From: Mycolicibacterium fortuitum subsp. fortuitum
GTDB taxonomy: Bacteria > Actinomycetota > Actinomycetes > Mycobacteriales > Mycobacteriaceae
Direction: 5' to 3'
Assembly (NCBI RefSeq): GCF_022179545.1
Contig: NZ_AP025518.1
Span: 5,642,001 to 5,706,000, forward strand
Length of the DNA: 64,000 nucleotides
Shown piece after piece: positions 1-64,000 of this stretch (the first letter of the stretch is position 1; each line of letters opens with the position of its first letter). The notes under the pieces were generated by a model. It searched no databases. It was not told the origin of the DNA and was given only the letters and a program-made list of their open reading frames with translations. The position numbers were made by a program, and so were the translations under genes.

Positions 1-702
1 GACACCGACTTCCTGCTGCTGGCCGCGGGTAGTGGCATCACCCCGATGATGGCGATCTGCAAGTCGGCGCTCGCCGAGGGCAGCGGCAACGTCGTCCTCG
101 TCTACGCCAACCGCGACGAGAACTCGGTGATCTTCGGCGCCACCCTGCGCGAGCTCGCCGCCAAATACCCCGATCGGTTCACGGTCGTGCACTGGTTGGA
201 GACCGTGCAGGGACTGCCCAGCCCGGCCGCCCTCGCCGGACTGCTCGCCCCCTACGCCTCGCGCGAAGCGTTCATCTGCGGGCCCGGCCCATTCATGGCC
301 GCGGCCGAACAGGCACTGCAGCAGGCCGGTGCCGCCGATGAGCGCATCCATATCGAGGTGTTCAAGTCGCTGGATTCGGACCCGTTCGCGGCTGTGGTGA
401 TCGAGGAAGAGGAGGGCGACCAGGAACCGGCCACGGCCGTCGTCACCCTGGACGGCACCACCCACGAGGTCCGCTGGCCGCGTTCGGCCACGCTGCTCGA
501 CGTCCTGCTCGACAAGGGTCTGGACGCGCCGTTCTCCTGCCGCGAGGGCCACTGCGGCGCATGCGCGGTGCTCAAGAAGTCCGGAGACGTCGAGATGAAG
601 ATCAACGACGTGCTCGAACCCTCCGACCTCGAAGAGGGTCTGATCCTGGGTTGCCAGGCCACGCCGGTGTCGGATTCGGTCGAAGTCACCTACGACGAGT
701 GA
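1..702 (+). CDS. kshB: 3-ketosteroid 9-alpha-hydroxylase reductase KshB, 3' part
   Basis: The 5' end lies outside the window; 233 codons are visible. They hold the end of an FNR-type flavoprotein, with a GSGITP nucleotide-binding stretch near the start, followed by a C-terminal plant-type [2Fe-2S] domain. That domain has the ligands C-x4-C-x2-C and a later Cys (visible residues about 180, 185, 188 and 218; CREGHCGAC then GCQ). KshB passes electrons from NADH to the oxygenase KshA, which 9-alpha-hydroxylates the steroid nucleus during cholesterol breakdown. The neighbours fadE34 and kstR support this assignment over other ferredoxin reductases such as HmpF-type proteins. Confidence is high for the family and good for the role. 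Confidence 0.85.
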   Translation, partial: DTDFLLLAAGSGITPMMAICKSALAEGSGNVVLVYANRDENSVIFGATLRELAAKYPDRFTVVHWLETVQGLPSPAALAGLLAPYASREAFICGPGPFMAAAEQALQQAGAADERIHIEVFKSLDSDPFAAVVIEEEEGDQEPATAVVTLDGTTHEVRWPRSATLLDVLLDKGLDAPFSCREGHCGACAVLKKSGDVEMKINDVLEPSDLEEGLILGCQATPVSDSVEVTYDE

Positions 703-718
703 CGAGCGGATACCTTTC

Positions 719-1300
719 TTGACGATGACGATCAACAGGCTCTCCGCAGCGGGCGCGGCAGCAGTGCTGACCGCGGCGGCACTGACGTTTCCCGCGTCGG
801 CAACGGCGGCCGCGAACTCGGCCGTCAGCTCGATCCCGAGCCCCCAGGGCACGATCGAAATGCACGTCAGCGCGGACTGCGCCGGCACCACATGCAACTT
901 CCGGACCTCGGCGAACCTGCTGACCCCGGACGGGCCGGTCGGGTTCCCCGGTGACGCATGGGCCCGTCAGACCATCACCCTGCGCAGTTCCAACAAGGAC
1001 ACGTGGCAGGAGGCGTCCTACAGCGCCCCGGCGGGCATGCCCCGGGAGATCAAGGGCTCCAACCACGACAACGTGCTGTCGAAGCTGTACCGGTCGATCA
1101 ACAAGGTCGAGATCTCGGCGACGTACTTCGGTGGCGGGCCGATCGAGCGTTTCTCCGTCGAGGGCGTATCGACCCCCACCGAGTGGCGAACCGGTCAGCC
1201 GAACACCAAGGATCAGTTCATCATCTGCTCAGACATCCACGTGGTCTGGGGCGGAGTCAACCTGATCACGCCTGCCGCCTGCACGCAGACCGGTTTCTGA
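719..1300 (+). CDS. Secreted hypothetical protein (Rv3572-like position)
   Basis: A protein of about 191-193 residues with a typical Sec signal peptide: a short polar N-terminus, a hydrophobic Ala/Leu stretch, then an ASATAAA-type cleavage region near residue 30. The mature part has Cys residues placed for disulfides (an ADCAGTTC stretch near residue 53, two more near the C-terminus). The start is TTG at 719 or ATG at 725; the ATG is plausible as well. It lies 16 bases after kshB and may be cotranscribed with it. By position it corresponds to Rv3572, an uncharacterised exported protein. No enzymatic motif is visible. Its last 72 bases overlap the convergent SRPBCC gene. Confidence 0.75.
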   Translation: MTMTINRLSAAGAAAVLTAAALTFPASATAAANSAVSSIPSPQGTIEMHVSADCAGTTCNFRTSANLLTPDGPVGFPGDAWARQTITLRSSNKDTWQEASYSAPAGMPREIKGSNHDNVLSKLYRSINKVEISATYFGGGPIERFSVEGVSTPTEWRTGQPNTKDQFIICSDIHVVWGGVNLITPAACTQTGF

Positions 1301-1744
1301 CATGTGCTTGTCCACGAGCTTGCGCCACCGGCGGTGCCGGTAGGCGTAGATGCCTCGGGCCAGCACCGTCACCACGAAAGTGAGTCGGCCGGCGTCGATT
1401 TCGACGGTGTCGCTGTAGCGGCACGAGTGACCGGTCACGGCTTCGACATGCAGGGTGTGATCCCATGACCGGAGCACCCCGCCGTACTCATGCGTGCGGA
1501 TCGTGCGGGTGGTGTCATCGACGTCGAGAACTTCGATGGTGTGCCGGTAGGCCAGGATCACGTGGAAGGCGAACAGCCAGCCGGTGCCCCGGTCGCCGGC
1601 CTGGAACGGTTCGGTGCGTCCGGCCAGCGCCGGCACACCGAACAGGCCGCGGCAGACGTAGAGAAACGTCGGGACCTGCTGCATGGCCTGCCACACTCGT
1701 GCGGTGTCGGCAGGCAGAATCGTTTCAACGTGGATGCGCTGCAT
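1229..1744 (-). CDS. SRPBCC (polyketide cyclase-like) protein
   Basis: A 171-residue protein beginning MQRIHVETILPA, then a D-T-A-R-V-W-Q-A stretch, the usual first strand and helix of the START/SRPBCC ligand-binding fold. No signal peptide or catalytic motif is visible, so the ligand is unknown. It is transcribed divergently from the TetR regulator 60 bases away, which suggests that regulator controls it. Its 3' end overlaps the end of the convergent secreted-protein gene by 72 bases, which is unusually long for this genome. An internal stop position would not rescue the fold, so the overlap is probably real. Confidence 0.7.
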   Translation of the reverse strand: MQRIHVETILPADTARVWQAMQQVPTFLYVCRGLFGVPALAGRTEPFQAGDRGTGWLFAFHVILAYRHTIEVLDVDDTTRTIRTHEYGGVLRSWDHTLHVEAVTGHSCRYSDTVEIDAGRLTFVVTVLARGIYAYRHRRWRKLVDKHMSETGLRAGGRRDQVDSAPDHVDV

Positions 1745-1804
1745 GTCACCAATTTTCGAGCGCCGCGCGGCCGCTGACTACTCGCTTTCAACGCGGAGGT
1801 GACG

Positions 1805-2422
1805 ATGGCCCCGACCGACCGGTTTCGTCCCCGTAAGCAGCCCAGACAGCAGCGCGCCATGGAGACCCGCCAGGCCATCCTCGAGGCGGCGGCTCGCGTT
1901 TTCGCCGAGTACGGGTATGCCGCGGGAACCACCAACCGCATCGCTGCAGCAGCCGATCTGTCGATCGGCTCGCTGTATCAGTACTTCCCCAACAAGGACG
2001 CGATCCTGTCGGCGCTCACCGACGCGCACGTCGACGCCGGCGCGGCGCTGCTGCGCGAACGCACCGCCGCAGGCCTGCCCGAATCACTCGAAGACCTGCT
2101 GCGGCTGTTTGTCCGGGCAGCCATCGACAACCATCGCGACGACACCCGGCTGCACCGGGTGCTGTTCGAAGAAGCTCCCCGGGCACCGGCGCTACTGGAC
2201 CGGTTGCACCACACCGAAGAAGATGCGGTCAGTGCCGCGAAAGCATTGCTGGACAACCACTCTGACGTGGCGGTGCCCGACACTGCGTTCGCGGCGCGCA
2301 TGGTCGTCGCGACCGTCGAATCGCTCACCCATCGGCTGCTGGCCTGCGACAAGCCCGCCGATGCCGAACAACTCGAGGACGGCATCGTCACGATGCTCGC
2401 GGGCTATCTGCGGGGGCACTAA
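1805..2422 (+). CDS. TetR family transcriptional regulator
   Basis: A 205-residue TetR-type repressor. The N-terminal helix-turn-helix is clear: a basic arm, then RQAILEAAARVFAEYGY, a TTNRIAAAADLSIGSLYQYF recognition region, and the usual YFPNKDAIL. The C-terminal ligand domain is generic. The start is ATG 1805: a near-perfect Shine-Dalgarno (GGAGGTGA) ends two bases before it, whereas GTG 1799 sits inside that ribosome site. The gene is divergent from the SRPBCC gene and ends just before the convergent fadE34, so the SRPBCC gene is the likeliest target. I see no reason to call it a second KstR. The inducer is unknown. Confidence 0.85.
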   Translation: MAPTDRFRPRKQPRQQRAMETRQAILEAAARVFAEYGYAAGTTNRIAAAADLSIGSLYQYFPNKDAILSALTDAHVDAGAALLRERTAAGLPESLEDLLRLFVRAAIDNHRDDTRLHRVLFEEAPRAPALLDRLHHTEEDAVSAAKALLDNHSDVAVPDTAFAARMVVATVESLTHRLLACDKPADAEQLEDGIVTMLAGYLRGH

Positions 2423-2435
2423 TCGGAGGAAAGCC

Positions 2436-4565
2436 CTACCGCGGCAGGCCCAGCAGGCGCTCACCGGCGACGGTCAGCAGGATCTGCTCGGTGCCACCGG
2501 CGATCGTCAGGCAGCGGGTGTTGAGAAAGTCGTGGACCTCCTTGTTGCGCACCGCACCCCCACCGTCGGACAGCACGAGGCGGAACTCGGCCAGCGCCTG
2601 GCGGTAGCGGACCCCGATCAGCTTGCGGGCGCTGGCCTGCGCTCCGGTGTCCTGACCGCTGACCGCCAGCTGCGCGATCCGCTGATCCAGCAGCGAGCCC
2701 ACCTGGGCCGTGAGGATCAGCTCACCGAGACGGTCCAGATCGGCCGGGTCCACGTCCGACTGCGCGCCGAGCGTGCGCAGCAGTTCCTCCATCGGATTGC
2801 CCAGCGCGGTCCCGCCCGCCATCGCCACACGCTCGTTGGCCAGCGTGGTGCGGGCCAACCGCCAGCCGTCGTTGACGGTGCCCACCACCATCTCGTCGGG
2901 CACGAACACGTCATCGAAGAAGACCTCGTTGAACAGTTCGTCACCGGTGATCTCGCGCAGCGGGCGGATCACGATGCCGGGTGTCTTCATGTCGATCAGG
3001 AAATAGGTGATGCCTTTGTGTTTGGGAGCGTCGGCGTCGGTGCGCGCCAGGCACACACCCCAGTGCGCCTTCTGCGCTGCCGAGGTCCACACCTTCTGCC
3101 CGGTCAGCTTCCAACCCGGCTCCCCGTTGGGACCTTCTGCCCGAACGGCTTTCATGCGCAGGGCGGCCAAGTCCGAGCCCGCGCCCGGCTCGGAGAACAG
3201 CTGGCACCAGGCCAGGTCACCGCGCAGCGTGGCCGGCACGAACTGGTCGATCTGTTCGGGGCTGCCGTGCTCCAGGATGGTCGGCACGGCCCACCAGCCG
3301 ATCACCAGATCCGGGCGCTCCACGTCGGCCGCCGCCAGCTCCTGGTCGATCAGCAGCTGCTCGGCCGGAGATGCGTTGCGGCCGTAAGGCTTCGGCCAGT
3401 GCGGGGCCAGCAGACCGGACTCGGCCAGGGCCACCTGGCGCTTCTCCACCGGCAGCGCGGCGACATCTGCCACCGCGGCACTGATCTCGGGCCGCAGGCC
3501 GGCCACCGAGTCCAGATCGATCCGGAGTTCACGCCGCACACCCTGCTGGGTCAGCGCCGAGACCCTGCGGATCCAGCGGCGCCGGCCGCCAAGGGCGTGC
3601 GAAATCCCGTATGCGCGACGTAGATACAGGTGTGCTTCGTGCTCCCAGGTGATGCCGATACCGCCGAGCACCTGGATGCAGTCCTTGGCGTTGGCCTCGG
3701 CCGCGTCGACACCGGCAGCGGCTGCCACCGCGGCAGCGATCGACAGCTGCGAATCGTCGGATTCGGACACGGCGCGCGCCGCGTCGGCTGCCGACACCGA
3801 GATCTGCTCGGAGCGCAGCAACATCTCGGCACACATGTGCTTGACGGCCTGGAAGCTGCCGATCGGCTTGCCGAACTGCTCGCGCACCTTCGCGTACTCG
3901 GTGGCGGTCTGCAGGGTCCAGCGGGCCAACCCGGCGGCCTCGGCGGCCAGCATCGTCGCGGTGATGTCGGTGAATCGCTGCCGCGAGATGTCGAGAACCT
4001 GGGCGGGCGCGGAATCGAAGGTGACCCGGGCCAGCGGTAACGAGAAGTCGGTGGCGGTGAGCAGCTCGATGCTCACGCCTGCGGCGTTCCCGTCGACCAG
4101 AACCACCTGGTCCCCGGCGGGCAGCAGTAACACCCCGGCGGCGTCGGCGCCCAGGACGTAGTCAGCGGTACCGGACACCTTGCCGGTTTCGAACGTAAGG
4201 TCTGCGCTCAGGGCCGCTCCGGCCGTCCGCTCACCCGATACCAGCGCCTCCAGCACGGCCTCGTCGGTGACGACCAGGGTCGCCAGGGCCGTAGTGGCCA
4301 CCGGGCCGGGCACCAGCGCGGCGGCGGCCTCGTCGACCATCGCGCACAGATCCTCGACCGTGCCGCCGGCGCCGCCCTGTTCCTCGGGGACCGCGACGCT
4401 GAAGATCCCTAGTTCGGCGAGGCCCTGAAACGGTGCGCGCCATGCATCGGCATCATGTTCACCCGACCGGACCGCCGCAGCGGTATCGGTTGAGCCGGCC
4501 CAGCTCCTTACCAGGTCACGGGCGGCAAACTGCTCGTCGGTGATGGTGGCAGACGCGCCGGACAT
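2436..4565 (-). CDS. fadE34: Acyl-CoA dehydrogenase FadE34 (ChsE3), double-length
   Basis: A 709-residue protein made of two acyl-CoA dehydrogenase units in tandem, each about 350 residues. The second half carries the flavin and substrate signatures (LFSEPGAGSDLA, KVWTSAA) and ends with a typical GGTEQI stretch. FadE34/ChsE3 (711 residues in M. tuberculosis) oxidises the cholesterol side-chain acyl-CoA in beta-oxidation. The start ATG is preceded by AGGAGG at a good distance, and a KstR operator lies 45 bases upstream. It is divergent from kstR, exactly as in the Rv3573c/Rv3574 pair. One half of such fused enzymes is usually degenerate; which half is active here cannot be told by eye. Confidence 0.9.
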   Translation of the reverse strand: MSGASATITDEQFAARDLVRSWAGSTDTAAAVRSGEHDADAWRAPFQGLAELGIFSVAVPEEQGGAGGTVEDLCAMVDEAAAALVPGPVATTALATLVVTDEAVLEALVSGERTAGAALSADLTFETGKVSGTADYVLGADAAGVLLLPAGDQVVLVDGNAAGVSIELLTATDFSLPLARVTFDSAPAQVLDISRQRFTDITATMLAAEAAGLARWTLQTATEYAKVREQFGKPIGSFQAVKHMCAEMLLRSEQISVSAADAARAVSESDDSQLSIAAAVAAAAGVDAAEANAKDCIQVLGGIGITWEHEAHLYLRRAYGISHALGGRRRWIRRVSALTQQGVRRELRIDLDSVAGLRPEISAAVADVAALPVEKRQVALAESGLLAPHWPKPYGRNASPAEQLLIDQELAAADVERPDLVIGWWAVPTILEHGSPEQIDQFVPATLRGDLAWCQLFSEPGAGSDLAALRMKAVRAEGPNGEPGWKLTGQKVWTSAAQKAHWGVCLARTDADAPKHKGITYFLIDMKTPGIVIRPLREITGDELFNEVFFDDVFVPDEMVVGTVNDGWRLARTTLANERVAMAGGTALGNPMEELLRTLGAQSDVDPADLDRLGELILTAQVGSLLDQRIAQLAVSGQDTGAQASARKLIGVRYRQALAEFRLVLSDGGGAVRNKEVHDFLNTRCLTIAGGTEQILLTVAGERLLGLPR

Positions 4566-4609
4566 GGTGGACCTCCTAGCCCCTAAAGCGAGAAGTCCGT
4601 GCTTCCCAC

Positions 4610-4623
4610 TAGAACGTGTTCTA
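4610..4623. promoter_or_regulatory. KstR operator between fadE34 and kstR
   Basis: The 14 bases TAGAACGTGTTCTA form a perfect palindrome that matches the established KstR consensus (TnnAAC-nn-GTTnnA). The site lies 45 bases upstream of fadE34 and about 210 upstream of kstR. It predicts repression of fadE34 and autorepression of kstR, relieved by steroid-CoA metabolites. Confidence 0.92.
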
Positions 4624-4832
4624 ATGGTGACAGTGTTCGACCGTCAAGTCGACCCGCATCACAGCAGGACACGTCCGTGTGTTTTACGGCGCGGAGGTGC
4701 GTAGAAGGAGATCGCCGTGCGTATCGTTTTCGACGAGGCACGCGACGAGAGGGGGCCACACACCGCATGTCCAGCGCACCACAGCAGACAGGCAGCGAAT
4801 CGTCCGGGTCTGACACCCGGCCGCGTGAGGTA

Positions 4833-5444
4833 ATGAACGTGGCAGTCCTCGCCGAATCCGAACTCGGCTCAGAAGCCCAGCGGGAGCGCCGCAAGCGCAT
4901 CCTGGACGCAACCCTGGCCATCGCCTCCAAGGGCGGCTACGAGGCCGTCCAGATGCGGGCCGTGGCCGAACGGGCCGACGTCGCCGTCGGCACCCTCTAC
5001 CGTTACTTCCCCTCCAAGGTCCACCTCCTGGTGTCCGCCCTCGGCCGCGAGTTCGAGCGCATCGACGCCAAGACCGACCGGTCCGCCCTCGCCGGCGGCA
5101 CGCCCTACCAGCGGCTGAGCTTCATGGTCGGCAAGCTGAACCGGGCCATGCAGCGCAATCCGCTGCTCACCGAGGCCATGACACGGGCCTTCGTCTTCGC
5201 CGACGCCTCCGCGGCAGGCGAGGTGGACCATGTCGGCAAGCTGATGGACTCGATGTTCGCCCGCGCCATGAGCGACGGTGAGCCGACCGAGGACCAGTAC
5301 CACATCGCCCGGGTCATCTCCGACGTGTGGCTGTCGAACCTGCTGGCCTGGCTGACCCGCCGCGCCTCGGCCACCGATGTCAGCAAGCGACTGGACCTGG
5401 CGGTCCGGTTGCTGATCGGCGCCGAGGACAAACCTAAGATCTAG
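4833..5444 (+). CDS. kstR: TetR-type repressor of cholesterol catabolism KstR
   Basis: A protein of about 203 residues, near-identical by recall to M. tuberculosis KstR: AVLAESELGSEAQRERRKR, a HTH ending VGTLYRYFPSK, then MQRNPLLTEAMTRAF and a C-terminus with WLSNLLAWLTRRASATD. It represses sterol uptake and degradation genes, and its operator is in the intergenic region upstream. The start is uncertain. GTG 4839 gives the M. tuberculosis N-terminus and has GTGAGG at good spacing; ATG 4833 adds two residues; ATG 4767 adds 22 more low-complexity residues. otsB follows after three bases, so the two are probably cotranscribed. Confidence 0.93.
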   Translation: MNVAVLAESELGSEAQRERRKRILDATLAIASKGGYEAVQMRAVAERADVAVGTLYRYFPSKVHLLVSALGREFERIDAKTDRSALAGGTPYQRLSFMVGKLNRAMQRNPLLTEAMTRAFVFADASAAGEVDHVGKLMDSMFARAMSDGEPTEDQYHIARVISDVWLSNLLAWLTRRASATDVSKRLDLAVRLLIGAEDKPKI

Positions 5445-5447
5445 CGA

Positions 5448-6197
5448 GTGAGCCTTCCCGTCGACCTCCGCGACGCACTGGCCCGGGCCGCACTCATCCC
5501 CAGGCTGCTGATCACCTCCGATTTCGACGGCACCCTCGCCCCGATCGTCAACAACCCGGCCGACGCGCGTCCGCTGCGCGACGCCGCCAAGGCACTTGTC
5601 GCCCTGTCCGAACTTCCCGGCGTCTCGACCGCCCTGATCTCCGGACGGGCGTTGGAGGTGCTGCGCGAGCTCTCGGGCATGCCGGCCGCCGTTCACCTGG
5701 TCGGCAGCCACGGCGCGGAGTTCGACTCCGGATTCGCTCACCCCATCGATCGTGCCCTGCTGGATACGATCACCGATGCGCTGCAGGCGATCGCCGCCAG
5801 CAGACCCGGGGTCACCGTCGAACTGAAGCCGGCCAGCGTGGCACTGCACGTGCGCAATGCCGAAGCCGCCGACGCCGAGGCCGCACTGGACCAGGCGCGA
5901 ACGGCGTCGAGGGCCTGGGACGCGCAGCTGACCGAGGGCAAGGCCGTCCTGGAGTTCGCCGTGATCACCACCGACAAGGGTGAAGCCATCGAGATCCTGC
6001 GCGACGAGCACGAGGCTTCCGCGGTGATCTACTTCGGCGACGACGTCACCGACGAGAAGGCGTTCCGCCGGCTGGGTGACGGCGACATCGGCGTCAAGGT
6101 CGGGCCCGGCGAGACCCTCGCGGCTTACCGGGTGGACGAGCCGGAAGATGTTGCGGCAGCACTGAAGTACCTGCTCGACAGGCGCAGCGCGAACTAG
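5448..6197 (+). CDS. otsB: Trehalose-6-phosphate phosphatase (HAD family)
   Basis: A 249-residue HAD hydrolase with all the expected motifs: DFDGTLAPI (nucleophile Asp near residue 25), a SGR motif in the second block, and GDDVTDEKAF for the Mg-binding acidic pair near residue 200. OtsB removes phosphate from trehalose-6-phosphate in the OtsAB route to trehalose, a compatible solute and the sugar of mycolate glycolipids. It is the compact one-domain form, much shorter than M. tuberculosis OtsB1 and OtsB2. It begins with GTG three bases after kstR and shares four bases with the convergent LacI gene. M. tuberculosis has no gene at this position. Confidence 0.85.
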   Translation: MSLPVDLRDALARAALIPRLLITSDFDGTLAPIVNNPADARPLRDAAKALVALSELPGVSTALISGRALEVLRELSGMPAAVHLVGSHGAEFDSGFAHPIDRALLDTITDALQAIAASRPGVTVELKPASVALHVRNAEAADAEAALDQARTASRAWDAQLTEGKAVLEFAVITTDKGEAIEILRDEHEASAVIYFGDDVTDEKAFRRLGDGDIGVKVGPGETLAAYRVDEPEDVAAALKYLLDRRSAN

Positions 6198-7294
6198 GCC
6201 GGCGGGCCCGACGTCCGGCCGCGCACCACCTCGGTGTCGAGTACCTCGATCACCGGCAGCCCGTCCCGCGGCGGATTGTGCAGCAACTCACCGGCCCGCC
6301 GCCCCTTGGCCACACTGGACTGCACCACCGTCGACAGGCCGCGGCGCAGCGCATCAGGCACCCCGTCGAAACCCGTCACCGTCATCTCCCCCGGCACGAA
6401 GATGCCGCGAGAGCGCAGATAATCCATGGCGGACAACGCCAGTACGTCCGCAGTACACATCAGGGCCGTGATGCGGGGATTGGCATCCAGCGCCACCTCG
6501 GCGGCAGCACCGCCGGACGTCGGCAGATGGTCGTAGCTCTCCACCACCGTCAGGCTGGCCGGCGCCAGCCCGGCGGCAGTCATGGCGTCGTACACGCCGT
6601 GGATACGTTCGCGCTGAACGTGGAAGTGCGGGGAGCGCACCCGATCCGGATCTGCCAGTGCGGGTTTCGTGCTCTCGTGCGGCCAGTCACGGCCCAACCG
6701 CATGGTCAGCAGCCCGATGTCGCGGTGCCCCAGCTCCAGCACGTGTTCGGCCAGCCGACGCATTCCGCCACGGTCGTCGATGTTGACCCGCGACACCCCG
6801 GGAACATCTTTCGGCTGATCGACCACCACGACCGGCAACTGCCGCTGACGCACCACCGGCAGATACGGATCGTCGTCGGAGGCCGAATACACCACGAATC
6901 CGTCGACACCCGCGGCGAGCACTGCCGCCGAGCCGTCCTCGAAACTGCGGTTGGGTCCGATGGCCACCAGCAGCAGCCCCTGTCCCACCGCCTCACAGGA
7001 CTCGGCAAGCCCGGCAACGAAATCCAGCGCGGCGGGATCGCTGAACGAGTAGTTGAGCGGCTCGGTGATGATCAGACCCACCGCACCGGCCTTGCGGGTG
7101 CGCAGGGACCGGGCCACCGGATCCGGCCCGGCGTAGCCCAGCCGTTTGGCCGCATCGAAGATCCGGTCACGCAACTCGGCGGACAACTGGTCAGGACGGT
7201 TGTAGGCGTTGGAGATCGTGGTGCGCGAAACCTTGAGTTCGGCGGCCAGCGAAGCCAGGGTGGCCCGCCGCGGCGGGTGGGGACTCCTTGGCAT
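6194..7294 (-). CDS. LacI family transcriptional regulator (Rv3575c-like)
   Basis: A 366-residue LacI/GalR regulator. The DNA-binding head is near residues 12-60 (ATLASLAAELKVSRTTISNAYN with the hinge-proximal VARSLRTRKAG), followed by a periplasmic-binding-protein-like effector domain with GLIITEP and a C-terminal VTGFDGVPDA motif. The effector is unknown; the domain type suggests a sugar or nucleoside. By position it is the Rv3575c orthologue. It lies 11 bases downstream of znuB on the same strand, so readthrough from the zinc importer operon is possible, though a LacI regulator has no evident link to zinc. Confidence 0.88.
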   Translation of the reverse strand: MPRSPHPPRRATLASLAAELKVSRTTISNAYNRPDQLSAELRDRIFDAAKRLGYAGPDPVARSLRTRKAGAVGLIITEPLNYSFSDPAALDFVAGLAESCEAVGQGLLLVAIGPNRSFEDGSAAVLAAGVDGFVVYSASDDDPYLPVVRQRQLPVVVVDQPKDVPGVSRVNIDDRGGMRRLAEHVLELGHRDIGLLTMRLGRDWPHESTKPALADPDRVRSPHFHVQRERIHGVYDAMTAAGLAPASLTVVESYDHLPTSGGAAAEVALDANPRITALMCTADVLALSAMDYLRSRGIFVPGEMTVTGFDGVPDALRRGLSTVVQSSVAKGRRAGELLHNPPRDGLPVIEVLDTEVVRGRTSGPPA

Positions 7295-7305
7295 GCTTTC
7301 TGAGG

Positions 7306-8190
7306 CTAGCCGATGGCCGAATTCCTCACCCGGTCAACCGTCCACACCGCCAGCCAGATTCCGCACGCGATCGTGACGATCACGAAGCTCGGCGGCATGT
7401 TGAAGATCGCCGACACCGCGAGCCCGAGCCACACCGACACCACGCTGATCCCGGTGGAGATCGTCATCGCCAGGATCGGGCGGGCCGTCACCATGATGGC
7501 CGTCGCCGCCGGGGTGACGACGAGCGCGAACAGCAACAGCGTGCCCACGGCGAGCACCGCCATCGTCACCGCGACACCCAGCAGCACCATGAACAACACC
7601 GACAAGGCGCGGACCGGCACCCCTTTCGCCTGAGCCACCTGGGGGTTGACCGACGCGAACAGCAGTGGCCGGAAAACGAATACGACCGTGGCCGCCAGCA
7701 CCACCAACAGGACGGTGAACGTCATCAGCTGCTGATGGGTGATGGCCAGCAGATTGCCGAACAAGACATTGGTCAACGTCGAGGAATTCTTGGTGGCCAG
7801 CGAGTTGAAGAACAGGCCGAAGCCCGTCGCCAGGGCCAGCACCGTGCCGGTGGCCACCTCGCGGTCGTGGGCCCGGTTGCCCAGCGCACCGATCACCAGG
7901 GCGCCCCCGACGCAGAATGCGCCCAGCCCCAACCCGACCGGAAGCCCGAGCAGGGCCGCACTGGTGGCGCCGGGCAGGCCGATGTGTGCCAGCGCGTGAG
8001 CGGCGAACGCGGTGTTGCGAACGATGACGAAATATCCGATCAGACCGGCGGCCAATGCCACCAACGTGCCGCCGACCAACGCGTTGCGCATGAACGCCGA
8101 CGTCAGGATCTGCCACCAGTTGTGCTGGTAGCCCAGTGCCAGACTGCTTTGGGCGAACGTGCCCGCAGCCTGCAGACCGGCCGGCATCAC
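7306..8190 (-). CDS. znuB: Zinc ABC transporter permease (ZnuB-like)
   Basis: A 294-residue polytopic membrane protein of the ABC-3 (metal) permease family, with about eight hydrophobic segments. Typical features are FVIVRNTAFAAHALAHIGLPGA near residues 54-75 and a LFALVVTPAATA segment later, both hallmarks of ZnuB/MntB permeases. It forms the membrane channel for Zn(II) delivered by ZnuA. Its ATG overlaps the end of znuC by four bases, so the order is znuA-znuC-znuB in one operon behind a Zur box. Manganese cannot be excluded by sequence alone, but the operator type favours zinc. Confidence 0.88.
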   Translation of the reverse strand: MMPAGLQAAGTFAQSSLALGYQHNWWQILTSAFMRNALVGGTLVALAAGLIGYFVIVRNTAFAAHALAHIGLPGATSAALLGLPVGLGLGAFCVGGALVIGALGNRAHDREVATGTVLALATGFGLFFNSLATKNSSTLTNVLFGNLLAITHQQLMTFTVLLVVLAATVVFVFRPLLFASVNPQVAQAKGVPVRALSVLFMVLLGVAVTMAVLAVGTLLLFALVVTPAATAIMVTARPILAMTISTGISVVSVWLGLAVSAIFNMPPSFVIVTIACGIWLAVWTVDRVRNSAIG

Positions 8191-8966
8191 ACGCTCCTCA
8201 TGTACATCTGCCCCAGCGGGGTGTGGGCCACCTGCACCTGGGTCCCGTACAGGTGGGTCAGCAGGTCGGCGTCCACCACCTCGTCGATGGCGGCGTGGTG
8301 CGCATGCCCGTCGAGCAGATAGATGGCACTGTCGAGCACGCTCAGCAGTGGGTTGAGGTCATGGGCGACAACGAGAATCGTGACACCGAGGTCCTTGTTG
8401 AGCTTGGCCAGCAGCTGCACGATCTCGTGTTGGTTGCGCAGGTCGAGCGCGGCCAGCGGCTCGTCGAGGATGAGCATCTTCGGATGTCCGACAAGGGCAT
8501 TGGCCAGGGCGATGCGCTGGCGTTGGCCGCCGGACAGTTCCGAGAGCCGCATGGTCGCGAAGCCGGTGGCCTCGACCCAGGCCAGCGCCTCGTCGACCCG
8601 TGCCCGGTCGGCTGCCGTGGTGCGGGTGAAACCCCAGCGCCGGCCGGTGAGTCCGAGGGTCACCGCGCCGCGGGCCCGGATGGCCTCCCCCGCTCCGGCC
8701 GCGTAATCCTGCGGGACGTAACCGATCAGGTCGTTGTGTTCGCCGGGCGCCCCGCCGAGCACCCGTACCGAGCCCGAGGCGGCGGGCAACAGACCCAGCA
8801 CCACCTGCAGCATGGTCGACTTGCCCGACCCGTTGGAACCGATCAGCGCCACGATGCCACCGGCCGGGATCTCGAAGCTGCCCTCCGACCAGATCAGCCG
8901 ACCCCCGCGCACGGCACTGACATCGTCGAAGACCAGGGCCGGTGGGTCTGCGGTATCGGCCGCCAC
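8187..8966 (-). CDS. znuC: Zinc ABC transporter ATP-binding protein (ZnuC-like)
   Basis: A 259-residue ABC ATPase with Walker A GSNGSGKST (residues 43-51), signature LSGGQRQRIALANAL, Walker B MLILDEPLAALD and the switch His in VAHDLN. The C-terminus after the ATPase core is short. The reading frame is open for another 600 bases upstream, but GTG 8966 is chosen because its first base is the last base of the znuA stop codon, giving translational coupling. It energises Zn(II) uptake together with ZnuA and ZnuB. Confidence 0.88.
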   Translation of the reverse strand: MAADTADPPALVFDDVSAVRGGRLIWSEGSFEIPAGGIVALIGSNGSGKSTMLQVVLGLLPAASGSVRVLGGAPGEHNDLIGYVPQDYAAGAGEAIRARGAVTLGLTGRRWGFTRTTAADRARVDEALAWVEATGFATMRLSELSGGQRQRIALANALVGHPKMLILDEPLAALDLRNQHEIVQLLAKLNKDLGVTILVVAHDLNPLLSVLDSAIYLLDGHAHHAAIDEVVDADLLTHLYGTQVQVAHTPLGQMYMRSV

Positions 8967-9892
8967 TAGGTCCGGACCCCGAGCGCCTTGGCGAGCGCGG
9001 TCAGTTGGTTCACCTGCCAAGCCTCGAACGAATCGGTCCCGGGCGCCACCGTTTCGGTGACATCGACGACCGGAATTCCGGCACTCTCGGCTGCCGTCCG
9101 GACCTGCTGGGGCACCGAGCCCTCGGTCTGGGTGTTGTAGATCAACACGTCGGCGCCGTGATCGCCGAGCAGCCGCAGCAACGCGTCGAGGTCGGCCGGG
9201 GACGGGTCGGTCTCGTTGGACGAGGCGGCCTGGAAACCCGCGGGGGTCACATTGACCAGGCCGACCGCGGCCGCCATGTCGTCGAACACCGCTTCGGTGG
9301 CGGCATAACGCTTTCCGGGTGCCTTGGTCTTGATGTCGGTGATCAGCTGCTGGTATGGCTGCATCGAGGTGGTGAACTCGGCACGGCGCTGGGCGAAGTA
9401 ATCCTTCGCCTCCGGCGCCATCTGGCTCAGTTCCTCGGTCACCGCATCGGCGACGCCGGTCACCGCGGCCGGGTTGTACCAGGCGTGCGGGTTGGCCGAT
9501 GGTTCGTCGGACTGTCCGACTGCCCGTAGTACGACAGCATCGGGTGCCGTGCTCTGGGCCAGCTTGGTCGCCCACTCGTCGTAGTGCCCGCCGTTGACGA
9601 CGACGAGCTGGGCGCCCTGAAACTTTGCCGCGTCCGCGGGCGAGGGCTCGTAATCGTGGGGATCGACGGACGACCCGGCCAGCACTGTCGTCACCTTCGC
9701 GCAGTCACCTCCCAGCTCCGACACGATGTCGCCCCATTGGTCGACACTGACAACCACGTTGACCGGCGTGGTTACGCAGTTCCCGCCGGCCTCGGGCTGC
9801 TGGGTTTCTTCCGAGCCGCAGGCGGCGAGGGCGAACGGCGCGGCGATCAGCAGGGCGCCGGCCGCGGCGCGGAGTTTCAGGGGCGAGAGCAC
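8966..9892 (-). CDS. znuA: Zinc-binding lipoprotein of ABC importer (ZnuA-like)
   Basis: A 308-residue solute-binding lipoprotein of the cluster 9 (TroA/ZnuA) family. From GTG 9892 the signal peptide is compact (MLSPLKLRAAAG, a hydrophobic stretch, lipobox LAAC near residue 24). Metal-ligand motifs are SSVDPHDYEPSPAD (first His), NPHAWYNPA (second His) and an acidic ligand near the C-terminus. It lacks the long His-rich loop of E. coli ZnuA. In-frame starts at 9928 (GTG) and 9916 (ATG) exist, but they would place the Zur box at 9898-9918 inside the coding region, so 9892, possibly leaderless, is preferred. Confidence 0.85.
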   Translation of the reverse strand: MLSPLKLRAAAGALLIAAPFALAACGSEETQQPEAGGNCVTTPVNVVVSVDQWGDIVSELGGDCAKVTTVLAGSSVDPHDYEPSPADAAKFQGAQLVVVNGGHYDEWATKLAQSTAPDAVVLRAVGQSDEPSANPHAWYNPAAVTGVADAVTEELSQMAPEAKDYFAQRRAEFTTSMQPYQQLITDIKTKAPGKRYAATEAVFDDMAAAVGLVNVTPAGFQAASSNETDPSPADLDALLRLLGDHGADVLIYNTQTEGSVPQQVRTAAESAGIPVVDVTETVAPGTDSFEAWQVNQLTALAKALGVRT

Positions 9893-9897
9893 GGCGA

Positions 9898-9918
9898 TAA
9901 CGATAACCGTTTGCATTA
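9898..9918 (-). promoter_or_regulatory. Zur box upstream of znuACB
   Basis: Read on the minus strand, the half-sites are TAATGCAAAC and GTTATCGTTA around a central G, an imperfect 10-1-10 inverted repeat (7 of 10 positions symmetric). The right half-site is identical to that of the 33947 box. It ends 5 bases before the preferred znuA start, a position that would block transcription when Zur-Zn is bound. Confidence 0.75.
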
Positions 9919-9943
9919 GCCCGCGCACGTCCGGATGATGGTT

Positions 9944-9964
9944 TATTGAAAATCATTTCCATTA
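9944..9964 (+). promoter_or_regulatory. Zur box upstream of the COG0523 GTPase gene
   Basis: Half-sites TATTGAAAAT and ATTTCCATTA surround a C; 8 of 10 positions are symmetric. The box abuts the AAGGAG ribosome site of the gene starting at 9974. With the 9898 box it makes a double-operator divergent promoter region of about 80 bases between znuA and the GTPase gene. Confidence 0.8.
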
Positions 9965-9973
9965 AGGAGCGCG

Positions 9974-11104
9974 ATGCCCGACCTGCTGCCCGTCACCGTC
10001 CTTTCCGGCTTCCTCGGCGCCGGGAAGACCACGCTGCTGAACCACATCCTGGCCAATCGCGAAGGCAGACGCGTCGCGGTGATCGTCAACGACATGAGCG
10101 AGGTCAACATCGACGCGGCGCTGATCGCCGGACAGGGCCACCTCGACCGCACCGAGGAAAAGCTCGTCGAGCTGACCAACGGCTGCATCTGCTGCACGCT
10201 GCGCGAAGACCTCGTCGAAGCGGTCGGTGCCCTGGCCCGCCAGAACCGATTCGACCAACTCGTCATCGAGTCGACCGGCATCTCCGAACCCATGCCGGTC
10301 GCCGCCACGTTCGAGTGGGAGTTCGAGGACGGATTCCAACTCGGCCGGCTGGCGAAACTGGACACCCTGGTGACCGTGGTCGACGCATCCACGTTCCTGA
10401 GCGAGGTTGTTCGCGGTGAAGGCCTGGCCGATCGGAACCTGGCCGCCGGCGAGGGCGATGCCCGCAGCATCGCCGACCTGCTGACCGATCAGGTGGAGTT
10501 CGCCGACGTCATCCTGCTCAACAAGACCGACCTCGTGAGCCCGGCGACCCTCGACACCGTCGAGACGCTGCTGCGCAGGCTCAATCCGACCGCGAGGCTG
10601 ATCCGCACCGACCACGGCGTCGTCGACATAGGCGAGGTGCTGGGCACGGGTCTGTTCGATCCGGAGGCCGCGGCCCGCACCCCGGGCTGGGACGAGGAGA
10701 TCGCCGACGGCCACACACCCGAGACCGAGGAGTACGGCATCAGCTCGATGACCTTCCGATCCGATCGGCCATTTCACCCCCAACGCCTCGGTGACGCCCT
10801 CGGTCAGGTGACAAGGGCGCTGCGTAGCAAGGGATTCTGCTGGATCGCCAGCCGCCCGACGATCGCGGCCATCTGGTCGCAAGCCGGCCCCAACCTGACG
10901 ATCGATCCGGCGCAGTACTGGTCGGGCACCGAGATCACGCCGGGGCAGGAGATCGTGTTCATCGGAATCAAGCTCGACCGCGACAAGATCCACCAGCTGC
11001 TCGACGGCGCGCTGCTGACCGACGCCGAACTGGCTCAGGGGCAGCAGGCCTGGCTCGGCTATCCCGACCCACTACCGGCCTGGAACCTCACTCACGCCCA
11101 CTGA
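9974..11104 (+). CDS. COG0523 (CobW-like) GTPase, zinc metallochaperone candidate
   Basis: A 376-residue G3E-family GTPase with an intact P-loop (GFLGAGKT, residues 12-19), the metal-binding CxCC motif in NGCICC (Cys 71, 73, 74), an NKTD guanine-specificity motif near residue 180, and the CobW C-terminal domain. Zur-controlled members of this family (ZNG1, ZagA, YeiR-like) deliver Zn(II) to client enzymes during starvation; M. tuberculosis Rv0106 is a Zur-controlled relative. ATG 9974 has AAGGAG four bases before it, and a Zur box overlaps that leader. bluB and pxpA follow on the same strand. A cobalt role (true CobW) is the alternative, because bluB is next door. Confidence 0.85.
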
Positions 11105-11129
11105 GGAGCGCGCGGCCTAAGCTCGGGGC

Positions 11130-11789
11130 GTGTCCGAGCACGCCTTCAGTTCCGACGAGCGCCGCGCCGTCTACCGCGCCATCGCCGAACGTCGCGACAT
11201 GCGCCAGTTCGTCCCCGGCAGCAAGGTCGCGCCCGAGGTCCTCGGCCGGCTGTTGCAGGCCGCTCACGCCGCACCGAGTGTGGGCCTGATGCAGCCGTGG
11301 CGATTCATCCGGATCACCGACGACGCCTTACGCAAGAAGATTCACACGCTGGTCGACGAGGAACGCGTCAACACCGCGGATGCACTGGGCGCCCGCGGCG
11401 ACGAGTTCCTGGCACTGAAGGTGGAGGGCATCCTCGACTGCGCCGAACTGTTCGTCGTCGCCCTGGGCGAGAACCGGGACCGGCACATCTTCGGACGCCG
11501 CACGTTGCCTCAGATGGACCTGGCATCGGTCTCGTGCGCGATCCAGAACATGTGGCTGGCCGCCCGCGCCGAGGGCCTCGGCATGGGGTGGGTGTCGATC
11601 TTCCAGCCGCTGCCGCTGGCCGAACTGATGGGCATGCCCGGTGACGCCGAACCGGTCGCGATCCTGTGCCTGGGCCCGGTACCCGAATTCCCGGACCGGC
11701 CGGTGCTGGAAATCGAGCACTGGACGGTCGGACGTCCGCTTCCCGAATTCGTGTCGGAGAACGGCTGGCCGGACCCGGCATCGTCCTAG
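11130..11789 (+). CDS. bluB: 5,6-dimethylbenzimidazole synthase BluB
   Basis: A 219-residue flavoprotein of the nitroreductase fold with BluB hallmarks: ERRDMRQF near residue 23, APSVGLMQPWRF near residue 48, and GRRTLPQMDLASVSCAIQ followed by GLGMGWVS. BluB cannibalises FMNH2 with O2 to make the lower ligand of cobalamin. It starts with GTG 25 bases after the COG0523 gene, so it is probably in the Zur-driven transcript. Generic nitroreductase is a weaker alternative because the DMRxF and LPQMD stretches are BluB-specific. Why lower-ligand synthesis would rise in zinc starvation is open. Confidence 0.85.
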   Translation: MSEHAFSSDERRAVYRAIAERRDMRQFVPGSKVAPEVLGRLLQAAHAAPSVGLMQPWRFIRITDDALRKKIHTLVDEERVNTADALGARGDEFLALKVEGILDCAELFVVALGENRDRHIFGRRTLPQMDLASVSCAIQNMWLAARAEGLGMGWVSIFQPLPLAELMGMPGDAEPVAILCLGPVPEFPDRPVLEIEHWTVGRPLPEFVSENGWPDPASS

Positions 11790-11798
11790 GCTGATCAC

Positions 11799-12560
11799 GT
11801 GGCTGAATCCGTCGACCTCAACGCCGATCTGGGCGAGGGGTTCGGCGCATGGGAACTCGGCGACGATGAAGCCATGCTGGGCGTGGTCACCAGCGCCAAT
11901 GTGGCGTGCGGTTTCCACGCCGGAGACCCGGCTCTGCTCCTGCGCACCTGCCGTCAGGCCACGAGCCGTGGCGTGCGGGTCGGTGCGCAGGTGAGCTACC
12001 GGGACCTGGCCGGTTTCGGCAGGCGGTTCATCGATGTCACCCCCGAGGACCTGACCGCCGAGGTGATCTATCAGATCGGCGCACTGCAGGCCATCGCCCA
12101 TGCCGCAGGGACCACCGTCAGCTACGTGAAACCCCATGGCGCGCTGTACAACACAATCGTTCACCACCCCGAGCAGGCCGCTGCGGTGGCGGCCGCGGTG
12201 CACGCGGTGGATCCGGGACTGCCGGTGCTGGGGCTAGCCGGGTCGGCGTTCTTCGAGGAGGCCCGCGGGCGCGGCCTGCGCACCGTCGCCGAGGCGTTCG
12301 CCGACCGCGCCTACCAACCCAACGGCACCTTGGTGTCTCGCCGCGAAGCCGGGGCCGTGCTGCACGATCCCGTGGCGATCGCCGACCGCGTGGCCACGAT
12401 GGTGACGACGGGACAGGTGGTCGCCGTCGATGGGACCACCGTCGCCGTCGCCGTGGAATCGGTGTGCGTGCACGGGGATTCGCCGGGTGCGGTGGACATC
12501 GCCACGGCGGTGCGCGAGCGCCTGCTCGCCGACGGGATTCGGTTGTCGCCGTTCAGCTAG
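11799..12560 (+). CDS. pxpA: LamB/YcsF family 5-oxoprolinase subunit A
   Basis: A 253-residue LamB/YcsF protein. Diagnostic stretches are [13 protein letters not shown] at the N-terminus, [13 protein letters not shown] near residues 28-40, and [12 protein letters not shown] near residue 108. PxpA works with PxpB and PxpC to hydrolyse 5-oxoproline, but neither partner is in this window. It starts with GTG nine bases after bluB, so the three-gene unit COG0523-bluB-pxpA is plausible. YcsF proteins are metal-dependent by fold, which would fit a chaperone client, but that is inference. Confidence 0.85.
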
Positions 12561-12578
12561 GCCGGCCCTCCGCCAGCT

Positions 12579-12599
12579 TATTGGTAATGATTACCATTT
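12579..12599 (+). promoter_or_regulatory. Zur box upstream of a 51-residue open reading frame
   Basis: Half-sites TATTGGTAAT and ATTACCATTT surround a G; 8 of 10 positions are symmetric and the inner GGTAAT/ATTACC pair is perfect. It lies between pxpA and the convergent end of the mce operon, so the only gene it can drive in sense is the small one starting five bases downstream. Confidence 0.75.
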
Positions 12600-12603
12600 C
12601 CAT

Positions 12604-12759
12604 ATGTCCCGGTTTTCCCGCCTGCGCGACCGGCTGAAAGTCGCCGCGATGACCTGTTTCGTACGACTGCTGCGCCTGATCGTCGTCGTCGCCGAGTGGT
12701 GGCCCGACCGGCGCCGCGATCAACGGGGCGGCTCGATGGGCAGCGTGGGCCCGCCATAG
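12604..12759 (+). CDS. Small membrane-associated protein, predicted Zur-controlled
   Basis: Encodes 51 residues: a basic N-terminus (MSRFSRLRDRLK), a hydrophobic or amphipathic helix (residues about 13-32, with one Cys and interspersed Arg), then WWPDRRRD and a Gly/Pro-rich tail. No known domain is recognised. No Shine-Dalgarno is visible before ATG 12604, and the box ends four bases upstream, so a leaderless transcript is likely. The last 40 bases overlap the convergent mce gene. The strongest support is the position of the Zur box; protein evidence for translation is lacking. It could equally be a regulatory RNA or a terminal remnant. Confidence 0.5.
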   Translation: MSRFSRLRDRLKVAAMTCFVRLLRLIVVVAEWWPDRRRDQRGGSMGSVGPP

Positions 12760-13931
12760 GGGGTCGGGATGGTGTAGCGGCCCGCCGGCGTCGGATCGGC
12801 CGTGGTGGCCAGGTCCGCGCCCGCCGGCGGGCCCGCCGTGTCGTCGCCTGCCGGCCGCGGAGCATTGCGGGCGCCGCGAACCAGCAGGCTCGGATCGTCG
12901 TCGTGGCAGTACGTGTACAGGAACGGTTCGGGATAGTCAGCGGCCGAGGGCGGGCGCCGGGTCGTGCCGTAATCGCAGGCGTACCGCGGATAGATGTCAG
13001 CGGTCACCCACAGTCCGTGTTCGTGCATCGTGCTGATGAAGGCCTCCAGCGCCGAACCCCGGTAGTCGGGGAAGAGCGCGTCGAGCGCCGGCACCCGCAC
13101 ATAGGACAGCCGCGCGACGGTGGCCAGATTTCCCAGCAACTGCACCATGGTGTCGGAGTTGTCGGTGAACAGGTTGTCGATCGCGCCCAGCGTCTCCGGG
13201 GACCGGCCGAGCAGCGTCCGATAGCCGTCCTCCATCCCGGCCACACCCGTCAGCGTGTGGCGCAGATTGGTTGCCGTGGCGGCGATTCCCCCGTTCACAT
13301 CCACCGCCGAGGACAACACGATCCGGCTGCTGCGGATGATGCCCACCGTCTCCGGCAGCACCGAATCCAGTGTGGACAGCAGGAACATCCCGCCGTCGAC
13401 GATTGCGGAGAGCTTCTGTGGCCCGGCCTCACTCAGGCTCAGCTCGTCCTTGACCCGCTCCAGCTTCTGCGGATCCACCTGCGCCAGAACGCCGTCCGCG
13501 TGGGCCAGCAACTCGGCCATCGGGACCGGTACAGCGGTACGGTCGCGGGCGATCACGGCGCCGTCGACCAGATACGGGCCGCCGTCAGAGGCCGCCGAGA
13601 AATCGACGTACTGTTCGCCCGCCGCAGACAGGGCCGAGACCCGGACCGAACTCGACACCGGGATGCGCACGTCATCCGACACTCTCAGGACTGCCTCGAC
13701 ACCACCCGGCGTGAACGCGAGTTCCTCGACCTTGCCCACCCGCACCCCGCGCATGGTCACATCCTGATCGGGCAGCAGCCCGCCGGACTCCGAAAGCTGC
13801 ACCGTCACGCGGTATGTCGCCGACAATGGCCGTACCTGCAACACGCCGACCATGAGGTAGGCGGCCGACACGACCAGGGTGAGTGCCAACGCCGCCAGCG
13901 CGACCCAGGCACTGCGCGGGGGGCCGCTCAC
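12720..13931 (-). CDS. MCE family protein, sixth (MceF-like)
   Basis: A 403-residue protein with one N-terminal membrane anchor (AWVALAALALTLVVSAAYLMVG) and the MlaD/MCE domain at residues about 40-120 (GGLLPDQDVTMRGVRVGKVEEL). A helical needle-forming region follows, then a low-complexity Pro-rich tail. Six MCE proteins form a hexameric tube that carries lipids to the YrbE permease. GTG 13931 is chosen because it overlaps the previous stop as GTGA. It is the last gene of the 21-gene operon. Confidence 0.87.
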   Translation of the reverse strand: MSGPPRSAWVALAALALTLVVSAAYLMVGVLQVRPLSATYRVTVQLSESGGLLPDQDVTMRGVRVGKVEELAFTPGGVEAVLRVSDDVRIPVSSSVRVSALSAAGEQYVDFSAASDGGPYLVDGAVIARDRTAVPVPMAELLAHADGVLAQVDPQKLERVKDELSLSEAGPQKLSAIVDGGMFLLSTLDSVLPETVGIIRSSRIVLSSAVDVNGGIAATATNLRHTLTGVAGMEDGYRTLLGRSPETLGAIDNLFTDNSDTMVQLLGNLATVARLSYVRVPALDALFPDYRGSALEAFISTMHEHGLWVTADIYPRYACDYGTTRRPPSAADYPEPFLYTYCHDDDPSLLVRGARNAPRPAGDDTAGPPAGADLATTADPTPAGRYTIPTPYGGPTLPIEPPR

Positions 13932-15052
13932 GGTTGCGGCCCTCTGCCGACTACCCGTTCCTGCAGGCGCCAGAGTACGAACTTGATCGACCCGACGAGC
14001 TGATGCCAATCGGCCCGCTTGGGACCGTGCAGCCCGGGGTCCCCCGAGAACCCGGCATCCGGAATCGATCCGAGGACCAACCGGTCGATCCCGGCCGCCC
14101 CTGCCATCGACGTGCCCGCCGTCATCTTGATGAACGGGGCGTACAGCCGGTTCAGCGAGGCCAGGCTGGTCTGCGGGTCCACGACTACGTCGTTGAACGC
14201 GCGCGCGATGGTGTCCGCATCCGCGATCACGCTGCGGCCGCTGGCATCCGTTCCGGCGATGGACGGGAACTTGGCCAGGTTCTGCGAGATGTCACCGAGC
14301 GTGAGAACGAGGTCGGTCACCCGGCCGGTGTTGTCGGCCAGTGTCTCGGTGGCCGGCGCCGCGGCCTGGAGCAGTTCGCCGACCTCCTGGTTCTTGGAAG
14401 CCAACAGCTCGGCCAGTCGTGTGGTCTCGGTCATCGCGGAATCGATCTGTGCCGAGCGAGCATTGACCGTGCCGAGCAGCCGGCTCGATTTGGCCACCAG
14501 GTCACCGAAGGCGCGGCCATCTGGCCCGGCCGCCTTACCCATGCCGTTGACGATGTTGGTCAGGTTGTGGACCGCGCCACCGTTGACCAGGATCGCCGCC
14601 GAACTCAGCACCGACTCGACGGTCGCCGCCGCCGTGGTGGAATCGAGGCCGATGCTGTCGCCGTCTCGCAGTGAAGGCGTCCCGGCCTCGCCGTTGCGCG
14701 GCGGAACGATCGAGACGAACACGTCGCCCAGCGGTGTGGCCGAACGGAGTTCGGCTGTGCTGCCCACCGGCAGTCTGACATCGTCACTGATCCGCAGTGT
14801 CGTGACCGCGGCGAAATCGCGGGCCGCCATGTCCTCGACCTGCCCGATGTCGGCCCCGCCGAGCTTGACCTTGGCGTGCTCGGGCAGATTGAGCGCGTTG
14901 GCGAACACCGCTGTCAGCCGGTAGCCACCCGATCCGAGCCCGGGGGCAGGCAACGGCAGGTCCGCCAGACCGTTCGTGGCACACCCCGCGGTCAGCAGGG
15001 TTGCCGCAAACAGTCCCAGTAACCGGCGCAGATGTGCTTGTGCGGCAGTCAT
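13928..15052 (-). CDS. MCE family lipoprotein, fifth (MceE-like)
   Basis: A 374-residue protein with a lipobox signal (LFAATLLTAGCA, Cys near residue 24), followed by the MCE domain (LPEHAKVKLGGADIGQVED). The fifth MCE gene of actinobacterial operons is typically the lipoprotein LprK/MceE, which fits its place here. ATG 15052 overlaps the preceding stop as ATGA. The lipid anchor probably tethers the MCE tube to the outer leaflet of the plasma membrane. Confidence 0.88.
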   Translation of the reverse strand: MTAAQAHLRRLLGLFAATLLTAGCATNGLADLPLPAPGLGSGGYRLTAVFANALNLPEHAKVKLGGADIGQVEDMAARDFAAVTTLRISDDVRLPVGSTAELRSATPLGDVFVSIVPPRNGEAGTPSLRDGDSIGLDSTTAAATVESVLSSAAILVNGGAVHNLTNIVNGMGKAAGPDGRAFGDLVAKSSRLLGTVNARSAQIDSAMTETTRLAELLASKNQEVGELLQAAAPATETLADNTGRVTDLVLTLGDISQNLAKFPSIAGTDASGRSVIADADTIARAFNDVVVDPQTSLASLNRLYAPFIKMTAGTSMAGAAGIDRLVLGSIPDAGFSGDPGLHGPKRADWHQLVGSIKFVLWRLQERVVGRGPQP

Positions 15053-16164
15053 TTCTGGCCCATCGCCGCAAGACCGTCGAGCATGCTGGTCAGCCCGAAG
15101 TCCGGGCCGTAATCCTGCAGGGTGCCGGTGCTGCAACCGAGCTGGCGCAGACCCATCATGTTGCAGACCTCCTTGGCCATCTGGCCGTCGAACACCATGC
15201 GATCGGCCAGGAAATGCGCGCGGATGGCACCGTTGCGTTGATCGATCGCGTTGTAGAGGTTGTCGGCCATCAGCGGAAGCACGTCGAAGAACTCCGCCAG
15301 CTCGCGCTGGCGGTCGTTCAGGGTCTGCATGCTGGTGTCGCCGTTGGCGATTCCCTGCCTGATCAGATCCCGGTTCGCCGACAGGATCTGCCCGGTCTTC
15401 TCCACCACCTCGTTGAGTTGCCTGCCTGTGGTCCCCGAACCGAAGTCCTCGGCGGCCAGGATCTGGCTGAGTTGCCTCACCGTGGACCCGAATTCACGCA
15501 GTTTCGCGTCGTTGCCCGCCGCTGCGTCCAGTAGCGAACCGAGGTTGGTGATGATCGCGGTCACCTGTTGCCGGGTGCGAGCACCACCGTCCGAACTCAA
15601 CCGCAGTGCGCGCGACAGTTCGTCGAGGGCACCCCTGATCTGCTCACCGTGCCCGGAGACCAGACCGTCACCCGCGTTCTGCAGGTCGGCCACCGGACCG
15701 CCGCCGGCCCCGTCGCCGCGCAGAGAGGTCGCCAGCTTGTCCAGCATCCCGAGCACCCGGTCGAACTCGACCGGGGTCTTGGTGCGGTGCAGACCGATGG
15801 TGTCGCCGTTGCGCAGCGTCGGTCCCCCTCGGTACGGCGGTGACAGCTCGATCTGGCGGTCGGTCAGGATCGAGGTGGACAACGTCACCGCCTCGACGTC
15901 GGCTGGTATCGCGACGTTGTCGTCGACGGTGAAGTCGACCTCGGCATAGCTGCCCTTCGGGGTCACCCGGGTGACCTGGCCGACCGGAACTCCCAGTACT
16001 GCCACCAGATTTCCGACGTACAGCCCTGCCGCACTGTCGAACTGGGCGGTGACGGTGATGCTGCGGTCGCGATGGGTGATCAGATACCGGCCCGCGCCGG
16101 CGACCACCGCCAGTACGGCGATCAACGCGGCGGCGATCATCAGACGCCTGTGCCGGCCGATCAT
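15049..16164 (-). CDS. MCE family protein, fourth (MceD-like)
   Basis: A 371-residue protein with an N-terminal anchor (RRLMIAAALIAVLAVVAGAG) and an MCE domain (AAGLYVGNLVAVLGVPVGQV), then a long helical domain with GNGDTS-type spacing and paired Cys near the C-terminus. ATG 16164 overlaps the upstream stop by four bases. It contributes one subunit to the predicted six-protein channel. Confidence 0.87.
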   Translation of the reverse strand: MIGRHRRLMIAAALIAVLAVVAGAGRYLITHRDRSITVTAQFDSAAGLYVGNLVAVLGVPVGQVTRVTPKGSYAEVDFTVDDNVAIPADVEAVTLSTSILTDRQIELSPPYRGGPTLRNGDTIGLHRTKTPVEFDRVLGMLDKLATSLRGDGAGGGPVADLQNAGDGLVSGHGEQIRGALDELSRALRLSSDGGARTRQQVTAIITNLGSLLDAAAGNDAKLREFGSTVRQLSQILAAEDFGSGTTGRQLNEVVEKTGQILSANRDLIRQGIANGDTSMQTLNDRQRELAEFFDVLPLMADNLYNAIDQRNGAIRAHFLADRMVFDGQMAKEVCNMMGLRQLGCSTGTLQDYGPDFGLTSMLDGLAAMGQK

Positions 16165-17171
16165 TTGCAGTCCTTCAGATAGGGGATCATCCCGAACTGC
16201 TCTGCTCGCCCGCTGATGGCACACATCCAGGAATCGATCAGGGCGCCTGCCGGGGCGTTGGTCTCGATCGCATTGCCGAACCCGGTGGCGTTCGCGATCT
16301 GACGGATCGGGACGGGCGCGATCTGCAGGAGGTTCCGGAACAACGCATCCTGCTCGGCGAACTTCCCGCTCAGCTGCTCCATGGTGGCGAGCACGCCGTC
16401 CAGTGCGGCCCGGTCGTGCACCGCGATGGTGTGCAGCGAGCCCACCACCGACTGCAGGGACTGCATCAGCGCATGAAAGGCGGCCGAGCGCGCCACGAAC
16501 TCGCCCACGAGTTCCTGGCCCTGACGGATGAAATTGCCGATCTCGGACTGCTGGCGCCGCAACATGCTGGTGACGCGTTCGGTGTTGAGCAGCAGACTGC
16601 CCAACTGGTCGCGACGCTGCGCGATCACCGACGACAACGCGCGCACGTTGTCCATCGCCTGGGGTACGACCGCCGGCAGTCCGTCCAGTTGCCGGCTCAG
16701 GACGTCGAGCGAGGCAGCGATCCGATCGGCGTCGACCTGCTCGAAGGTTGTTGTCGAATCCGCAAGGGCGGCTTGCAGATCGTAGGGGACCTCGGTGTGG
16801 GCCAGGTCGATGGTGCGGTCGTCGGGTCCCCCGTCGCCGCCCGGCCGCAGGTCGAGATAACGGGAGCCGAACAATGTGGTCACCTTGATCGCGGCACGGG
16901 TGTCGCGGCCCACCGGCACGTCGTCGCGCACGCGGATGTCGGCCTCGACGTGGTCCCCGGCGAGACGGACGGCGGTGACCGTTCCCACCGGGATGCCCGC
17001 GACCGCCACGATGTCGTCGGCACGCAAGGCAGCCGCCTGGACGAATTCGGCTGTGTAGCGGTGATATCCGATGCCGGCATCCTTGACCAGGAGCATCGCC
17101 GCGATCAGCCCTCCCACCGTGAGGACGGCCAGTAGTCCGAGCCAGGCCTTCCTGGAAGCCTGGTCAGCCAT
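16161..17171 (-). CDS. MCE family protein, third (MceC-like)
   Basis: A 336-residue protein with an N-terminal anchor (AWLGLLAVLTVGGLIAAMLL) and an MCE domain (ALRADDIVAVAGIPVGTVTAV). A coiled helical region rich in Arg/Gln (RRDQLGSLLLNTERV) follows, and the C-terminus has two Cys. ATG 17171 overlaps the upstream stop region by eight bases. It is shorter than most MceC proteins, which often carry a long Pro-rich tail. Confidence 0.87.
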   Translation of the reverse strand: MADQASRKAWLGLLAVLTVGGLIAAMLLVKDAGIGYHRYTAEFVQAAALRADDIVAVAGIPVGTVTAVRLAGDHVEADIRVRDDVPVGRDTRAAIKVTTLFGSRYLDLRPGGDGGPDDRTIDLAHTEVPYDLQAALADSTTTFEQVDADRIAASLDVLSRQLDGLPAVVPQAMDNVRALSSVIAQRRDQLGSLLLNTERVTSMLRRQQSEIGNFIRQGQELVGEFVARSAAFHALMQSLQSVVGSLHTIAVHDRAALDGVLATMEQLSGKFAEQDALFRNLLQIAPVPIRQIANATGFGNAIETNAPAGALIDSWMCAISGRAEQFGMIPYLKDCK

Positions 17172-18249
17172 TGGCCATGCTCCTGCACTTGGGGGTGTGC
17201 TTGGCGGTACCGCCTGGCGTCGCGGCATCGACGACGATCGGCACGATGTCGTTGAGCCCGGGGAAGAACCCGTAGGCGTTGACGTCACACGCGTAGGCGT
17301 TCATGTAGGCGCCTTCCCCGAAAACCCGCGACAATCCCTTCAACAGCAGCGGTGTGTTGAGCCCCGTGTAGGCGATCTGCGGTTCGATGTCGAGCATGTG
17401 GCGGGTGTAGCCGGGCTCGCGGTTGAGCATGTCCCGGATCGTCGGTTGCACATCCTGCGCGATCCGAGACAGATTGCCCGCCACGGCCGTCATCGAGCCC
17501 AGAGACGACACCAGAGGTTCACGGCGATTGTCGAAGGCCGCCACCGCATTCCGGGCAGCCGTGATGGTGCGCTCGAAGTTGTCGTTCTGGCCGGACAGGT
17601 TGCCCACCACGCCGTCCATGCCGGTGATGACCCGGTCGAGCGTTCGGTCCTGACCCACGAAGGTCTCGGTGAGAACCGATGTCTGGTCGACCAACTGGGT
17701 GATGGCGGCGGTGTCGCCCTGCAGCGATCCGACGACGGCGTTGGTGAGGTTGTTCACCTGCTCGGGGTCCAGGACGGCGAACAACGGCTCGTAACCGTTG
17801 AGCAGGGTGCCGATGTCGAAAGACGGCTCGGTGCGGTCCACCCCGATCACCGCCCCGACCGGCAGCTCCCCGACCGGTCCTTCACGACCGCGGTCCAATG
17901 CGAGATATCGCTGTCCGACGATGTTCTGGTAGTTGACCGACGCGACGGTTCCGCTGGTGAGGCGGTGGCCGTCCTGCACGATGAACGACACCTTCGCCAG
18001 GGTGCCCTGCAACTCGATCGCCTGGACGCGGCCCACCCTGACCCCGGCCACCCGCACGTCGTCGCCCTCTCGCAGTCCGAAGACGTCGGTGAACACCGCC
18101 GAGTAGGACGTGGCCGGGCCGCTGACGTCGCGCCGCAGCGTGACATAGACGAGCCAGGTCAGCACCGTGGCCACCACCAGGAACAGGGACAGGCCCAGCA
18201 GCGGGCCGCGGCGTCGTATCGAGTCGGCCGCCAGGGCAGATCTGAACAT
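17164..18249 (-). CDS. MCE family protein, second (MceB-like)
   Basis: A 361-residue protein beginning MFRSALAADSIRRRGP, with an anchor segment near residues 17-36 and an MCE domain (FGLREGDDVRVAGVRVGRVQAI). AGGAGACC before ATG 18249 is a good ribosome site, and only 10 bases separate it from the upstream gene. A helical region follows, with the C-terminal Cys pair (YACDVNA and PKCRSM) often seen in MceB proteins. Confidence 0.88.
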   Translation of the reverse strand: MFRSALAADSIRRRGPLLGLSLFLVVATVLTWLVYVTLRRDVSGPATSYSAVFTDVFGLREGDDVRVAGVRVGRVQAIELQGTLAKVSFIVQDGHRLTSGTVASVNYQNIVGQRYLALDRGREGPVGELPVGAVIGVDRTEPSFDIGTLLNGYEPLFAVLDPEQVNNLTNAVVGSLQGDTAAITQLVDQTSVLTETFVGQDRTLDRVITGMDGVVGNLSGQNDNFERTITAARNAVAAFDNRREPLVSSLGSMTAVAGNLSRIAQDVQPTIRDMLNREPGYTRHMLDIEPQIAYTGLNTPLLLKGLSRVFGEGAYMNAYACDVNAYGFFPGLNDIVPIVVDAATPGGTAKHTPKCRSMANG

Positions 18250-18259
18250 CGTTGGTCTC

Positions 18260-19654
18260 CTACGGCTTGGGTTCGGGTGCGGGCAGCGGGGTTCGCGTGA
18301 CGACCGTCCCGCGTGCGACGGGACCCAGAAGCAGTTGAGTGGCCACCGTCGCGGGCTCTCCGACAAGCTCGCCCAGCCGGTCGCGCTCCTGGCCGCTGCC
18401 AACTGGGCCGACGTTGCCGCCGAATGAGGCGGGTGCCGCGCCACCGGGTACCGCGACCAGGTTGCCGTTCTCCCCGATGGCTGTACCCGGCGGTGGCGCC
18501 AGATCCGGTGGCGGCTGATAGTTCTGCGGCAGCAGGACTTCGGGGAGGTCTGCCCGGACAGGCACCTCGGGCGCGGTGAAGCAGCTCGGCCCCACCAGCG
18601 CTCCGTATCGCGGGCAGTCGGCGCGGGTGTAGGTGAACGAGGGCGTGAACGAGAGATTCACCCGGCCACGCGCGGTGTCGAGTTCGGAGTCCCAGACCTC
18701 GGCGAAAAACGTATCGGAGAACCTGGTCATCCGCTGGCTGATCGGCACGAAATGCTGGGCGTTCTGGGCCAGTACACCCAGCACCGGAGTCAGGTCGGTG
18801 GTGATGTGGACCAGCCGGTCGGTCTGATTGTCCAGCGATCGGTCGCTGGTACCCGTGGTGTGCGCGGCCGCCGCCAGGAAACCCTCGAGGCTACGGCGCT
18901 GTTCGACGAGGGTCCGCATGGGCACGACCGCCTCATGCAACGCCGAGACCAGGTCCGGCGCCGTCTGAGACAGACCGCGCGCAGCTTCTGACAACGCAGA
19001 AATCGTCGACGGCCCTTCATCGGTCGCGACGACGTGATTCAGCTCATCGATGAGCCGGTTGAGCTCGGCCGCCGATGTCAGCAGTTGCCCGCGCCGGTTG
19101 TTGGTGGCTGCCGCGACGGCGGCGAGCACGCCGACGGTGTGATCGTCACGCCCCCGCCCCGCTGCCGCGAGGATGTCGCGCAGTTTGGTGAGGGTGGTCT
19201 GGAACAAGACCGTCGGCAGAGCCGTGTCCTCGGGGATCCGCCCACCGTCACGGATCGCACCGGCCGGGCCGCCGGGGGTCTCGACCAGTTGCACCGAGGA
19301 CACCGCGAAGGCGTTGCTGGGTACCACCCGGGCCGCCACACCGGCCGGAATGCCATGTGCGTAGGAGGATTCCAACCGGATGTGAACTTGACTCGGCTGC
19401 TCGCCGGTGCCGGGCGTGACCCCTTCCACCGCGCCGACCAGCACCCCGCGGAACTTCACATCCGAGCGGGCCGGCAGACCGTCGCCGATGTTGCGCAGTT
19501 CGGCCACCACGTGCAGGTTGCGGTCGAACAGCCCGGCCGATTTGACCAGCAGCACCGAGGCCACTACACCCACGACGACGAGCGCCGCCGCACCGCGCCG
19601 GATCAACTGCCTGCCGGTGAGGTGGTTCCCGTCCAGATCGACCATGCTCGCCAC
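18260..19654 (-). CDS. MCE family protein, first (MceA-like)
   Basis: A 464-residue protein, the longest of the six. It has a hydrophobic anchor (ALVVVGVVASVLLVKSAGLF) near residue 20, then the MCE domain (DGLPARSDVKFRGVLVGAVEGV), a helical domain, and a Pro-rich C-terminus (QPPPDLAPPPG). GTG 19654 lies two bases after the upstream stop and suits translational coupling; ATG 19645 is an alternative three codons later. In M. tuberculosis the first MCE protein is proposed to sit at the substrate entry. Confidence 0.86.
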   Translation of the reverse strand: MASMVDLDGNHLTGRQLIRRGAAALVVVGVVASVLLVKSAGLFDRNLHVVAELRNIGDGLPARSDVKFRGVLVGAVEGVTPGTGEQPSQVHIRLESSYAHGIPAGVAARVVPSNAFAVSSVQLVETPGGPAGAIRDGGRIPEDTALPTVLFQTTLTKLRDILAAAGRGRDDHTVGVLAAVAAATNNRRGQLLTSAAELNRLIDELNHVVATDEGPSTISALSEAARGLSQTAPDLVSALHEAVVPMRTLVEQRRSLEGFLAAAAHTTGTSDRSLDNQTDRLVHITTDLTPVLGVLAQNAQHFVPISQRMTRFSDTFFAEVWDSELDTARGRVNLSFTPSFTYTRADCPRYGALVGPSCFTAPEVPVRADLPEVLLPQNYQPPPDLAPPPGTAIGENGNLVAVPGGAAPASFGGNVGPVGSGQERDRLGELVGEPATVATQLLLGPVARGTVVTRTPLPAPEPKP

Positions 19655-19656
19655 GG

Positions 19657-20469
19657 TCAACCGCCCAGCCTTGCACCGGAGTCCACGCTCCACAGCGCCA
19701 TGGTCAACAGCATGTTGGCGATGATCACCACGGTGATGCTGGCCCGCATGGCGTGCCCCGCGGCGACACCCACGCCCTCCGGGCCGCCGCCGGCACAGAA
19801 GCCGTAGTAGCACTGCACCGTTGCCGCGATCCAGACGAACACCACGGCCTTCACCGTGGAGTACACGATGTCGGGGCCGCTGATCAGCAAGGTGAAGTAG
19901 TGCAGGTAGGGGCCGAGCGACCCACCGCTGATGAAGCCCACCATGATCTGGCAGGACAGATAGCAGATGCCGAGACACGCCGCGTACAGGGGAACGATCG
20001 CGACCACCGAGGCCAGCAGGCGGGTGGTGATGAGATACGGGATCGGCCTGATCGCAAGCGAATTCATCGCGTCGATCTCCTCGGAGATCCGCATCGAGCC
20101 GATCTGGGTGGTGAACCGGCAGCCCGCCTGTACCGCGAACGCCAGAGCCGCCATGATCGGTGCCAGCTCACGGGTGGTGACCAGCGAGGAGATGATCCCG
20201 GTCGCCGGGCCGAGCCCGAGCAGATTCAGGAAGTCATAGCCTTCGACCGCGATCAGGGCGCCCGTGGTGATGCCGAGGACGAGGATCACCCCGGCGGTGC
20301 CGCCGCCCACCACGATCGAGCCGTTGCCCCAGGTGATGTCGGAGACCAGCCGGAGGAACTCCCGGCGGTACCTGCGCAGTACCAGCGGCACACCGGCAAG
20401 GGCGTGCGTGGAGAAGGCGACGAAATGTCCGAAGCGTGCCACCGGACGCGTCATCACGGGCTGGGTCAT
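19657..20469 (-). CDS. MlaE-family ABC permease, YrbEB-like
   Basis: A 270-residue polytopic protein of the MlaE/YrbE family. The conserved core includes VTTRELAPIMAALAFAVQAGCRFTT, then RISEEIDAMNSLAIRP, the EEIDA motif being the family hallmark. The second of two permeases, it begins one base after the end of the first. The pair should bind an MceG-type ATPase (encoded elsewhere, as is usual) to drive lipid import through the MCE tube. Confidence 0.92.
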   Translation of the reverse strand: MTQPVMTRPVARFGHFVAFSTHALAGVPLVLRRYRREFLRLVSDITWGNGSIVVGGGTAGVILVLGITTGALIAVEGYDFLNLLGLGPATGIISSLVTTRELAPIMAALAFAVQAGCRFTTQIGSMRISEEIDAMNSLAIRPIPYLITTRLLASVVAIVPLYAACLGICYLSCQIMVGFISGGSLGPYLHYFTLLISGPDIVYSTVKAVVFVWIAATVQCYYGFCAGGGPEGVGVAAGHAMRASITVVIIANMLLTMALWSVDSGARLGG

Positions 20470-20470
20470 C

Positions 20471-21307
20471 TCACAGTCCCGTCCGTGGGAACAGCATGGT
20501 GTAGAGCTGGCTCACCGCGACGTTCACCGTCATCAGCACCAGAACCGATTCCACGACCGCGGCGTTGACCGCGTTGGCCACGCCGGCCGGCCCCGGCCCG
20601 GCGGCCAGCCCTTTCTGGCATGACACGACCGCGACGATCGCGCCGTACACCGCCGATTTGAACAATGCGAGCAGCATGTCCCCCGTGGTGGCGAACGAAG
20701 CGAAGGTGGCGATGAAACTCCCTGGCGCACCGCCCTGTACGTAGACGTTGAACAGGTAGCTCGACAGGAATCCGACGAAGCACACCACCCCGGTCAGCGC
20801 GACGCCGACGACGATCGCGGCGGCGAAGCGGGGCACGACGAGCCTGCGGATCACCGAAACACCCATCACCTCCATCGCGGCCGTCTCCTCGCGCATGGTC
20901 CGGCAACCCAGATCCGAGGTCATCGCGGCGCCCACCGCCGCGGCCAGCAGCAGTGCGGCGACCAGCGAGGCGGCCTGGCGCACGACCGCCAGTCCGCTGG
21001 CCGCACCGGCGAGCGAGGTCGCGCCGACCTGTCCGGCCAGCAGCGCGAACTGGATCGACAAGGTGACCCCGATCGGCAGCGCCACCAGGATCGTCGGCAT
21101 GACGGCCGCCCCGGCCATGAAGGCCGCCTGCCGGACGAACTCGGCCCACTGAAATCGTCCGGCCAGCAGGTCGGTGACGCAGAACCGGATCGTGGTCAAT
21201 CCGAATACCACCTGTTCACCGACCGTGGCCAGCGCCGCCACCGGATGGCGCCGCAGGTATCCCGCACCTACCTGGACAACACGGGAACTTCTGTCCCGCA
21301 CTGTCAT
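20471..21307 (-). CDS. MlaE-family ABC permease, YrbEA-like
   Basis: A 278-residue permease of the same family. It has a longer N-terminal polar stretch and the core TSDLGCRTMREETAAMEVMGVS, where REETAAMEVMG is the EExxAM version of the MlaE motif. ATG 21307 overlaps the stop of the acyl-AMP ligase gene (ATGA). This overlap ties the Mce transporter genes to the biosynthetic genes in one transcript. Confidence 0.92.
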   Translation of the reverse strand: MTVRDRSSRVVQVGAGYLRRHPVAALATVGEQVVFGLTTIRFCVTDLLAGRFQWAEFVRQAAFMAGAAVMPTILVALPIGVTLSIQFALLAGQVGATSLAGAASGLAVVRQAASLVAALLLAAAVGAAMTSDLGCRTMREETAAMEVMGVSVIRRLVVPRFAAAIVVGVALTGVVCFVGFLSSYLFNVYVQGGAPGSFIATFASFATTGDMLLALFKSAVYGAIVAVVSCQKGLAAGPGPAGVANAVNAAVVESVLVLMTVNVAVSQLYTMLFPRTGL

Positions 21308-22932
21308 CGGGCGAGTTCACGCTCCCCGGGATGTCCCAGCCGGGCCAGCCGCGCCGTCGTCTCCAACCGTCGCAACTTGCCCGAGGAGGTCTTGGGCAGC
21401 CAGCCGGCCGGCACCACGTGCACGGCCCGCGGGCTGAGGCCGAGCCGCCGATAGATTCGATCGGCGATCTCGGCACGGATCCGCGCGGCCTCGGCAGTGT
21501 CGTCATGCAGCGCCGACTCGGCCACCATGGAGAACCCCTCGCCGGCCGCCGCGGTGGAAAGCCGCACCGCTGCAACGCCTCCCGAGCGAACTCCGGTCAC
21601 GCCGGCCACACTTCGCTCGATGTCCTCGGGATGGACGTTGCGGCCCGAGACGATCAGGATGTCTTTCTTGCGGCCGCAGATGACGGGTTGGCCGTCGTCG
21701 GTGAGATAACCGATGTCGCCGGTGCGGAACCATCCGTCGGCGTCGGTGACCGCCTCGAAACCCTCGGCGGTGCGGTATCCGCGGGTCACGTTCTCACCCC
21801 GGATCTCCAGTTCACCGACAGCAGGCGACTCGACCACGGCCCCGTCCTCGGCCACCACGCGGATCTGACAACCCGGCAGCGGCTGCCCGAGCGCCACCCG
21901 CTGCGCACATACCCGGTATTCATCGCCGGGACGGACGAACGACACTCCCAGCGTCGCCTCCGCCATCCCGTACGCCGGCACGATGGCGTGCTTGCGCAGA
22001 CCGAATCGCGCGCCCTCCGTGGTCAACCGGTCCAGTGTCGCGATATCGATGGCCTCGGCTCCACTGAGCGCAAACCGAAGGGACGACAGATCGTAGGCGC
22101 CGTCGGTGGCCTTGCGGAGCCGGCGCGCCAGCACCGAGTAGGCGAAGTTCGGTGCCGCGGTCATGGTTCCGCGATACCTGGTGATCAGCTCGGCCCACAG
22201 CAGCGGATCGCCGAGGAAGTCCACCGGCGTGACCTTCACGGTCTCGATGCCCAGGCACATCGGCGTGATCAGATAGCCCATCATGCCCATGTCGTGAAAG
22301 AGCGGCAGCCAGCTCACCACGACATCGGTCTCGGGGTCCGCACCCGAGGCAGCGGCCATCCCGACCAGGTTGGCCTCGATGTTGCGGTAGCTGATCGCGA
22401 CGGCCTTGGGTCTGCCGGTCGATCCGGAGGTCAACTGCGCGAACGCGATCGCGTCCTCGTCCGATTCCACGATCTGGCCCGGTGCCGCGTCGAGCAACCC
22501 GGTCAGCAGCAGGGTCTGCACCCCGGCCGCGGACAGCGCCTCTCCCGCAGTCTGTAAGGGGCTACCGACGACGACAGTGGATGCGCCGACGGTCGACAAC
22601 GTCGGGATCAGATCCGCCGCCCATTCCGAGATCTCGGTCCGGTGGGTCGGATGATGCAGCATGGTCACGGCCGCACCGGACATCCAGATTCCCTGCACCA
22701 GCGGGGCTATTTCGCCCGGTGCGCCGGCAAGCACTGCCACCGCATCTCCCGGCTTCACCCCGGCCTGCTGCAGCCCGCCCGCGACGGCGCGGCCGGACCG
22801 ATGCACCTGCGCCCAGGTTGCCCTGGCGAGTTGGTCGAGCCGCGAGCGGCCGTCGGGGTCCACCGGTGCCGCGGTGAGACCGCGCGAGGTGACCTCGAGC
22901 GCCCCTTGCAGCCTCTCCAGGATGCGGTTCAC
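21304..22932 (-). CDS. Fatty acyl-AMP ligase (FAAL-type FadD)
   Basis: A 542-residue member of the adenylate-forming family: TSGSTGRPKAVAIS (P-loop-like motif), YGMAEATLG, GWFRTGDIGYL and the C-terminal catalytic lysine in PKTSSGKLRR. Stretches such as VDFLGDPLLWAELITRYRG and APNFAYSVLARR are characteristic of FAALs, which activate fatty acids as acyl-AMP and load them onto a carrier protein rather than CoA. GTG 22932 overlaps the stop of the acyl carrier protein gene as GTGA, so the natural partner is next door. A CoA ligase remains possible. Confidence 0.87.
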   Translation of the reverse strand: MNRILERLQGALEVTSRGLTAAPVDPDGRSRLDQLARATWAQVHRSGRAVAGGLQQAGVKPGDAVAVLAGAPGEIAPLVQGIWMSGAAVTMLHHPTHRTEISEWAADLIPTLSTVGASTVVVGSPLQTAGEALSAAGVQTLLLTGLLDAAPGQIVESDEDAIAFAQLTSGSTGRPKAVAISYRNIEANLVGMAAASGADPETDVVVSWLPLFHDMGMMGYLITPMCLGIETVKVTPVDFLGDPLLWAELITRYRGTMTAAPNFAYSVLARRLRKATDGAYDLSSLRFALSGAEAIDIATLDRLTTEGARFGLRKHAIVPAYGMAEATLGVSFVRPGDEYRVCAQRVALGQPLPGCQIRVVAEDGAVVESPAVGELEIRGENVTRGYRTAEGFEAVTDADGWFRTGDIGYLTDDGQPVICGRKKDILIVSGRNVHPEDIERSVAGVTGVRSGGVAAVRLSTAAAGEGFSMVAESALHDDTAEAARIRAEIADRIYRRLGLSPRAVHVVPAGWLPKTSSGKLRRLETTARLARLGHPGERELAR

Positions 22933-23177
22933 GACTGCCCCAGCAGCGTGCGGCTTTCCACCAGCTCGACCAGAGCGCCGACGGTCTTGCATTCGAACAC
23001 ATCGTCTTTGGTGAGCACGACGCCGAATCGGTTCTTGATCTCGGATACCCCGAGGGCGAACGACAGTGAGTCGAAACCCAGGTCCCCGACCAGCTCCGAG
23101 AAATCGTTGACTTCTTCGGCGGGCAGTTCGAGTTCGTCGGTGATGAACTCGATGAGGAATTCGCGTACTTCTGACAC
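22929..23177 (-). CDS. Acyl carrier protein
   Basis: An 82-residue stand-alone carrier protein. The phosphopantetheine site is Ser 37 in LGFDSLSF, with acidic helix II following; the rest fits a four-helix ACP. It probably receives the fatty acid from the adjacent FAAL and presents it to an acyltransferase. It is not the primary AcpM (wrong context, shorter). It lies seven bases after the ABC permease gene. Confidence 0.9.
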   Translation of the reverse strand: MSEVREFLIEFITDELELPAEEVNDFSELVGDLGFDSLSFALGVSEIKNRFGVVLTKDDVFECKTVGALVELVESRTLLGQS

Positions 23178-23184
23178 GACCTGA

Positions 23185-23955
23185 TTACCTTCCGATCTTG
23201 CGGCGAATCACCATGTGAATGGGTATCTGCAGAATGGCGAACATGCCCACGGCGACAAGGCAACCCGTGATTACGGTGGCGGTGTCGAACTCGCCGTACA
23301 TGATCGTCGACGCTGCAGCCACGATGTGGGAGAACGGGTTGAGGTTGATGCTGAACCGAAGCCAGTCCGACAGGAACACCGAGGGCATGAGCGCCTGGCT
23401 GATGAACAAGACCGGCAGTGCCAGCGGCAGCATCGCGACGGGTGCCTGCGGGTTGAGCGTGCGCAGCGCCACCAGGTAGAACAGCGAGCTGTAGGCCGCC
23501 GACCACAGGAACATCAGCACGACGAGCAGTGCCGCAGTGAGGATCCCGGCCCGCAACGGGGCGTCCAACAGAGCCAGCAGCGCAATCACGATGACTGCGG
23601 CCGGCAGGATCCGGAACATCTCGAAGCCGAACTTGGCGGCCATGATCTGGCTGGTCGACACCCCGTAGAGCCGCAACCGGTCGGTGAAGCCGGACCGGAT
23701 CTCGTCGATCAGTGTGCCCGCGCCGTAACCGGCGCCCAGCATCGGGATCAGCATGATGAGGCCCGGTGCGATGTAGGCGGTGTAGGACGACAACGGGAAT
23801 CCGGGTAGGTCGGCGACCCGCTGGAACATCGATCGCACGAAGATCACCAGGACCACGGGGAAGACGATCGGGAAGATGAAACCGAAGACCGGCTGGCGCA
23901 GGCCCACGACCACGTAGCGGCGGAACAGCCGCAGGGTGTTCGACAAGGAGTTCAT
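23185..23955 (-). CDS. ABC-2 type permease (DrrB/DrrC-like)
   Basis: A 256-residue membrane protein with six hydrophobic segments, beginning MNSLSNTLRLFRRYVVVGLRQP, and an internal GLIMLIPMLGAGYGAGTLIDEI that matches ABC-2 permeases of the daunorubicin/phthiocerol exporter type. With the ATPase upstream it should form a two-component lipid or small-molecule exporter. Its start overlaps the ATPase stop by four bases. Confidence 0.87.
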   Translation of the reverse strand: MNSLSNTLRLFRRYVVVGLRQPVFGFIFPIVFPVVLVIFVRSMFQRVADLPGFPLSSYTAYIAPGLIMLIPMLGAGYGAGTLIDEIRSGFTDRLRLYGVSTSQIMAAKFGFEMFRILPAAVIVIALLALLDAPLRAGILTAALLVVLMFLWSAAYSSLFYLVALRTLNPQAPVAMLPLALPVLFISQALMPSVFLSDWLRFSINLNPFSHIVAAASTIMYGEFDTATVITGCLVAVGMFAILQIPIHMVIRRKIGR

Positions 23956-24899
23956 CGGGTGGCCTCCAGAAACGCGTCACGTAGTGAGGTCGACCGGACC
24001 TCGATATCGGCCTCGCCCAGTCCAACTTGCTGCAACTCGGCGCTGAGCCTGCCGAGGGCGGACGCCGACGCCGAGTCGAGTGCCGTGGTCAGCCCGGTGT
24101 CACTCGTGCGTTCCACGGCGTAACCGCTTGCGGACAATGCCTGCACGGCCGTATCCGGTATCGGTGTGTCCGACGAGATCACCGCGACGAATCCATGGCT
24201 TCTGGTGAACTCCTGGGTCGATCCGGAGGCGACCAATTTGCCGTCCTTGATGATTCCGACTTCGTCGGCCAGCGAAACCGCTTCGTCCATGTCGTGGGTG
24301 GTCAACACCACCGTGCGGCCCTGCGAGCGCAGGGACCGGATGGCGTTCCAGACCTCTTGCTTGCCCTCGATGTCGAGGCCGCTGGACGGCTCGTCGAGGA
24401 ACAGCATCTTCGGGTCGTGCGCCACTGCGAGCGCCACGTCGACGCGGCGGCGCATACCACCCGACAACGCACCGACCTTGCGGGTGAGGTACTTGCCCAG
24501 GCCGAACTGTTCGACGAGTTCGTCTTCCCGCGTGCGCCTTTCGGACTTCGGCCAGCCGGCCATCGCCAGGCTCATGCGGATCTGTTCGACCGGCGACATC
24601 CACAGGTCGAGTGCGACCTCCTGTAGAGCCACGCCGATGAGCGGCCGCAGCTGACCGGTTTCGGCGACCGGGATGCCGAGCACTTCCAGTCGGCCGCTGG
24701 TCGGCGCGAGCAGCGTCGTGGCCATGCGGATGGTGGTGGTCTTTCCGGCGCCGTTGCGGCCGAGCAGGCAGTAGACCACCCCGCGGGGCACAGTCAGGCT
24801 CAGTCCGTCGACGGCACTGCTCTGTGCGCCCGGATATGCCTTGGTCACGTCGACCGCGAGCAAGGCCGGTGACGAATTGTCTTGATTGTCTTCAGACAT
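23952..24899 (-). CDS. ABC exporter ATP-binding protein (DrrA-like)
   Basis: A 315-residue ATPase with Walker A GRNGAGKTTT near residue 50, signature LSGGMRRRVDVALA, Walker B MLFLDEPSSGLD, and a TTHDMDEA switch. The last third is a DrrA-type C-terminal extension. It pairs with the ABC-2 permease downstream. The direction (export) is inferred from the family, which moves glycopeptides, phthiocerol lipids and antibiotics outward. Confidence 0.89.
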   Translation of the reverse strand: MSEDNQDNSSPALLAVDVTKAYPGAQSSAVDGLSLTVPRGVVYCLLGRNGAGKTTTIRMATTLLAPTSGRLEVLGIPVAETGQLRPLIGVALQEVALDLWMSPVEQIRMSLAMAGWPKSERRTREDELVEQFGLGKYLTRKVGALSGGMRRRVDVALAVAHDPKMLFLDEPSSGLDIEGKQEVWNAIRSLRSQGRTVVLTTHDMDEAVSLADEVGIIKDGKLVASGSTQEFTRSHGFVAVISSDTPIPDTAVQALSASGYAVERTSDTGLTTALDSASASALGRLSAELQQVGLGEADIEVRSTSLRDAFLEATR

Positions 24900-24906
24900 G
24901 GACCGT

Positions 24907-25659
24907 TCAATCTCCGACTCTGGGTAGGACGTGGCGTTCCAGCTCTTCGGTCAGATGGATGCCCTGCGCGGTCAGGTCCACCTTGAGCTCGGTGTAGAGC
25001 GGGAAACTGCCGCCCTTGGGCGTCTCGTTGACCTGGTGGATAGTTCCGGTGCTCACCCCGGTCACGTCGAGATCGACCACGGTGCGCACCAGTTCGACAG
25101 GCTTACCGCGCCAGGTGCTGTTCCGAGTGCCTTCTGAACGCACGCTTCCGCGCACCGCCGCACCGCCGCCGCAGGAACCGGTCAGTTCACGCGGTTCCCC
25201 GGTATCTCCCAGGTCGATTCCACCGTTGACCGCGCATTGCAATGAGACGCGTGAGTCGAGCGGGTTGACGATCGTGATCGCATCGAGTGTGCCGGCCCCG
25301 GCCCCATCGGACCCGGTGGAGACGATGCCGGTCTCATACGGGAAACGGTCGCCGGAGTAGTACTGCTCGACCTGTAGCTCACCGCGCCGCGGCCCCGGGC
25401 CGATGGTCAGTACACCCGACGTGGGCAGCGATGCCTTCTCGTCGAGGTAGGTGACCGAGCCCGAAATCTCCAACGGATAACTCCCGAAGGGTGATCCGGC
25501 GCGGGGTTCGGACGCCGGCTCGGCCGCGGAGTCGGGATACTTCAGCAGCTCGTAGGCGTGCCCCACCGGCCTTCCGGCCTCCTCGTTCACCGGCGCGCAG
25601 CCGCCCAGCAGGCCGGACCCGAGCAAACCTGCCCCGGCCGCCGCGAGAATCCGCCTCAC
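24907..25659 (-). CDS. Lipoprotein of unknown function
   Basis: A 250-residue protein with a textbook lipoprotein signal: MRRILAAAGAGLLGSG, lipobox LGGC with Cys near residue 21. The mature part is predicted beta-rich with a pair of Cys (LQCAVNG and TGSCGGG) suited to a disulfide. I recognise no family. It sits between the ABC exporter and the SRPBCC gene, so it may be a periplasmic accessory that hands substrate to or from the exporter or the MCE tube. Confidence 0.75.
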   Translation of the reverse strand: MRRILAAAGAGLLGSGLLGGCAPVNEEAGRPVGHAYELLKYPDSAAEPASEPRAGSPFGSYPLEISGSVTYLDEKASLPTSGVLTIGPGPRRGELQVEQYYSGDRFPYETGIVSTGSDGAGAGTLDAITIVNPLDSRVSLQCAVNGGIDLGDTGEPRELTGSCGGGAAVRGSVRSEGTRNSTWRGKPVELVRTVVDLDVTGVSTGTIHQVNETPKGGSFPLYTELKVDLTAQGIHLTEELERHVLPRVGD

Positions 25660-26162
25660 CTCGCCGCGCCCGCACCGGTCAAGGTCCGGCTGAGCCTGCG
25701 GTGCCGGTGGGTGAAGAAGGCCGAGAGGACCCGACTCATCACCTTTCCCCAGCCGGGGATCAGGCCCATCGGCGCCTGCGGCGCCAGCGTGATCTCGTCG
25801 GTGACGACGGTCTTGTCCCCCAACGGTTCCAGGGTGCGGTGATGAACCCAGATCCGCATTCCGGTCATGACGGACTCTTCCCGGAACATGCGGCCGGGAT
25901 CGATCTTGGCGATTGTGATGTCGTCGAAGCCGAACGGCAGGACGCCGAACAGCAGCAGGAAGCTCTTGCCGATGCGGGTACCCGGGGTGACGTCGGCGAT
26001 CGACCGGCCCCGGAACTGGCGCGGCATGGTCATCTTGAGATAGGGACCCATCTCGTCATTGATGCCTTCCTGGGTGGTCACGCGGTCCCACACGAGGTCG
26101 ACGGGACAGTCGATCTCGCTGACCTTTCGGAAGACGTGCTCTTGCGTGTGAATCGATCGCAT
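25656..26162 (-). CDS. SRPBCC family protein
   Basis: A 168-residue START-like protein with the first strand FRKVSEIDCPVDLVWDRV and a final helix rich in basic residues. Such proteins bind hydrophobic ligands; some act as cyclases or lipid carriers. ATG 26162 has a GAGGAA ribosome site and lies 13 bases after the acyltransferase gene, the largest gap in the operon. Its role in an acyl-amine pathway is unknown. Confidence 0.72.
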   Translation of the reverse strand: MRSIHTQEHVFRKVSEIDCPVDLVWDRVTTQEGINDEMGPYLKMTMPRQFRGRSIADVTPGTRIGKSFLLLFGVLPFGFDDITIAKIDPGRMFREESVMTGMRIWVHHRTLEPLGDKTVVTDEITLAPQAPMGLIPGWGKVMSRVLSAFFTHRHRRLSRTLTGAGAAR

Positions 26163-26175
26163 CTCGGGTGTTCCT

Positions 26176-26835
26176 CTAATTGCTGGACGGTAGAAGGGTT
26201 CTGGTGGCATCGGTGATGAAGGACCCGCTGATGTCGACGACGGCGGGAACGCTGTCAGCACCGATGTAGTCCGGCATGATCTCGCCGATCTGGTGGATTC
26301 GGGTCGACAACAGCTGGCTGTACCACTCGAACAGCGGAACCACGAGCGCCACGGTGACGTAGTCGACGCCGTCGGCGGCCAGGCTGCCGAAGAATGCCTG
26401 CCAGATCTGCTCGATCATGCCCACGCGCCGGTGTTTCTTGAGCACACCCTGGGTCGCGAGTTCGGCGATCCGCTCAGGCGCGATGTCGTCGAAGAACGAA
26501 TTCCACTCGGGGTAAAGGTAATTCCGGGCGGGCCGGCCGGCCACCGCATAGTTGCGGCCGTCGCGCAATGTGCTGAAACTGTCCAAGCCCAGTTCGGCAT
26601 CGGCACGCAGGCCCCGCAGGACGCCGACCGGTTCGCCGGAATCCTCGCGTAAGCCCACGAAGATCTCCGATGTTCTTTCCCACGGCCGGTAGTGCACCAT
26701 CTCGCCGGCTGCGATGTCCGCCTCGCTCGCGTAGTCGTTCTCCAGGCCGAAAATGGTGTACTCAACTTTCTTCGCCCAACCGAACCGTTCATCGTCGGGC
26801 CGCACGTGGTCAACCCGCAGCAATGTGGTGTTCAT
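26176..26835 (-). CDS. FeeM-like N-acyltransferase (GNAT fold, acyl-ACP user) candidate
   Basis: A 219-residue protein with a GNAT-like layout. The N-terminal part has VEYTIFGLENDYASEAD, as in acyl-homoserine-lactone synthase and N-acyl amino acid synthase (FeeM/NAS) folds; a central VGVLRGLRAD strand and a C-terminal IEQIWQAFFGSLAADGVDYV follow. FeeM-type enzymes transfer acyl groups from ACP to an amine, which fits the neighbouring ACP and FAAL and the diamine genes directly upstream. The similarity is by eye and moderate; an ordinary GNAT is the alternative. Confidence 0.5.
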   Translation of the reverse strand: MNTTLLRVDHVRPDDERFGWAKKVEYTIFGLENDYASEADIAAGEMVHYRPWERTSEIFVGLREDSGEPVGVLRGLRADAELGLDSFSTLRDGRNYAVAGRPARNYLYPEWNSFFDDIAPERIAELATQGVLKKHRRVGMIEQIWQAFFGSLAADGVDYVTVALVVPLFEWYSQLLSTRIHQIGEIMPDYIGADSVPAVVDISGSFITDATRTLLPSSN

Positions 26836-28334
26836 GCGGTGGTGAATTCCCTTCCCCGGGCACGCAGGATCCGTTGCCCCTCAGTGGCGATGGCGGCGAT
26901 CACGTCAGCGGCGGCCTCGGGGCTGACCAACGGGTTGACGAAGGTGAGCTTGAGCGCCTGAGTGCCTGCCGCAGTCGAACGGCCGAGCACGGCACGACCT
27001 GTTTGAGCCAGCGCCGTTCGGATCGCCTGGTTGGCATCGTCGCATTCGGCATCGGACAGGTCGGGATGCTGCCAACGCACGACGACGGTGTTGGTGGTGA
27101 CGGGTGCCAGCAGTGCCAGGCGTGGGTGATCGGACACCGCCGACGCGGCTGCGGCCGCAGCCGCACACGTGGCGTCGATCATCTCCCCCACCCGCTGCCT
27201 ACCCAGTGCCCGCAATGTCACGAACACCTTGAGAGCGTCGAACCGACGGGTGGTCTGCAGCGACTTTCCGACCAGGTTGACCACGTCTTCGGCCGAATCC
27301 TGTAGCGGATTCAGGTAATCGGCGTGATCGGCCAATATGTCGAAGGATTCGCTCCGTCGAACCAGCAGTGCGCTACAGCTGATCGCCTGAAACAACAGCT
27401 TGTGGTAGTCGACGGCGATGGAGTCGGCGTGCTCGATTCCGCGCAGCAGCTGACGGTGGGTGGCACTGAACGCCAGGCAACCACCTGCGCAGGCGTCGAC
27501 ATGGGTCCAGATACCGTGCTGCCGGGCGATCGTGATCGCCTCCGGCAGCGGATCGATCGCGCCGAAGTCGGTGGTTCCGGCGGTGAGCACGAGCGCCATG
27601 ATCGGTGTGCCGGCCTCGCCCGCCCGATCGATGCAATCACTGAGTGCGTCGGTACGCATGCGCCCGGCCGCATCGGTCGCCACCTCGACCACCGCGCCCG
27701 GCAGCCCCAGAATCCGCAGCGCCTGCCGCACCGAGAAGTGGGTCTGACGAGTACACAACACCCGCCAGGCTCCGGCCCCGGCCGGAAGCCCCGCAGTCAT
27801 GTCGGAACCGAACTCGTCCCGGGCGAACAGGTCGCGGGCGATCATCAGCGCCTGCAGGTTGGATTGCGTTCCGCCGCTGGTGAACGTTCCGTCGGCGTCA
27901 TCGCCGTATCCGAGTGTGGCGCACAGGTCGCGGATGACCTTCTGCTCGACCGCGGTGGCCGCCGGGGCCTGGTCGAACGAGTCCAGCGACTGGTTGAAGG
28001 CGCTGACCAGGATCTCGGCCGCCAGTGACGACACCGTCGGAGGGCAGTGCAGATGCGCCAGATAGCCGAGATGGGTCACGACGGCAGAGCGTCCGGACAG
28101 CAGGCCGGCGGCCTCACCGAGCGCGCGCGGCAGTCCGATTCCCGATGGCACGTCGAGGCTGAACTCCTCGACCGCCCGGTCCAACTCTGCGTAACCGGAT
28201 ACCAGTCCCGGACTCGCCGGATCACGCAACTCGGTCCCGGTCCAGATGGCCGCCAGGGTCAGAGCTTCGCGATACCCGGCCAGACCGCCGGGTGTGAGAA
28301 AGTCGCCCGCGAACGGACTCTCGTCGAGTGTCAC
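26832..28334 (-). CDS. PLP-dependent decarboxylase, L-2,4-diaminobutyrate decarboxylase-like
   Basis: A 500-residue group II decarboxylase. TSGGTQSNLQALMIARD (about residue 152) and THVDACAGGCLAF (about residue 277) are cofactor-site stretches, and the Schiff-base lysine is Lys 312 in VDYHKLLFQ. The SNLQAL and DYHK variants resemble 2,4-diaminobutyrate decarboxylases more than glutamate decarboxylases. With the aminotransferase upstream it would produce 1,3-diaminopropane. Its stop and start overlap both neighbours by four bases. Substrate (diaminobutyrate, ornithine-like or aromatic) is not proven by sequence. Confidence 0.82.
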   Translation of the reverse strand: MTLDESPFAGDFLTPGGLAGYREALTLAAIWTGTELRDPASPGLVSGYAELDRAVEEFSLDVPSGIGLPRALGEAAGLLSGRSAVVTHLGYLAHLHCPPTVSSLAAEILVSAFNQSLDSFDQAPAATAVEQKVIRDLCATLGYGDDADGTFTSGGTQSNLQALMIARDLFARDEFGSDMTAGLPAGAGAWRVLCTRQTHFSVRQALRILGLPGAVVEVATDAAGRMRTDALSDCIDRAGEAGTPIMALVLTAGTTDFGAIDPLPEAITIARQHGIWTHVDACAGGCLAFSATHRQLLRGIEHADSIAVDYHKLLFQAISCSALLVRRSESFDILADHADYLNPLQDSAEDVVNLVGKSLQTTRRFDALKVFVTLRALGRQRVGEMIDATCAAAAAAASAVSDHPRLALLAPVTTNTVVVRWQHPDLSDAECDDANQAIRTALAQTGRAVLGRSTAAGTQALKLTFVNPLVSPEAAADVIAAIATEGQRILRARGREFTTA

Positions 28335-29659
28335 CTTGCCCCCATCAGGACGCTGTCTGCCGGCCGTTGCCGCTGGACCTGTCGCACCGCGGCGTCGAAG
28401 GCGGCGAGCGCAGCCGCCATGTCGACTTCGTCGATGGTCAGCGGCGGCAGGAAGCGCACCACGTTCCCGTACTGTCCGCCGGTCTCGACGATCAGGCCGT
28501 GCTGCAGGCAGGCCAGCTGGATGCGTTGCGCCAGTTCGGCATCGGGGGCCGCCGCGCCGTGTTGCCCCGTAACCGTCGGGTCGACGATCTCGGCCGCCAG
28601 CATCAAACCGGCACCACGCACGTCGCCCACGACCTCTGACTGCGCCGCAACCGATTTCAATCCATCAAGAAACGCTGCGCCCGTCGCATGGACGCGGTCG
28701 GACAACCGCGTCTCGACAGCGAACCTGATCACCGCGCCGGCGGCGGCGAACGCCATCGCATTTCCGCGGAACGTGCCCGTGAACGCCCCTGGCTCCCACA
28801 CGTCATAGCGGTCCCGGATCACCAGCACGGCGATGGGGAGTCCAGACCCCAAGCCTTTCGAGATCACCATCATGTCGGGTTCGACATCGCAGCGCTGGAA
28901 CGCCCAGGCCGGCCCGGTGCGGAACATCCCCGCCTGGACCTCGTCGGCGATCAGCGGAACATCGAGGCGGGTTGCCGTGTCTCGCAACGCCTTACCCCAA
29001 CGGGACGGCGCGGGGATCACTCCGCCCTCCCCGAGCACGAACTCCGCCAGGACCGAGGCCGGTGCGGTGATGCCCGAGTGTGGCCGGGCCAGGTTCTCGA
29101 CAGCGGCGATCGCGAGGTCCACTCCACGCTCTCCCCCGACCCCGAAGGGGCACCGGTAGTCCTGGGGATATGGCAGGAAGGTGGCGTGCGGCGCCAGCAC
29201 TACGGGTTGGCGCCGCAGGCCGCCGCCGGAACTGGCTGCCCGGGCGGCCCTGGTGCAGCCGTGGAAGCCGCCTTGCACGCCGATGTGTTCGCGTCCACCG
29301 GTGGCGACCTCGGCGAGCATCAGGGCTGCCTCGACGGCACTGGCACCGCTCGGCGAGCACAGGTGCACGCGGCCTTCCCGCGCCAGCCCCGGCGGCAGGA
29401 TGGACAGCAGATCTTCGACGAATCGTTCCCTGGTCGGGGTGTGGAAGTCCAGGGACTGCCACGGTTCTCCCGATTCGAGAGTCTTGATCACCGCCTCGCG
29501 GACAACGGGGTGGTTCCAGCCCAGAGACATCGCCCCGGCCGCAGCCAGACAGTCGACGTACCAGCGGCCGTCGGCGTCACGCAGCCGGGCACCGGCCGCC
29601 TCGATCGGCCTGATCGGAAGCCGCCGGGAGTAGGTCGCCGCCGATGATTCCCGCATCAC
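28331..29659 (-). CDS. Class III aminotransferase, diaminobutyrate-2-oxoglutarate type
   Basis: A 442-residue class III PLP aminotransferase. Asp 239 of PLIADEVQAGMFRTG contacts the pyridine nitrogen, and Lys 268 of VISKGLGSG is the Schiff base. The closest general match is the diaminobutyrate:2-oxoglutarate aminotransferase (EctB/Dat) group, making L-2,4-diaminobutyrate from aspartate semialdehyde. No ectA or ectC is present and a decarboxylase gene overlaps its end, so the dat-ddc pathway to 1,3-diaminopropane is favoured over ectoine. Confidence 0.82.
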   Translation of the reverse strand: MMRESSAATYSRRLPIRPIEAAGARLRDADGRWYVDCLAAAGAMSLGWNHPVVREAVIKTLESGEPWQSLDFHTPTRERFVEDLLSILPPGLAREGRVHLCSPSGASAVEAALMLAEVATGGREHIGVQGGFHGCTRAARAASSGGGLRRQPVVLAPHATFLPYPQDYRCPFGVGGERGVDLAIAAVENLARPHSGITAPASVLAEFVLGEGGVIPAPSRWGKALRDTATRLDVPLIADEVQAGMFRTGPAWAFQRCDVEPDMMVISKGLGSGLPIAVLVIRDRYDVWEPGAFTGTFRGNAMAFAAAGAVIRFAVETRLSDRVHATGAAFLDGLKSVAAQSEVVGDVRGAGLMLAAEIVDPTVTGQHGAAAPDAELAQRIQLACLQHGLIVETGGQYGNVVRFLPPLTIDEVDMAAALAAFDAAVRQVQRQRPADSVLMGAR

Positions 29660-30717
29660 AGCGCCTCCCGCGGGTGGGTGAGAAGCCGTCTCAGGGAGGC
29701 CCTCAGCGACCGATCTTCGGTGGCCCAGAATCCGCCGTCACGCGGAATCGCCTCGGCCAGGCGACGGCGAGCCTTACCGAGCTGGTGGTAGGGCAGCTTC
29801 GGGAACAGGTGGTGCACCGCGTGATAGCGCAGGCCGAGCGGTGCCCACAGTTCCCCGATGACCGGCATCGACGGATGGTCGATGGAATCGAGCACCTGCT
29901 CGGGAAACGTCATTCGCTCGTTGCGGCTCTCGTAGCGGTGCGCGGCCAGCACCCGGATCCAGTTGACGAACAGCACCGCTGCGACGATCACGTAGGCCTC
30001 GGCGAGCCGGTTCGGCGAATACACCCCGCCGACCAGCAGTGCCAGCATTGCCACCAGGTAGGCGAAGCAGGCGATTTCCTGCACCAACCAGGATCGGGGA
30101 ATGCGCCCTTCGGGCAGTTTGCGCACGAAGTCCGCGTCGATCATCAGCGCCGACGCCCGAGTCAGGACATAGGACCGAATCGGCGGGACCAACCAGGACA
30201 GCGGCGCCAACACCAGAAACCTCAGCACGAAGACGAGCGGACCGAGCAACGCGGTGAAGGGCAACGTGATCACCCGCCAGCGCGGTTCGGTCGCATATGG
30301 GACGTACTCACCGTCCTCGGTGGTTCCGTAGGTGCGCGAGCCGTGATGATCCTGGTGGAACTCGTAGGTGAATTGCGGCACCAGCAAGGGGATTCCGCAC
30401 ACCAGATGCCATACGGCCGAGAACCTGCGCAGCTCTTCGGGTGCGTGCACGATCTCGTGGACGAACAGCACCGCGCGGTAGAACGCCAGGGCGGCGATCA
30501 GCATGCATCCGATTCCGAGCGGTGAGAGCAGTCGGTCGGCCGGACACAACAGGAACGCGGTGTAGCCGATCACCACGCACGCGGTGAGATCGACCCAATA
30601 GATCCAGCCGCGCCGCGCGGTCAGGTCCGCGATCAGCGACCGCGCATCGGCCATCGATATGCCGAGCACGTCCTTGGAGCCCGTCCCGGCCGCTGTCTGG
30701 CGGGTATCAGTGTTCAT
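29656..30717 (-). CDS. Membrane fatty acid desaturase
   Basis: A 353-residue membrane desaturase with the three His boxes of the family: HEIVHA (HxxxH), HQDHHG (HxxHH) and HAVHHLF (HxxHH), embedded among hydrophobic segments. It probably introduces a double bond in the acyl chain used by this operon, or hydroxylates it; the sequence does not show which. It overlaps both neighbours by four bases. Confidence 0.87.
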   Translation of the reverse strand: MNTDTRQTAAGTGSKDVLGISMADARSLIADLTARRGWIYWVDLTACVVIGYTAFLLCPADRLLSPLGIGCMLIAALAFYRAVLFVHEIVHAPEELRRFSAVWHLVCGIPLLVPQFTYEFHQDHHGSRTYGTTEDGEYVPYATEPRWRVITLPFTALLGPLVFVLRFLVLAPLSWLVPPIRSYVLTRASALMIDADFVRKLPEGRIPRSWLVQEIACFAYLVAMLALLVGGVYSPNRLAEAYVIVAAVLFVNWIRVLAAHRYESRNERMTFPEQVLDSIDHPSMPVIGELWAPLGLRYHAVHHLFPKLPYHQLGKARRRLAEAIPRDGGFWATEDRSLRASLRRLLTHPREAL

Positions 30718-31694
30718 CGGATGAACTCCGTAATCAACTCTGCAGCAGACATTCTCGGCATTCCGAGCTCCCGCTCGGCTTTGCCCGAGGCGTAGTACAC
30801 ATGCCGTCCCATCAACTCGACGTTCTCGGGCACCAGCGCGTCGTCATGCCGGGGGTGGCCGATCAGGTCACGTATCACCCGGTTCCCTGCCCCGGCAGTC
30901 CGGAACAGGCCCATGGGCAGTGTCCGGACGCGATGGCTCCGCCCGACGGCTTCGACCAGCAGTTCGGCGATCCGCCGATACGTCAGGTTGACGCTGGACA
31001 GGATGTACCGCTCACCGGATCCGCCCTTGACCATCGCGGCGGTGGCGCCGGCGACGAAGTCCCGGGCTGAGCAGACCGCTGTCCCGCCGGGGGGCACGCC
31101 GCGCAGCAGCCCACGCCGTGCGGCGGTCACCAGCGCCTGCCAGGATCTCGGTGGCCCGGCGGCCGGCGCGAAAACCGCTGCGGGATTCACCACCACGACG
31201 TCGAGCCCGCGCTCGCCGAAGTCGAGCATCACGCGCTCGCCGGCCCTCTTGGTGGCGGCGTACACGTTGTCGAGCACCGAATCCCTGACGTCGAACTGCT
31301 CGTCGGCAACCACACCATCGGGGGGATATCCGATGGCCGCCGTCGACGACACGTGTACGACTCGCCGGACCCCGAGGCGCAGCGCGCTCTGTGCCACGTG
31401 ATAGGTGCCCAGCACGTTGGTGTTCCAGATGGTGTGGGCCAGGCGCGAATTCGGCGAAGCTATGCCGGCGAGGTGATACACCTGCGAGATACTCCGCATG
31501 GCCGCATGGACACTGGCCGCATCGGTGATGTCGGCACGGACCACCTCGGCGGCGCCGCCCAAACCCCCCGGCTGGGCCGCACCGTCGTCTGGTCCGGTCA
31601 TGACGGTGACCGCTTCACCGTTGCGAATCAGCTCGGCGACCAGCGCACTGCCCAGGTACCCAGCTCCTCCCGTGACGAGGATTCGGCCGCTCAT
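30714..31694 (-). CDS. NAD-dependent epimerase/dehydratase (extended SDR)
   Basis: A 326-residue extended short-chain dehydrogenase: GGAGYLG cofactor motif near residue 8, catalytic YAATK (Tyr-x3-Lys) near residue 150, and a DHFR/dihydroflavonol-reductase-like layout. ATG 31694 shares its A with the last base of the preceding stop codon. A longer frame upstream lacks coding character. The reaction, reduction or epimerisation of an acyl or sugar intermediate, is unknown. Confidence 0.82.
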   Translation of the reverse strand: MSGRILVTGGAGYLGSALVAELIRNGEAVTVMTGPDDGAAQPGGLGGAAEVVRADITDAASVHAAMRSISQVYHLAGIASPNSRLAHTIWNTNVLGTYHVAQSALRLGVRRVVHVSSTAAIGYPPDGVVADEQFDVRDSVLDNVYAATKRAGERVMLDFGERGLDVVVVNPAAVFAPAAGPPRSWQALVTAARRGLLRGVPPGGTAVCSARDFVAGATAAMVKGGSGERYILSSVNLTYRRIAELLVEAVGRSHRVRTLPMGLFRTAGAGNRVIRDLIGHPRHDDALVPENVELMGRHVYYASGKAERELGMPRMSAAELITEFIR

Positions 31695-32839
31695 CACAGC
31701 ACCTTCTGGTAAACGCGGTGCCGTTTGTCCGGCTCGGTCTTCATCTGGGCGGCAAGAGAGTTCGACCACACATTCTCTTCGTGCACCCATGTCGTCGCCA
31801 CCGAGGAATACCCGCTGCCGGTGCTTGCCCTGACGATCTCGCCGGCCAGGATCCGGCCGATACCCGCCCCGAACCGGGTTTCGGACGCACCGATCAGGAC
31901 GACGACGGCGGTGTCGACGCCGCGGATCCGGCCCCGGCGTTTGGCCGCGATGCGCATCAGCATCGACGGGGTGAGCCGGCCGGACCGCCCGGCGATCTCG
32001 TTCACGTCGGGCAGCATCAACAAGAACCCGACGGGAGCATCGTCCGCCTCGACGATCCGGACGATTTGGGGATCGATCAGGGGCCGCATCTGTTCGGCCA
32101 TCCCGGCGAACACCGCCTTGCTCAGCGGGACGTTCTCGGGATGGCGGGCGAAGGAGTCGTTGTAGAGGCCGCGAAGAGTCTCCAGTTCGTTGTCGAAATC
32201 CTTCATCCGAACGGACCGCACCGTCGCGCCCTGTGCGGCCATCACCGCATCGGCACGTTTGACGAGCCGTTGCTGGATGGCATTGTGAGCCCCGGTGTTC
32301 CAGCGGTAGGAGGTACTGTCGAATTTCTTTCGGTACCCGGCCGACTCGACGAGCCGCAGGTAATACGGCGGGTTGTAGGGCTGCATGAGGGTCGGCGGGG
32401 TGTCGTACCCCTCGGCAAGCAGGCCGACTTCCTCACGTGTCGAGTAGCTGTAGGGCCCGATCATCCTGCCCATGCCACGGCGGCGCGCCCAGTTCTCCGC
32501 CGTTTCCAGCAGTGCACCGGCCACGTCTTGTTGATCGGCACTTTCGAAATGCCCGAAGAATCCGCAGTCGCCGTAGCGCTTGACGTACTCGGAGTCGATA
32601 CTGGCCGATATCCGCCCGACGGGTCTTTCACCCTGGTAGGCAATGAAATTGGCGACTTCGACCTCGCGGTGCAGCGCGTTCTTCCTGGCGTCCATCTTGG
32701 TCCGCATGCCGCGGCGCAGCACCGGCCGCCACCGGGAATCGCCGTGGTAGAGGGCCCATGGAAGGCCCACGAACCTTCTGGCTTCCGCGTGCGAGGTGAC
32801 CTCACGGACGTCCAGCGAGGTCTTCAGATCACTTGGCAC
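31694..32839 (-). CDS. GNAT-like acyltransferase, large
   Basis: A 381-residue protein. An acetyl-CoA-binding-like segment (AYQGERPVGRISASIDSEY, then a GMGRMIGPYSYST stretch) suggests a GNAT fold with a second degenerate copy in the C-terminal half (VGFLLMLPDVNE). It resembles YghO-type proteins that often lie next to lipid biosynthesis genes. It shares 11 bases with the preceding gene. It may N- or O-acylate the product; the substrate is unknown. Confidence 0.65.
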   Translation of the reverse strand: MPSDLKTSLDVREVTSHAEARRFVGLPWALYHGDSRWRPVLRRGMRTKMDARKNALHREVEVANFIAYQGERPVGRISASIDSEYVKRYGDCGFFGHFESADQQDVAGALLETAENWARRRGMGRMIGPYSYSTREEVGLLAEGYDTPPTLMQPYNPPYYLRLVESAGYRKKFDSTSYRWNTGAHNAIQQRLVKRADAVMAAQGATVRSVRMKDFDNELETLRGLYNDSFARHPENVPLSKAVFAGMAEQMRPLIDPQIVRIVEADDAPVGFLLMLPDVNEIAGRSGRLTPSMLMRIAAKRRGRIRGVDTAVVVLIGASETRFGAGIGRILAGEIVRASTGSGYSSVATTWVHEENVWSNSLAAQMKTEPDKRHRVYQKVL

Positions 32840-33935
32840 GAACGATTCCCAGGTCGTACGCCAGCTCCGGGTTGCCCTTGCTCTTCCACAGCGCCCCGTC
32901 CAGGTAGAAGTGGTGCAGCACGAACATCAGCGGGACCGCGAAGATGACGGTGTCCAACTGCCCGGCGAGAATGCCCAGCAACGCCAGCCCCGCCACGTAG
33001 AGCGGTAGCGCCTTGCGCGTCGAGAGCCGGGCCAGCAGCAGCTTCTTCTCGCCGGGGTCGGTCGAGGCAGCGAAGCGGGTGTTGTTCCTGGTCCAGTTGA
33101 TCAGGTGGTACTGCAGGCTGTGGGTGGTCGTCGCGATCAGGATGAGCGCGAACAGGTCCGACACCAGCAGGTAGGACAAGTTGTACGAGAGGGCCGCGAT
33201 GACGAACGTGGCCACCGCCATCGGAGGCAGCGTCGTCTGCCCGTCACGCCGCAGCTTGACCTGTTCGGCGACCGCCAGTGCGAGCAACACGGCGGCCACC
33301 GCGTACGCGACGACGATGAGCACGCCGGGTATGGGCGGTACCGGCACACTCAGGTTCGAGAACGGCAGCCGGTGGCCGAACACCTCGTACTCGGAGAAGT
33401 GCAGCCCATGGCTCGCCCGATAGAGAACCGGAGCCAGGCAGGCGGCATACAGCGCGTACTTGAGCCGGTTTCGGGGTCCCTTGTACCCGTTCTTGGCCGC
33501 GTAGATGTTCATGATGCCGAAGTGCTGCTTGAGGACGTGAAAGACCTGCCAGTAAGCCCAGATTGCCAACAGCGGCACCAACCACCCACCGAACCAGAGC
33601 ACGCCCACGATCGTGGCGACGACAGCGAAGCTCAGTACGTAATGCAACCGGTACCGGGACCGTTCCCGCGGATCGAGCCACACGCGCACCGTCGTGGTCA
33701 ACACGTGCGGGAGGTCGGACAGTAACGAAAATGCCACCGCTCCAACAAGAAACACGCCCTTGTGGCTTTCGGCGGCGAACAGGATCGCCGAAAGCAATGC
33801 CCCCAGACCGAATACGAAATAGATGTCGACTCGGCGACTGACGAACCATCCGGGCTGATGTTCGCCGTCTTTCAGTCGCGGTTGCTGAGTGTCCGCGGCG
33901 GTCCCGGCCGTCCCGACGGGCGTTCCAGCGGCCAT
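32829..33935 (-). CDS. Polytopic membrane protein with conserved His motifs, first gene of the operon
   Basis: A 368-residue integral membrane protein with about eight hydrophobic segments. His-rich stretches lie near the membrane interface: DLPHV, VFHVLKQHFG, THSLQYHLINW and LHHFYLDGALWK. The pattern resembles His-cluster di-metal membrane oxygenases, so an oxidative role on a lipid is a reasonable guess, but I do not recognise the family. ATG 33935 has AAGGGGG before it; the frame stays open upstream only through the Zur box. It opens the 21-gene run. Confidence 0.72.
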   Translation of the reverse strand: MAAGTPVGTAGTAADTQQPRLKDGEHQPGWFVSRRVDIYFVFGLGALLSAILFAAESHKGVFLVGAVAFSLLSDLPHVLTTTVRVWLDPRERSRYRLHYVLSFAVVATIVGVLWFGGWLVPLLAIWAYWQVFHVLKQHFGIMNIYAAKNGYKGPRNRLKYALYAACLAPVLYRASHGLHFSEYEVFGHRLPFSNLSVPVPPIPGVLIVVAYAVAAVLLALAVAEQVKLRRDGQTTLPPMAVATFVIAALSYNLSYLLVSDLFALILIATTTHSLQYHLINWTRNNTRFAASTDPGEKKLLLARLSTRKALPLYVAGLALLGILAGQLDTVIFAVPLMFVLHHFYLDGALWKSKGNPELAYDLGIVRAK

Positions 33936-33946
33936 CGCAACCCCCT

Positions 33947-33967
33947 TAATGAGAATGGTTATCGTTA
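33947..33967 (-). promoter_or_regulatory. Zur box upstream of the 21-gene lipid/Mce operon
   Basis: Half-sites TAATGAGAAT and GTTATCGTTA surround a G, with 7 of 10 positions symmetric. The GTTATCGTTA half is the same as in the znuA box. It ends 11 bases before the first gene's start codon, overlapping its leader. The 127 bases from 33968 to 34094 that separate it from the divergent mas-like gene hold no other feature I can see. Confidence 0.8.
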
Positions 33968-34094
33968 TCGACATAACGTAGGGTGAGCGTCGGCCGCTGT
34001 CAACGCCGATCTCACCGGCGCTGCCGAAATGTGGCCTCCGCCACGCGGGCGCGCTAAAGACCTGCCCGAAAACAAGATTCGATGGGAATGCACG

Positions 34095-34631
34095 GTGACG
34101 GCCACAACTGACGACGACACGACCGCTCCGGTCGACGACGAAGAAACCGGCAGCGGTCGGCGGCGGCTGTCTGTGGCAGCCGGCGCGGCGGTCCTCATCG
34201 CGGCCACCGCAACGTCGGCGCTACTGGGTTCGCAGCTTTGGCACCAGCACCAACTCGACGAGGCGGGCCGTCAGGCCGAGGCGGCGGCAGCGTCCTACGC
34301 CGAGGCGCTGACGAGCATCGACAGCGGCAAGGTGGACGAGAATTTCACCCGCGTCCTGGACGGTGCCACCGGCGAGTTCAAGGACATGTACACCCAGTCG
34401 AGTGTGAAGCTGCGCCAACTCCTCATCGACAACAAGGCGTCGGCGCACGGCATGGTGCTGGAATCGGCCGTCAAGTCGGCCTCGACCGATACCGTCGAGG
34501 TGTTGTTGTTCATCGATCAATCAGTGAGCAATGCGGCAAACCCGCAACCTCGGCTGGACCGCAGCAGGATCAAGATGACCATGAAGAAGGTCGACGGACG
34601 TTGGCTGGCAAGCAAAGTGGAGCTGCCGTGA
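34095..34631 (+). CDS. Mce-associated membrane protein
   Basis: A 178-residue protein with one N-terminal transmembrane segment (VAAGAAVLIAATATSALLG) after a short acidic cytoplasmic part. An NTF2/VirB8-like extracellular domain follows (YAEALTSIDSGKVDENFTRVLDGATGEF in part), with a C-terminal strand MKKVDGRWLAS typical of Mam/Mas proteins. These stabilise MCE complexes. It is read divergently from the operon across the Zur box, so it may be co-regulated. GTG 34095 is chosen for the usual N-terminus; an earlier in-frame start is weak. Confidence 0.82.
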   Translation: MTATTDDDTTAPVDDEETGSGRRRLSVAAGAAVLIAATATSALLGSQLWHQHQLDEAGRQAEAAAASYAEALTSIDSGKVDENFTRVLDGATGEFKDMYTQSSVKLRQLLIDNKASAHGMVLESAVKSASTDTVEVLLFIDQSVSNAANPQPRLDRSRIKMTMKKVDGRWLASKVELP

Positions 34632-34644
34632 GCCGAAGCTGCGC

Positions 34645-36786
34645 CTACTGGTCGAGCTCGTAGCGGATCAGCCGGGCGCTGTTGGCCACCACGGCCACCG
34701 ACGATGCGTTGTGCAGGACAGCGGCGAGCACCGGTGAGAGCGCGCCGCCGGCACCGACGAGCAGACCGATGGCATTCACCGCGATCGACATCGCATAGTT
34801 CTGCTGGATCACATCGACCGCCCGACCACCCAGCGCCCGCACGTCGAGCAGTCGTCGCAAGTCATCACTCGCCAGCGCCACGTCAGCGGTCTCGACCGCC
34901 ACATCGGTGCCGCCGAGTCCCATGGCGATGCCGATGTCGGCCGCGGCGAGTGCCGGCGCATCATTGACGCCGTCGCCGATGACAGCGACTGTGTGGCCCT
35001 CGCTGCGCAGCTCACGCACCACGGCCAGCTTGTCCTCCGGCATCACCTCGGCGCGCCATTCGGTGATGCCGAGCTCCTCGGCGACGGCTGCGGCGGCATC
35101 GGGATGATCACCGGTCAGCATCACCATGCGGCGCACACCGGTGGCCCGCAATGCCTGCAACACCCCGATCGCCTCGGGCCGGACCTCGTCACGTAAACTG
35201 ATGAGGCCGACCAGTTTTCCGTCGACGGCCAACAGCAACGGCGTCTCGGCACTGCGCCGGAGTTTGTCCACCCACTCCGAGGCACGTTTGGTCACCCGGA
35301 CCTTCTCCTGTGCCAGCAGCGAAGGACTGCCGAGCAACAGGGTTCGTCCGTCGGCGCGGGTACGCATCCCCAGCCCGACGAGCACCTCGCACTCCTCGTG
35401 GGGAGGTATTTCGATGTGCCGCTCCTTGGTCGACCGGAGCACCGCCGCGGCAAGCGGATGGCGGGCGTGGATCTCCGAGCTGGCCGCGTATGCCAGGACC
35501 TGTTCTGGTTCCCAGTCCTTATGGAAGGCAACCACGTTGGTGACAATCGGACGCCCGATGGTCAACGTGCCGGTCTTGTCGAAGACGACGGCGTCCACGC
35601 GGCCGGCCTCCTCGAGGTGCGAACCGCCCTTGATCAGGATGCCGCGCCGGGCACCGTTGCCGATGGCGGCACTGATGGCAGTCGGCGTTGCCAATCCCAC
35701 CGCACACGGACAGGCGACCAACAACATCGTCATCGCGCGGCGCACGTCCCTGGTGACCACCAGCGTCAGGGCCGACAACAGGAACGAGGCGGGGACGAAA
35801 CGTCGCGAAAAGGTCTCACCGACAGTCTGAATGGGCGCGCGGTGATGCTGAGCTTCTTCGACGCGGGTGATGATCCGGCCGATGGTGGTGTGACGCCCGA
35901 CCGCCTCGGCGGTGATCACCAGTTTGCCGCGGACCACAACCGAGCCCGCGTACACCTTGGCCCCCGTCGTGACGGCGACGGGAAGGTTCTCGCCGGTGAT
36001 CGCCGACTGGTCGACGATGGCCTCACCGTCGCTCACCACACCGTCGACCGCGATGGCGACCTGCTCGTGCACCACGACCTCGTCACCGACCCGCAGCCCG
36101 TCCACCGGAACCTCGATTTCGGTGCCGTCGGCCAGGCGCAGCCACACTGTGTCCTGAGTTCCCTGCAACAGGTTGGCGATTGCCCGACGGGTCCGCCGCA
36201 GCGTGAGATCTTGCAGGTATTCACCGATGTTGAGCAGCCACAAGACGGTCAGCGCCACGACGTTCTCCCGCAGCACCAGGCTTGCCACCGTGGCGGCCGA
36301 GACCAGGACGTCGGTGCCCGCGCTGCGGTTTCCGGTCAGCGTGCGCAGCGCACCGCGCAGGAACGGATAGCCGGTGAAGATCGTGGCCCCCGTCGCGAAC
36401 ACTCGACTGGTCGGCCCCAGCAACGGCGGCCTGGCGAAGGCGTAACGACGTACGCCCAGCAGCACCAGGGCGAGAGCGCCGATGGCCATCCGCAGGATAT
36501 CGGCGTTGTGGATGTCGGCCGAACGCGGCGTCCGGGCCGGCACCAGGTGTCGCGCCACCTCCGCGGCGCTCGATATCGCCGCCATCACCGCGTCACGGTC
36601 GCACCGCTTCGGCGAGTACCACACCACCACCGAGGCGGTCCGCGGATAGGCGTGAACGGCCCGCACGCCCGCCACCTGGTCGACCGAGTCCTCTATCGCG
36701 ACGGCGCGGAGCGCGTCACCGCGAAACCACGGCGCGTGCACGCGCATCCGGCCCGCGGCGTCGGATACGACCTCAAACGTGGCCAC
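34645..36786 (-). CDS. ctpC: P-type metal-transporting ATPase CtpC
   Basis: A 713-residue P1B-type ATPase, near colinear with M. tuberculosis CtpC: N-terminal MATFEVVSDAAGRMRV, LLNIGEYLQDLTLRRTRR, TGE 264-266 (actuator), the metal-transport motif CPC at 359-361, phosphorylation motif DKTGT 403-407, and GDGVNDAP. CtpC exports zinc (manganese was also proposed) and depends on a PacL partner, which is encoded five bases upstream. GTG is the start. An efflux pump next to Zur-controlled importers is notable. Confidence 0.9.
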   Translation of the reverse strand: MATFEVVSDAAGRMRVHAPWFRGDALRAVAIEDSVDQVAGVRAVHAYPRTASVVVWYSPKRCDRDAVMAAISSAAEVARHLVPARTPRSADIHNADILRMAIGALALVLLGVRRYAFARPPLLGPTSRVFATGATIFTGYPFLRGALRTLTGNRSAGTDVLVSAATVASLVLRENVVALTVLWLLNIGEYLQDLTLRRTRRAIANLLQGTQDTVWLRLADGTEIEVPVDGLRVGDEVVVHEQVAIAVDGVVSDGEAIVDQSAITGENLPVAVTTGAKVYAGSVVVRGKLVITAEAVGRHTTIGRIITRVEEAQHHRAPIQTVGETFSRRFVPASFLLSALTLVVTRDVRRAMTMLLVACPCAVGLATPTAISAAIGNGARRGILIKGGSHLEEAGRVDAVVFDKTGTLTIGRPIVTNVVAFHKDWEPEQVLAYAASSEIHARHPLAAAVLRSTKERHIEIPPHEECEVLVGLGMRTRADGRTLLLGSPSLLAQEKVRVTKRASEWVDKLRRSAETPLLLAVDGKLVGLISLRDEVRPEAIGVLQALRATGVRRMVMLTGDHPDAAAAVAEELGITEWRAEVMPEDKLAVVRELRSEGHTVAVIGDGVNDAPALAAADIGIAMGLGGTDVAVETADVALASDDLRRLLDVRALGGRAVDVIQQNYAMSIAVNAIGLLVGAGGALSPVLAAVLHNASSVAVVANSARLIRYELDQ

Positions 36787-36791
36787 GACAC

Positions 36792-37076
36792 TCAGTGATC
36801 GTGCGAATGCCCGGCGTCGGCAACGGCGGGCGGCGGCACTTCCTCACCGATCCGTTCCCGCGCCTCGGCCATCACGTCGGCGACCTTGAGCCGGGCCGAC
36901 TCTGCGCTTTCTTCGGCTTTGCGGGCGCCGCGCAACGCCCATGCAGTCGTGGTCACCGCGGCTTCCCGGATGGGCGCCTTGGCCACGGCCTTACGTAGGC
37001 CGTCGTACGCCGCCACCCCGACCGCGCCGGTGACGACCGTTGTCGCTGCCTTCGCCAGCAAGCCATGCCACACCAT
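36792..37076 (-). CDS. PacL-family metallochaperone (DUF1490)
   Basis: A 94-residue protein with an N-terminal hydrophobic segment (TTVVTGAVGVAAYDGL), a helical middle rich in Ala/Glu/Lys, and a His-rich tail GHSHDH after an Asp. PacL proteins bind zinc with such a C-terminal motif and stabilise their partner ATPase in membrane platforms; PacL1 pairs with CtpC. Here it is upstream of and almost touching ctpC, as for Rv3269. ATG 37076 is 20 bases from the Zur-like box. Confidence 0.87.
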   Translation of the reverse strand: MVWHGLLAKAATTVVTGAVGVAAYDGLRKAVAKAPIREAAVTTTAWALRGARKAEESAESARLKVADVMAEARERIGEEVPPPAVADAGHSHDH

Positions 37077-37096
37077 GTGCCCAGCCTAGCCCCACT

Positions 37097-37117
37097 GAAT
37101 GAAAATGATAGTCATTT
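37097..37117. promoter_or_regulatory. Zur box between pacL-ctpC and the DUF318 permease
   Basis: Half-sites GAATGAAAAT and ATAGTCATTT around a G; 7 of 10 positions are symmetric. It lies 20 bases before pacL and 26 before the permease start, so it could act on either side. Given that DUF318/TIGR03943 pairs are seen in zinc contexts, the plus-strand unit is the likelier target. Confidence 0.7.
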
Positions 37118-37143
37118 GCGTGCCGCACAGCCCGGTCCCAACC

Positions 37144-38166
37144 ATGGCTGGCATCATGTCCGCCGTGGCCACGACTTCGGCAGCACTCCGGTGGCGGCCG
37201 ACATCCATGCAAGTGCTGGTGGTCGGTGTCATCGTGCTGGCCTTGGCCGGCAACACGCTGCGCGGTTTGGTGGACGGCACACCGGATATCGCGACGGCGG
37301 CCACCGTGTTCTGCGGCGTGTTCGTGCAGGCCCTGCCGTTCCTGGCACTCGGTGTGATCATCAGCGGTCTGATCGCGGTATTCGTGACACCAGACCGCCT
37401 GACCAGATGGCTGCCGAAACGTACCGGCGCGGCGATCCTGGCGGCGGGCATCGGAGGCGCAGCTCTGCCCGGGTGCGAATGCGGTTCGGTTCCGGTGGCG
37501 CGCAGGCTTTTCGGGGACGGCGCCGAAGGTAGCGCGGTGGGCGCCGCGGCACTGACGTTCATGCTCGCGGCGCCTGCAGTCAACCCCGTCGTGCTGGTAG
37601 CGACGGCCGTCGCGTTCCCCGGCCACCCCGAGATGGTGGCCGCCCGCTGCGCGGCATCGCTGCTGACCGCGCTGATCATGGGTGCACTCTGGGCCAGGTT
37701 CGGCAGCCCCGCGTGGATCACCCGGCGCTTGCCCAAGCCGCGGCACGGTGAAGGCTCCCAGTGGATGGTGTTCACCGAGGCGGCCCGCCACGACTTGCTC
37801 TCGGCAGCGTCCTACCTGGTCATCGGCGCGGCTGCCGCGGCCGCGCTGCACGTGCTGGTGCCGACCTGGGTCTACGAGCACCTGGCCGGCCAGTTGATCC
37901 TCGGCGTGATCACCATGGCGGTGCTGGCCGTCGTGCTGGCACTGTGTTCGGAGGCCGACGCGTTCGTCGCGGCCAGCCTCACCATGCTGCCGCTGCTGCC
38001 GAGACTGGTGTTCCTGGTCGTCGGCCCCGCCGTGGACATCAAGCTGTTCGCGATGCAGGCCGGGATGTTCGGCCGAGCCTTCGCCAACCGCTTCGCTCCC
38101 GTGACCTTTCTGGTCGCCACCGTCGTCGCGACCGGTGTGGGACTGCTGATCGTGGGGCCGCAGTGA
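37144..38166 (+). CDS. DUF318/UPF0718 family permease
   Basis: A 340-residue membrane protein with the family signature CECGSVPVARRLFG near residue 115, followed by LMLAAPAVNP-like hydrophobic segments. About eight transmembrane helices are evident. Such COG0701 permeases pair with a TIGR03943 partner (here the next gene, overlapping as GTGA) and are Zur-linked in several bacteria; a metal or metal-complex substrate is proposed but unproven. ATG 37144 is chosen; earlier in-frame starts would overlap the Zur box. Confidence 0.82.
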   Translation: MAGIMSAVATTSAALRWRPTSMQVLVVGVIVLALAGNTLRGLVDGTPDIATAATVFCGVFVQALPFLALGVIISGLIAVFVTPDRLTRWLPKRTGAAILAAGIGGAALPGCECGSVPVARRLFGDGAEGSAVGAAALTFMLAAPAVNPVVLVATAVAFPGHPEMVAARCAASLLTALIMGALWARFGSPAWITRRLPKPRHGEGSQWMVFTEAARHDLLSAASYLVIGAAAAAALHVLVPTWVYEHLAGQLILGVITMAVLAVVLALCSEADAFVAASLTMLPLLPRLVFLVVGPAVDIKLFAMQAGMFGRAFANRFAPVTFLVATVVATGVGLLIVGPQ

Positions 38167-38870
38167 GCCGGGAAACCGAGAACGCACTGTTGCTGCTGGT
38201 CGGGGTCAGCACCGGGATCATCACCCTCACCGGTGCTTTCACCCGCTATGTGAAGCCGTCGCTGCTTCCCTATCTCGCGGCCACCTCTGTGCTGTTGATC
38301 CTGCTGGCACTGGCATCGATCGTGGCCGACATCAGGCACGGCGGCGACGAGCAGCACGCCCAGCACGACCATGCTCATCGGCGAGGCACCACCTGGCTGC
38401 TGCTCATCCCGATCGCCCTGCTGGCATTCGTGGTGCCACCGGCGATACGTCCGCAGGCCGCGTCGGTGGCCGAGGTGTCCACCGATGTTCTGCGGCGACC
38501 CTTTCCGGCTCTGCCCGATGGCCGCGCACCGGAAATCTCGCTGCCGGACATGCTGGTCCGGATCGCCCAGGACAGTGCAGGCACGCTCGACAACCGCACT
38601 GTCACGGTGTCCGGTTTCACGATGCGCGACGGTGACCGCACGGACCTGGCCCGGGTGGTGATCATCTGTTGCGCCGCGGACGCCCAACTGGCCCGCGTCC
38701 ATCTCTCCGGGCCGGCTGCCGCCGAACTAGCAGGCTATCCGGACAACACGTGGATAAAGGTCGAGGGCACGATCCCTGCGGGGCAGGGCGATTCGAGCAG
38801 AGGCACCGTCCCGACGATGACGGCCCTGCACGTGATGCGGACCGATCCGCCCGAGCGTCCTTACGCCTAG
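38163..38870 (+). CDS. TIGR03943 family protein
   Basis: A 235-residue protein: two N-terminal membrane segments, a His-rich linker (DEQHAQHDHAHRRG) between them, a third hydrophobic segment, then a soluble domain with paired Cys (VIICCAAD). The His/Cys-rich regions suit metal binding. Its GTG overlaps the permease stop. The partner permease and the Zur box suggest a metal uptake complex. It shares four bases with the convergent FhuF-like gene. Confidence 0.82.
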   Translation: MSRETENALLLLVGVSTGIITLTGAFTRYVKPSLLPYLAATSVLLILLALASIVADIRHGGDEQHAQHDHAHRRGTTWLLLIPIALLAFVVPPAIRPQAASVAEVSTDVLRRPFPALPDGRAPEISLPDMLVRIAQDSAGTLDNRTVTVSGFTMRDGDRTDLARVVIICCAADAQLARVHLSGPAAAELAGYPDNTWIKVEGTIPAGQGDSSRGTVPTMTALHVMRTDPPERPYA

Positions 38871-39526
38871 CCGCGTGGTCTCGTGAGCGCGCAGTCACCA
38901 CAGTTGGAGCCGCCCGGCACGCGGTAGTAGAGACAACAACTGCGGCGGCGGAACGTGAGGCCGGTCAGATCGCCGGTGCCGGCCAGTTCCCCGGTGGTCA
39001 ACAGGGTTCGGGTGACCTCGACGATGTCGCCGCGCAGTTCCGGCCGGATCCGGGCCAGCTCGTGTGCGGCCGCCACCAACGCGGCCGCGGCATTGCCGTA
39101 GAGCAATCGTGGCGCCATCTTCACCCGTAACCCGGCGGCCAGCGGTTCGAGCTGGTCGGTGATCACCGCCCGATAAAGCTGCTGCGGCAGTGGGCCGTTG
39201 ACGGGCATGCCCACGGCGGCGGGCAATCGGAGTTCGGTGCTCGTGCTGCGGCGCTGCAGCTCGGTCAGATCTGGCAGCACGCCGTACCGCAAGGCGCACG
39301 CCAGCAGTGGTGACCACAACCGGGATGCGTGACTGAACTGGACGAGCGAGGCGCCGATGCGCAGATCCGTCGTGCCGTATCCCGCCGTGGTGGTGGCGAC
39401 CAGATCGGCGCAGCCGGCGTCGTAGCAGCGTTCCACCGCAACCCAGCCGGCCGGATCGCCACCGATGACCATGCCGAAGAACCCTCCGGCCGAAGTGGTT
39501 TCACGAAGTTGCGCGTCGATGTTCAC
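38867..39526 (-). CDS. FhuF-like [2Fe-2S] protein
   Basis: A 219-residue protein ending with the FhuF C-terminal cluster motif C-C-x10-C-x2-C (RRRSCCLYYRV, then NCGDCAL). FhuF proteins reduce ferric siderophores in the cytoplasm. Here it is the last gene of a cobalamin-riboswitch-controlled transporter operon, so reduction of an imported corrinoid is an alternative to iron. GTG 39526 overlaps the ATPase stop. The N-terminal half is less conserved. Confidence 0.82.
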   Translation of the reverse strand: MNIDAQLRETTSAGGFFGMVIGGDPAGWVAVERCYDAGCADLVATTTAGYGTTDLRIGASLVQFSHASRLWSPLLACALRYGVLPDLTELQRRSTSTELRLPAAVGMPVNGPLPQQLYRAVITDQLEPLAAGLRVKMAPRLLYGNAAAALVAAAHELARIRPELRGDIVEVTRTLLTTGELAGTGDLTGLTFRRRSCCLYYRVPGGSNCGDCALTRPRG

Positions 39527-40308
39527 GGCACCGGCACCACCGCGGGGACGACGGTGACCTGTGGGGTGCCGGTATCGGCATCGACGGTGATCCTGGCCGC
39601 GACACCGTACACGTCGGCGAGCAATTCCACGGTGAGGACCTCCACAGGGGTTCCGACGGCAATCAGCTTTCCGCTGTCGAGCACGCAGATCCGATCGCTG
39701 TACGCCGCAGCGAGATTCAGATCGTGCAGGGCGGCGATCACCGTCGCACCCGTCTCGCGCAGCAGGCGCAGAGCCTCGTGCTGATGGCGCAGATCGAGGT
39801 GGTTGGTGGGTTCGTCGAGGACGATGACATCGGTGCGTTGCGCCAAGGCACGCGCGATGAGGACCCGCTGTTTCTGCCCGCCCGACAACCGACCGTAATC
39901 GGCCCCGCGCAGGTCGGCGATGTCCAGTGCCGTCAACGCCTCGGCGATGATCTCGCGGTCCTCGCTGTTGTCGGACTCGAAGGACCGCTTGTACGGTGTG
40001 CGCCCCATCGCGACCATGTCGAAGGCGGTGAGTTCGAAATCGCCTGTGGCCTCCTGCAATACCGCCGCTACCCGACGTGCGGCCTGCTTGCCCGAGAGCT
40101 TCCACACGTCGACACCGTCGACCAGTACCCGTCCGGCACTCGGCCGAAGCGCCCGGTAGAGCGTGCGCAGCAGCGTGGTCTTGCCCGCCCCGTTGGGGCC
40201 CACCACGGCCAACACCTCACCGGCGGCCACCGACAACGAGACATCGGCGACCACCGGTTTGCCACGCATCGACACCGAGACCGCGTCGAACACCACCCCG
40301 GCGGTCAC
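39523..40308 (-). CDS. ABC transporter ATP-binding protein (BtuD/FecE-like)
   Basis: A 261-residue ATPase with Walker A GPNGAGKTTL, signature LSGGQKQRVLIARAL, Walker B VIVLDEPTNHLD and ALHDLN. It is of the iron-siderophore/B12 class. GTG 40308 overlaps the permease stop by four bases; the open frame upstream of it is a shadow of the permease. It energises the FecCD-type permease next to it. Confidence 0.88.
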   Translation of the reverse strand: MTAGVVFDAVSVSMRGKPVVADVSLSVAAGEVLAVVGPNGAGKTTLLRTLYRALRPSAGRVLVDGVDVWKLSGKQAARRVAAVLQEATGDFELTAFDMVAMGRTPYKRSFESDNSEDREIIAEALTALDIADLRGADYGRLSGGQKQRVLIARALAQRTDVIVLDEPTNHLDLRHQHEALRLLRETGATVIAALHDLNLAAAYSDRICVLDSGKLIAVGTPVEVLTVELLADVYGVAARITVDADTGTPQVTVVPAVVPVP

Positions 40309-41324
40309 ATCCCGGCCTTTCGTCGCATCAGCCACAGGAAGAACGGTCCGCCGACCAGTGCGGTGAGGATCCCGACCGGCAGTTCTTCCGGTGTGGCCAC
40401 GGTCCTGGCCACGATGTCGCACAACACCAAGAACGCCGCACCCAGCAGGGCCGCAGCCGGCAGCGCCCTGCGGTGATCGGCACCGACCAGCAGCCGCACC
40501 ACATGCGGCATGATCAGCCCGACGAACCCGATGGTGCCGCTGACCGCGACCATGGCACCGACCATCAGTGCCACGACGACGAACATCGCTGCCCGAAACC
40601 GGTGCACGTCCAATCCGAGCGAGGCCGCCGCCTCCTCCCCGGTATAGAGCAGGTTCAGCGATCGGGTGACGGCCAGCAGCACCATGATGCCGACGAGCAC
40701 CGCAACCGCAGGCACCCAGACCATGCGCCATGTCGTGCCGCCCAGGCCGCCCAGCATCCACCGCACCGCGGCCTGCGTCTTGTGCGGATCGTCGGAAGTG
40801 ACGATCAGCAGGCTGGCCACCGCGGACAGCACTTCTGCCACTGCCACACCGGCCAGGATCAACCGGGCGGTCGTCATCCGCCCACCCGAGCGGGCCAGGA
40901 AGTACACCGCGACCAGGGCCAGGAACGCTCCGAGAAAAGCTGCCAGCGGCACTGTGAACACCTGCAGCACACCGGCACCGAACACCAGGATCACCACCGC
41001 GCCGACCGATGCTCCCGAGGAGACCCCCAGCAGCATGGGATCGGCGAGCGGATTGCGTACCACCGCCTGCAACGCCATTCCGCACGCCGCCAGGGCGGCG
41101 CCGACCACCGCGCCCAGCACGACCCGGGGCAGCCGGGCGTCGAGAACGATGGATTCCCGCACCGCGGGCCAACTCTGCTCGACCAGTCCCGGGTGCACGG
41201 AATGCACCACGATGGCCCAGACCTGTCCCGGCGCGATCGACACCGAACCGATCGCGACGCCGGCGGTCATCGTGATCAGCAACAGCCCGGCCAGCGCGGC
41301 CAGGGTCAGCCGGTACGGCATCAC
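40305..41324 (-). CDS. FecCD/BtuC-like ABC permease
   Basis: A 339-residue polytopic permease of the FecCD family with about ten hydrophobic segments; GVSSGASVGAVVILVFGAG and GTIGFVGLIMPHVVRLLVG are family landmarks. It carries corrinoids or ferric siderophores. The GTG start overlaps the stop of the binding protein gene. The upstream cobalamin riboswitch favours a corrinoid substrate. Confidence 0.87.
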   Translation of the reverse strand: MMPYRLTLAALAGLLLITMTAGVAIGSVSIAPGQVWAIVVHSVHPGLVEQSWPAVRESIVLDARLPRVVLGAVVGAALAACGMALQAVVRNPLADPMLLGVSSGASVGAVVILVFGAGVLQVFTVPLAAFLGAFLALVAVYFLARSGGRMTTARLILAGVAVAEVLSAVASLLIVTSDDPHKTQAAVRWMLGGLGGTTWRMVWVPAVAVLVGIMVLLAVTRSLNLLYTGEEAAASLGLDVHRFRAAMFVVVALMVGAMVAVSGTIGFVGLIMPHVVRLLVGADHRRALPAAALLGAAFLVLCDIVARTVATPEELPVGILTALVGGPFFLWLMRRKAGM

Positions 41325-42292
41325 ACAAACCGGTCGGGGTGCAGTTGCCGGGCCAGGGCATCGACCGCCCGGCCCACCCGCACCCCCACCACCACAGACG
41401 ACAACGGCAGCACCGCGAAACGCCTGTCGGCGATGGCCGGAACGTGCTGCAGCAGAGGGTGTTCGGTCAGGAACCGCTTCTTGTCCTCGACCGGCTGGTC
41501 ACCGTAGTCGTAGATCACGATGGCCTCGGGAGCGCGCTCGGCGAACTGCTCGAACGACACGTCGCCCCATACCTTGGGCACATCGGCGAACACGTTGACG
41601 CCGCCGGCCGCCTCGATCATCAGGTTGCCGATGCCCTTACCGCCAGAGGTGAACACCGTGGTCTCGCCGCTGTCATAGACCGCGACCCGCACGGGTGGGA
41701 CGCCGCGCAACGGCGCCTCGGATCGAGCCAGTTCCCGATGCAGCTTCTCGATCTGCTGCTCTGCACGGTCTGGGACGCCGAATATCGTTCCGATATTGCG
41801 GATTTCGTCGTCCACGGTGGACATGGTGACGGGCCCGGACCGACAGTCCTCGATATTGAGGTAGGTGTGCACCCCGGCATCGGCCAGTCGTTGACGGCCG
41901 CGGCCCTCCTTCTCGTCGAATGCGCTGTCCCAGCCGCCGTAGACGAAATCGGGTTCGACGGCCAGCAACGACTCGTAGGACGGATACTCCTCGGCCAGTA
42001 CCGGAACCGTGTCGTAGGCGTCCTGGTATTCGGGCAGGATCCGGTCGTCGAGATAGGACGTGCCAACCATGGATTTGTCCAGACCCAGCGCCAGCAGCAC
42101 CTCGATCGCATGTTGATTGAGCGCGACCGCGCGGGCCGGCGGCCGGTCATAGGTGGTACTGACGCCGCAATTGTCCACGGTGACCGGGAAGCCCGGCGGT
42201 GTGTCGCGCGCGGTCTCGGTTGCCGCGGTCGAAGCACATCCCGACACCACCAACGCCGACGCCAGTCCGGCGATCAGCCAACGAGCAGCCAT
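41321..42292 (-). CDS. Periplasmic-binding lipoprotein (BtuF/FepB-like)
   Basis: A solute-binding lipoprotein of 323 residues from ATG 42292, with a clean signal (MAARWLIAGLASALVVSGC, lipobox Cys 19). The body is a class III binding protein: VALNQHAIEVLLALGL near the start and VEPDFVYGGWDSAF in the middle. An ATG at 42304 adds four residues. The cobalamin riboswitch lies directly upstream. Unlike many FepB proteins it carries an unusual set of Cys (VDNCGVS, EDCRSG) that may be disulfide-linked. Confidence 0.84.
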   Translation of the reverse strand: MAARWLIAGLASALVVSGCASTAATETARDTPPGFPVTVDNCGVSTTYDRPPARAVALNQHAIEVLLALGLDKSMVGTSYLDDRILPEYQDAYDTVPVLAEEYPSYESLLAVEPDFVYGGWDSAFDEKEGRGRQRLADAGVHTYLNIEDCRSGPVTMSTVDDEIRNIGTIFGVPDRAEQQIEKLHRELARSEAPLRGVPPVRVAVYDSGETTVFTSGGKGIGNLMIEAAGGVNVFADVPKVWGDVSFEQFAERAPEAIVIYDYGDQPVEDKKRFLTEHPLLQHVPAIADRRFAVLPLSSVVVGVRVGRAVDALARQLHPDRFV

Positions 42293-42340
42293 GGGCGTAC
42301 CCATCCTCTCCGGGGAGATCCGCCCCAGTACCTGCGAGGT

Positions 42341-42420
42341 GGCGACTGCGGTGTGTATCTGGCTATCACAGTGGCGGGACCGCGCCGGATTCACACCGGC
42401 TTCCACGATCCGCAGTCGCC
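42341..42420 (-). promoter_or_regulatory. Cobalamin riboswitch upstream of btuF-like operon
   Basis: On the minus strand the sequence carries the B12-box core (GCCACTG, complement of 42369-42375) and the AAGCCGGTGTGAATCCGGC stretch typical of the aptamer, closed by an 11-base-pair stem of positions 42341-42351 with 42410-42420. Positions 42293-42340 between it and the gene carry the ribosome site GGAGAGG and form the likely expression platform. Cobalamin should turn the operon off. Confidence 0.92.
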
Positions 42421-42440
42421 CTATCGCCTCGGATGGTAGT

Positions 42441-42704
42441 TCAGGCGGGACCGACCACCGGCAGCAGCGCCATCTCCCTGGCGTTCTTGATCGCCGTGGC
42501 GACCTGCCGCTGCTGCTGCGGCGTGAGTCCGGTGACGCGCCGGGACCGGATCTTGCCCCGCTCGCTGATGAAGGTGCGCAGCAGGTGGACGTCCTTGTAG
42601 TCGACCTCGGTCACGCCGAGGGCGGTCAGCTGGTTGCGCCTCGGTTTCCTGAGATCAGGGGCCGGAGGTCGCTTCTTGGCGTTCTTGCGTGAACTCGGCG
42701 CCAT
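42441..42704 (-). CDS. rpsR2: Ribosomal protein S18, zinc-independent paralogue
   Basis: An 87-residue S18 ([17 protein letters not shown], then [22 protein letters not shown]) with no Cys, so the CPxC zinc knuckle of the C+ form is missing. ATG 42704 shares a base with the preceding stop. Its set replaces zinc-bearing ribosomal proteins under zinc starvation, releasing zinc. It is the last gene of the four-gene minus-strand ribosomal unit. Confidence 0.93.
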
Positions 42705-43009
42705 CACCAACTCGACTTCCGTACGCCCGGCAGTTCACCGCGGTGTGCCAGCTCGCGCACCCGGACCCGTGACAGCCCGAACTTGCGCAGATGGCCGCGC
42801 GGGCGGCCGTCGACCGCGTCCCGGTTGCGCAGCCGCACGGGGCTGGAATCCCGCGGCAGGCGTTGCAGCGCCGTGACGGCAGCGGCCTTCTGCTCACGGG
42901 TGCTGGCCGGATTACGGACGGCCTCTTTGAGCTCGGCCCGCCGTTCGGCGTAACGCTCCACGAGTTGTCGACGTTGTTCGTTCTTGACGATCTTGGATCG
43001 CTTGGCCAT
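42704..43009 (-). CDS. rpsN2: Ribosomal protein S14, zinc-independent paralogue
   Basis: A 101-residue S14 of the long type ([17 protein letters not shown], then [19 protein letters not shown] and [19 protein letters not shown]). No Cys is present, in contrast with the short zinc-binding S14 of the main ribosomal operon. It overlaps rpmG2 and rpsR2 by one base each. Confidence 0.95.
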
Positions 43010-43173
43010 CAGCGTTCCTCGCGGAAGTCGACGTGGCGGCGGATGACCGGGTCGTATTTACGCAGCACGATCCGGTCGGGGTCGTTGCGGCGGTTCTTGC
43101 GGGTGACGTACGTGTAACCGGTTCCCGCCGTGGATTTCAGCTTCACGATCGGCCGAATGTCGGTTCTTGCCAT
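43009..43173 (-). CDS. rpmG2: Ribosomal protein L33, zinc-independent paralogue
   Basis: A 54-residue protein: [17 protein letters not shown], then [20 protein letters not shown] and [14 protein letters not shown]. It has no Cys, so both CxxC zinc knuckles of C+ L33 are absent. It is too short to be listed by length-filtered gene finders. It overlaps rpmB2 and rpsN2 by one base. Confidence 0.94.
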
Positions 43174-43409
43174 CAGATCTTCTCTCCCGCGCTACGCAGG
43201 CGAGCGATCACGGCTTCGATGCCGTCGCGGTCGATCACCTTGATTCCCTTGGCGCTGACCCGAAGTCGGATCCGGCGGCCCTCGGAGGGCAGGTAGTACG
43301 TCTTGGTCTGGATGTTGGGGTTCCAGCGTCGGCGACTGCGCTTGTGCGAGTGCGACACCGTGTTGCCGAACCCGGGCGAGCGCCCGGTGACTTGGCAGTG
43401 GGCAGACAT
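43173..43409 (-). CDS. rpmB2: Ribosomal protein L28, zinc-independent paralogue
   Basis: A 78-residue L28 ([20 protein letters not shown], then [20 protein letters not shown]). Only one Cys (residue 5) remains, too few for a zinc knuckle. It is the first gene of the minus-strand ribosomal unit. Its ATG lies 30 bases from the Zur box at 43440-43460. Confidence 0.94.
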
Positions 43410-43439
43410 CGGTCTCCTTCGGATGGGGTAGCCTTACGA

Positions 43440-43460
43440 TAATGATAATCGTTTTCAACA
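43440..43460. promoter_or_regulatory. Zur box of the alternative ribosome divergon
   Basis: Half-sites TAATGATAAT and GTTTTCAACA around a C; 6 of 10 positions are symmetric, the weakest symmetry of the six boxes, but the location is the classical one for mycobacterial Zur. It lies between rpmB2 and the mrf-like gene and probably controls both directions. Confidence 0.85.
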
Positions 43461-43479
43461 ACAACTCCGGGGAGGTGCA

Positions 43480-44670
43480 GTGCGAACCCCTGTAGTGCTG
43501 ATCGCCGGACAAGGTGACGCCGACGAAGTCGCATCACAGCTGAGCCGCAAGCCGGGCACAGTCCTGGTCCGCCACGTGTTCGACGGCCAGGTGGTGCTAC
43601 GGACCGTGTCCGACAGCAGCGGCACCTCCGAACTCGCACTCGAGCTGGCCCACGGCTGCGTCTCCTGCACAGTGCGCGACGACCTGCTGATCCTGCTGCG
43701 GCGCCTGCACCGGCGCGATGACGTGGACCGCATCGTCGTGCAGTTGATGCCCTGGCTGGAAGCCGAACCGGTCTGCTGGGCCATCAACACCATCCGGGTC
43801 CACGTCGGCCCCGGCTATGTCGACGGGCCCGCCGCCCGCGACGTCACCATCGACGCCGTGATCGCCTGTCTCGACACGACGGTCTGGCTGCAGCAGTCCG
43901 TGGGCGACGAGGAACTGCCCGACGGACGCACCGTCGCCCAGGTGGTCGTCGGCCAGGCCGAGTTCGCCGACATGCTGGTACTCAACGAGCCGGACGCCAC
44001 CACCCTGGCAGTGTTGCGCCGGCTGGCTCCCCGCGCCCGCATCACAGTCGGCCCCGACCGGGTCGAGCTCGGCCTGGCCCACCTGGAACCGAACAGCCCG
44101 CGGGGACGCACCGCCACCCCGCACGATCCGCTGCTGGCCGGTGAACCACCGCTGGAACCCGACGACGAGGTCATCATCGTCGAGTTCGCCGCGCGCCGGC
44201 CGTTTCACCCCACGCGACTGCACGACGCGATAGACCACCTGCTCGACGGCGTCGTGCGCACCCGTGGCCGGGCCTGGCTGGCCAACCGGCCGTCCGACGT
44301 TATGTGGATCGAATCTGCCGGCGGCGGAATGCATTTCAGCAACGCCGGAAAGTGGCTGGCGGCAATGGACGACACCGAGCGCGCCTACACCGACCCCGAA
44401 CGCCTGGCGATCGCCGCGATCGACTGGCATCACCAGTTCGGTGACCGGCACATCTCGTTGACGGTGTTGGTCTGCGGCGCCCGGCCCGGCGAGGTGATCG
44501 AGGCGCTGAGCGGCGCACTGCTCACCGACGACGAGTTGGCACGACCGCATGAGTGGCCCGATTACCCCGACCCGTTCGGCGACTGGCACGAAGAGCCCTG
44601 TCAGCCCGCCGACGAGGAACCGGCGACCTCGGCCTACCAGCAAGCCCACCAGGAAGGCGAATCCCAGTGA
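43480..44670 (+). CDS. mrf: Degenerate COG0523 protein, Mrf-like
   Basis: A 396-residue CobW-fold protein in which the Walker A P-loop is lost ([14 protein letters not shown] replaces GxxGxGKT) and the CxCC motif is reduced to CVSC. Later CobW landmarks remain ([25 protein letters not shown]). In M. smegmatis the factor that recruits the hibernation protein Mpy (Mrf) is encoded in the zinc-regulated alternative ribosome locus; I take this to be its orthologue from position and degeneracy. GTG 43480 has GGGGAGG before it. rpmE2 overlaps its stop. Confidence 0.75.
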
Positions 44671-44915
44671 AATCCGACATCCACCCCGACTACCACCCCG
44701 TGGTGTTCCAGGACGCCGCGACGGGCACCCAATTCCTGACCCGCTCGACGGCGACCAGCGATCGCACCATCGAGTGGCCGACCGCCGACGGCACGCAGAC
44801 CTACCCGCTGATCGTCGTCGACGTCACCAGCGATTCCCATCCGTTCTGGACCGGGTCGGCGCGGCACATCGACTCGGCCGGACAGGTGGAGAAGTTCCGC
44901 CGTCGCTACGGGTAG
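44667..44915 (+). CDS. rpmE2: Ribosomal protein L31 type B
   Basis: An 82-residue L31 type B ([19 protein letters not shown], then [19 protein letters not shown] and VEKFRRRYG), lacking the CxxC pair of zinc-binding L31. GTG 44667 overlaps the mrf stop as GTGA, so it belongs to the Zur-controlled plus-strand unit. Type B L31 replaces the zinc-bearing form in starvation. Confidence 0.95.
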
Positions 44916-44937
44916 GCCTCGGTTCTAGGGTGGGGCC

Positions 44938-45861
44938 ATGCGGCTCAAGCCCGGCAGACCCGACCTGGCCCCTTATGCGCGGTACTTCGACGTGCCGTCG
45001 GCCACACCGCAATCCCCGCTCAGTGTCACCTGGGCCGGGGTCAGCACGCTGCTCGTGAACGACGGCACGTCGGCCGTCCTGACCGACGGATTCTTCTCCA
45101 GGCCCGCGCTGCCGACCGTGGTCTTGCGCAAACTGGCGCCGTCACTTCCCCGTATCGAAGGCTGCCTGGCCCGGCTCGGCGTCGACAAGCTGGAGGCGGT
45201 GCTGCCGGTACACAGCCACTTCGACCACGCCATGGATTCGGCCGTCGTGGCCGAGCGCACCGGTGCCCAGCTGGTGGGCGGCACCTCGACGGCCCAGGTC
45301 GGCATCGGCGGCGGCCTGGATCCCGCGCGGACGGTGACCGTCACACCCGGTGAAGCCGTCAGCCTCGGCGCTTACGACGTGACGCTCTTCGAGTCCGAGC
45401 ACTGCCCGCCGGACCGGTTCCCCGGAATCATCACCGAGCCCGTCGTGCCGCCGGTCAAGGTCGCCGCCTACAAGTGCGGAGAAGCCTGGTCGACGCTGGT
45501 GCATCATCGGCCCAGCGATCGCCGGCTGCTGATCGTCGGCAGTGCGGGCGCGGTTCCCGGCGCACTGGCCGGGCAGCGTGCCGAGGTGGTCTACCTCGGG
45601 ATCGGTCAACTCGGGCTGCAGTCCGAGCAGTATTTCGAGAGCTACTGGGCCGAGACGGTTCGCACGGTCGAAGCGCGCCGCGTCGTGCTGATCCACTGGG
45701 ATGACTTCTTCCGTCCGCTGCACAAACCGTTGCGCGCCTTGCCTTTTGCCGGGGACGACCTTGATGTGTCGATGCGGCTGCTGAGCCGGCTGGCCGAACG
45801 TGACGGTGTCGACCTGCACCTGCCCACCGTGTGGCAGCCGGCCGATCCGTGGATCAATTGA
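44938..45861 (+). CDS. MBL-fold metal-dependent hydrolase (Rv3577-like)
   Basis: A 307-residue metallo-beta-lactamase-fold protein with the metal motif HSHFDHAMD near residue 90, a GHCPP-like ESEHCPPDRF further on, and a late HWDDFF His. Substrate unknown. In M. tuberculosis Rv3577 also precedes arsB2. ATG 44938 is 22 bases after rpmE2, so readthrough from the Zur promoter is possible. Confidence 0.82.
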   Translation: MRLKPGRPDLAPYARYFDVPSATPQSPLSVTWAGVSTLLVNDGTSAVLTDGFFSRPALPTVVLRKLAPSLPRIEGCLARLGVDKLEAVLPVHSHFDHAMDSAVVAERTGAQLVGGTSTAQVGIGGGLDPARTVTVTPGEAVSLGAYDVTLFESEHCPPDRFPGIITEPVVPPVKVAAYKCGEAWSTLVHHRPSDRRLLIVGSAGAVPGALAGQRAEVVYLGIGQLGLQSEQYFESYWAETVRTVEARRVVLIHWDDFFRPLHKPLRALPFAGDDLDVSMRLLSRLAERDGVDLHLPTVWQPADPWIN

Positions 45862-47090
45862 TACTCGCGCTCGTCGCGCTGGCCGTCGTGCTGGTGTTCG
45901 CGCTGGCGCGGCCCGAGGGCTGGCCCGAGGCGGTGGTCGCGGTTCCGGCCGCCGGTTTGCTGATCGCGCTCGACGTGATCTCGCCGGACGACGCGCTCGC
46001 CGAAGTCCAGCGACTGCTGCCCGTGGTCGGATTCCTGGCGGCCGTGCTGGTGCTGGCGCACCTGTGCGACGACGAAGGTCTGTTCCACGCCGCGGGCACG
46101 CTGATGGCGCGCGCCAGCCAGGGCGATTCCCGGCGGCTGCTGACCCGGGTGTTCCTGATCGGGGCTACGACAACGGCCGTGCTGAGCCTGGATGCGACCG
46201 TGGTGCTGTTGACGCCGGTGGTGCTGGCCACCGCCCGCACACTGGCCATCCCGCCGCGCCCCCACGCCTATACCAGCGCGCATCTCGCCAACTCCGCGTC
46301 GCTGCTGTTTCCGGTGTCCAACCTGACCAACCTGTTGGCCTTCGCGGTGGCCGGGTTGTCCTTCACCCAGTTCACTGCGGTGATGACCCTGCCCTGGTTG
46401 GTGGCCATCGGCGTCGAATTCGTCTTGCTGCGTCTGCTCTTCCGCCGCGAGTTGAACCGGCCCGCCGTCGAGGTGACGCCGCCCCCGGCCGAGATCCCGG
46501 TATTCGTGCTCGTGGTGCTCGGTTTGACGCTGACGGGTTTCGTCGTCACGTCGGTCTTCGACGTGTCTCCGTCGTGGGCGGCCCTGGCCGGCGCGGTGGT
46601 GCTCGGTGTACGCAGCCTGGCTCAGCGCCGCAGCACGATCGGCGGAATCGTGCGCGCCGTCAATGTGCCGTTCCTGGCGTTCGTGCTGTGTCTTGGCGTG
46701 GTGGTCGACGCCGTGGTCCACAACGGTCTGGGCGACGCCATGCGGGGAGTACTCCCGGTCGGCGACTCGTTGCCGGCACTGTTGGGTTTGGCGGCAGTGG
46801 CGGCCGTATTGGCCAATCTGGTCAACAACCTGCCCGCGGTGCTGGTGCTGCTGCCGCTGGTGGCCGGTACGGGGCCGGCCGCGGTGTTGGCGGTACTGAT
46901 CGGAGTCAACGTCGGCCCCAACCTGACCTACGTCGGATCGCTGTCAAACCTGCTGTGGCGCAATGTGGTTCACCGCGATGGCCTGCCTGCCAGATTCACC
47001 GAGTTCAGCAAGGTCGGGCTGGCGACGGTGCCGCTCACCCTGGTCGGGTCCGTGGTCGCGCTCTGGTTGAGCCTGCGGGTCTTCGGTTGA
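45849..47090 (+). CDS. arsB2: ArsB/NhaD-type permease (ArsB2)
   Basis: A 413-residue integral membrane protein, the same length as M. tuberculosis ArsB2, with about eleven hydrophobic segments and the conserved ATVVLLTPVVLATA and NLTNLLAFAVAG stretches of the ion transporter (IT) superfamily. Arsenite export is the traditional annotation; anion or Na+/H+ exchange is equally possible. GTG 45849 overlaps the previous gene by 13 bases; an earlier GTG at 45831 is possible. Confidence 0.82.
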   Translation: MDQLILALVALAVVLVFALARPEGWPEAVVAVPAAGLLIALDVISPDDALAEVQRLLPVVGFLAAVLVLAHLCDDEGLFHAAGTLMARASQGDSRRLLTRVFLIGATTTAVLSLDATVVLLTPVVLATARTLAIPPRPHAYTSAHLANSASLLFPVSNLTNLLAFAVAGLSFTQFTAVMTLPWLVAIGVEFVLLRLLFRRELNRPAVEVTPPPAEIPVFVLVVLGLTLTGFVVTSVFDVSPSWAALAGAVVLGVRSLAQRRSTIGGIVRAVNVPFLAFVLCLGVVVDAVVHNGLGDAMRGVLPVGDSLPALLGLAAVAAVLANLVNNLPAVLVLLPLVAGTGPAAVLAVLIGVNVGPNLTYVGSLSNLLWRNVVHRDGLPARFTEFSKVGLATVPLTLVGSVVALWLSLRVFG

Positions 47091-47151
47091 CTCTGCGGTC
47101 AGGGCTGAGCACACTCGCACTTCTGCGCCGTAGCCGCAGATGAACGTCAGA

Positions 47152-48096
47152 TCAGAGGCTTCGGCGCTGCCGCGCGATCTCGGCCAGCACCACACCTGCC
47201 GCCACCGAGGCGTTCAGCGACTCCGTCGGCCCCGCCATCGGAATCGACACCACCGCATCGCAGTTCTCCCGCACCAGCCGAGACAGGCCTTTGCCCTCCG
47301 AGCCGACCACCACGACCATCGGCCCGGTGCCTTCGAGTTCGTCGAGCGAAGTGTCGCCACCGGCATCCAGGCCGACAACCTGGAACCCCGCGTCGGCGTA
47401 ACTCTTCAGCGTGCGAGTCAGATTCGTCGCCCGCGCTACCGGAGTACGAGCCGCAGCGCCGGCACTGGTGCGCCACGCCACCGCGGTCACCGAGGCTGAA
47501 CGGCGCTGCGGGATCACCACACCGTGCCCGCCGAACGCCGCCACCGAACGCACGATGGCACCCAGGTTGCGCGGATCCGAGATGTTGTCCAGCGCCACCA
47601 ACAGCCCGGGCTCCCCGGAATCCCGGACAGCCTTCAGCAGATCGTCAGGGTGCGCGTAGTCGTACGGCGGCACCTGCAGTGCCAGACCCTGGTGCAACGC
47701 GTTGTTGCTCATCCGGTCCAGATCGTGGCGCTGCACCTCGAGAATCGAGATACCGCGGTCCGCGGCGATCTGCACGGATTCGGTGAGCCGCTCGTCGGCC
47801 TCGGTGCCCAGAGCCACGTACAGCGCCGTGGCCGGGACCTTGGCCCGCAGGCACTCCACCACCGGGTTGCGACCCAGCACCAACTCGGTGTCGTCGGTCT
47901 TGCGGTGCCGGCCCTGCGCCTGGCGCGCCGCCTTGGCGGCCTTCTTGGCGGCAGGGTGGTGCGGGCGCTGTTCGGCGCGCGGTGTCGCGCCACGGCCTTC
48001 CAGCCCGCGACGGCGGACTCCGCCGGATCCGACGGTCGGCCCCTTCTTGGTGCCCGGCTTGCGCACTGCGCCGCGCCGCTGCGAATTCCCGGCCAT
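47152..48096 (-). CDS. rlmB: 23S rRNA 2'-O-methyltransferase (SpoU/TrmH family)
   Basis: A 314-residue SPOUT methyltransferase: a basic low-complexity N-terminus of about 70 residues, an L30e-like RNA-binding domain ([12 protein letters not shown]), and the knotted AdoMet domain with [29 protein letters not shown] and [13 protein letters not shown]. It most probably methylates a ribose of 23S rRNA. It lies directly downstream of cysS (its start touches the cysS stop). Confidence 0.87.
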
Positions 48097-49533
48097 CTAC
48101 GCTCCGTTCCCGTCCACCAGTGCCCACTGTGGACCGTCGGCAGTGTCGGTGACCTCGATGCCGGCCGCCTTGAGCCGATCCCGGATGGCGTCGGCCGCCG
48201 CCCAGTCCCGGTTGGCCCGGGCCTCGGCCCGGCCGGCCAGCGCCCACTGCACCAACTCGTCCACCGCTGCCAGCGCGGCCGATGTCTCGTCGCGGGACTC
48301 CCAGCGCTCGTCGAGCGGATCGCAGCCCAGGATCGCCATCATCGCCCGGATGGCGGTGGCCTGCGCCATCGCGCCCTCGTGGTCGCCGGCGTCCAGTGCC
48401 CGGTTGCCCTCGGCACGGGCCGCATGCACCTCGGCCAAGGCCATCGGCACCGCGAGATCGTCGTTGAGTGCGGCCGCGAACTTCGGTGTCCACTCGCCGA
48501 CGGACACGGCACCGACCCGGTTGCGCACCCGGTGCAGGAAGTCCTCGATGCCGCTGTATGCCTTCACCGCGTCCTGCAGCGCGTTCTCGGAGAACTCCAG
48601 CATGGACCGGTAATGCGCGCTACCCAGGTAGTAGCGCAGCTCGGCAGCCCGAACCCGTTGCAGCACAGCCGGAATGGAGAGCACGTTGCCCAGAGACTTG
48701 CTCATCTTCTCGCCGCCCATGGTGACCCAGCCGTTGTGCAGCCAGTACCGGGCGAAGCCGTCGCCGGCGGCCTGCGCCTGGGCGATCTCGTTCTCGTGGT
48801 GCGGGAATACCAGGTCCATGCCGCCGGCGTGGATGTCGAACTCCGCACCCAGGTACGCCTCGCACATCGCCACGCACTCGGTGTGCCAGCCCGGGCGCCC
48901 GCGACCCCACGGCGTCGGCCACGACGGCTCACCGGGCTTGGCGCCCTTCCACAGCGTGAAATCTCGCTGATCGCGCTTGCCCGTCGCCACACCCTCGCCC
49001 TGGTGCACATCGTCGATCCGGTGGCCGGACAGCGCGCCGTAATCGGGCAGGCTCAACACGTCGAAGTACACGTCGCCACCCTGCGCGTACGCATGGCCCT
49101 TCTCGATCAGCCGGTCGATGAGCTCGACCATCTGGGTGATGTGGCCGGTGGCCCGCGGCTCAGCCGACGGCGGAAGCACGCCCAGGGCGTCATACGCCGC
49201 GCTGAACGCCCGCTCGTAGGTCGCGGCCCACTCCCACCACGGCCGGCCCGCATCAGCGGCCTTGTTGAGGATCTTGTCGTCGATGTCGGTGACGTTGCGG
49301 ATGAACGCAACGTCGTATCCATTGGCGGTCAGCCAGCGGCGCAACACGTCGAACGCGACTCCGCTACGGACATGACCGATGTGCGGCAGGCCCTGAACGG
49401 TGGCACCGCACAGGTAGATCGAAGCGTGCCCCGGCCGCAGCGGTACGAAATCTCGTACGGCACCCGCCATGGTGTCGTACAGCCGCAGGCCGGTCTCTGT
49501 TGCCGACCCGACAGCTTGAGCGCGATCGGTCAC
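48097..49533 (-). CDS. cysS: Cysteinyl-tRNA synthetase
   Basis: A 478-residue class I synthetase with HIGH ([11 protein letters not shown]) near residue 55, KMSKSLGN near residue 270, and metal-binding Cys/His residues in the catalytic domain ([23 protein letters not shown]). It charges tRNA-Cys. Its position between ispF and the rRNA methyltransferase gene matches Rv3580c. Confidence 0.95.
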
Positions 49534-49552
49534 GACGTGCCAGCTTACCGGC

Positions 49553-50029
49553 CTATTCGACCGGAACCACCAAAGCGCTGGCTATCGCGGCCAAACCTTC
49601 ACCCCGACCGGTCAGTCCGAGTCCGTCGGTGGTGGTCGCCGACACCGACACCGGCGCCCCGATCAGCTCGGACAACACCTCCTGGGCCTCGGCGCGGCGG
49701 GGCCCGATCTTGGGCCGGTTACCGATGACCTGCACGGTCGCATTGCCCACCCGGAAACCTGCCTGCTGCACCAGCTGACGCACATGACGCAGCATGTCGG
49801 CGCCGGTGACCCCGCGCCATTCCGGCCGATCGGTGCCGAAGACCCCGCCGAGGTCACCGAGGCCCGCCGCACTGAGCAACGCGTCGCACACGGCATGGGC
49901 GGCGACATCACCGTCGGAATGACCTGCGCACCCGTCGGCGTCTTCGAACTCCAGGCACAACAGCCAACACGGCCGCCCCGGCTCGATCGGGTGGACGTCG
50001 GTACCCAGCCCGACCCTTGGAATCAACAT
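49553..50029 (-). CDS. ispF: 2-C-methyl-D-erythritol 2,4-cyclodiphosphate synthase
   Basis: A 158-residue IspF: GTDVHPIE (metal Asp 11, His 13) at the start, [16 protein letters not shown], and [14 protein letters not shown] near the end. ATG 50029 is chosen; the upstream open frame is a shadow of ispD. Four bases separate it from the ispD stop. It makes the cyclic intermediate of the MEP isoprenoid pathway. Confidence 0.94.
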
Positions 50030-50033
50030 GTGA

Positions 50034-50705
50034 TCAGCACGCCCCACGCGCCATGACGGCCTCCGCGAGCAGCAGATCGAGCGGAGTGGTGATCTTGAAA
50101 GCCATCGGATCCCCCTCGACGACCTGCACCGGCGTGCCGATCTGCTCGACGAGCGAGGCGTCGTCGGTGACCACACCGGCCCCGGCGCGCTGATAGGCGC
50201 GGCCGAGCACGTCGGCGCGGAACCCCTGAGGGGTCTGCACGGCCCGCAGCCCGGCCCGCTCCGGCGTACCCAGCACGGCGCCGTTGGCGTCGACGGCCTT
50301 GATGGTGTCGGCCAGCGGAAGACCGGGGACGACGGCGGCATGACCATCTGCCAGTGCCGCGACCACCCGGGCGATCAGCGAAGGAGGAGTCAATGCCCGG
50401 GCGGCATCGTGCACGAGTACGAAATCCGGTTCACCGGCCGCCGCAAGGGCCAGCGCCACCGATTCGGTGCGGTCGGCTCCCCCGGCCACGATCTGCGCAC
50501 GGCCACCGAAAACCAACGTGGCCTCATCGGTCAGCGCGGGCGGTACCGCGACCACGACCTTGTCGATCACCCCTGAGGCCAGCAGCCCGTCCAGGGCATG
50601 CTCCAACAGGGGTTTGTCCCCCAGATTGACGAACGCTTTGGGTCTGCCCGCGCCTAGCCGCTCACCTGAGCCGGCGGCCGGGACGACCGCAACAGTTGTT
50701 GCCAC
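50034..50705 (-). CDS. ispD: 2-C-methyl-D-erythritol 4-phosphate cytidylyltransferase
   Basis: A 223-residue IspD with the nucleotide-binding [17 protein letters not shown], the middle [11 protein letters not shown], and the late [10 protein letters not shown]. It transfers CMP to methylerythritol phosphate. GTG 50705 lies six bases from the end of carD, suggesting transcription together with carD. Confidence 0.94.
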
Positions 50706-50711
50706 GACGCG

Positions 50712-51245
<534 letters not shown>

Positions 51246-51354
51246 TCACACGCGCACCAACTATGCAGGTCAGGGGCCATGCAGGTGAAGAACAGGGGTT
51301 GACATGGTGACGAAAGCGTGCAACTACCTGGCCTGCCGGACACCCGAAACGGGC

Positions 51355-51379
51355 AGCCCCGCAAAGCCGTTGCGGGGCT
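51355..51379. other. Strong hairpin in the carD-lpqE intergenic region
   Basis: A perfect 10-base-pair stem (AGCCCCGCAA with TTGCGGGGCT) and a 5-base loop. No T-run follows on either strand, so a terminator is not clear; it could shape the 5' leader of lpqE. The intergenic region 51201-51462 holds no other gene that I can support. Confidence 0.4.
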
Positions 51380-51462
51380 GAGACGGCCCTCGCATTCCGC
51401 GCGCGGAAGCCACCTACTACTGTGCATAGTCGAAGTACGCCGACCCAGCTCAGGAGGCTTGA

Positions 51463-52053
51463 GTGAACCGCTTCGCAATGCGTGCCTCGGCCGGTCTGGC
51501 CGCATGTGGCCTGACCGCAGCCGTTCTCACCGGGTGCAGCGCCGGTCAGGTCTCCCAGACGGCGACCCAGGAGCCCGCAGTCAACGGCGTCAACGCCCAG
51601 GCCGGCGCGATCGCGCTGCGCAATGTGCACCTGCGGGCGCCGCAGCAGAAGGCCTATGTCGAGCCCGGTTCCGAGGCCGAACTTCTGTTCGTCGCGGCCA
51701 ACGGATCTGCCGAGAAGGCCAACAAGCTCATCTCGATCAAGTCCCCGGTCGGTGATGTGGCACTGACCGGCGACCAGACCATCCCGGCAGCCGGGGTGCT
51801 CGTCGTGGGCGAGCCCGACGGCCAGACCAAGCCGCTGGAGAAGACCGAGGCGGCCGAAGCCGTCACCGCCAAGGTCACGCTGACCAAGCCGGTCACCAAC
51901 GGCCTGCTCTACGACTTCACCTTCAAGTTCGAGAACGGCGAAACCACTGTCGCCGTGCCGATCTCGGCGGGCGAGGCACCCCGGCGCAACAAGGCCGGCG
52001 AGGAGCCGGCCGAGGCCGCCGAAGCCGGCGGCACCGAGGCCGGCGGCCACTGA
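51463..52053 (+). CDS. lpqE: Lipoprotein LpqE
   Basis: A 196-residue lipoprotein: signal [16 protein letters not shown], lipobox LTGC near residue 25. A beta-rich mature domain follows, like periplasmic copper-chaperone-type or PCu_AC-like folds ([19 protein letters not shown]), and a low-complexity Glu/Ala/Gly tail. GTG start with AGGAGG before it. Function unknown in M. tuberculosis Rv3584. Confidence 0.85.
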
Positions 52054-52133
52054 GCTGATCCGCCGTTGACGCGGCATCCCCGACCGGCGCGTGCCTAACC
52101 GCTGATGTCGGGGGTTGCCGTTACTGTCACGGC

Positions 52134-53540
52134 GTGGCCGCTTCGAAAATACGTTCGCAATACCGCTGCTCGGAATGCCAGCATGCGACCCCCAAGTGGG
52201 TCGGGCGCTGCGCCAATTGCGGCACCTGGGGAACGGTCGACGAAGTAGCGACCCTCGCGTCGGTGGCCAGCCCTACCCGTCGGTCGGTGGCCCCCACGTC
52301 ACCCGCGGTCCCGATCACCTCCATCGACCCGGGTATCACCCGGCATTACGCGACCGGCGTCACCGAGCTGGACCGGGTTCTCGGCGGCGGCCTGGTGGCC
52401 GGTTCGGTCACGCTGCTGGCCGGGGAGCCCGGCGTCGGCAAGTCCACCCTGCTGCTCGAGGTGGCCAACCGCTGGGCACACACCGGTCGCCGCGCGCTGT
52501 ATCTGTCCGGTGAGGAGTCGGCGGGCCAGATCCGGCTGCGCGCCGAACGCACCGGCTGCACACACGACAACGTCTATCTCGCGGGCGAATCCGACCTGCA
52601 GATCGCGCTCGGCCACATCGACGAGGTGAAGCCGAGCCTGGTCATCGTCGACTCGGTGCAGACCATGTCCACCACCGAGGCCGACGGCGTGACCGGAGGG
52701 GTCACGCAGGTGCGCGCCGTGACGACGGCGCTGACGGGGTATGCCAAGACCGCCGTGGGAGACCCGGCGGTGGCCATGATCCTGGTCGGCCACGTGACCA
52801 AGGACGGTGCCATCGCGGGCCCGCGTTCGCTGGAGCACCTGGTCGATGTGGTGCTGCACTTCGAGGGGGACCACGCGTCGAGCCTGCGCATGGTGCGCGG
52901 GGTGAAGAACCGGTTCGGCGCCGCCGACGAGGTCGGCTGTTTTCAGATGCACGACAACGGAATCGAGTGCGTCAGCGATCCGTCCGGGCTGTTCCTCGAC
53001 CAGCGCCCGGCGGCGGTGCCCGGCACCGCCGTCACCGTCACGCTGGACGGTAAGCGCCCGATGATCGGCGAGGTGCAGGCGCTGTCGGTTCAGCCCGTGG
53101 GCCCGCCGCGGCGCGCGGTCAGCGGTATCGACTCGGCCCGTGCGGCGGTGATCAGCGCCGTGCTGCAGACCCGCTGCGCGCTGCCCATCGGCGGCCACGA
53201 CCTGTACGTGTCCACCGTGGGCGGGATGCGGCTGACCGATCCGTCCTCGGATTTGGCCGTGGCGTTGGCCATCGCCTCGGCCTACCTGGACATCGCGCTG
53301 CCGATGAACGCGGTGGTGATCGGCGAAGTCGGGCTCGTGGGCGACCTGCGCCGCGTCACCGGAATGGACCGCAGGTTGGCCGAGGCCGCCCGGTTGGGTT
53401 TCACGACTGCCCTGGTACCGCCAGGGGTCACCAGCGTGCCCGCCGGGCTGCGGGTCATCACCGTCGACCACATCGGGGCAGCACTGCGGGCACTACGGGA
53501 GATCGCGATTGCCAGCAATCAATCCCATACCGGACAATAG
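52134..53540 (+). CDS. radA: DNA repair protein RadA
   Basis: A 468-residue protein with an N-terminal zinc finger ([19 protein letters not shown]), RecA-type Walker [10 protein letters not shown], the RadA-specific KNRFG motif, and a C-terminal Lon-protease-like domain. It drives branch migration of recombination intermediates. GTG start. disA follows and is known in this order as Rv3585-Rv3586. Confidence 0.95.
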
Positions 53541-53561
53541 CGGCCGACCCTAGGAGAATTG

Positions 53562-54680
53562 ATGGCCGTGAACTCCGGTGCCCGGACCAGTCGCACCGTC
53601 GTGCATCTGGCGCGGCCGACGCTACGGGAAACCCTCGGCCGGCTGGCGCCCGGAACCCCGCTGCGCGACGGCCTGGAACGCATCCTGCGCGGTAAGACAG
53701 GCGCTCTGATCGTGCTCGGCTACGACGACAGCGTGGAAGCCATCTGCGACGGCGGGTTCGCGCTCGACGTCCGTTACGCCCCCACCCGCCTACGTGAGCT
53801 GTCGAAGATGGACGGCGCGGTGGTGCTCTCCAGTGACGGCAGCCGCATCGTGCGGGCCAACGTCCAGCTGGTGCCGGACCCGTCGATCCCCACCGACGAG
53901 TCGGGTACCCGCCACCGTTCGGCCGAGCGCACCGCGATCCAGACCGGCTATCCGGTGATCTCGGTGAGTCATTCGATGAGCATCGTCACCGTCTACGTCG
54001 CGGGCGAACGCCACGTGGTCCCCGATTCGGCGACCATCCTCTCGCGGGCCAACCAGACCATCGCGACGCTGGAGCGCTACAAGGGCCGGCTCGACGAGGT
54101 GAGCAAGCAGCTGTCCACCGCCGAGATCGAAGATTTCGTGACGCTACGCGATGTCATGACCGTGGTGCAGCGCCTGGAGATGGTACGTCGGATCAGCCTT
54201 GAGATCGACGCCGACGTGGTCGAACTCGGCACCGACGGACGTCAGCTCAAACTGCAGCTCGACGAGCTCGTCGGCGACAACGAGGCCGCGCGCGAACTGA
54301 TCGTGCGGGACTATCACGCCCTGCCCGACCCGCCGACTGCCGCACAGGTCCACTCCACACTCGACGAGCTGGACGCGCTGACCGACAGCGAACTGCTCGA
54401 CTTCACCACGCTGGCAAGGGTTTTCGGATACCCGTCGACCGCGGAGGCGCAGGATTCGGCGATGAGCTCACGCGGCTACCGCGCGATGGCAGGTATCCCG
54501 CGATTGCAGTTCGCCCACGTCGACCTGCTGGTCCGATCGTTCGGCTCGCTGCAAGGGCTGCTGGCCGCCAGTGCCGACGATCTTCAGTCGGTGGACGGCA
54601 TCGGGTCGATGTGGGCCCGGCACATCCGCGAGGGGCTGTCCTTGCTGGCCGAGTCGACCATCGCCGATCGGTTGGCCTGA
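53562..54680 (+). CDS. disA: Diadenylate cyclase DisA
   Basis: A 372-residue DisA. The N-terminal diadenylate cyclase domain has [14 protein letters not shown] and GTRHRSAER, the catalytic DGA and RHR motifs. A helical linker and a C-terminal HhH domain with [13 protein letters not shown] follow. It makes c-di-AMP and scans DNA. AGGAG precedes ATG 53562 with five-base spacing; TTG 53559 is a weaker start. RadA inhibits DisA in mycobacteria, so the pairing is functional. Confidence 0.95.
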
Positions 54681-54683
54681 GCC

Positions 54684-55457
54684 TCAGTTACCCGGTGCGG
54701 CAGGCGCCGCCGGCGGCGCGCCCTCGACCGGCGGGCCGGGCTGTTGGGCATTGGCCAGGATGAACGGCACGGGGGCCGATCTCAGATTGCCCAGCTGCAC
54801 CATCAGGTTGTAGGTGCCAGGCCCGATGGGCTGCCGGGGCATCGGGCACTGCGGCGCCGAACCCATGCCGGTCCAGGTCACCTCGGTGGTCACCTGCTCG
54901 CCCGGGTTGAACGTCTTCACCAGAGTCTCGTTGGACGGCGCGCAGTCCAGGTTCGACCACAGCCGGTTGTTGTCCAGCGAGTACACGTAGGCGGCCAGCA
55001 CCGCGGCGCCCACGTCACGCTTGCAGGCCACCAGACCGATGTTGGTGACGACCATGGTGAACTTCGGCTGATCACCCACGACGTACTCGGGCTGGCTGGT
55101 GATGCCCTTGACCGCCAGGGTCGAATCCGGGCAGTCGTCGCCCTCTTTGAGCAACGGGGGCGGCGTGACGGCGGCCGTCGGTGTGGCCGTCGGCGGCGGC
55201 GCATGCTGCGCCGGCGGCACCACCGGAGTCTTGACCTCAGGGTTCTCCCCCGGTAACGGCGTGGGCGGGGCCTCCGCCGCGGCCGTTTCGTCGGCGGCCT
55301 TGGTCTCTGATCCCGAACCGCTGGACATGATCACCGCGACGATCGCGGCGATGATCCCGACGACGACTACCGCGATTCCGATGGCCAGCGCACGGCGCCG
55401 CCAGTAAATCTGCGAGGGCAGTGGCCCATGAGGTTCGAGATCTAACACGGGTTTCAC
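54684..55457 (-). CDS. Membrane-anchored protein of unknown function (Rv3587c-like)
   Basis: A 257-residue protein with one transmembrane segment near residues 24-46 (ALAIGIAVVVVGIIAAIVAV) and a Pro/Thr-rich linker. An extracytoplasmic domain follows with Cys (DDCPDST, ACKRDV, NLDCAPS, PQCPMP) probably in disulfides. M. tuberculosis Rv3587c has the same design. It converges on disA. No function is evident. Confidence 0.8.
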   Translation of the reverse strand: MKPVLDLEPHGPLPSQIYWRRRALAIGIAVVVVGIIAAIVAVIMSSGSGSETKAADETAAAEAPPTPLPGENPEVKTPVVPPAQHAPPPTATPTAAVTPPPLLKEGDDCPDSTLAVKGITSQPEYVVGDQPKFTMVVTNIGLVACKRDVGAAVLAAYVYSLDNNRLWSNLDCAPSNETLVKTFNPGEQVTTEVTWTGMGSAPQCPMPRQPIGPGTYNLMVQLGNLRSAPVPFILANAQQPGPPVEGAPPAAPAAPGN

Positions 55458-55521
55458 GGTAAGCCCAGGTCATACCCAGTTGTACGAGGCTGCCCGGCGT
55501 GTCGGCGGCGCAGCGAAATTC

Positions 55522-56142
55522 TCAGGCTTCGCCGATGTCGCCGAGATGGTGGCGCAGCTCCACGCGACCGTCGGACAGGTGGTAGGTGGCGCCGACGATG
55601 GCCTGGGTACCTGCGGCCAGACCGTTGGAGATGGCGGCCGAGCGCATCTGCAGCTGGCTGACCGTCTCCTTGACGTGGTAGGCCTCGAATTCGTCGACCC
55701 GGGTCAGCCCGGCATGCCGTCCCATCAGGATCGACGGGGTGACCCGCTCCACGATGTCGCGCACGTAGCCGCCGGGCACCTGGCTCTCGTCGACGGCGTT
55801 GATGGCTGCCTGGACGGCGCCGCAGCTGTCGTGGCCGAGCACCACGATCAGCGGCACATTCAGGATCGACACCGCGTATTCGATCGAGCCCAGCACGGCG
55901 TTGTCGATCACGTGGCCGGCGGTGCGGACCACGAACATGTCACCGAGACCCTGGTCGAACAGCAGCTCGGCGGCCACTCGGCTGTCTCCACAACCGAAGA
56001 CGACGGCCGTCGGCTTCTGGCCGTGCGCGAGCTTGGCGCGGCGGGCGATGTCCTGGCTGGGATGCTGCGGTTCGCCTGCCACGAAGCGGGCGTTACCGTC
56101 CTTGAGTGCTTTCCATGCGGACACAGGGTTCGAGTTGGGCAT
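55522..56142 (-). CDS. canB: Beta-carbonic anhydrase
   Basis: A 206-residue beta-class enzyme. Zinc ligands Cys 51 (FGCGDSR), His 104 and Cys 107 (GHDSCGA), with Asp 53/Arg 55 as the catalytic dyad, numbered from ATG 56142, which matches the M. tuberculosis Rv3588c start. ATG 56151 adds three residues. It interconverts CO2 and bicarbonate. It is divergent from mutY with 25 bases between starts. Confidence 0.93.
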   Translation of the reverse strand: MPNSNPVSAWKALKDGNARFVAGEPQHPSQDIARRAKLAHGQKPTAVVFGCGDSRVAAELLFDQGLGDMFVVRTAGHVIDNAVLGSIEYAVSILNVPLIVVLGHDSCGAVQAAINAVDESQVPGGYVRDIVERVTPSILMGRHAGLTRVDEFEAYHVKETVSQLQMRSAAISNGLAAGTQAIVGATYHLSDGRVELRHHLGDIGEA

Positions 56143-56167
56143 ATCAGTCATTCTGCATGAGCCGCCG

Positions 56168-57040
56168 ATGAGCATCGACCCGGGCGAATTAGTAGGTTGG
56201 TATGAATCTGCCCAGCGCGACCTGCCATGGCGCCGACCAGGCATTACCGCCTGGCAGATCCTGGTCAGTGAATTCATGCTGCAGCAGACGCCGGTATCCC
56301 GGGTCGAACCCATCTGGCTGGCCTGGATCGAGCGGTGGCCCACTCCTTCGGCCACCGCGGCCGCCGGATCGGCGGAGGTACTGCGCGCCTGGGGCAAGCT
56401 GGGTTATCCGCGGCGGGCCAAGCGCCTGCACGAGTGCGCCGTGGTGATCGCGGGCGAATACGGCGACGAGGTGCCCAGCGATGTCGACACGCTGCTGACC
56501 CTGCCCGGAGTCGGCGCATACACCGCGCGCGCCGTCGCCTGCTTCGCCTACTCGGCCAGCGTCCCGGTGGTCGACACCAATGTGCGCCGGGTGGTCACCA
56601 GAGTGCTGCACGGCCAGGCCGATGCGCCTGCCCGGGCTCGAGACTTGGACGACGTGGCAGCGCTGCTGCCGTCGGACGACACCGCTCCTGTCTTTTCCGC
56701 CGCCCTGATGGAGTTGGGTGCGGTGGTGTGCACCTCCCGCGCCCCACAGTGTGGCAACTGCCCGTTGAGCCGATGCCGTTGGCGCACTGCGGGTTACCCT
56801 GCCGCGACGGTCGCCAAGCGGGTGCAGCGGTACGCCGGAACCGACCGTCAGGTCCGCGGCAAGCTGCTGGATGTACTGCGGGCCAGCAGTTCTCCGGTGA
56901 CCCGCGCGCAGCTGGACGTCGCCTGGCTCACCGACACCGGGCAACGAGACCGGGCGCTCGACTCGTTGCTGGTGGACGGACTCGTGGAGCAGACGGACGA
57001 CGGGCTCTTCGCGCTGGCCGGCGAAGGCGGAAATACATGA
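56168..57040 (+). CDS. mutY: A/G-specific adenine glycosylase MutY
   Basis: A 290-residue MutY with helix-hairpin-helix LPGVGAYTARA, catalytic Asp in VVDTNVRRV, and iron-sulfur Cys in CTSRAPQCGNCPLSRC. The last Cys spacing is C-x4-C here against the classical C-x5-C. The C-terminal 8-oxoG-recognition domain is short, as in other mycobacterial MutY proteins. It removes adenine opposite 8-oxoguanine. Confidence 0.93.
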   Translation: MSIDPGELVGWYESAQRDLPWRRPGITAWQILVSEFMLQQTPVSRVEPIWLAWIERWPTPSATAAAGSAEVLRAWGKLGYPRRAKRLHECAVVIAGEYGDEVPSDVDTLLTLPGVGAYTARAVACFAYSASVPVVDTNVRRVVTRVLHGQADAPARARDLDDVAALLPSDDTAPVFSAALMELGAVVCTSRAPQCGNCPLSRCRWRTAGYPAATVAKRVQRYAGTDRQVRGKLLDVLRASSSPVTRAQLDVAWLTDTGQRDRALDSLLVDGLVEQTDDGLFALAGEGGNT

Positions 57041-57101
57041 GGTCGGCCTGAATACCTGCCGCAGCACACCATTGGGGCTCTGTTTCACATAGAACGGAGC
57101 C

Positions 57102-57401
57102 ATGTCAAGCAAAATCTCAATGACGTTTGCGTGTACGGCGATCGGCATGGGGCTCGCCCTGGCCGCGCCGGCCAACGCCGCGCCGTCCGGCACGGGCTCG
57201 GCCGCTGACACGGTGCGCGATCTGCAGAGCAGGGGCTATCACGTTCAGGTCAACTCCAATGCCAACACAGGTCTGTCGAACTGCCGGGTCACCGGAGTAC
57301 ACGGATTGGCCGACTCCAACATCGACGAGGACGGGTACCGGATCGATCCGTCCCAACACACCACGGTCTACGTGAACGTGGCCTGCCAGCCGGACGGCTG
57401 A
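57102..57401 (+). CDS. Small secreted protein
   Basis: A 99-residue protein with a Sec signal (MSSKISMTFACTAIGMGLAL, then AAPANAAPSG cleavage region). The 65-residue mature part has two Cys (LSNCRVTGV and VACQPDG) that could form a disulfide. No family is recognised; short secreted proteins of this kind are common in mycobacteria. Confidence 0.75.
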   Translation: MSSKISMTFACTAIGMGLALAAPANAAPSGTGSAADTVRDLQSRGYHVQVNSNANTGLSNCRVTGVHGLADSNIDEDGYRIDPSQHTTVYVNVACQPDG

Positions 57402-57414
57402 GACCACAGGCACC

Positions 57415-58386
57415 TCACGCCGTGACAGCGTCTTCGTCTGCACTGCAGGAGAATTGACGCCGGTAATCCGAAGGCGTCACTCCGATGACCCGCCGGAAGT
57501 GATGCCGTAGCAGGGTCGCGTTGCCGAAGCCGGCCTGCCCGGCGATCCGGTCGATGTCCAGATCGGATTCCTCGAGGAGCCTGCGCGCGTACAGCACCCG
57601 CTGATCGGTGATCCACTGCATCGGCGTCGTGCCGGTCTCTTCGACGAACCGGCGGGCGAACGTCCGCGTCGACATCGCGGACCGCTTGGCCAACGTCGTC
57701 ACGGTGTGCGGCTTGTCGAGGTTGCTCATGATCCAATCCAGGTGCGGCGCAAAGCCTTCCGAACATCGCACCGGAATCGGCTGGTCGATGAACTGACGCT
57801 GCCCGCCGTCTCGCTGCGGCGGGACCACCATGCGCCGGGCGATCTTGTTGGTCACCTCGCTGCCGAGTTCACGGCGGACGAGGTGCAGGCAGGCATCGAT
57901 GCCGGCCGCGGTGCCCGCGCTGGTGATCAGGTTGCCGTCGTCGACGAACAGGACGTTGCGGTCGACGCGCGCGGTCGGATATCTGCGGGCCAGGTCGTCG
58001 GCGTGCATCCAATGCGTGGTGCACGGCCTGCCGTCGAGCAGACCTGCCGCGCCCGCCAGGAAGGCGCCCGAGCAGACGGTCAGGATGATCGACCCCGCAT
58101 CGGCGGCCGCCCGCACGGCCCGAAGCGCCTCGGGCAGATAGTCCGAGCCGCCGATGGCGGGGATCGCCACCAGGTCCGCGCCGTGGAGCGCATCCAGCCC
58201 GTATTCGGGCGTCAAGCTCGCCCCGACGGAGGTCCGCACCGGCTTGCCCGGTTCGGGTCCGCACACCTTGAAGTCGAAGTTCGGAACCCCGTCGGCCGAC
58301 CGATCGATGCCGAAAACCTCACAGATGACCCCGAATTCGAAAACCGCCAGACCGTCGAGCACCAATGTGGAGACGCTACGCAGCAT
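57415..58386 (-). CDS. GlxA-family AraC-type regulator
   Basis: A 323-residue regulator: an N-terminal DJ-1/PfpI-like domain with the nucleophile-elbow-like VCSGAFLAGAAGLLDGR near residue 104, and a C-terminal AraC double HTH (TVTTLAKRSAMSTRTFARRF, then IDRIAGQAGFGNATLLRHHF). Such regulators sense metabolites. The divergent small membrane protein is a possible target. Confidence 0.86.
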   Translation of the reverse strand: MLRSVSTLVLDGLAVFEFGVICEVFGIDRSADGVPNFDFKVCGPEPGKPVRTSVGASLTPEYGLDALHGADLVAIPAIGGSDYLPEALRAVRAAADAGSIILTVCSGAFLAGAAGLLDGRPCTTHWMHADDLARRYPTARVDRNVLFVDDGNLITSAGTAAGIDACLHLVRRELGSEVTNKIARRMVVPPQRDGGQRQFIDQPIPVRCSEGFAPHLDWIMSNLDKPHTVTTLAKRSAMSTRTFARRFVEETGTTPMQWITDQRVLYARRLLEESDLDIDRIAGQAGFGNATLLRHHFRRVIGVTPSDYRRQFSCSADEDAVTA

Positions 58387-58457
58387 GGCAGCATTTTATC
58401 GTAAGGTGTCAGCGCTGCCACTGTTGGCGGGATATTTCCCCCACAACAATTACTGCC

Positions 58458-58688
58458 ATGACTGTTGCAATCGCCCTGATCATCCTGATCTCACCGTTCG
58501 TGGTCGCCGCCGCGGTGAGCTGGGCGGCACAGCGCAGCAACATCCTGCGTTTCCGCCTGGACCTCTTCGACATCAACCAGCCCGATTACGAGGCGTACCG
58601 GGCAGGCCATGACCTCGATGCGATCCGCAGCCGCTTCGAGAGCCAGCCGTCGTGGCCGAGCGCCGGCGCCCTAGGAGAGCGTCGCTAG
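58458..58688 (+). CDS. Small membrane protein
   Basis: A 76-residue protein with a single N-terminal transmembrane segment (AIALIILISPFVVAAAVSWA) and a polar C-terminus. No known domain. ATG 58458 is chosen after an AT-rich stretch that may hold its promoter. The last 18 bases overlap the convergent hydrolase gene. Confidence 0.6.
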   Translation: MTVAIALIILISPFVVAAAVSWAAQRSNILRFRLDLFDINQPDYEAYRAGHDLDAIRSRFESQPSWPSAGALGERR

Positions 58689-59432
58689 AAACCGGGTCAC
58701 CGCTTCCTCGTACACCTCCGGAGCATCATCGTGGATCAGGTGCCCCGCGCCGGGGACGTGTAAATACGTTGTGTGCTGCCCGATTTCGGCCATCTTTCGC
58801 ATCTGACCCGGCGGCGCCACCGAATTCTCGGCCTCCATGAGCAGGGTGGGCACATCCACCTCGCGCCACTGTTGCCAGTAGTCCCGCGTTCCCCACTGGG
58901 CGGCAATGTCCAGCCACCACTGCGGGTACCCGTGCAGGCGCCAGCCGGTGTCCGTCCGGTCGAACGCTTCCAGGAAGTACTGACCGGCGACCGGCCCGAA
59001 CTCGTCATAGACCTCCTGCGCGGATCCGAACTCGACCGGCAGGGCATGCACCCACGGTTCCCACGGCCCGGTGGTGCGCCCCCGGAAGTCGGGGGCCATA
59101 TCCTCGACCACCACCGCCTTGACCAGTTCCGGGCGAGCCGCGGCCAGACACCACGAATGCAGGGCACCCATGGAATGCCCGACCAGAACTACCGGCCGGT
59201 TCAGCGCGGCCACGGCCTCCCCCAGATCCGCCACGAAACGCTCGGTGCTGATCGGATGGGGATCGACCACGTCACGCCCGCGGTGCCATGGCGCGTCGTA
59301 GGTGTACACCTCACCCAACTCGGTCAACCACGGCAATTGGCGTGACCAGGTGCTGCCGCGGCCCATCAGCCCGTGCACCAGGACGATGGGCCCGCCGCGG
59401 CCCCCACGGAGGGTGAGCAGATCTGTGACCAT
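58671..59432 (-). CDS. Alpha/beta hydrolase (Rv3591c-like)
   Basis: A 253-residue hydrolase: oxyanion region HGLMGRGS near residue 20, nucleophile elbow GHSMGA near residue 87, catalytic His in PGAGHLIHDD. ATG 59432 is the start. The substrate is unknown; the position matches Rv3591c. Confidence 0.87.
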   Translation of the reverse strand: MVTDLLTLRGGRGGPIVLVHGLMGRGSTWSRQLPWLTELGEVYTYDAPWHRGRDVVDPHPISTERFVADLGEAVAALNRPVVLVGHSMGALHSWCLAAARPELVKAVVVEDMAPDFRGRTTGPWEPWVHALPVEFGSAQEVYDEFGPVAGQYFLEAFDRTDTGWRLHGYPQWWLDIAAQWGTRDYWQQWREVDVPTLLMEAENSVAPPGQMRKMAEIGQHTTYLHVPGAGHLIHDDAPEVYEEAVTRFLATLS

Positions 59433-59471
59433 GCCGTTATCTTGCCGGGCAGGCCAGGTAGCCTGAACAGC

Positions 59472-59789
59472 ATGCCTGTCGTGAAGATCAACGCCATCGA
59501 GGTACCGCCCAACGCAGGCCCGGAACTGGAGAAGCGGTTCGCCAACCGTGCACACTCCGTCGATGACCAGCCCGGGTTCCTCGGCTTCCAACTGTTGCGT
59601 CCGGTCAAGGGCGAGGACCGCTACTTCGTGGTGACGCAGTGGGAGACCGAAGAGGCCTTCCAGGCCTGGGCCACGGGCCGCGCTGCCGAGGCCCACAAGG
59701 GTGAACACGCCAACCCGGTCGCCACCGGCGCGTCGCTGCTGGAGTTCGAGGTTGTGCTGGACGTTGCAGGGCCCGCTGCCCAGGCGTAG
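59472..59789 (+). CDS. mhuD: Heme-degrading monooxygenase MhuD
   Basis: A 105-residue ABM-fold heme oxygenase with the exact MhuD residues: Asn 7, Trp 66 and His 75 (heme ligand). MhuD breaks heme into mycobilin and iron without releasing CO. The gene fits the Rv3592 position and precedes lpqF. Confidence 0.94.
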   Translation: MPVVKINAIEVPPNAGPELEKRFANRAHSVDDQPGFLGFQLLRPVKGEDRYFVVTQWETEEAFQAWATGRAAEAHKGEHANPVATGASLLEFEVVLDVAGPAAQA

Positions 59790-61128
59790 CCGCGGCCGGA
59801 CGCTGCACCGCACGATCGGCCTGACGGCCATCTCGGCGGTTGCCGCGGCCCTGGCTTGTGGCTGTGCGCCGAAAGTCGCGCCCGCGGCCGAAGTGTCCTA
59901 CGGCGCGCACATCGACACCATCACCCCACCGGGTCTGCGAGCCAAGCAGACCATGGACATGCTCAACTCCGACTGGCCGATCGGCCCCATCGGCGTGCGC
60001 ACCCTCGCGGCCCCCGAGAAGGTCGATCTGGTGGGCACCAAGATGGACTCGATCTGGTGGGACCGGCCGTTCAAGGTCACCTCGGTCGACATCGGGGCCG
60101 CGCAGGCGACGTTGCATGTTTTGACGTCGTACAACGTCGCCCAAGACATCGAACTGAGGACCAACGACGTCGGCCTCGTCGACCGCTTCGAGGTCACGCT
60201 GGTGCCGCCGAAGATCGACACCTGGGCCGACATCGACACCGAGCTGACCAAGTCGGGCGCGCGCTACTCCTACCGCGTGTCCAAGGTGAACAAGGGCAAG
60301 TGCGAGCAGGTGGCCGGCACTAACACCGAAATGTCACTGCCCCTGGCCTCGATCTTCAAACTGTATGTGTTGCTTGCAGTTTCGGACGCAGTCAAGGCCG
60401 GCACCCTGAGTTGGGACGATCACCTGACGATCACCAAGGAAGGCAAGAAGCTCGGCTCGGCCGGGCTGGACAAGCTTCCCCCGGGCTCTCAGATCACGGT
60501 GCGCACGGCGGCCCAACAGATGATCTCGGCCAGCGACAACATGGCCACCGACCTGTTGATCGGCCGGATGGGCCCGGCTGCGGTGGAGCGTGCCCTGGTG
60601 ACCGCGGGGCATCACGATCCGGCGAGCATGACCCCGTTCCCGACCATGCATGAGGTGTTCTCGGTCGGTTGGGGCGAGCCCAATCTTCGTGACCAGTGGA
60701 AAGCCGCTTCTCCGGCCGATCGGGTGGCACTGCTCCAGCAGACCAATTCCCGTCCCTACGAACCGGATCCGTACCGCACCCACACGCCGGCCTCCAATGA
60801 CGGGCTGGAGTGGTTCGCCAGTGCGGCCGACATCTGCCGAGTGCATGCGGCGCTGCAGGCCTCGGCGTACGGGCCGGCCGCGCCGGTGAAGGACATCCTC
60901 TCCGCACTGCCCGGCATCGATCCCGATCCGGCGAAGTGGAAGTACATCGGCGCCAAGGGCGGCAACCTGCCCGGCGATCTGACCTTCAGCTGGTACGCGG
61001 TGGACTACACCGGGCAGCCGTGGGTGTTCAGTTTCCAGCTGAACTGGCCGAAGTTCCGCAGCCCCACCGCCGCGGGGTGGTTGTTGCAGATCGCCAAGCG
61101 GGCGTTCGCCATGGCACCTGTGGGTTAG
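59764..61128 (+). CDS. lpqF: Lipoprotein LpqF, serine beta-lactamase-like
   Basis: A 454-residue lipoprotein of the penicillin-binding/beta-lactamase fold. It has a lipobox LACGC near residue 33, an N-terminal domain, and a C-terminal catalytic domain with the SxxK-type motif SIFK near residue 199 (in LASIFKLYV) and SDN near residue 259 (SASDNMATD). TTG 59764 is the best start and overlaps mhuD; M. tuberculosis LpqF is 452 residues. Substrate unknown. Confidence 0.85.
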   Translation: MQGPLPRRSRGRTLHRTIGLTAISAVAAALACGCAPKVAPAAEVSYGAHIDTITPPGLRAKQTMDMLNSDWPIGPIGVRTLAAPEKVDLVGTKMDSIWWDRPFKVTSVDIGAAQATLHVLTSYNVAQDIELRTNDVGLVDRFEVTLVPPKIDTWADIDTELTKSGARYSYRVSKVNKGKCEQVAGTNTEMSLPLASIFKLYVLLAVSDAVKAGTLSWDDHLTITKEGKKLGSAGLDKLPPGSQITVRTAAQQMISASDNMATDLLIGRMGPAAVERALVTAGHHDPASMTPFPTMHEVFSVGWGEPNLRDQWKAASPADRVALLQQTNSRPYEPDPYRTHTPASNDGLEWFASAADICRVHAALQASAYGPAAPVKDILSALPGIDPDPAKWKYIGAKGGNLPGDLTFSWYAVDYTGQPWVFSFQLNWPKFRSPTAAGWLLQIAKRAFAMAPVG

Positions 61129-61142
61129 CTCGGTACGAGGCT

Positions 61143-61207
61143 GCGCCGGTTTCTACCTGAGGGCTGTGGTCGTCGCCGAACGACAACCCCGAGGTAGAAA
61201 CAGGCGC
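61143..61207. terminator. Long hairpin between lpqF and the convergent phosphatase gene
   Basis: Arms of 16 bases at 61143-61158 and 61192-61207 pair with one mismatch (GCGCCGGTTTCTACCT and AGGTAGAAACAGGCGC). Inside, a second imperfect stem is visible (GGTCGTCG with CGACAACC). Lying between convergent gene ends, it is best read as a bidirectional terminator, although no T-run follows either arm. Confidence 0.55.
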
Positions 61208-61219
61208 CCCGGTGGAGAC

Positions 61220-61768
61220 CTAAGCGCTGCGCAGCGTCCAGGCCTGACCGCGGAAATTCATGACGGTACGGCTCATCGGCGCAATGTCGATGCGCCAGAA
61301 CGATTTCGGCGGGGCATCGAGAGCCACCAGGATGGCCGCGCGGATCACCGCGGGGTGGGTGACGGCGACGAGCCGTCCCCGCGCCGAGGCCAGGCTGTCC
61401 ATCCACCCGTGCACCCGTTGGACGAGATCGACCACCGACTCGCCGCCGTGTGGTGCCCGGGTCGGGTCGGTGAGCCAGATCGCCAGGTCCGCGGGCCGGA
61501 CACCGCTCAGTACCGTCCCGCGCCAGCTCCCGAAGTCCAGGTCGGCCAGTCGGGGTTCGACCGCCGCCGACAAACCCAGCAGTTCGGCGGTCTGCCGCAC
61601 CCGTTTCTCGGGCCCGCAGTAAGCCGCGTCGACGACACCGAGCTCGACGGTCGAATTGGCCTGCCGATGGCCCAACTGGTTCAGCGGTTCGTCGTTGGGG
61701 AATCGTCCGGCCGCCATGGCGTCGGTCATGGCATGCGACACCAAGGTCAGCCGGACGACCTCACTCAC
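61220..61768 (-). CDS. Histidine phosphatase-like protein, divergent
   Basis: A 182-residue protein of the phosphoglycerate mutase/histidine phosphatase superfamily: the usual RHG is replaced by SHAMTD near residue 12, and a late VAVTHPAVIRA is the second catalytic His region. Located behind cbtB-cbtA and overlapping cbtA by four bases, it may be a CobC-like phosphatase of corrinoid metabolism. The RHG change makes activity uncertain. Confidence 0.72.
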   Translation of the reverse strand: MSEVVRLTLVSHAMTDAMAAGRFPNDEPLNQLGHRQANSTVELGVVDAAYCGPEKRVRQTAELLGLSAAVEPRLADLDFGSWRGTVLSGVRPADLAIWLTDPTRAPHGGESVVDLVQRVHGWMDSLASARGRLVAVTHPAVIRAAILVALDAPPKSFWRIDIAPMSRTVMNFRGQAWTLRSA

Positions 61769-62526
61769 GCTGGGAGAGACTCCCGTTTACCCTCAAGCAC
61801 CTTCGACGCCAGGGCCCCGAACACCAGCCCGATGGTCGCCCAGATCACCACCTGCGTCCCCAGCGAGTACAGCCGGAATTCATAGAGGTCGTCGCCGGGG
61901 AACGCCGACGGGGTCTCATGGATGCCCGGAAGGATCAGGAAGACCACCGCCATGGACACCACGTAGTCCGCGACACCGATCAGGCAGGCGTTCCACACGC
62001 CGAACTTCGGCGTGAGCCGGCGCGTCAGCAGGATCGAACCGACGAACAGAGCCGCCGACAACGCGACCAACAGCAGGTACAGCAGAGTGCGCTGCTTGAT
62101 CGTCTCGTCGAGGCTCACCGCCGGCGGGTTGGGCGGATATTTGAGCGCCGGGACGATCCACAACGACACCAGCATGCCGCCCGCGGTCAGTGCCGCCAGT
62201 GCCCGTGCGGTGAGGTTGATCCGCCCGTACACCACGCAGAACACGACAGCCAGCAGCGCGCCCATCGCGACGCTGAAGATCAGCACACCCAGGCCCATGC
62301 CGATGTTCGACTGGACACCGCGGGTGAACACCTCGGCGCTCTCTTCGCCGCCGTGGGAATGGCCGCCGTGAGAATGACCGGCCGCCTCATGCGCCGCACC
62401 GACGCCGTTCTCGAAGTCGATGGCTCGGCCGATGACCGGTTCGATGAACAGCTTCGCCCAGATGAACGCGAGCACGCCTGCCAGGGCGCCGGCCAGAATG
62501 CCGCGCCCGATGAGTTGTCTTTCCAT
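61765..62526 (-). CDS. cbtA: Cobalt transporter subunit CbtA
   Basis: A 253-residue CbtA membrane protein with about seven hydrophobic segments and an external His-rich loop near residue 45 (AAGHSHGGHSHGGEE). CbtA/CbtB pairs are predicted B12-riboswitch-controlled cobalt importers. It lies 21 bases after cbtB. Confidence 0.88.
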   Translation of the reverse strand: MERQLIGRGILAGALAGVLAFIWAKLFIEPVIGRAIDFENGVGAAHEAAGHSHGGHSHGGEESAEVFTRGVQSNIGMGLGVLIFSVAMGALLAVVFCVVYGRINLTARALAALTAGGMLVSLWIVPALKYPPNPPAVSLDETIKQRTLLYLLLVALSAALFVGSILLTRRLTPKFGVWNACLIGVADYVVSMAVVFLILPGIHETPSAFPGDDLYEFRLYSLGTQVVIWATIGLVFGALASKVLEGKRESLPA

Positions 62527-62547
62527 TTGTTCGGTTTCTCCGCTGCG

Positions 62548-62763
62548 TCAGTGGCAGGGGAAACCGAGCAGGTGGCGGGCGTCGTGCACGAACTCGTGCA
62601 CGTAGGTGTTGTTGCCGAACACCGACGTCGCACCCTGATCCATGCCGACGAAGTAGAGGGCCAGCAGCGCCAGGAACGCCGTCAGGGTCAGCCAGAGCAC
62701 CGCCTTGGTGGCTGACAGGTCGATCGGCCGTGCGTGGCTCTTGGTCGCTTCGGTGAAAGTCAT
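62548..62763 (-). CDS. cbtB: Cobalt transporter subunit CbtB
   Basis: A 71-residue protein with one membrane segment (KAVLWLTLTAFLALLALYFVG) and a His-rich tail (YVHEFVHDARHLLGFPCH) typical of CbtB. GGAAGGACC precedes ATG 62763. The cobalamin riboswitch ends about 40 bases upstream. Confidence 0.88.
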   Translation of the reverse strand: MTFTEATKSHARPIDLSATKAVLWLTLTAFLALLALYFVGMDQGATSVFGNNTYVHEFVHDARHLLGFPCH

Positions 62764-62805
62764 CTACTGGTCCTTCCCGGGAATTCGCGTCCCAGTCCGT
62801 GTCAT

Positions 62806-62875
62806 GACAGGTCAGGGTCTGACTTTTAACAGTGGCGCGGCCGTCCTGGATTCTCACCAGGTTCCTTTGCCTGTC
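62806..62875 (-). promoter_or_regulatory. Cobalamin riboswitch upstream of cbtB-cbtA
   Basis: On the minus strand: the outer stem CCTGTC/GACAGG (62870-62875 with 62806-62811), then AAGGAACCTGGTGAGAATCC, the GCCACTG B12 box (complement of 62830-62836) and a platform leading to cbtB. High B12 is expected to shut off cobalt uptake. Between it and clpC1 only the clpC1 terminator is seen. Confidence 0.9.
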
Positions 62876-62930
62876 GATTACAGCAGCATCGTAACTATCG
62901 GCGCAGGAGAACTTCCCATCGGCAGGCATG

Positions 62931-62963
62931 AAAAATGCCCCCGCCATTTCGGCGGGGGCATTT
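62931..62963 (-). terminator. Intrinsic terminator of clpC1
   Basis: A perfect 13-base-pair GC-rich stem (AAATGCCCCCGCC with GGCGGGGGCATTT) and a 5-base loop. On the minus strand the stem is followed by a T-run (complement of the A5 at 62931-62935), placing termination just after clpC1, which ends at 62977. Confidence 0.85.
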
Positions 62964-62976
62964 CTCGTGTCGAACC

Positions 62977-64000
62977 TTATTCCGCGGAGGCCGCGGCCTT
63001 GGCCAGATCCGGGCCGTCGGAACCAGCCGCCTTGGGCGCCCCGGAGAACGTGAACTTCGCGTCCTCGCCGGCGCCTTCGCCGTCCCAGCCCTCGACGTCG
63101 ACCGTCACCAACTGGCCGGGGCCGAGCTCCTCGAAGAGGATCTTCTCGGACAGCTGGTCCTCGATCTCACGCTGGATGGTGCGGCGCAGCGGGCGGGCAC
63201 CGAGCACCGGATCGAAGCCGCGCTTGGCCAGCAAGGCCTTGGCCTTGGGAGTGAGCTCCATGGCCATATCTTTACCGGCCAACTGGTTGCCGACCCGGCC
63301 GATCATCAGGTCGACCATCTGGATGATCTCGTCCTGCGTCAGCTGGTGGAACACGATGATGTCATCGATGCGGTTGAGGAACTCTGGCCGGAAGTGCTTC
63401 TTGAGCTCGTCGTTGACCTTCTGCTTCATCCGCTCGTAGTTGTTCTCCCCGCCGCCCTGGCTGAAGCCCAGCCCGACCGCCTTGGAGATGTCGGACGTGC
63501 CCAGGTTGGAGGTGAAGATCAGCACCGTGTTCTTGAAGTCGACCGTGCGGCCCTGGCCGTCGGTGAGACGACCGTCTTCCAGGACCTGCAACAGGCTGTT
63601 GTAGATCTCCTGGTGGGCCTTCTCGATCTCGTCGAACAGCACGACCGAGAACGGCTTGCGGCGCACCTTCTCGGTGAGCTGGCCGCCCTCTTCGTAGCCG
63701 ACGTACCCCGGAGGGGCACCGAACAGCCGCGACGCGGTGAAGCGGTCGTGGAACTCGCCCATGTCGATCTGGATGAGCGCGTCGTCGTCGCCGAACAGGA
63801 AGTTGGCCAGCGCCTTGGACAGCTCGGTCTTACCGACACCGGACGGACCGGCGAAGATGAACGAACCGGACGGGCGCTTCGGGTCCTTCAGGCCGGCACG
63901 AGTGCGGCGGATGGCCTTTGAAACGGCCTTGACGGCGTCCTCCTGGCCGATGATCCGCTTGTGCAGCTCCTCTTCCATGCGCAGCAGACGCGTGGTCTCG
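62977..64000 (-). CDS. clpC1: ATP-dependent Clp protease ATPase subunit ClpC1, C-terminal part
   Basis: The 5' end is outside the window; 340 codons are visible, covering the D2 ATPase: Walker A GPSGVGKTE, Walker B VVLFDEIEKAH, and the C-terminal FEELGPGQL domain followed by a low-complexity Ala/Gly/Asp tail. ClpC1 unfolds proteins for ClpP1P2 and is an antibiotic target. The frame is open to the window end. Confidence 0.95.
   Translation of the reverse strand, partial: ETTRLLRMEEELHKRIIGQEDAVKAVSKAIRRTRAGLKDPKRPSGSFIFAGPSGVGKTELSKALANFLFGDDDALIQIDMGEFHDRFTASRLFGAPPGYVGYEEGGQLTEKVRRKPFSVVLFDEIEKAHQEIYNSLLQVLEDGRLTDGQGRTVDFKNTVLIFTSNLGTSDISKAVGLGFSQGGGENNYERMKQKVNDELKKHFRPEFLNRIDDIIVFHQLTQDEIIQMVDLMIGRVGNQLAGKDMAMELTPKAKALLAKRGFDPVLGARPLRRTIQREIEDQLSEKILFEELGPGQLVTVDVEGWDGEGAGEDAKFTFSGAPKAAGSDGPDLAKAAASAE

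Follow-up and report, generated by a model that had tools for sequence, protein, structure and literature searches.

A Zur-box operon of diamine-type lipid biosynthesis, exporter and Mce genes as a candidate zincophore locus of Mycolicibacterium fortuitum

Introduction

Lipids are the established substrates of Mce systems, which are not known to carry metallophores, and to our knowledge few of these systems have an assigned substrate. In mycobactin biosynthesis an acyl-AMP ligase, an ACP and an N-acyltransferase (MbtM-MbtL-MbtK) add a fatty tail to the metallophore, while the kupyaphore/isonitrile lipopeptide cluster has an acyl-AMP ligase, an ACP and a PPE neighbour and needs an NRPS, an isonitrile synthase and FcoT. 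Kupyaphore is described as a lipid-tailed mycobacterial metallophore for zinc (PMC9374683, excerpt). In M. avium ssp. paratuberculosis a zinc-responsive genomic island unites an importer, cobW and metallophore genes (Eckelt 2014, cited in an excerpt of PMC6103462). The closest described system is MAB_1680-MAB_1701 of M. abscessus. A 2022 paper placed it under Zur regulation, gave it the label 'Zn-siderophore biosynthesis and transport' and measured a drop of its genes by log2 3.61 to 10.30 upon addition of a zinc-carrying compound (PMC8951752, excerpt).

We analysed a stretch of 64,000 nucleotides of Mycolicibacterium fortuitum subsp. fortuitum (the window) and found an operon that matches the M. 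abscessus one in 21 functions and their order, likewise with a Zur box ahead of the first gene. A preliminary description of this DNA knew of no described system with such a composition, which was wrong, as the excerpted part of PMC8951752 gives these genes in identical order and proposes a Zn-siderophore. Its operon layout, Zur box, diaminobutyrate-type enzymes, FeeM-fold acyltransferase with ACP and ligase, exporter and Mce were supported; its N-acyl-diamine product, zinc binding and Mce re-uptake are predictions. The M. abscessus locus differs by a 22nd gene, MAB_1701; its place in the window is taken by a small convergent ORF preceded by a Zur box. The operon of genome G092, at 1.8 Mb, is 64-89% identical to that of the window protein by protein. 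By analogy with the measured M. abscessus orthologue, the window operon is probably repressed by zinc. In the open literature that we searched no paper identified the operon's molecule, and 'mce' does not occur in the M. smegmatis Zur paper PMC7174638. What is new here is the FeeM/LasI fold of g7, the core with differing uptake modules, the zinc island and the small ORF with its Zur box. We put at slightly below even the chance that under zinc starvation the operon makes, exports and takes back an N-acylated zincophore of the 1,3-diaminopropane type.

Results

The open reading frames of the window place 21 close-packed genes on the minus strand between 33935 and 12720 (Table 1), in agreement with the preliminary description. 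With starts as tabulated, all 20 junctions are overlaps or gaps of at most 7 bases, and nothing contradicts its statement that no gap exceeds 13 bases; overlaps of 97, 86 and 64 bases stem from choosing the longest start and four of the tabulated Mce starts do not fall on a start codon, which makes those junction lengths indicative only. Among the gene products Pfam finds a GNAT, an SDR epimerase, a fatty acid desaturase, a class-III aminotransferase, a PLP decarboxylase, an ABC ATPase, an ABC-2 permease, an ACP, an AMP-binding enzyme, two MlaE proteins (the YrbE permeases) and six MlaD/Mce proteins, the last two groups making up the complement of an Mce transporter. Genes g1, g7, g8 and g9 had no Pfam match at E 0.001. 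For g2 (begun 9 residues inside its ORF), g3, g8 and g16-g20 the starts of the query proteins were shortened by judgement, and their family assignments rest on the domains found. The orthologue of g10 is described as DrrA (PMC8951752, excerpt). Downstream, g21 is followed by the convergent small ORF, after which come YcsF and nitroreductase genes, also on the opposite strand.

Table 1. Coordinates of the operon, its control elements and neighbouring features in the window
Feature	Position	Strand	Basis and remarks
Divergent gene, 178 aa	34095..34631	+	no confident Pfam match
-35 hexamer TTGACA	33998..34003	-	promoter TTGACA-17-TACGTT
-10 hexamer TACGTT	33975..33980	-	just upstream of operon Zur box
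Operon Zur box	33947..33967	.	palindrome; Mycobacteriaceae Zur consensus exact on both strands
g1 membrane protein, multi-helix	32829..33935	-	family unassigned; invariant His/Asp set (alignment A2, 36 sequences)
g2 GNAT-family acyltransferase, 381 aa	31694..32839	-	PF00583
g3 NAD-dependent epimerase/dehydratase, extended SDR	30714..31790	-	PF01370
g4 membrane fatty acid desaturase/hydroxylase family	29656..30717	-	PF00487; His boxes HEIVH, HQDHH, HAVHH
g5 diaminobutyrate-2-oxoglutarate aminotransferase-like	28331..29659	-	PF00202
g6 L-2,4-diaminobutyrate decarboxylase-like, RhbB/DesA type	26832..28334	-	PF00282; DxHK motif
g7 N-acyltransferase, FeeM/LasI fold	26176..26835	-	fold comparison
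g8 SRPBCC-like protein, weak	25656..26261	-	PF10604 E 0.028, under cut-off
g9 lipoprotein	24907..25659	-	lipobox LGGC at residue 18
g10 ABC exporter ATPase	23952..24899	-	PF00005; Walker A and LSGG
g11 ABC-2 permease	23185..23955	-	PF12698
g12 acyl carrier protein	22929..23177	-	PF00550; DSL motif
g13 acyl-AMP ligase, PRK07768/MbtM group	21304..22992	-	PF00501
g14 YrbEA permease	20471..21307	-	PF02405
g15 YrbEB permease	19657..20469	-	PF02405
g16 MceA	18260..19660	-	PF02470 and PF11887; start approximate
g17 MceB	17164..18282	-	PF02470; start approximate
g18 MceC	16161..17201	-	PF02470; start approximate
g19 MceD	15049..16176	-	PF02470; start approximate
g20 MceE	13928..15079	-	PF02470; start approximate
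g21 MceF	12720..14009	-	PF02470
51-aa small ORF behind second Zur box	12604..12759	+	convergent with and overlapping mceF
Second Zur box, 3' end of operon	12579..12599	+	0-1 mismatch in 7/10 relatives with 3' end covered
znuA-znuC-znuB zinc importer	7306..9928	-	PF01297, PF00005, PF00950; Zur boxes 9898-9918 and 9944-9964

The enzymes g5 and g6 resemble a DABA aminotransferase/decarboxylase pair. Both score under the cut-offs of their best NCBI models, g5 with 370.8 versus 401.6 bits for TIGR00709 and 473.2 versus 671 for PRK06938, and g6 with 361.5 versus 900 bits for NF052646; the closest solved chain of g5 is 6rl5 and the solved relatives of g6 are 5o5c and 2qma. The named relatives of g2 are mostly N-acetyltransferases, and g3 scores far under the cut-off of the HpnA model. 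For g1, NCBIfam likewise gave no match at E 0.001, and its predicted structure (pLDDT 89.1) had no clear match in the PDB. Searches with g9 found neither a family among Pfam and NCBI models nor a solved relative.

Fold comparison bore out the earlier 'FeeM-like' label of g7: by VIA-align its closest structural neighbours are FeeM and the AHL synthases, i.e., their version of the GNAT fold, whereas Foldseek's own ranking puts ordinary GNATs first. Identity to the FeeM N-acyl amino acid synthase and the AHL synthases is only 8-13%, and unlike these enzymes g7 is predicted to accept a diamine. An ACP gene lies within the operon, and g7 would use an acyl-ACP donor and an amine acceptor. The acyl-AMP ligase g13 passes the cut-off for PRK07768, with MbtM as its second model, under cut-off. 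Its best solved matches are FAAL-type chains; its PRK07768-type subfamily carries the NCBI name CoA ligase, and it is about 22 residues shorter than the FAAL chain 6ulx between two aligned stretches, so that ACP loading by g13 is uncertain. This shortfall presumably sits near the FAAL insertion site. Sub-cut-off scores of g5 and g6, the lack of a fold match for g1 and the Foldseek order for g7 are observations that count against a zincophore.

As FeeM is fold kin of the AHL synthases, the operon could instead make a secreted signal or weapon, a diffusible N-acyl amine released under zinc stress, with the Mce genes merely co-regulated and importing other lipids. Among the Pfam matches of the operon proteins there is neither a regulator nor a resistance domain, and the joining of Mce genes from two lineages to one core (see below) is hard to explain via co-regulation alone; we regard this alternative as improbable.

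Acyl-AMP ligase, ACP and N-acyltransferase are common to the operon and mycobactin lipid loading; the salicylate, NRPS and lysine scaffold of mycobactin are absent here, and diamine enzymes stand in their place. With kupyaphore, a mycobacterial lipid-tailed metallophore, the operon has an acyl-AMP ligase and an ACP in common. Identity with the kupyaphore cluster was rejected, as no NRPS, isonitrile synthase or FcoT occurs among the Pfam matches of the 21 proteins. A separate FcoT gene adjoins a PPE gene at 4.23 Mb in the same genome, which suggests an isonitrile lipopeptide cluster there, another proposed zinc metallophore.

The window is a zinc island. Allowing at most one mismatch, the Zur consensus matches it 13 times, compared with a shuffle mean of 0.21 and a largest shuffle value of 2; genome-wide there are 13 exact matches versus 0 for a reversed-pattern control, and 5 of the 9 exact Zur-box places of the genome fall inside the window. 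As claimed earlier, the operon box shares a half-site, TAACGATAACC, with the box at the znuA start (9898-9918). The neighbourhood comprises znuABC, CobW genes and genes for zinc-free ribosomal proteins, the last identified by reading, and the zinc-responsive M. avium ssp. paratuberculosis island similarly has importer, cobW and metallophore genes, the difference being that the latter are named sidA/B/G (PMC6103462, excerpt). The operon box is kept at 0 or 1 mismatch in 14/14 mycobacterial relatives and the promoter in 13/14 (the exception is G237), and the core loci of Nocardia and Segniliparus have a Zur box with 1 mismatch each. Zur control of the operon is near-certain.

At the operon tail, the small ORF is recognisable in the same 7/10 relatives as the second Zur box, with a length of 51-60 aa and an excess of third-position differences among relatives. 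The divergent gene beyond the promoter, which we take to be an Mce-associated membrane protein from its looks, is kept in loci L001-L006 and G237 and was not seen in the others of the 14 mycobacterial loci compared (L007-L011, G220, G092).

To the extent of our samples (the genome sets and the 11 loci are no census), the operon is absent from most mycobacteria: gene 7 matches 19/396 genus genomes, 17 of them at ≥70% identity including the window's own, G246 at 48% and G314 at 25%, and 377 have no match. Neither G246, in which 50 kb showed only the gene-7 relative plus FAAL-like and ABC-like genes of low identity (29-31%), nor G314, with no operon gene in 20 kb at E 1e-6, was counted as carrying the operon. 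At order level gene 7 was found in 4/397 genomes, every one of the same genus, and at family level gene 1 (E 1e-30) in 5/401, of which three belong to that genus too and the other two match Segniliparus and Nocardia, respectively. At class level (alignment A2, gene 1) only the own genome matched (1/394), a weak negative because in the rows listed at most 5 candidates per genome were scored and a Streptomyces relative stands at 46%. Wide spread outside the family was thus not seen in the sampled genus, order, family and class sets. The FcoT-PPE locus elsewhere in the genome and this absence from most mycobacteria both speak against a zincophore.

In mycobacteria the order of g1-g18 is identical in 14/14 loci (g19-g21 were read in 5 genomes), and outside them the 21-gene set of the preliminary description is not fixed. 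Common to mycobacteria, Segniliparus and Nocardia is a core, g1-g13, of which g9 was not detected in the Nocardia locus. The mycobacterial core is followed by one Mce lineage and that of Nocardia by a different one. In Segniliparus a PE-PPE pair comes after the core, which no Mce gene adjoins. Since Mce loci lie elsewhere in the Segniliparus genome, its PE-PPE pair may supplement rather than replace Mce. A tree test rejected a single origin of the core-linked YrbE permeases in mycobacteria and Nocardia, an outcome to which identities compared earlier had already pointed; the mycobacterial core-linked copies form a clade with support of 81/92 in YrbEA and 100/99 in YrbEB, in trees that omit one partial MlaE match of G092 (2130003).

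A Segniliparus core with no adjoining Mce gene would suit an Mce system that imports host or environmental lipids as a carbon or membrane supply and shares only its promoter with an unrelated biosynthesis unit. Lipid import is the known role of Mce, and the authors of PMC8586431 suggested for M. abscessus that acyl chains derived from matrix lipids are taken up (excerpt). Two Mce lineages on one biosynthetic core, and the conserved order in mycobacteria, make this distinctly improbable.

Envelope remodelling is another alternative, in which, under zinc starvation, an amino-lipid that carries no zinc would replace or supplement envelope lipids made with the help of zinc enzymes; the ABC pair would place it in the outer layer and Mce recycle it. 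Lipid metabolism is a fitting context for the desaturase, the epimerase, the acyl-AMP ligase and Mce, and zinc-sparing replacements such as ribosomal proteins belong to Zur regulons; biofilms of M. abscessus show induction of the Mce orthologues (PMC8951752, PMC8586431, excerpts). An exporter and varied uptake modules (Mce of two lineages, PE-PPE) better suit a molecule that is released and recovered, and we consider remodelling unlikely.

Discussion

Production and recovery of a zincophore would proceed as follows, with the product, its zinc binding, the direction of transport and Mce re-uptake all predicted. When zinc is scarce, Zur would quit its box downstream of the -10 and the 21 genes would be co-transcribed. 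Aspartate semialdehyde would be turned by g5 and g6 into 2,4-diaminobutyrate and then 1,3-diaminopropane, while g13 would activate a fatty acid and load it onto the ACP g12. The acyl chain would be moved to an amine by g7, and the second GNAT, g2, may add another acylation. Oxidation or other tailoring of the lipid into zinc ligands may fall to g4 and g3 together with g1, a membrane protein rich in His. Finally, g8 and g9 would pass the lipid along, g10-g11 would export it and the YrbE/Mce system g14-g21 would recover the zinc-loaded lipid through the envelope. Two points weigh against the scheme: an unmodified N-acyl-diaminopropane chelates weakly, so g1-g4 must supply extra ligands, and the established role of Mce concerns lipids.

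This scheme draws on an exact Zur box, far over chance and kept with its promoter in relatives, on the conserved order of g1-g18, the FeeM fold of g7 and the likeness of g5/g6 to a DABA pair, on the core and near-match Zur box that precede an uptake-type module in Segniliparus and Nocardia, and on a location amid znuABC, CobW and zinc-free ribosomal protein genes. It also draws on the M. abscessus orthologues, which fall upon zinc and for which a Zn-siderophore is proposed (PMC8951752, excerpt). More tentatively, the locus may represent an NRPS-free class of lipid zincophores, N-acylated and oxidised 1,3-diaminopropanes, with a 13-gene core coupled to Mce of two lineages or to PE-PPE. If true, a metallophore would be an Mce substrate, Mce and PE-PPE would be interchangeable there, and the operon tail would hold a micro-ORF with a Zur box.

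The passage of zinc across the mycobacterial outer membrane is described as little explored (PMC13098993, excerpt). The operon couples an Mce system with a defined zinc-controlled biosynthetic pathway, which makes both outer-membrane zinc passage and an Mce substrate testable, and finding different Mce lineages and a PE-PPE pair after a common core independently supports an uptake module that acts on the product.

Organisation and Zur control of the operon

The operon lies in a genome of 6.41 Mb, assembled as one contig, and comprises 21 minus-strand genes (g1-g21), for which Pfam assigns an aminotransferase, decarboxylase, desaturase, epimerase, GNAT, ACP, acyl-AMP ligase, an ABC pair, two MlaE and six MlaD proteins. 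With the tabulated starts, several of which are approximate for the Mce genes, neighbouring genes either overlap or stand no more than 7 bases apart. The box ahead of g1 matches the Mycobacteriaceae Zur consensus with zero mismatches on both strands and has a promoter upstream of it; the box is present with zero or one mismatch in all 14 relatives and the promoter is kept in 13 of them, the exception being the genome G237. Genome-wide, exact Zur matches number 13, at nine places, versus 0 for the reversed-pattern control; five of the nine places fall inside the window, which represents 1% of the genome. With up to one mismatch allowed, the window contains 13 matches, compared with a shuffle mean of 0.21. 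Outside the window, the exact match at locus L012 is taken for chance. In M. abscessus, as at L014, a PPE gene (MAB_0809c) carries a Zur box, according to a published account (PMC8951752).

Features of the window and of related loci (window coordinates unless a locus is named)
Feature	Location	Observation
Operon g1-g21	33935 to 12720	minus strand
Operon Zur box	33947-33967	ahead of g1
Operon promoter	33998-34003 and 33975-33980	TTGACA-17-TACGTT
Second Zur box	12579-12599	at operon 3' end
Small ORF	12604-12759	51 codons, antiparallel to operon, overlapping mceF end
Gene set	9974-12560	genes for CobW GTPase, nitroreductase and YcsF, preceded by Zur box
Gene set	42440-44670	set of genes for zinc-free ribosomal proteins (by reading), with CobW-like gene, around another Zur box
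Metal ATPase genes	34645-37117	P1-type ATPase and DUF1490 gene, CtpC-PacL1-like, adjoining operon
Zur-like box	37097-37117	one mismatch, by these ATPase/DUF1490 genes
Iron uptake set	38867-42406	FhuF-like, ABC and periplasmic siderophore-type binding proteins
Exact Zur-box place	L013	at smtB-zur (gene names by reading)
Exact Zur-box place	L014, G000:C1:4266509-4269529	upstream of PPE gene with His/Asp-rich stretch (by reading)
Exact Zur-box place	L020	spans start of 155-aa ORF
Exact Zur-box place	L012	within apparent coding region
Gene after mceF, relative G092	L049:3694-4593	MAB_1701 position; metal-dependent hydrolase-like by eye
Gene 7 relative, G246	L041 (G246:C10:120000-139999)	48%, beside distant FAAL-like gene, without rest of operon
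PPE gene, Segniliparus-like G778	L060:2804-4354	after g13 and a PE-like ORF

An orthologous operon in M. abscessus

For M. abscessus, the same account reports six predicted Zur boxes and a Zur regulon of 32 genes, each of which is expressed less when a zinc-bringing compound is given; MAB_1680, which has a box, to MAB_1701 drop by log2 3.61 to 10.30 and are labelled Zn-siderophore biosynthesis and transport in its table (PMC8951752). The gene descriptions given there parallel g1-g21 one by one, with MAB_1701 as an extra gene. The claim in the preliminary description that no system of this composition had been described therefore falls, and, with the lowering by zinc and the label both in print, neither the regulation of the operon nor the zincophore idea is new. 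The operon, its Zur control and this orthology are secure. The gene at the MAB_1701 position in G092 is absent downstream of the operon in the window genome. Other studies report a 6.2-7.2 log2-fold induction of MAB_1693-1699 in biofilms (PMC8586431) and altered MAB_1693-1698 in a dosRS mutant (PMC10034137). We found no report on the operon product in the open-access literature; it is likely to be an N-acyl diamine.

Distribution and neighbourhood

Among 396 genomes of the genus, 19 have a gene 7 match, which reaches at least 70% identity in 17 (own genome counted). The order of g1-g18 is identical in all 14 loci read besides the window (L001-L011, G237, G220 and G092); for g19-g21 the reading covered five genomes (G237, G220, G092, G063, which is L006, and G297). 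G297 was covered from g9 to g21 only, and G088, G310 and G050, with strong gene 7 matches, stand outside the order count. Identity to M. senegalense is 94-100% over g1-g18, and g2 is 98% identical to that of a cluster named M. fortuitum. The gene pair in G246 is possibly a second FeeM-ligase pair.

The two CobW-containing gene sets with their Zur boxes form a zinc island, inside which the iron uptake set is also found. PacL1 is reported to have a role in zinc resistance (PMC9374683).

At the 3' end of the operon, the small ORF begins four bases after the second Zur box. Box and ORF occur in seven of ten relatives examined there: a script identified them in G701, G337, G297 and G063, visual inspection in G300 and G193, and a motif match in G231, where the reading frame hits an N. 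The box was not found at this end in G237, G220 and G092. The conserved ORF measures 51-60 aa across relatives, with one hydrophobic stretch. Over the 34 codons outside mceF, the differences from the window are skewed to third positions in the four relatives compared (12/19, 9/15, 18/37 and 8/12); in the most distant, L085, 15 changed codons are nonsynonymous versus 11 synonymous.

Different uptake modules behind the same core

Within the family, five of 401 genomes have gene 1; three of these are mycobacterial, and the other two match Segniliparus rugosus and Nocardia sp. CDC159, respectively. The invariant residues of g1 are His77, 133, 138, 272, 277, 341 and 342 and Asp74 and 346. Segniliparus has the biosynthetic core, g1-g13, at 46-76% identity, and a Zur box with one mismatch. 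Its 40-kb locus gave zero matches to the Mce or YrbE proteins of the window at E 1e-4, and the four MlaE matches of the genome lie on another contig than the core. Directly after g13, at the Mce position of mycobacteria, a PE-like ORF precedes a PPE gene. Both were called by reading, and the PPE call also draws on similarity to the window genome's PPE proteins, among which the best full-length match is the one adjoining FcoT. In Nocardia, the core (46-73% identity, g9 not detected at the locus) is closely followed by yrbE-yrbE-mceA-F and a Mam-like gene.

We built YrbEA and YrbEB trees, with 26 rows each, from the full-length pairs of four genomes together with that of G237, omitting one partial match. 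The mycobacterial operon-linked copies form a single clade (support 81/92 for YrbEA and 100/99 for YrbEB), and the Nocardia linked copy falls elsewhere in both trees. Monophyly of the four linked rows, a group set by operon linkage and an outcome already hinted at by earlier pairwise identities, was rejected (AU p 5e-78 and 6e-7). As the linked copies are not of one clade, Mce was recruited twice or swapped; either way, different Mce systems, and once PE-PPE, stand behind the same core. PE-PPE proteins are able to serve as uptake channels. These module differences are our strongest argument that the uptake module acts on the operon product. The whole chain, a zincophore taken up again through Mce, is the best single explanation, to which we give a little short of an even chance. 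What is new here is the exchange of uptake modules, together with the FeeM fold, a His-rich g1 of no known family and the small ORF.
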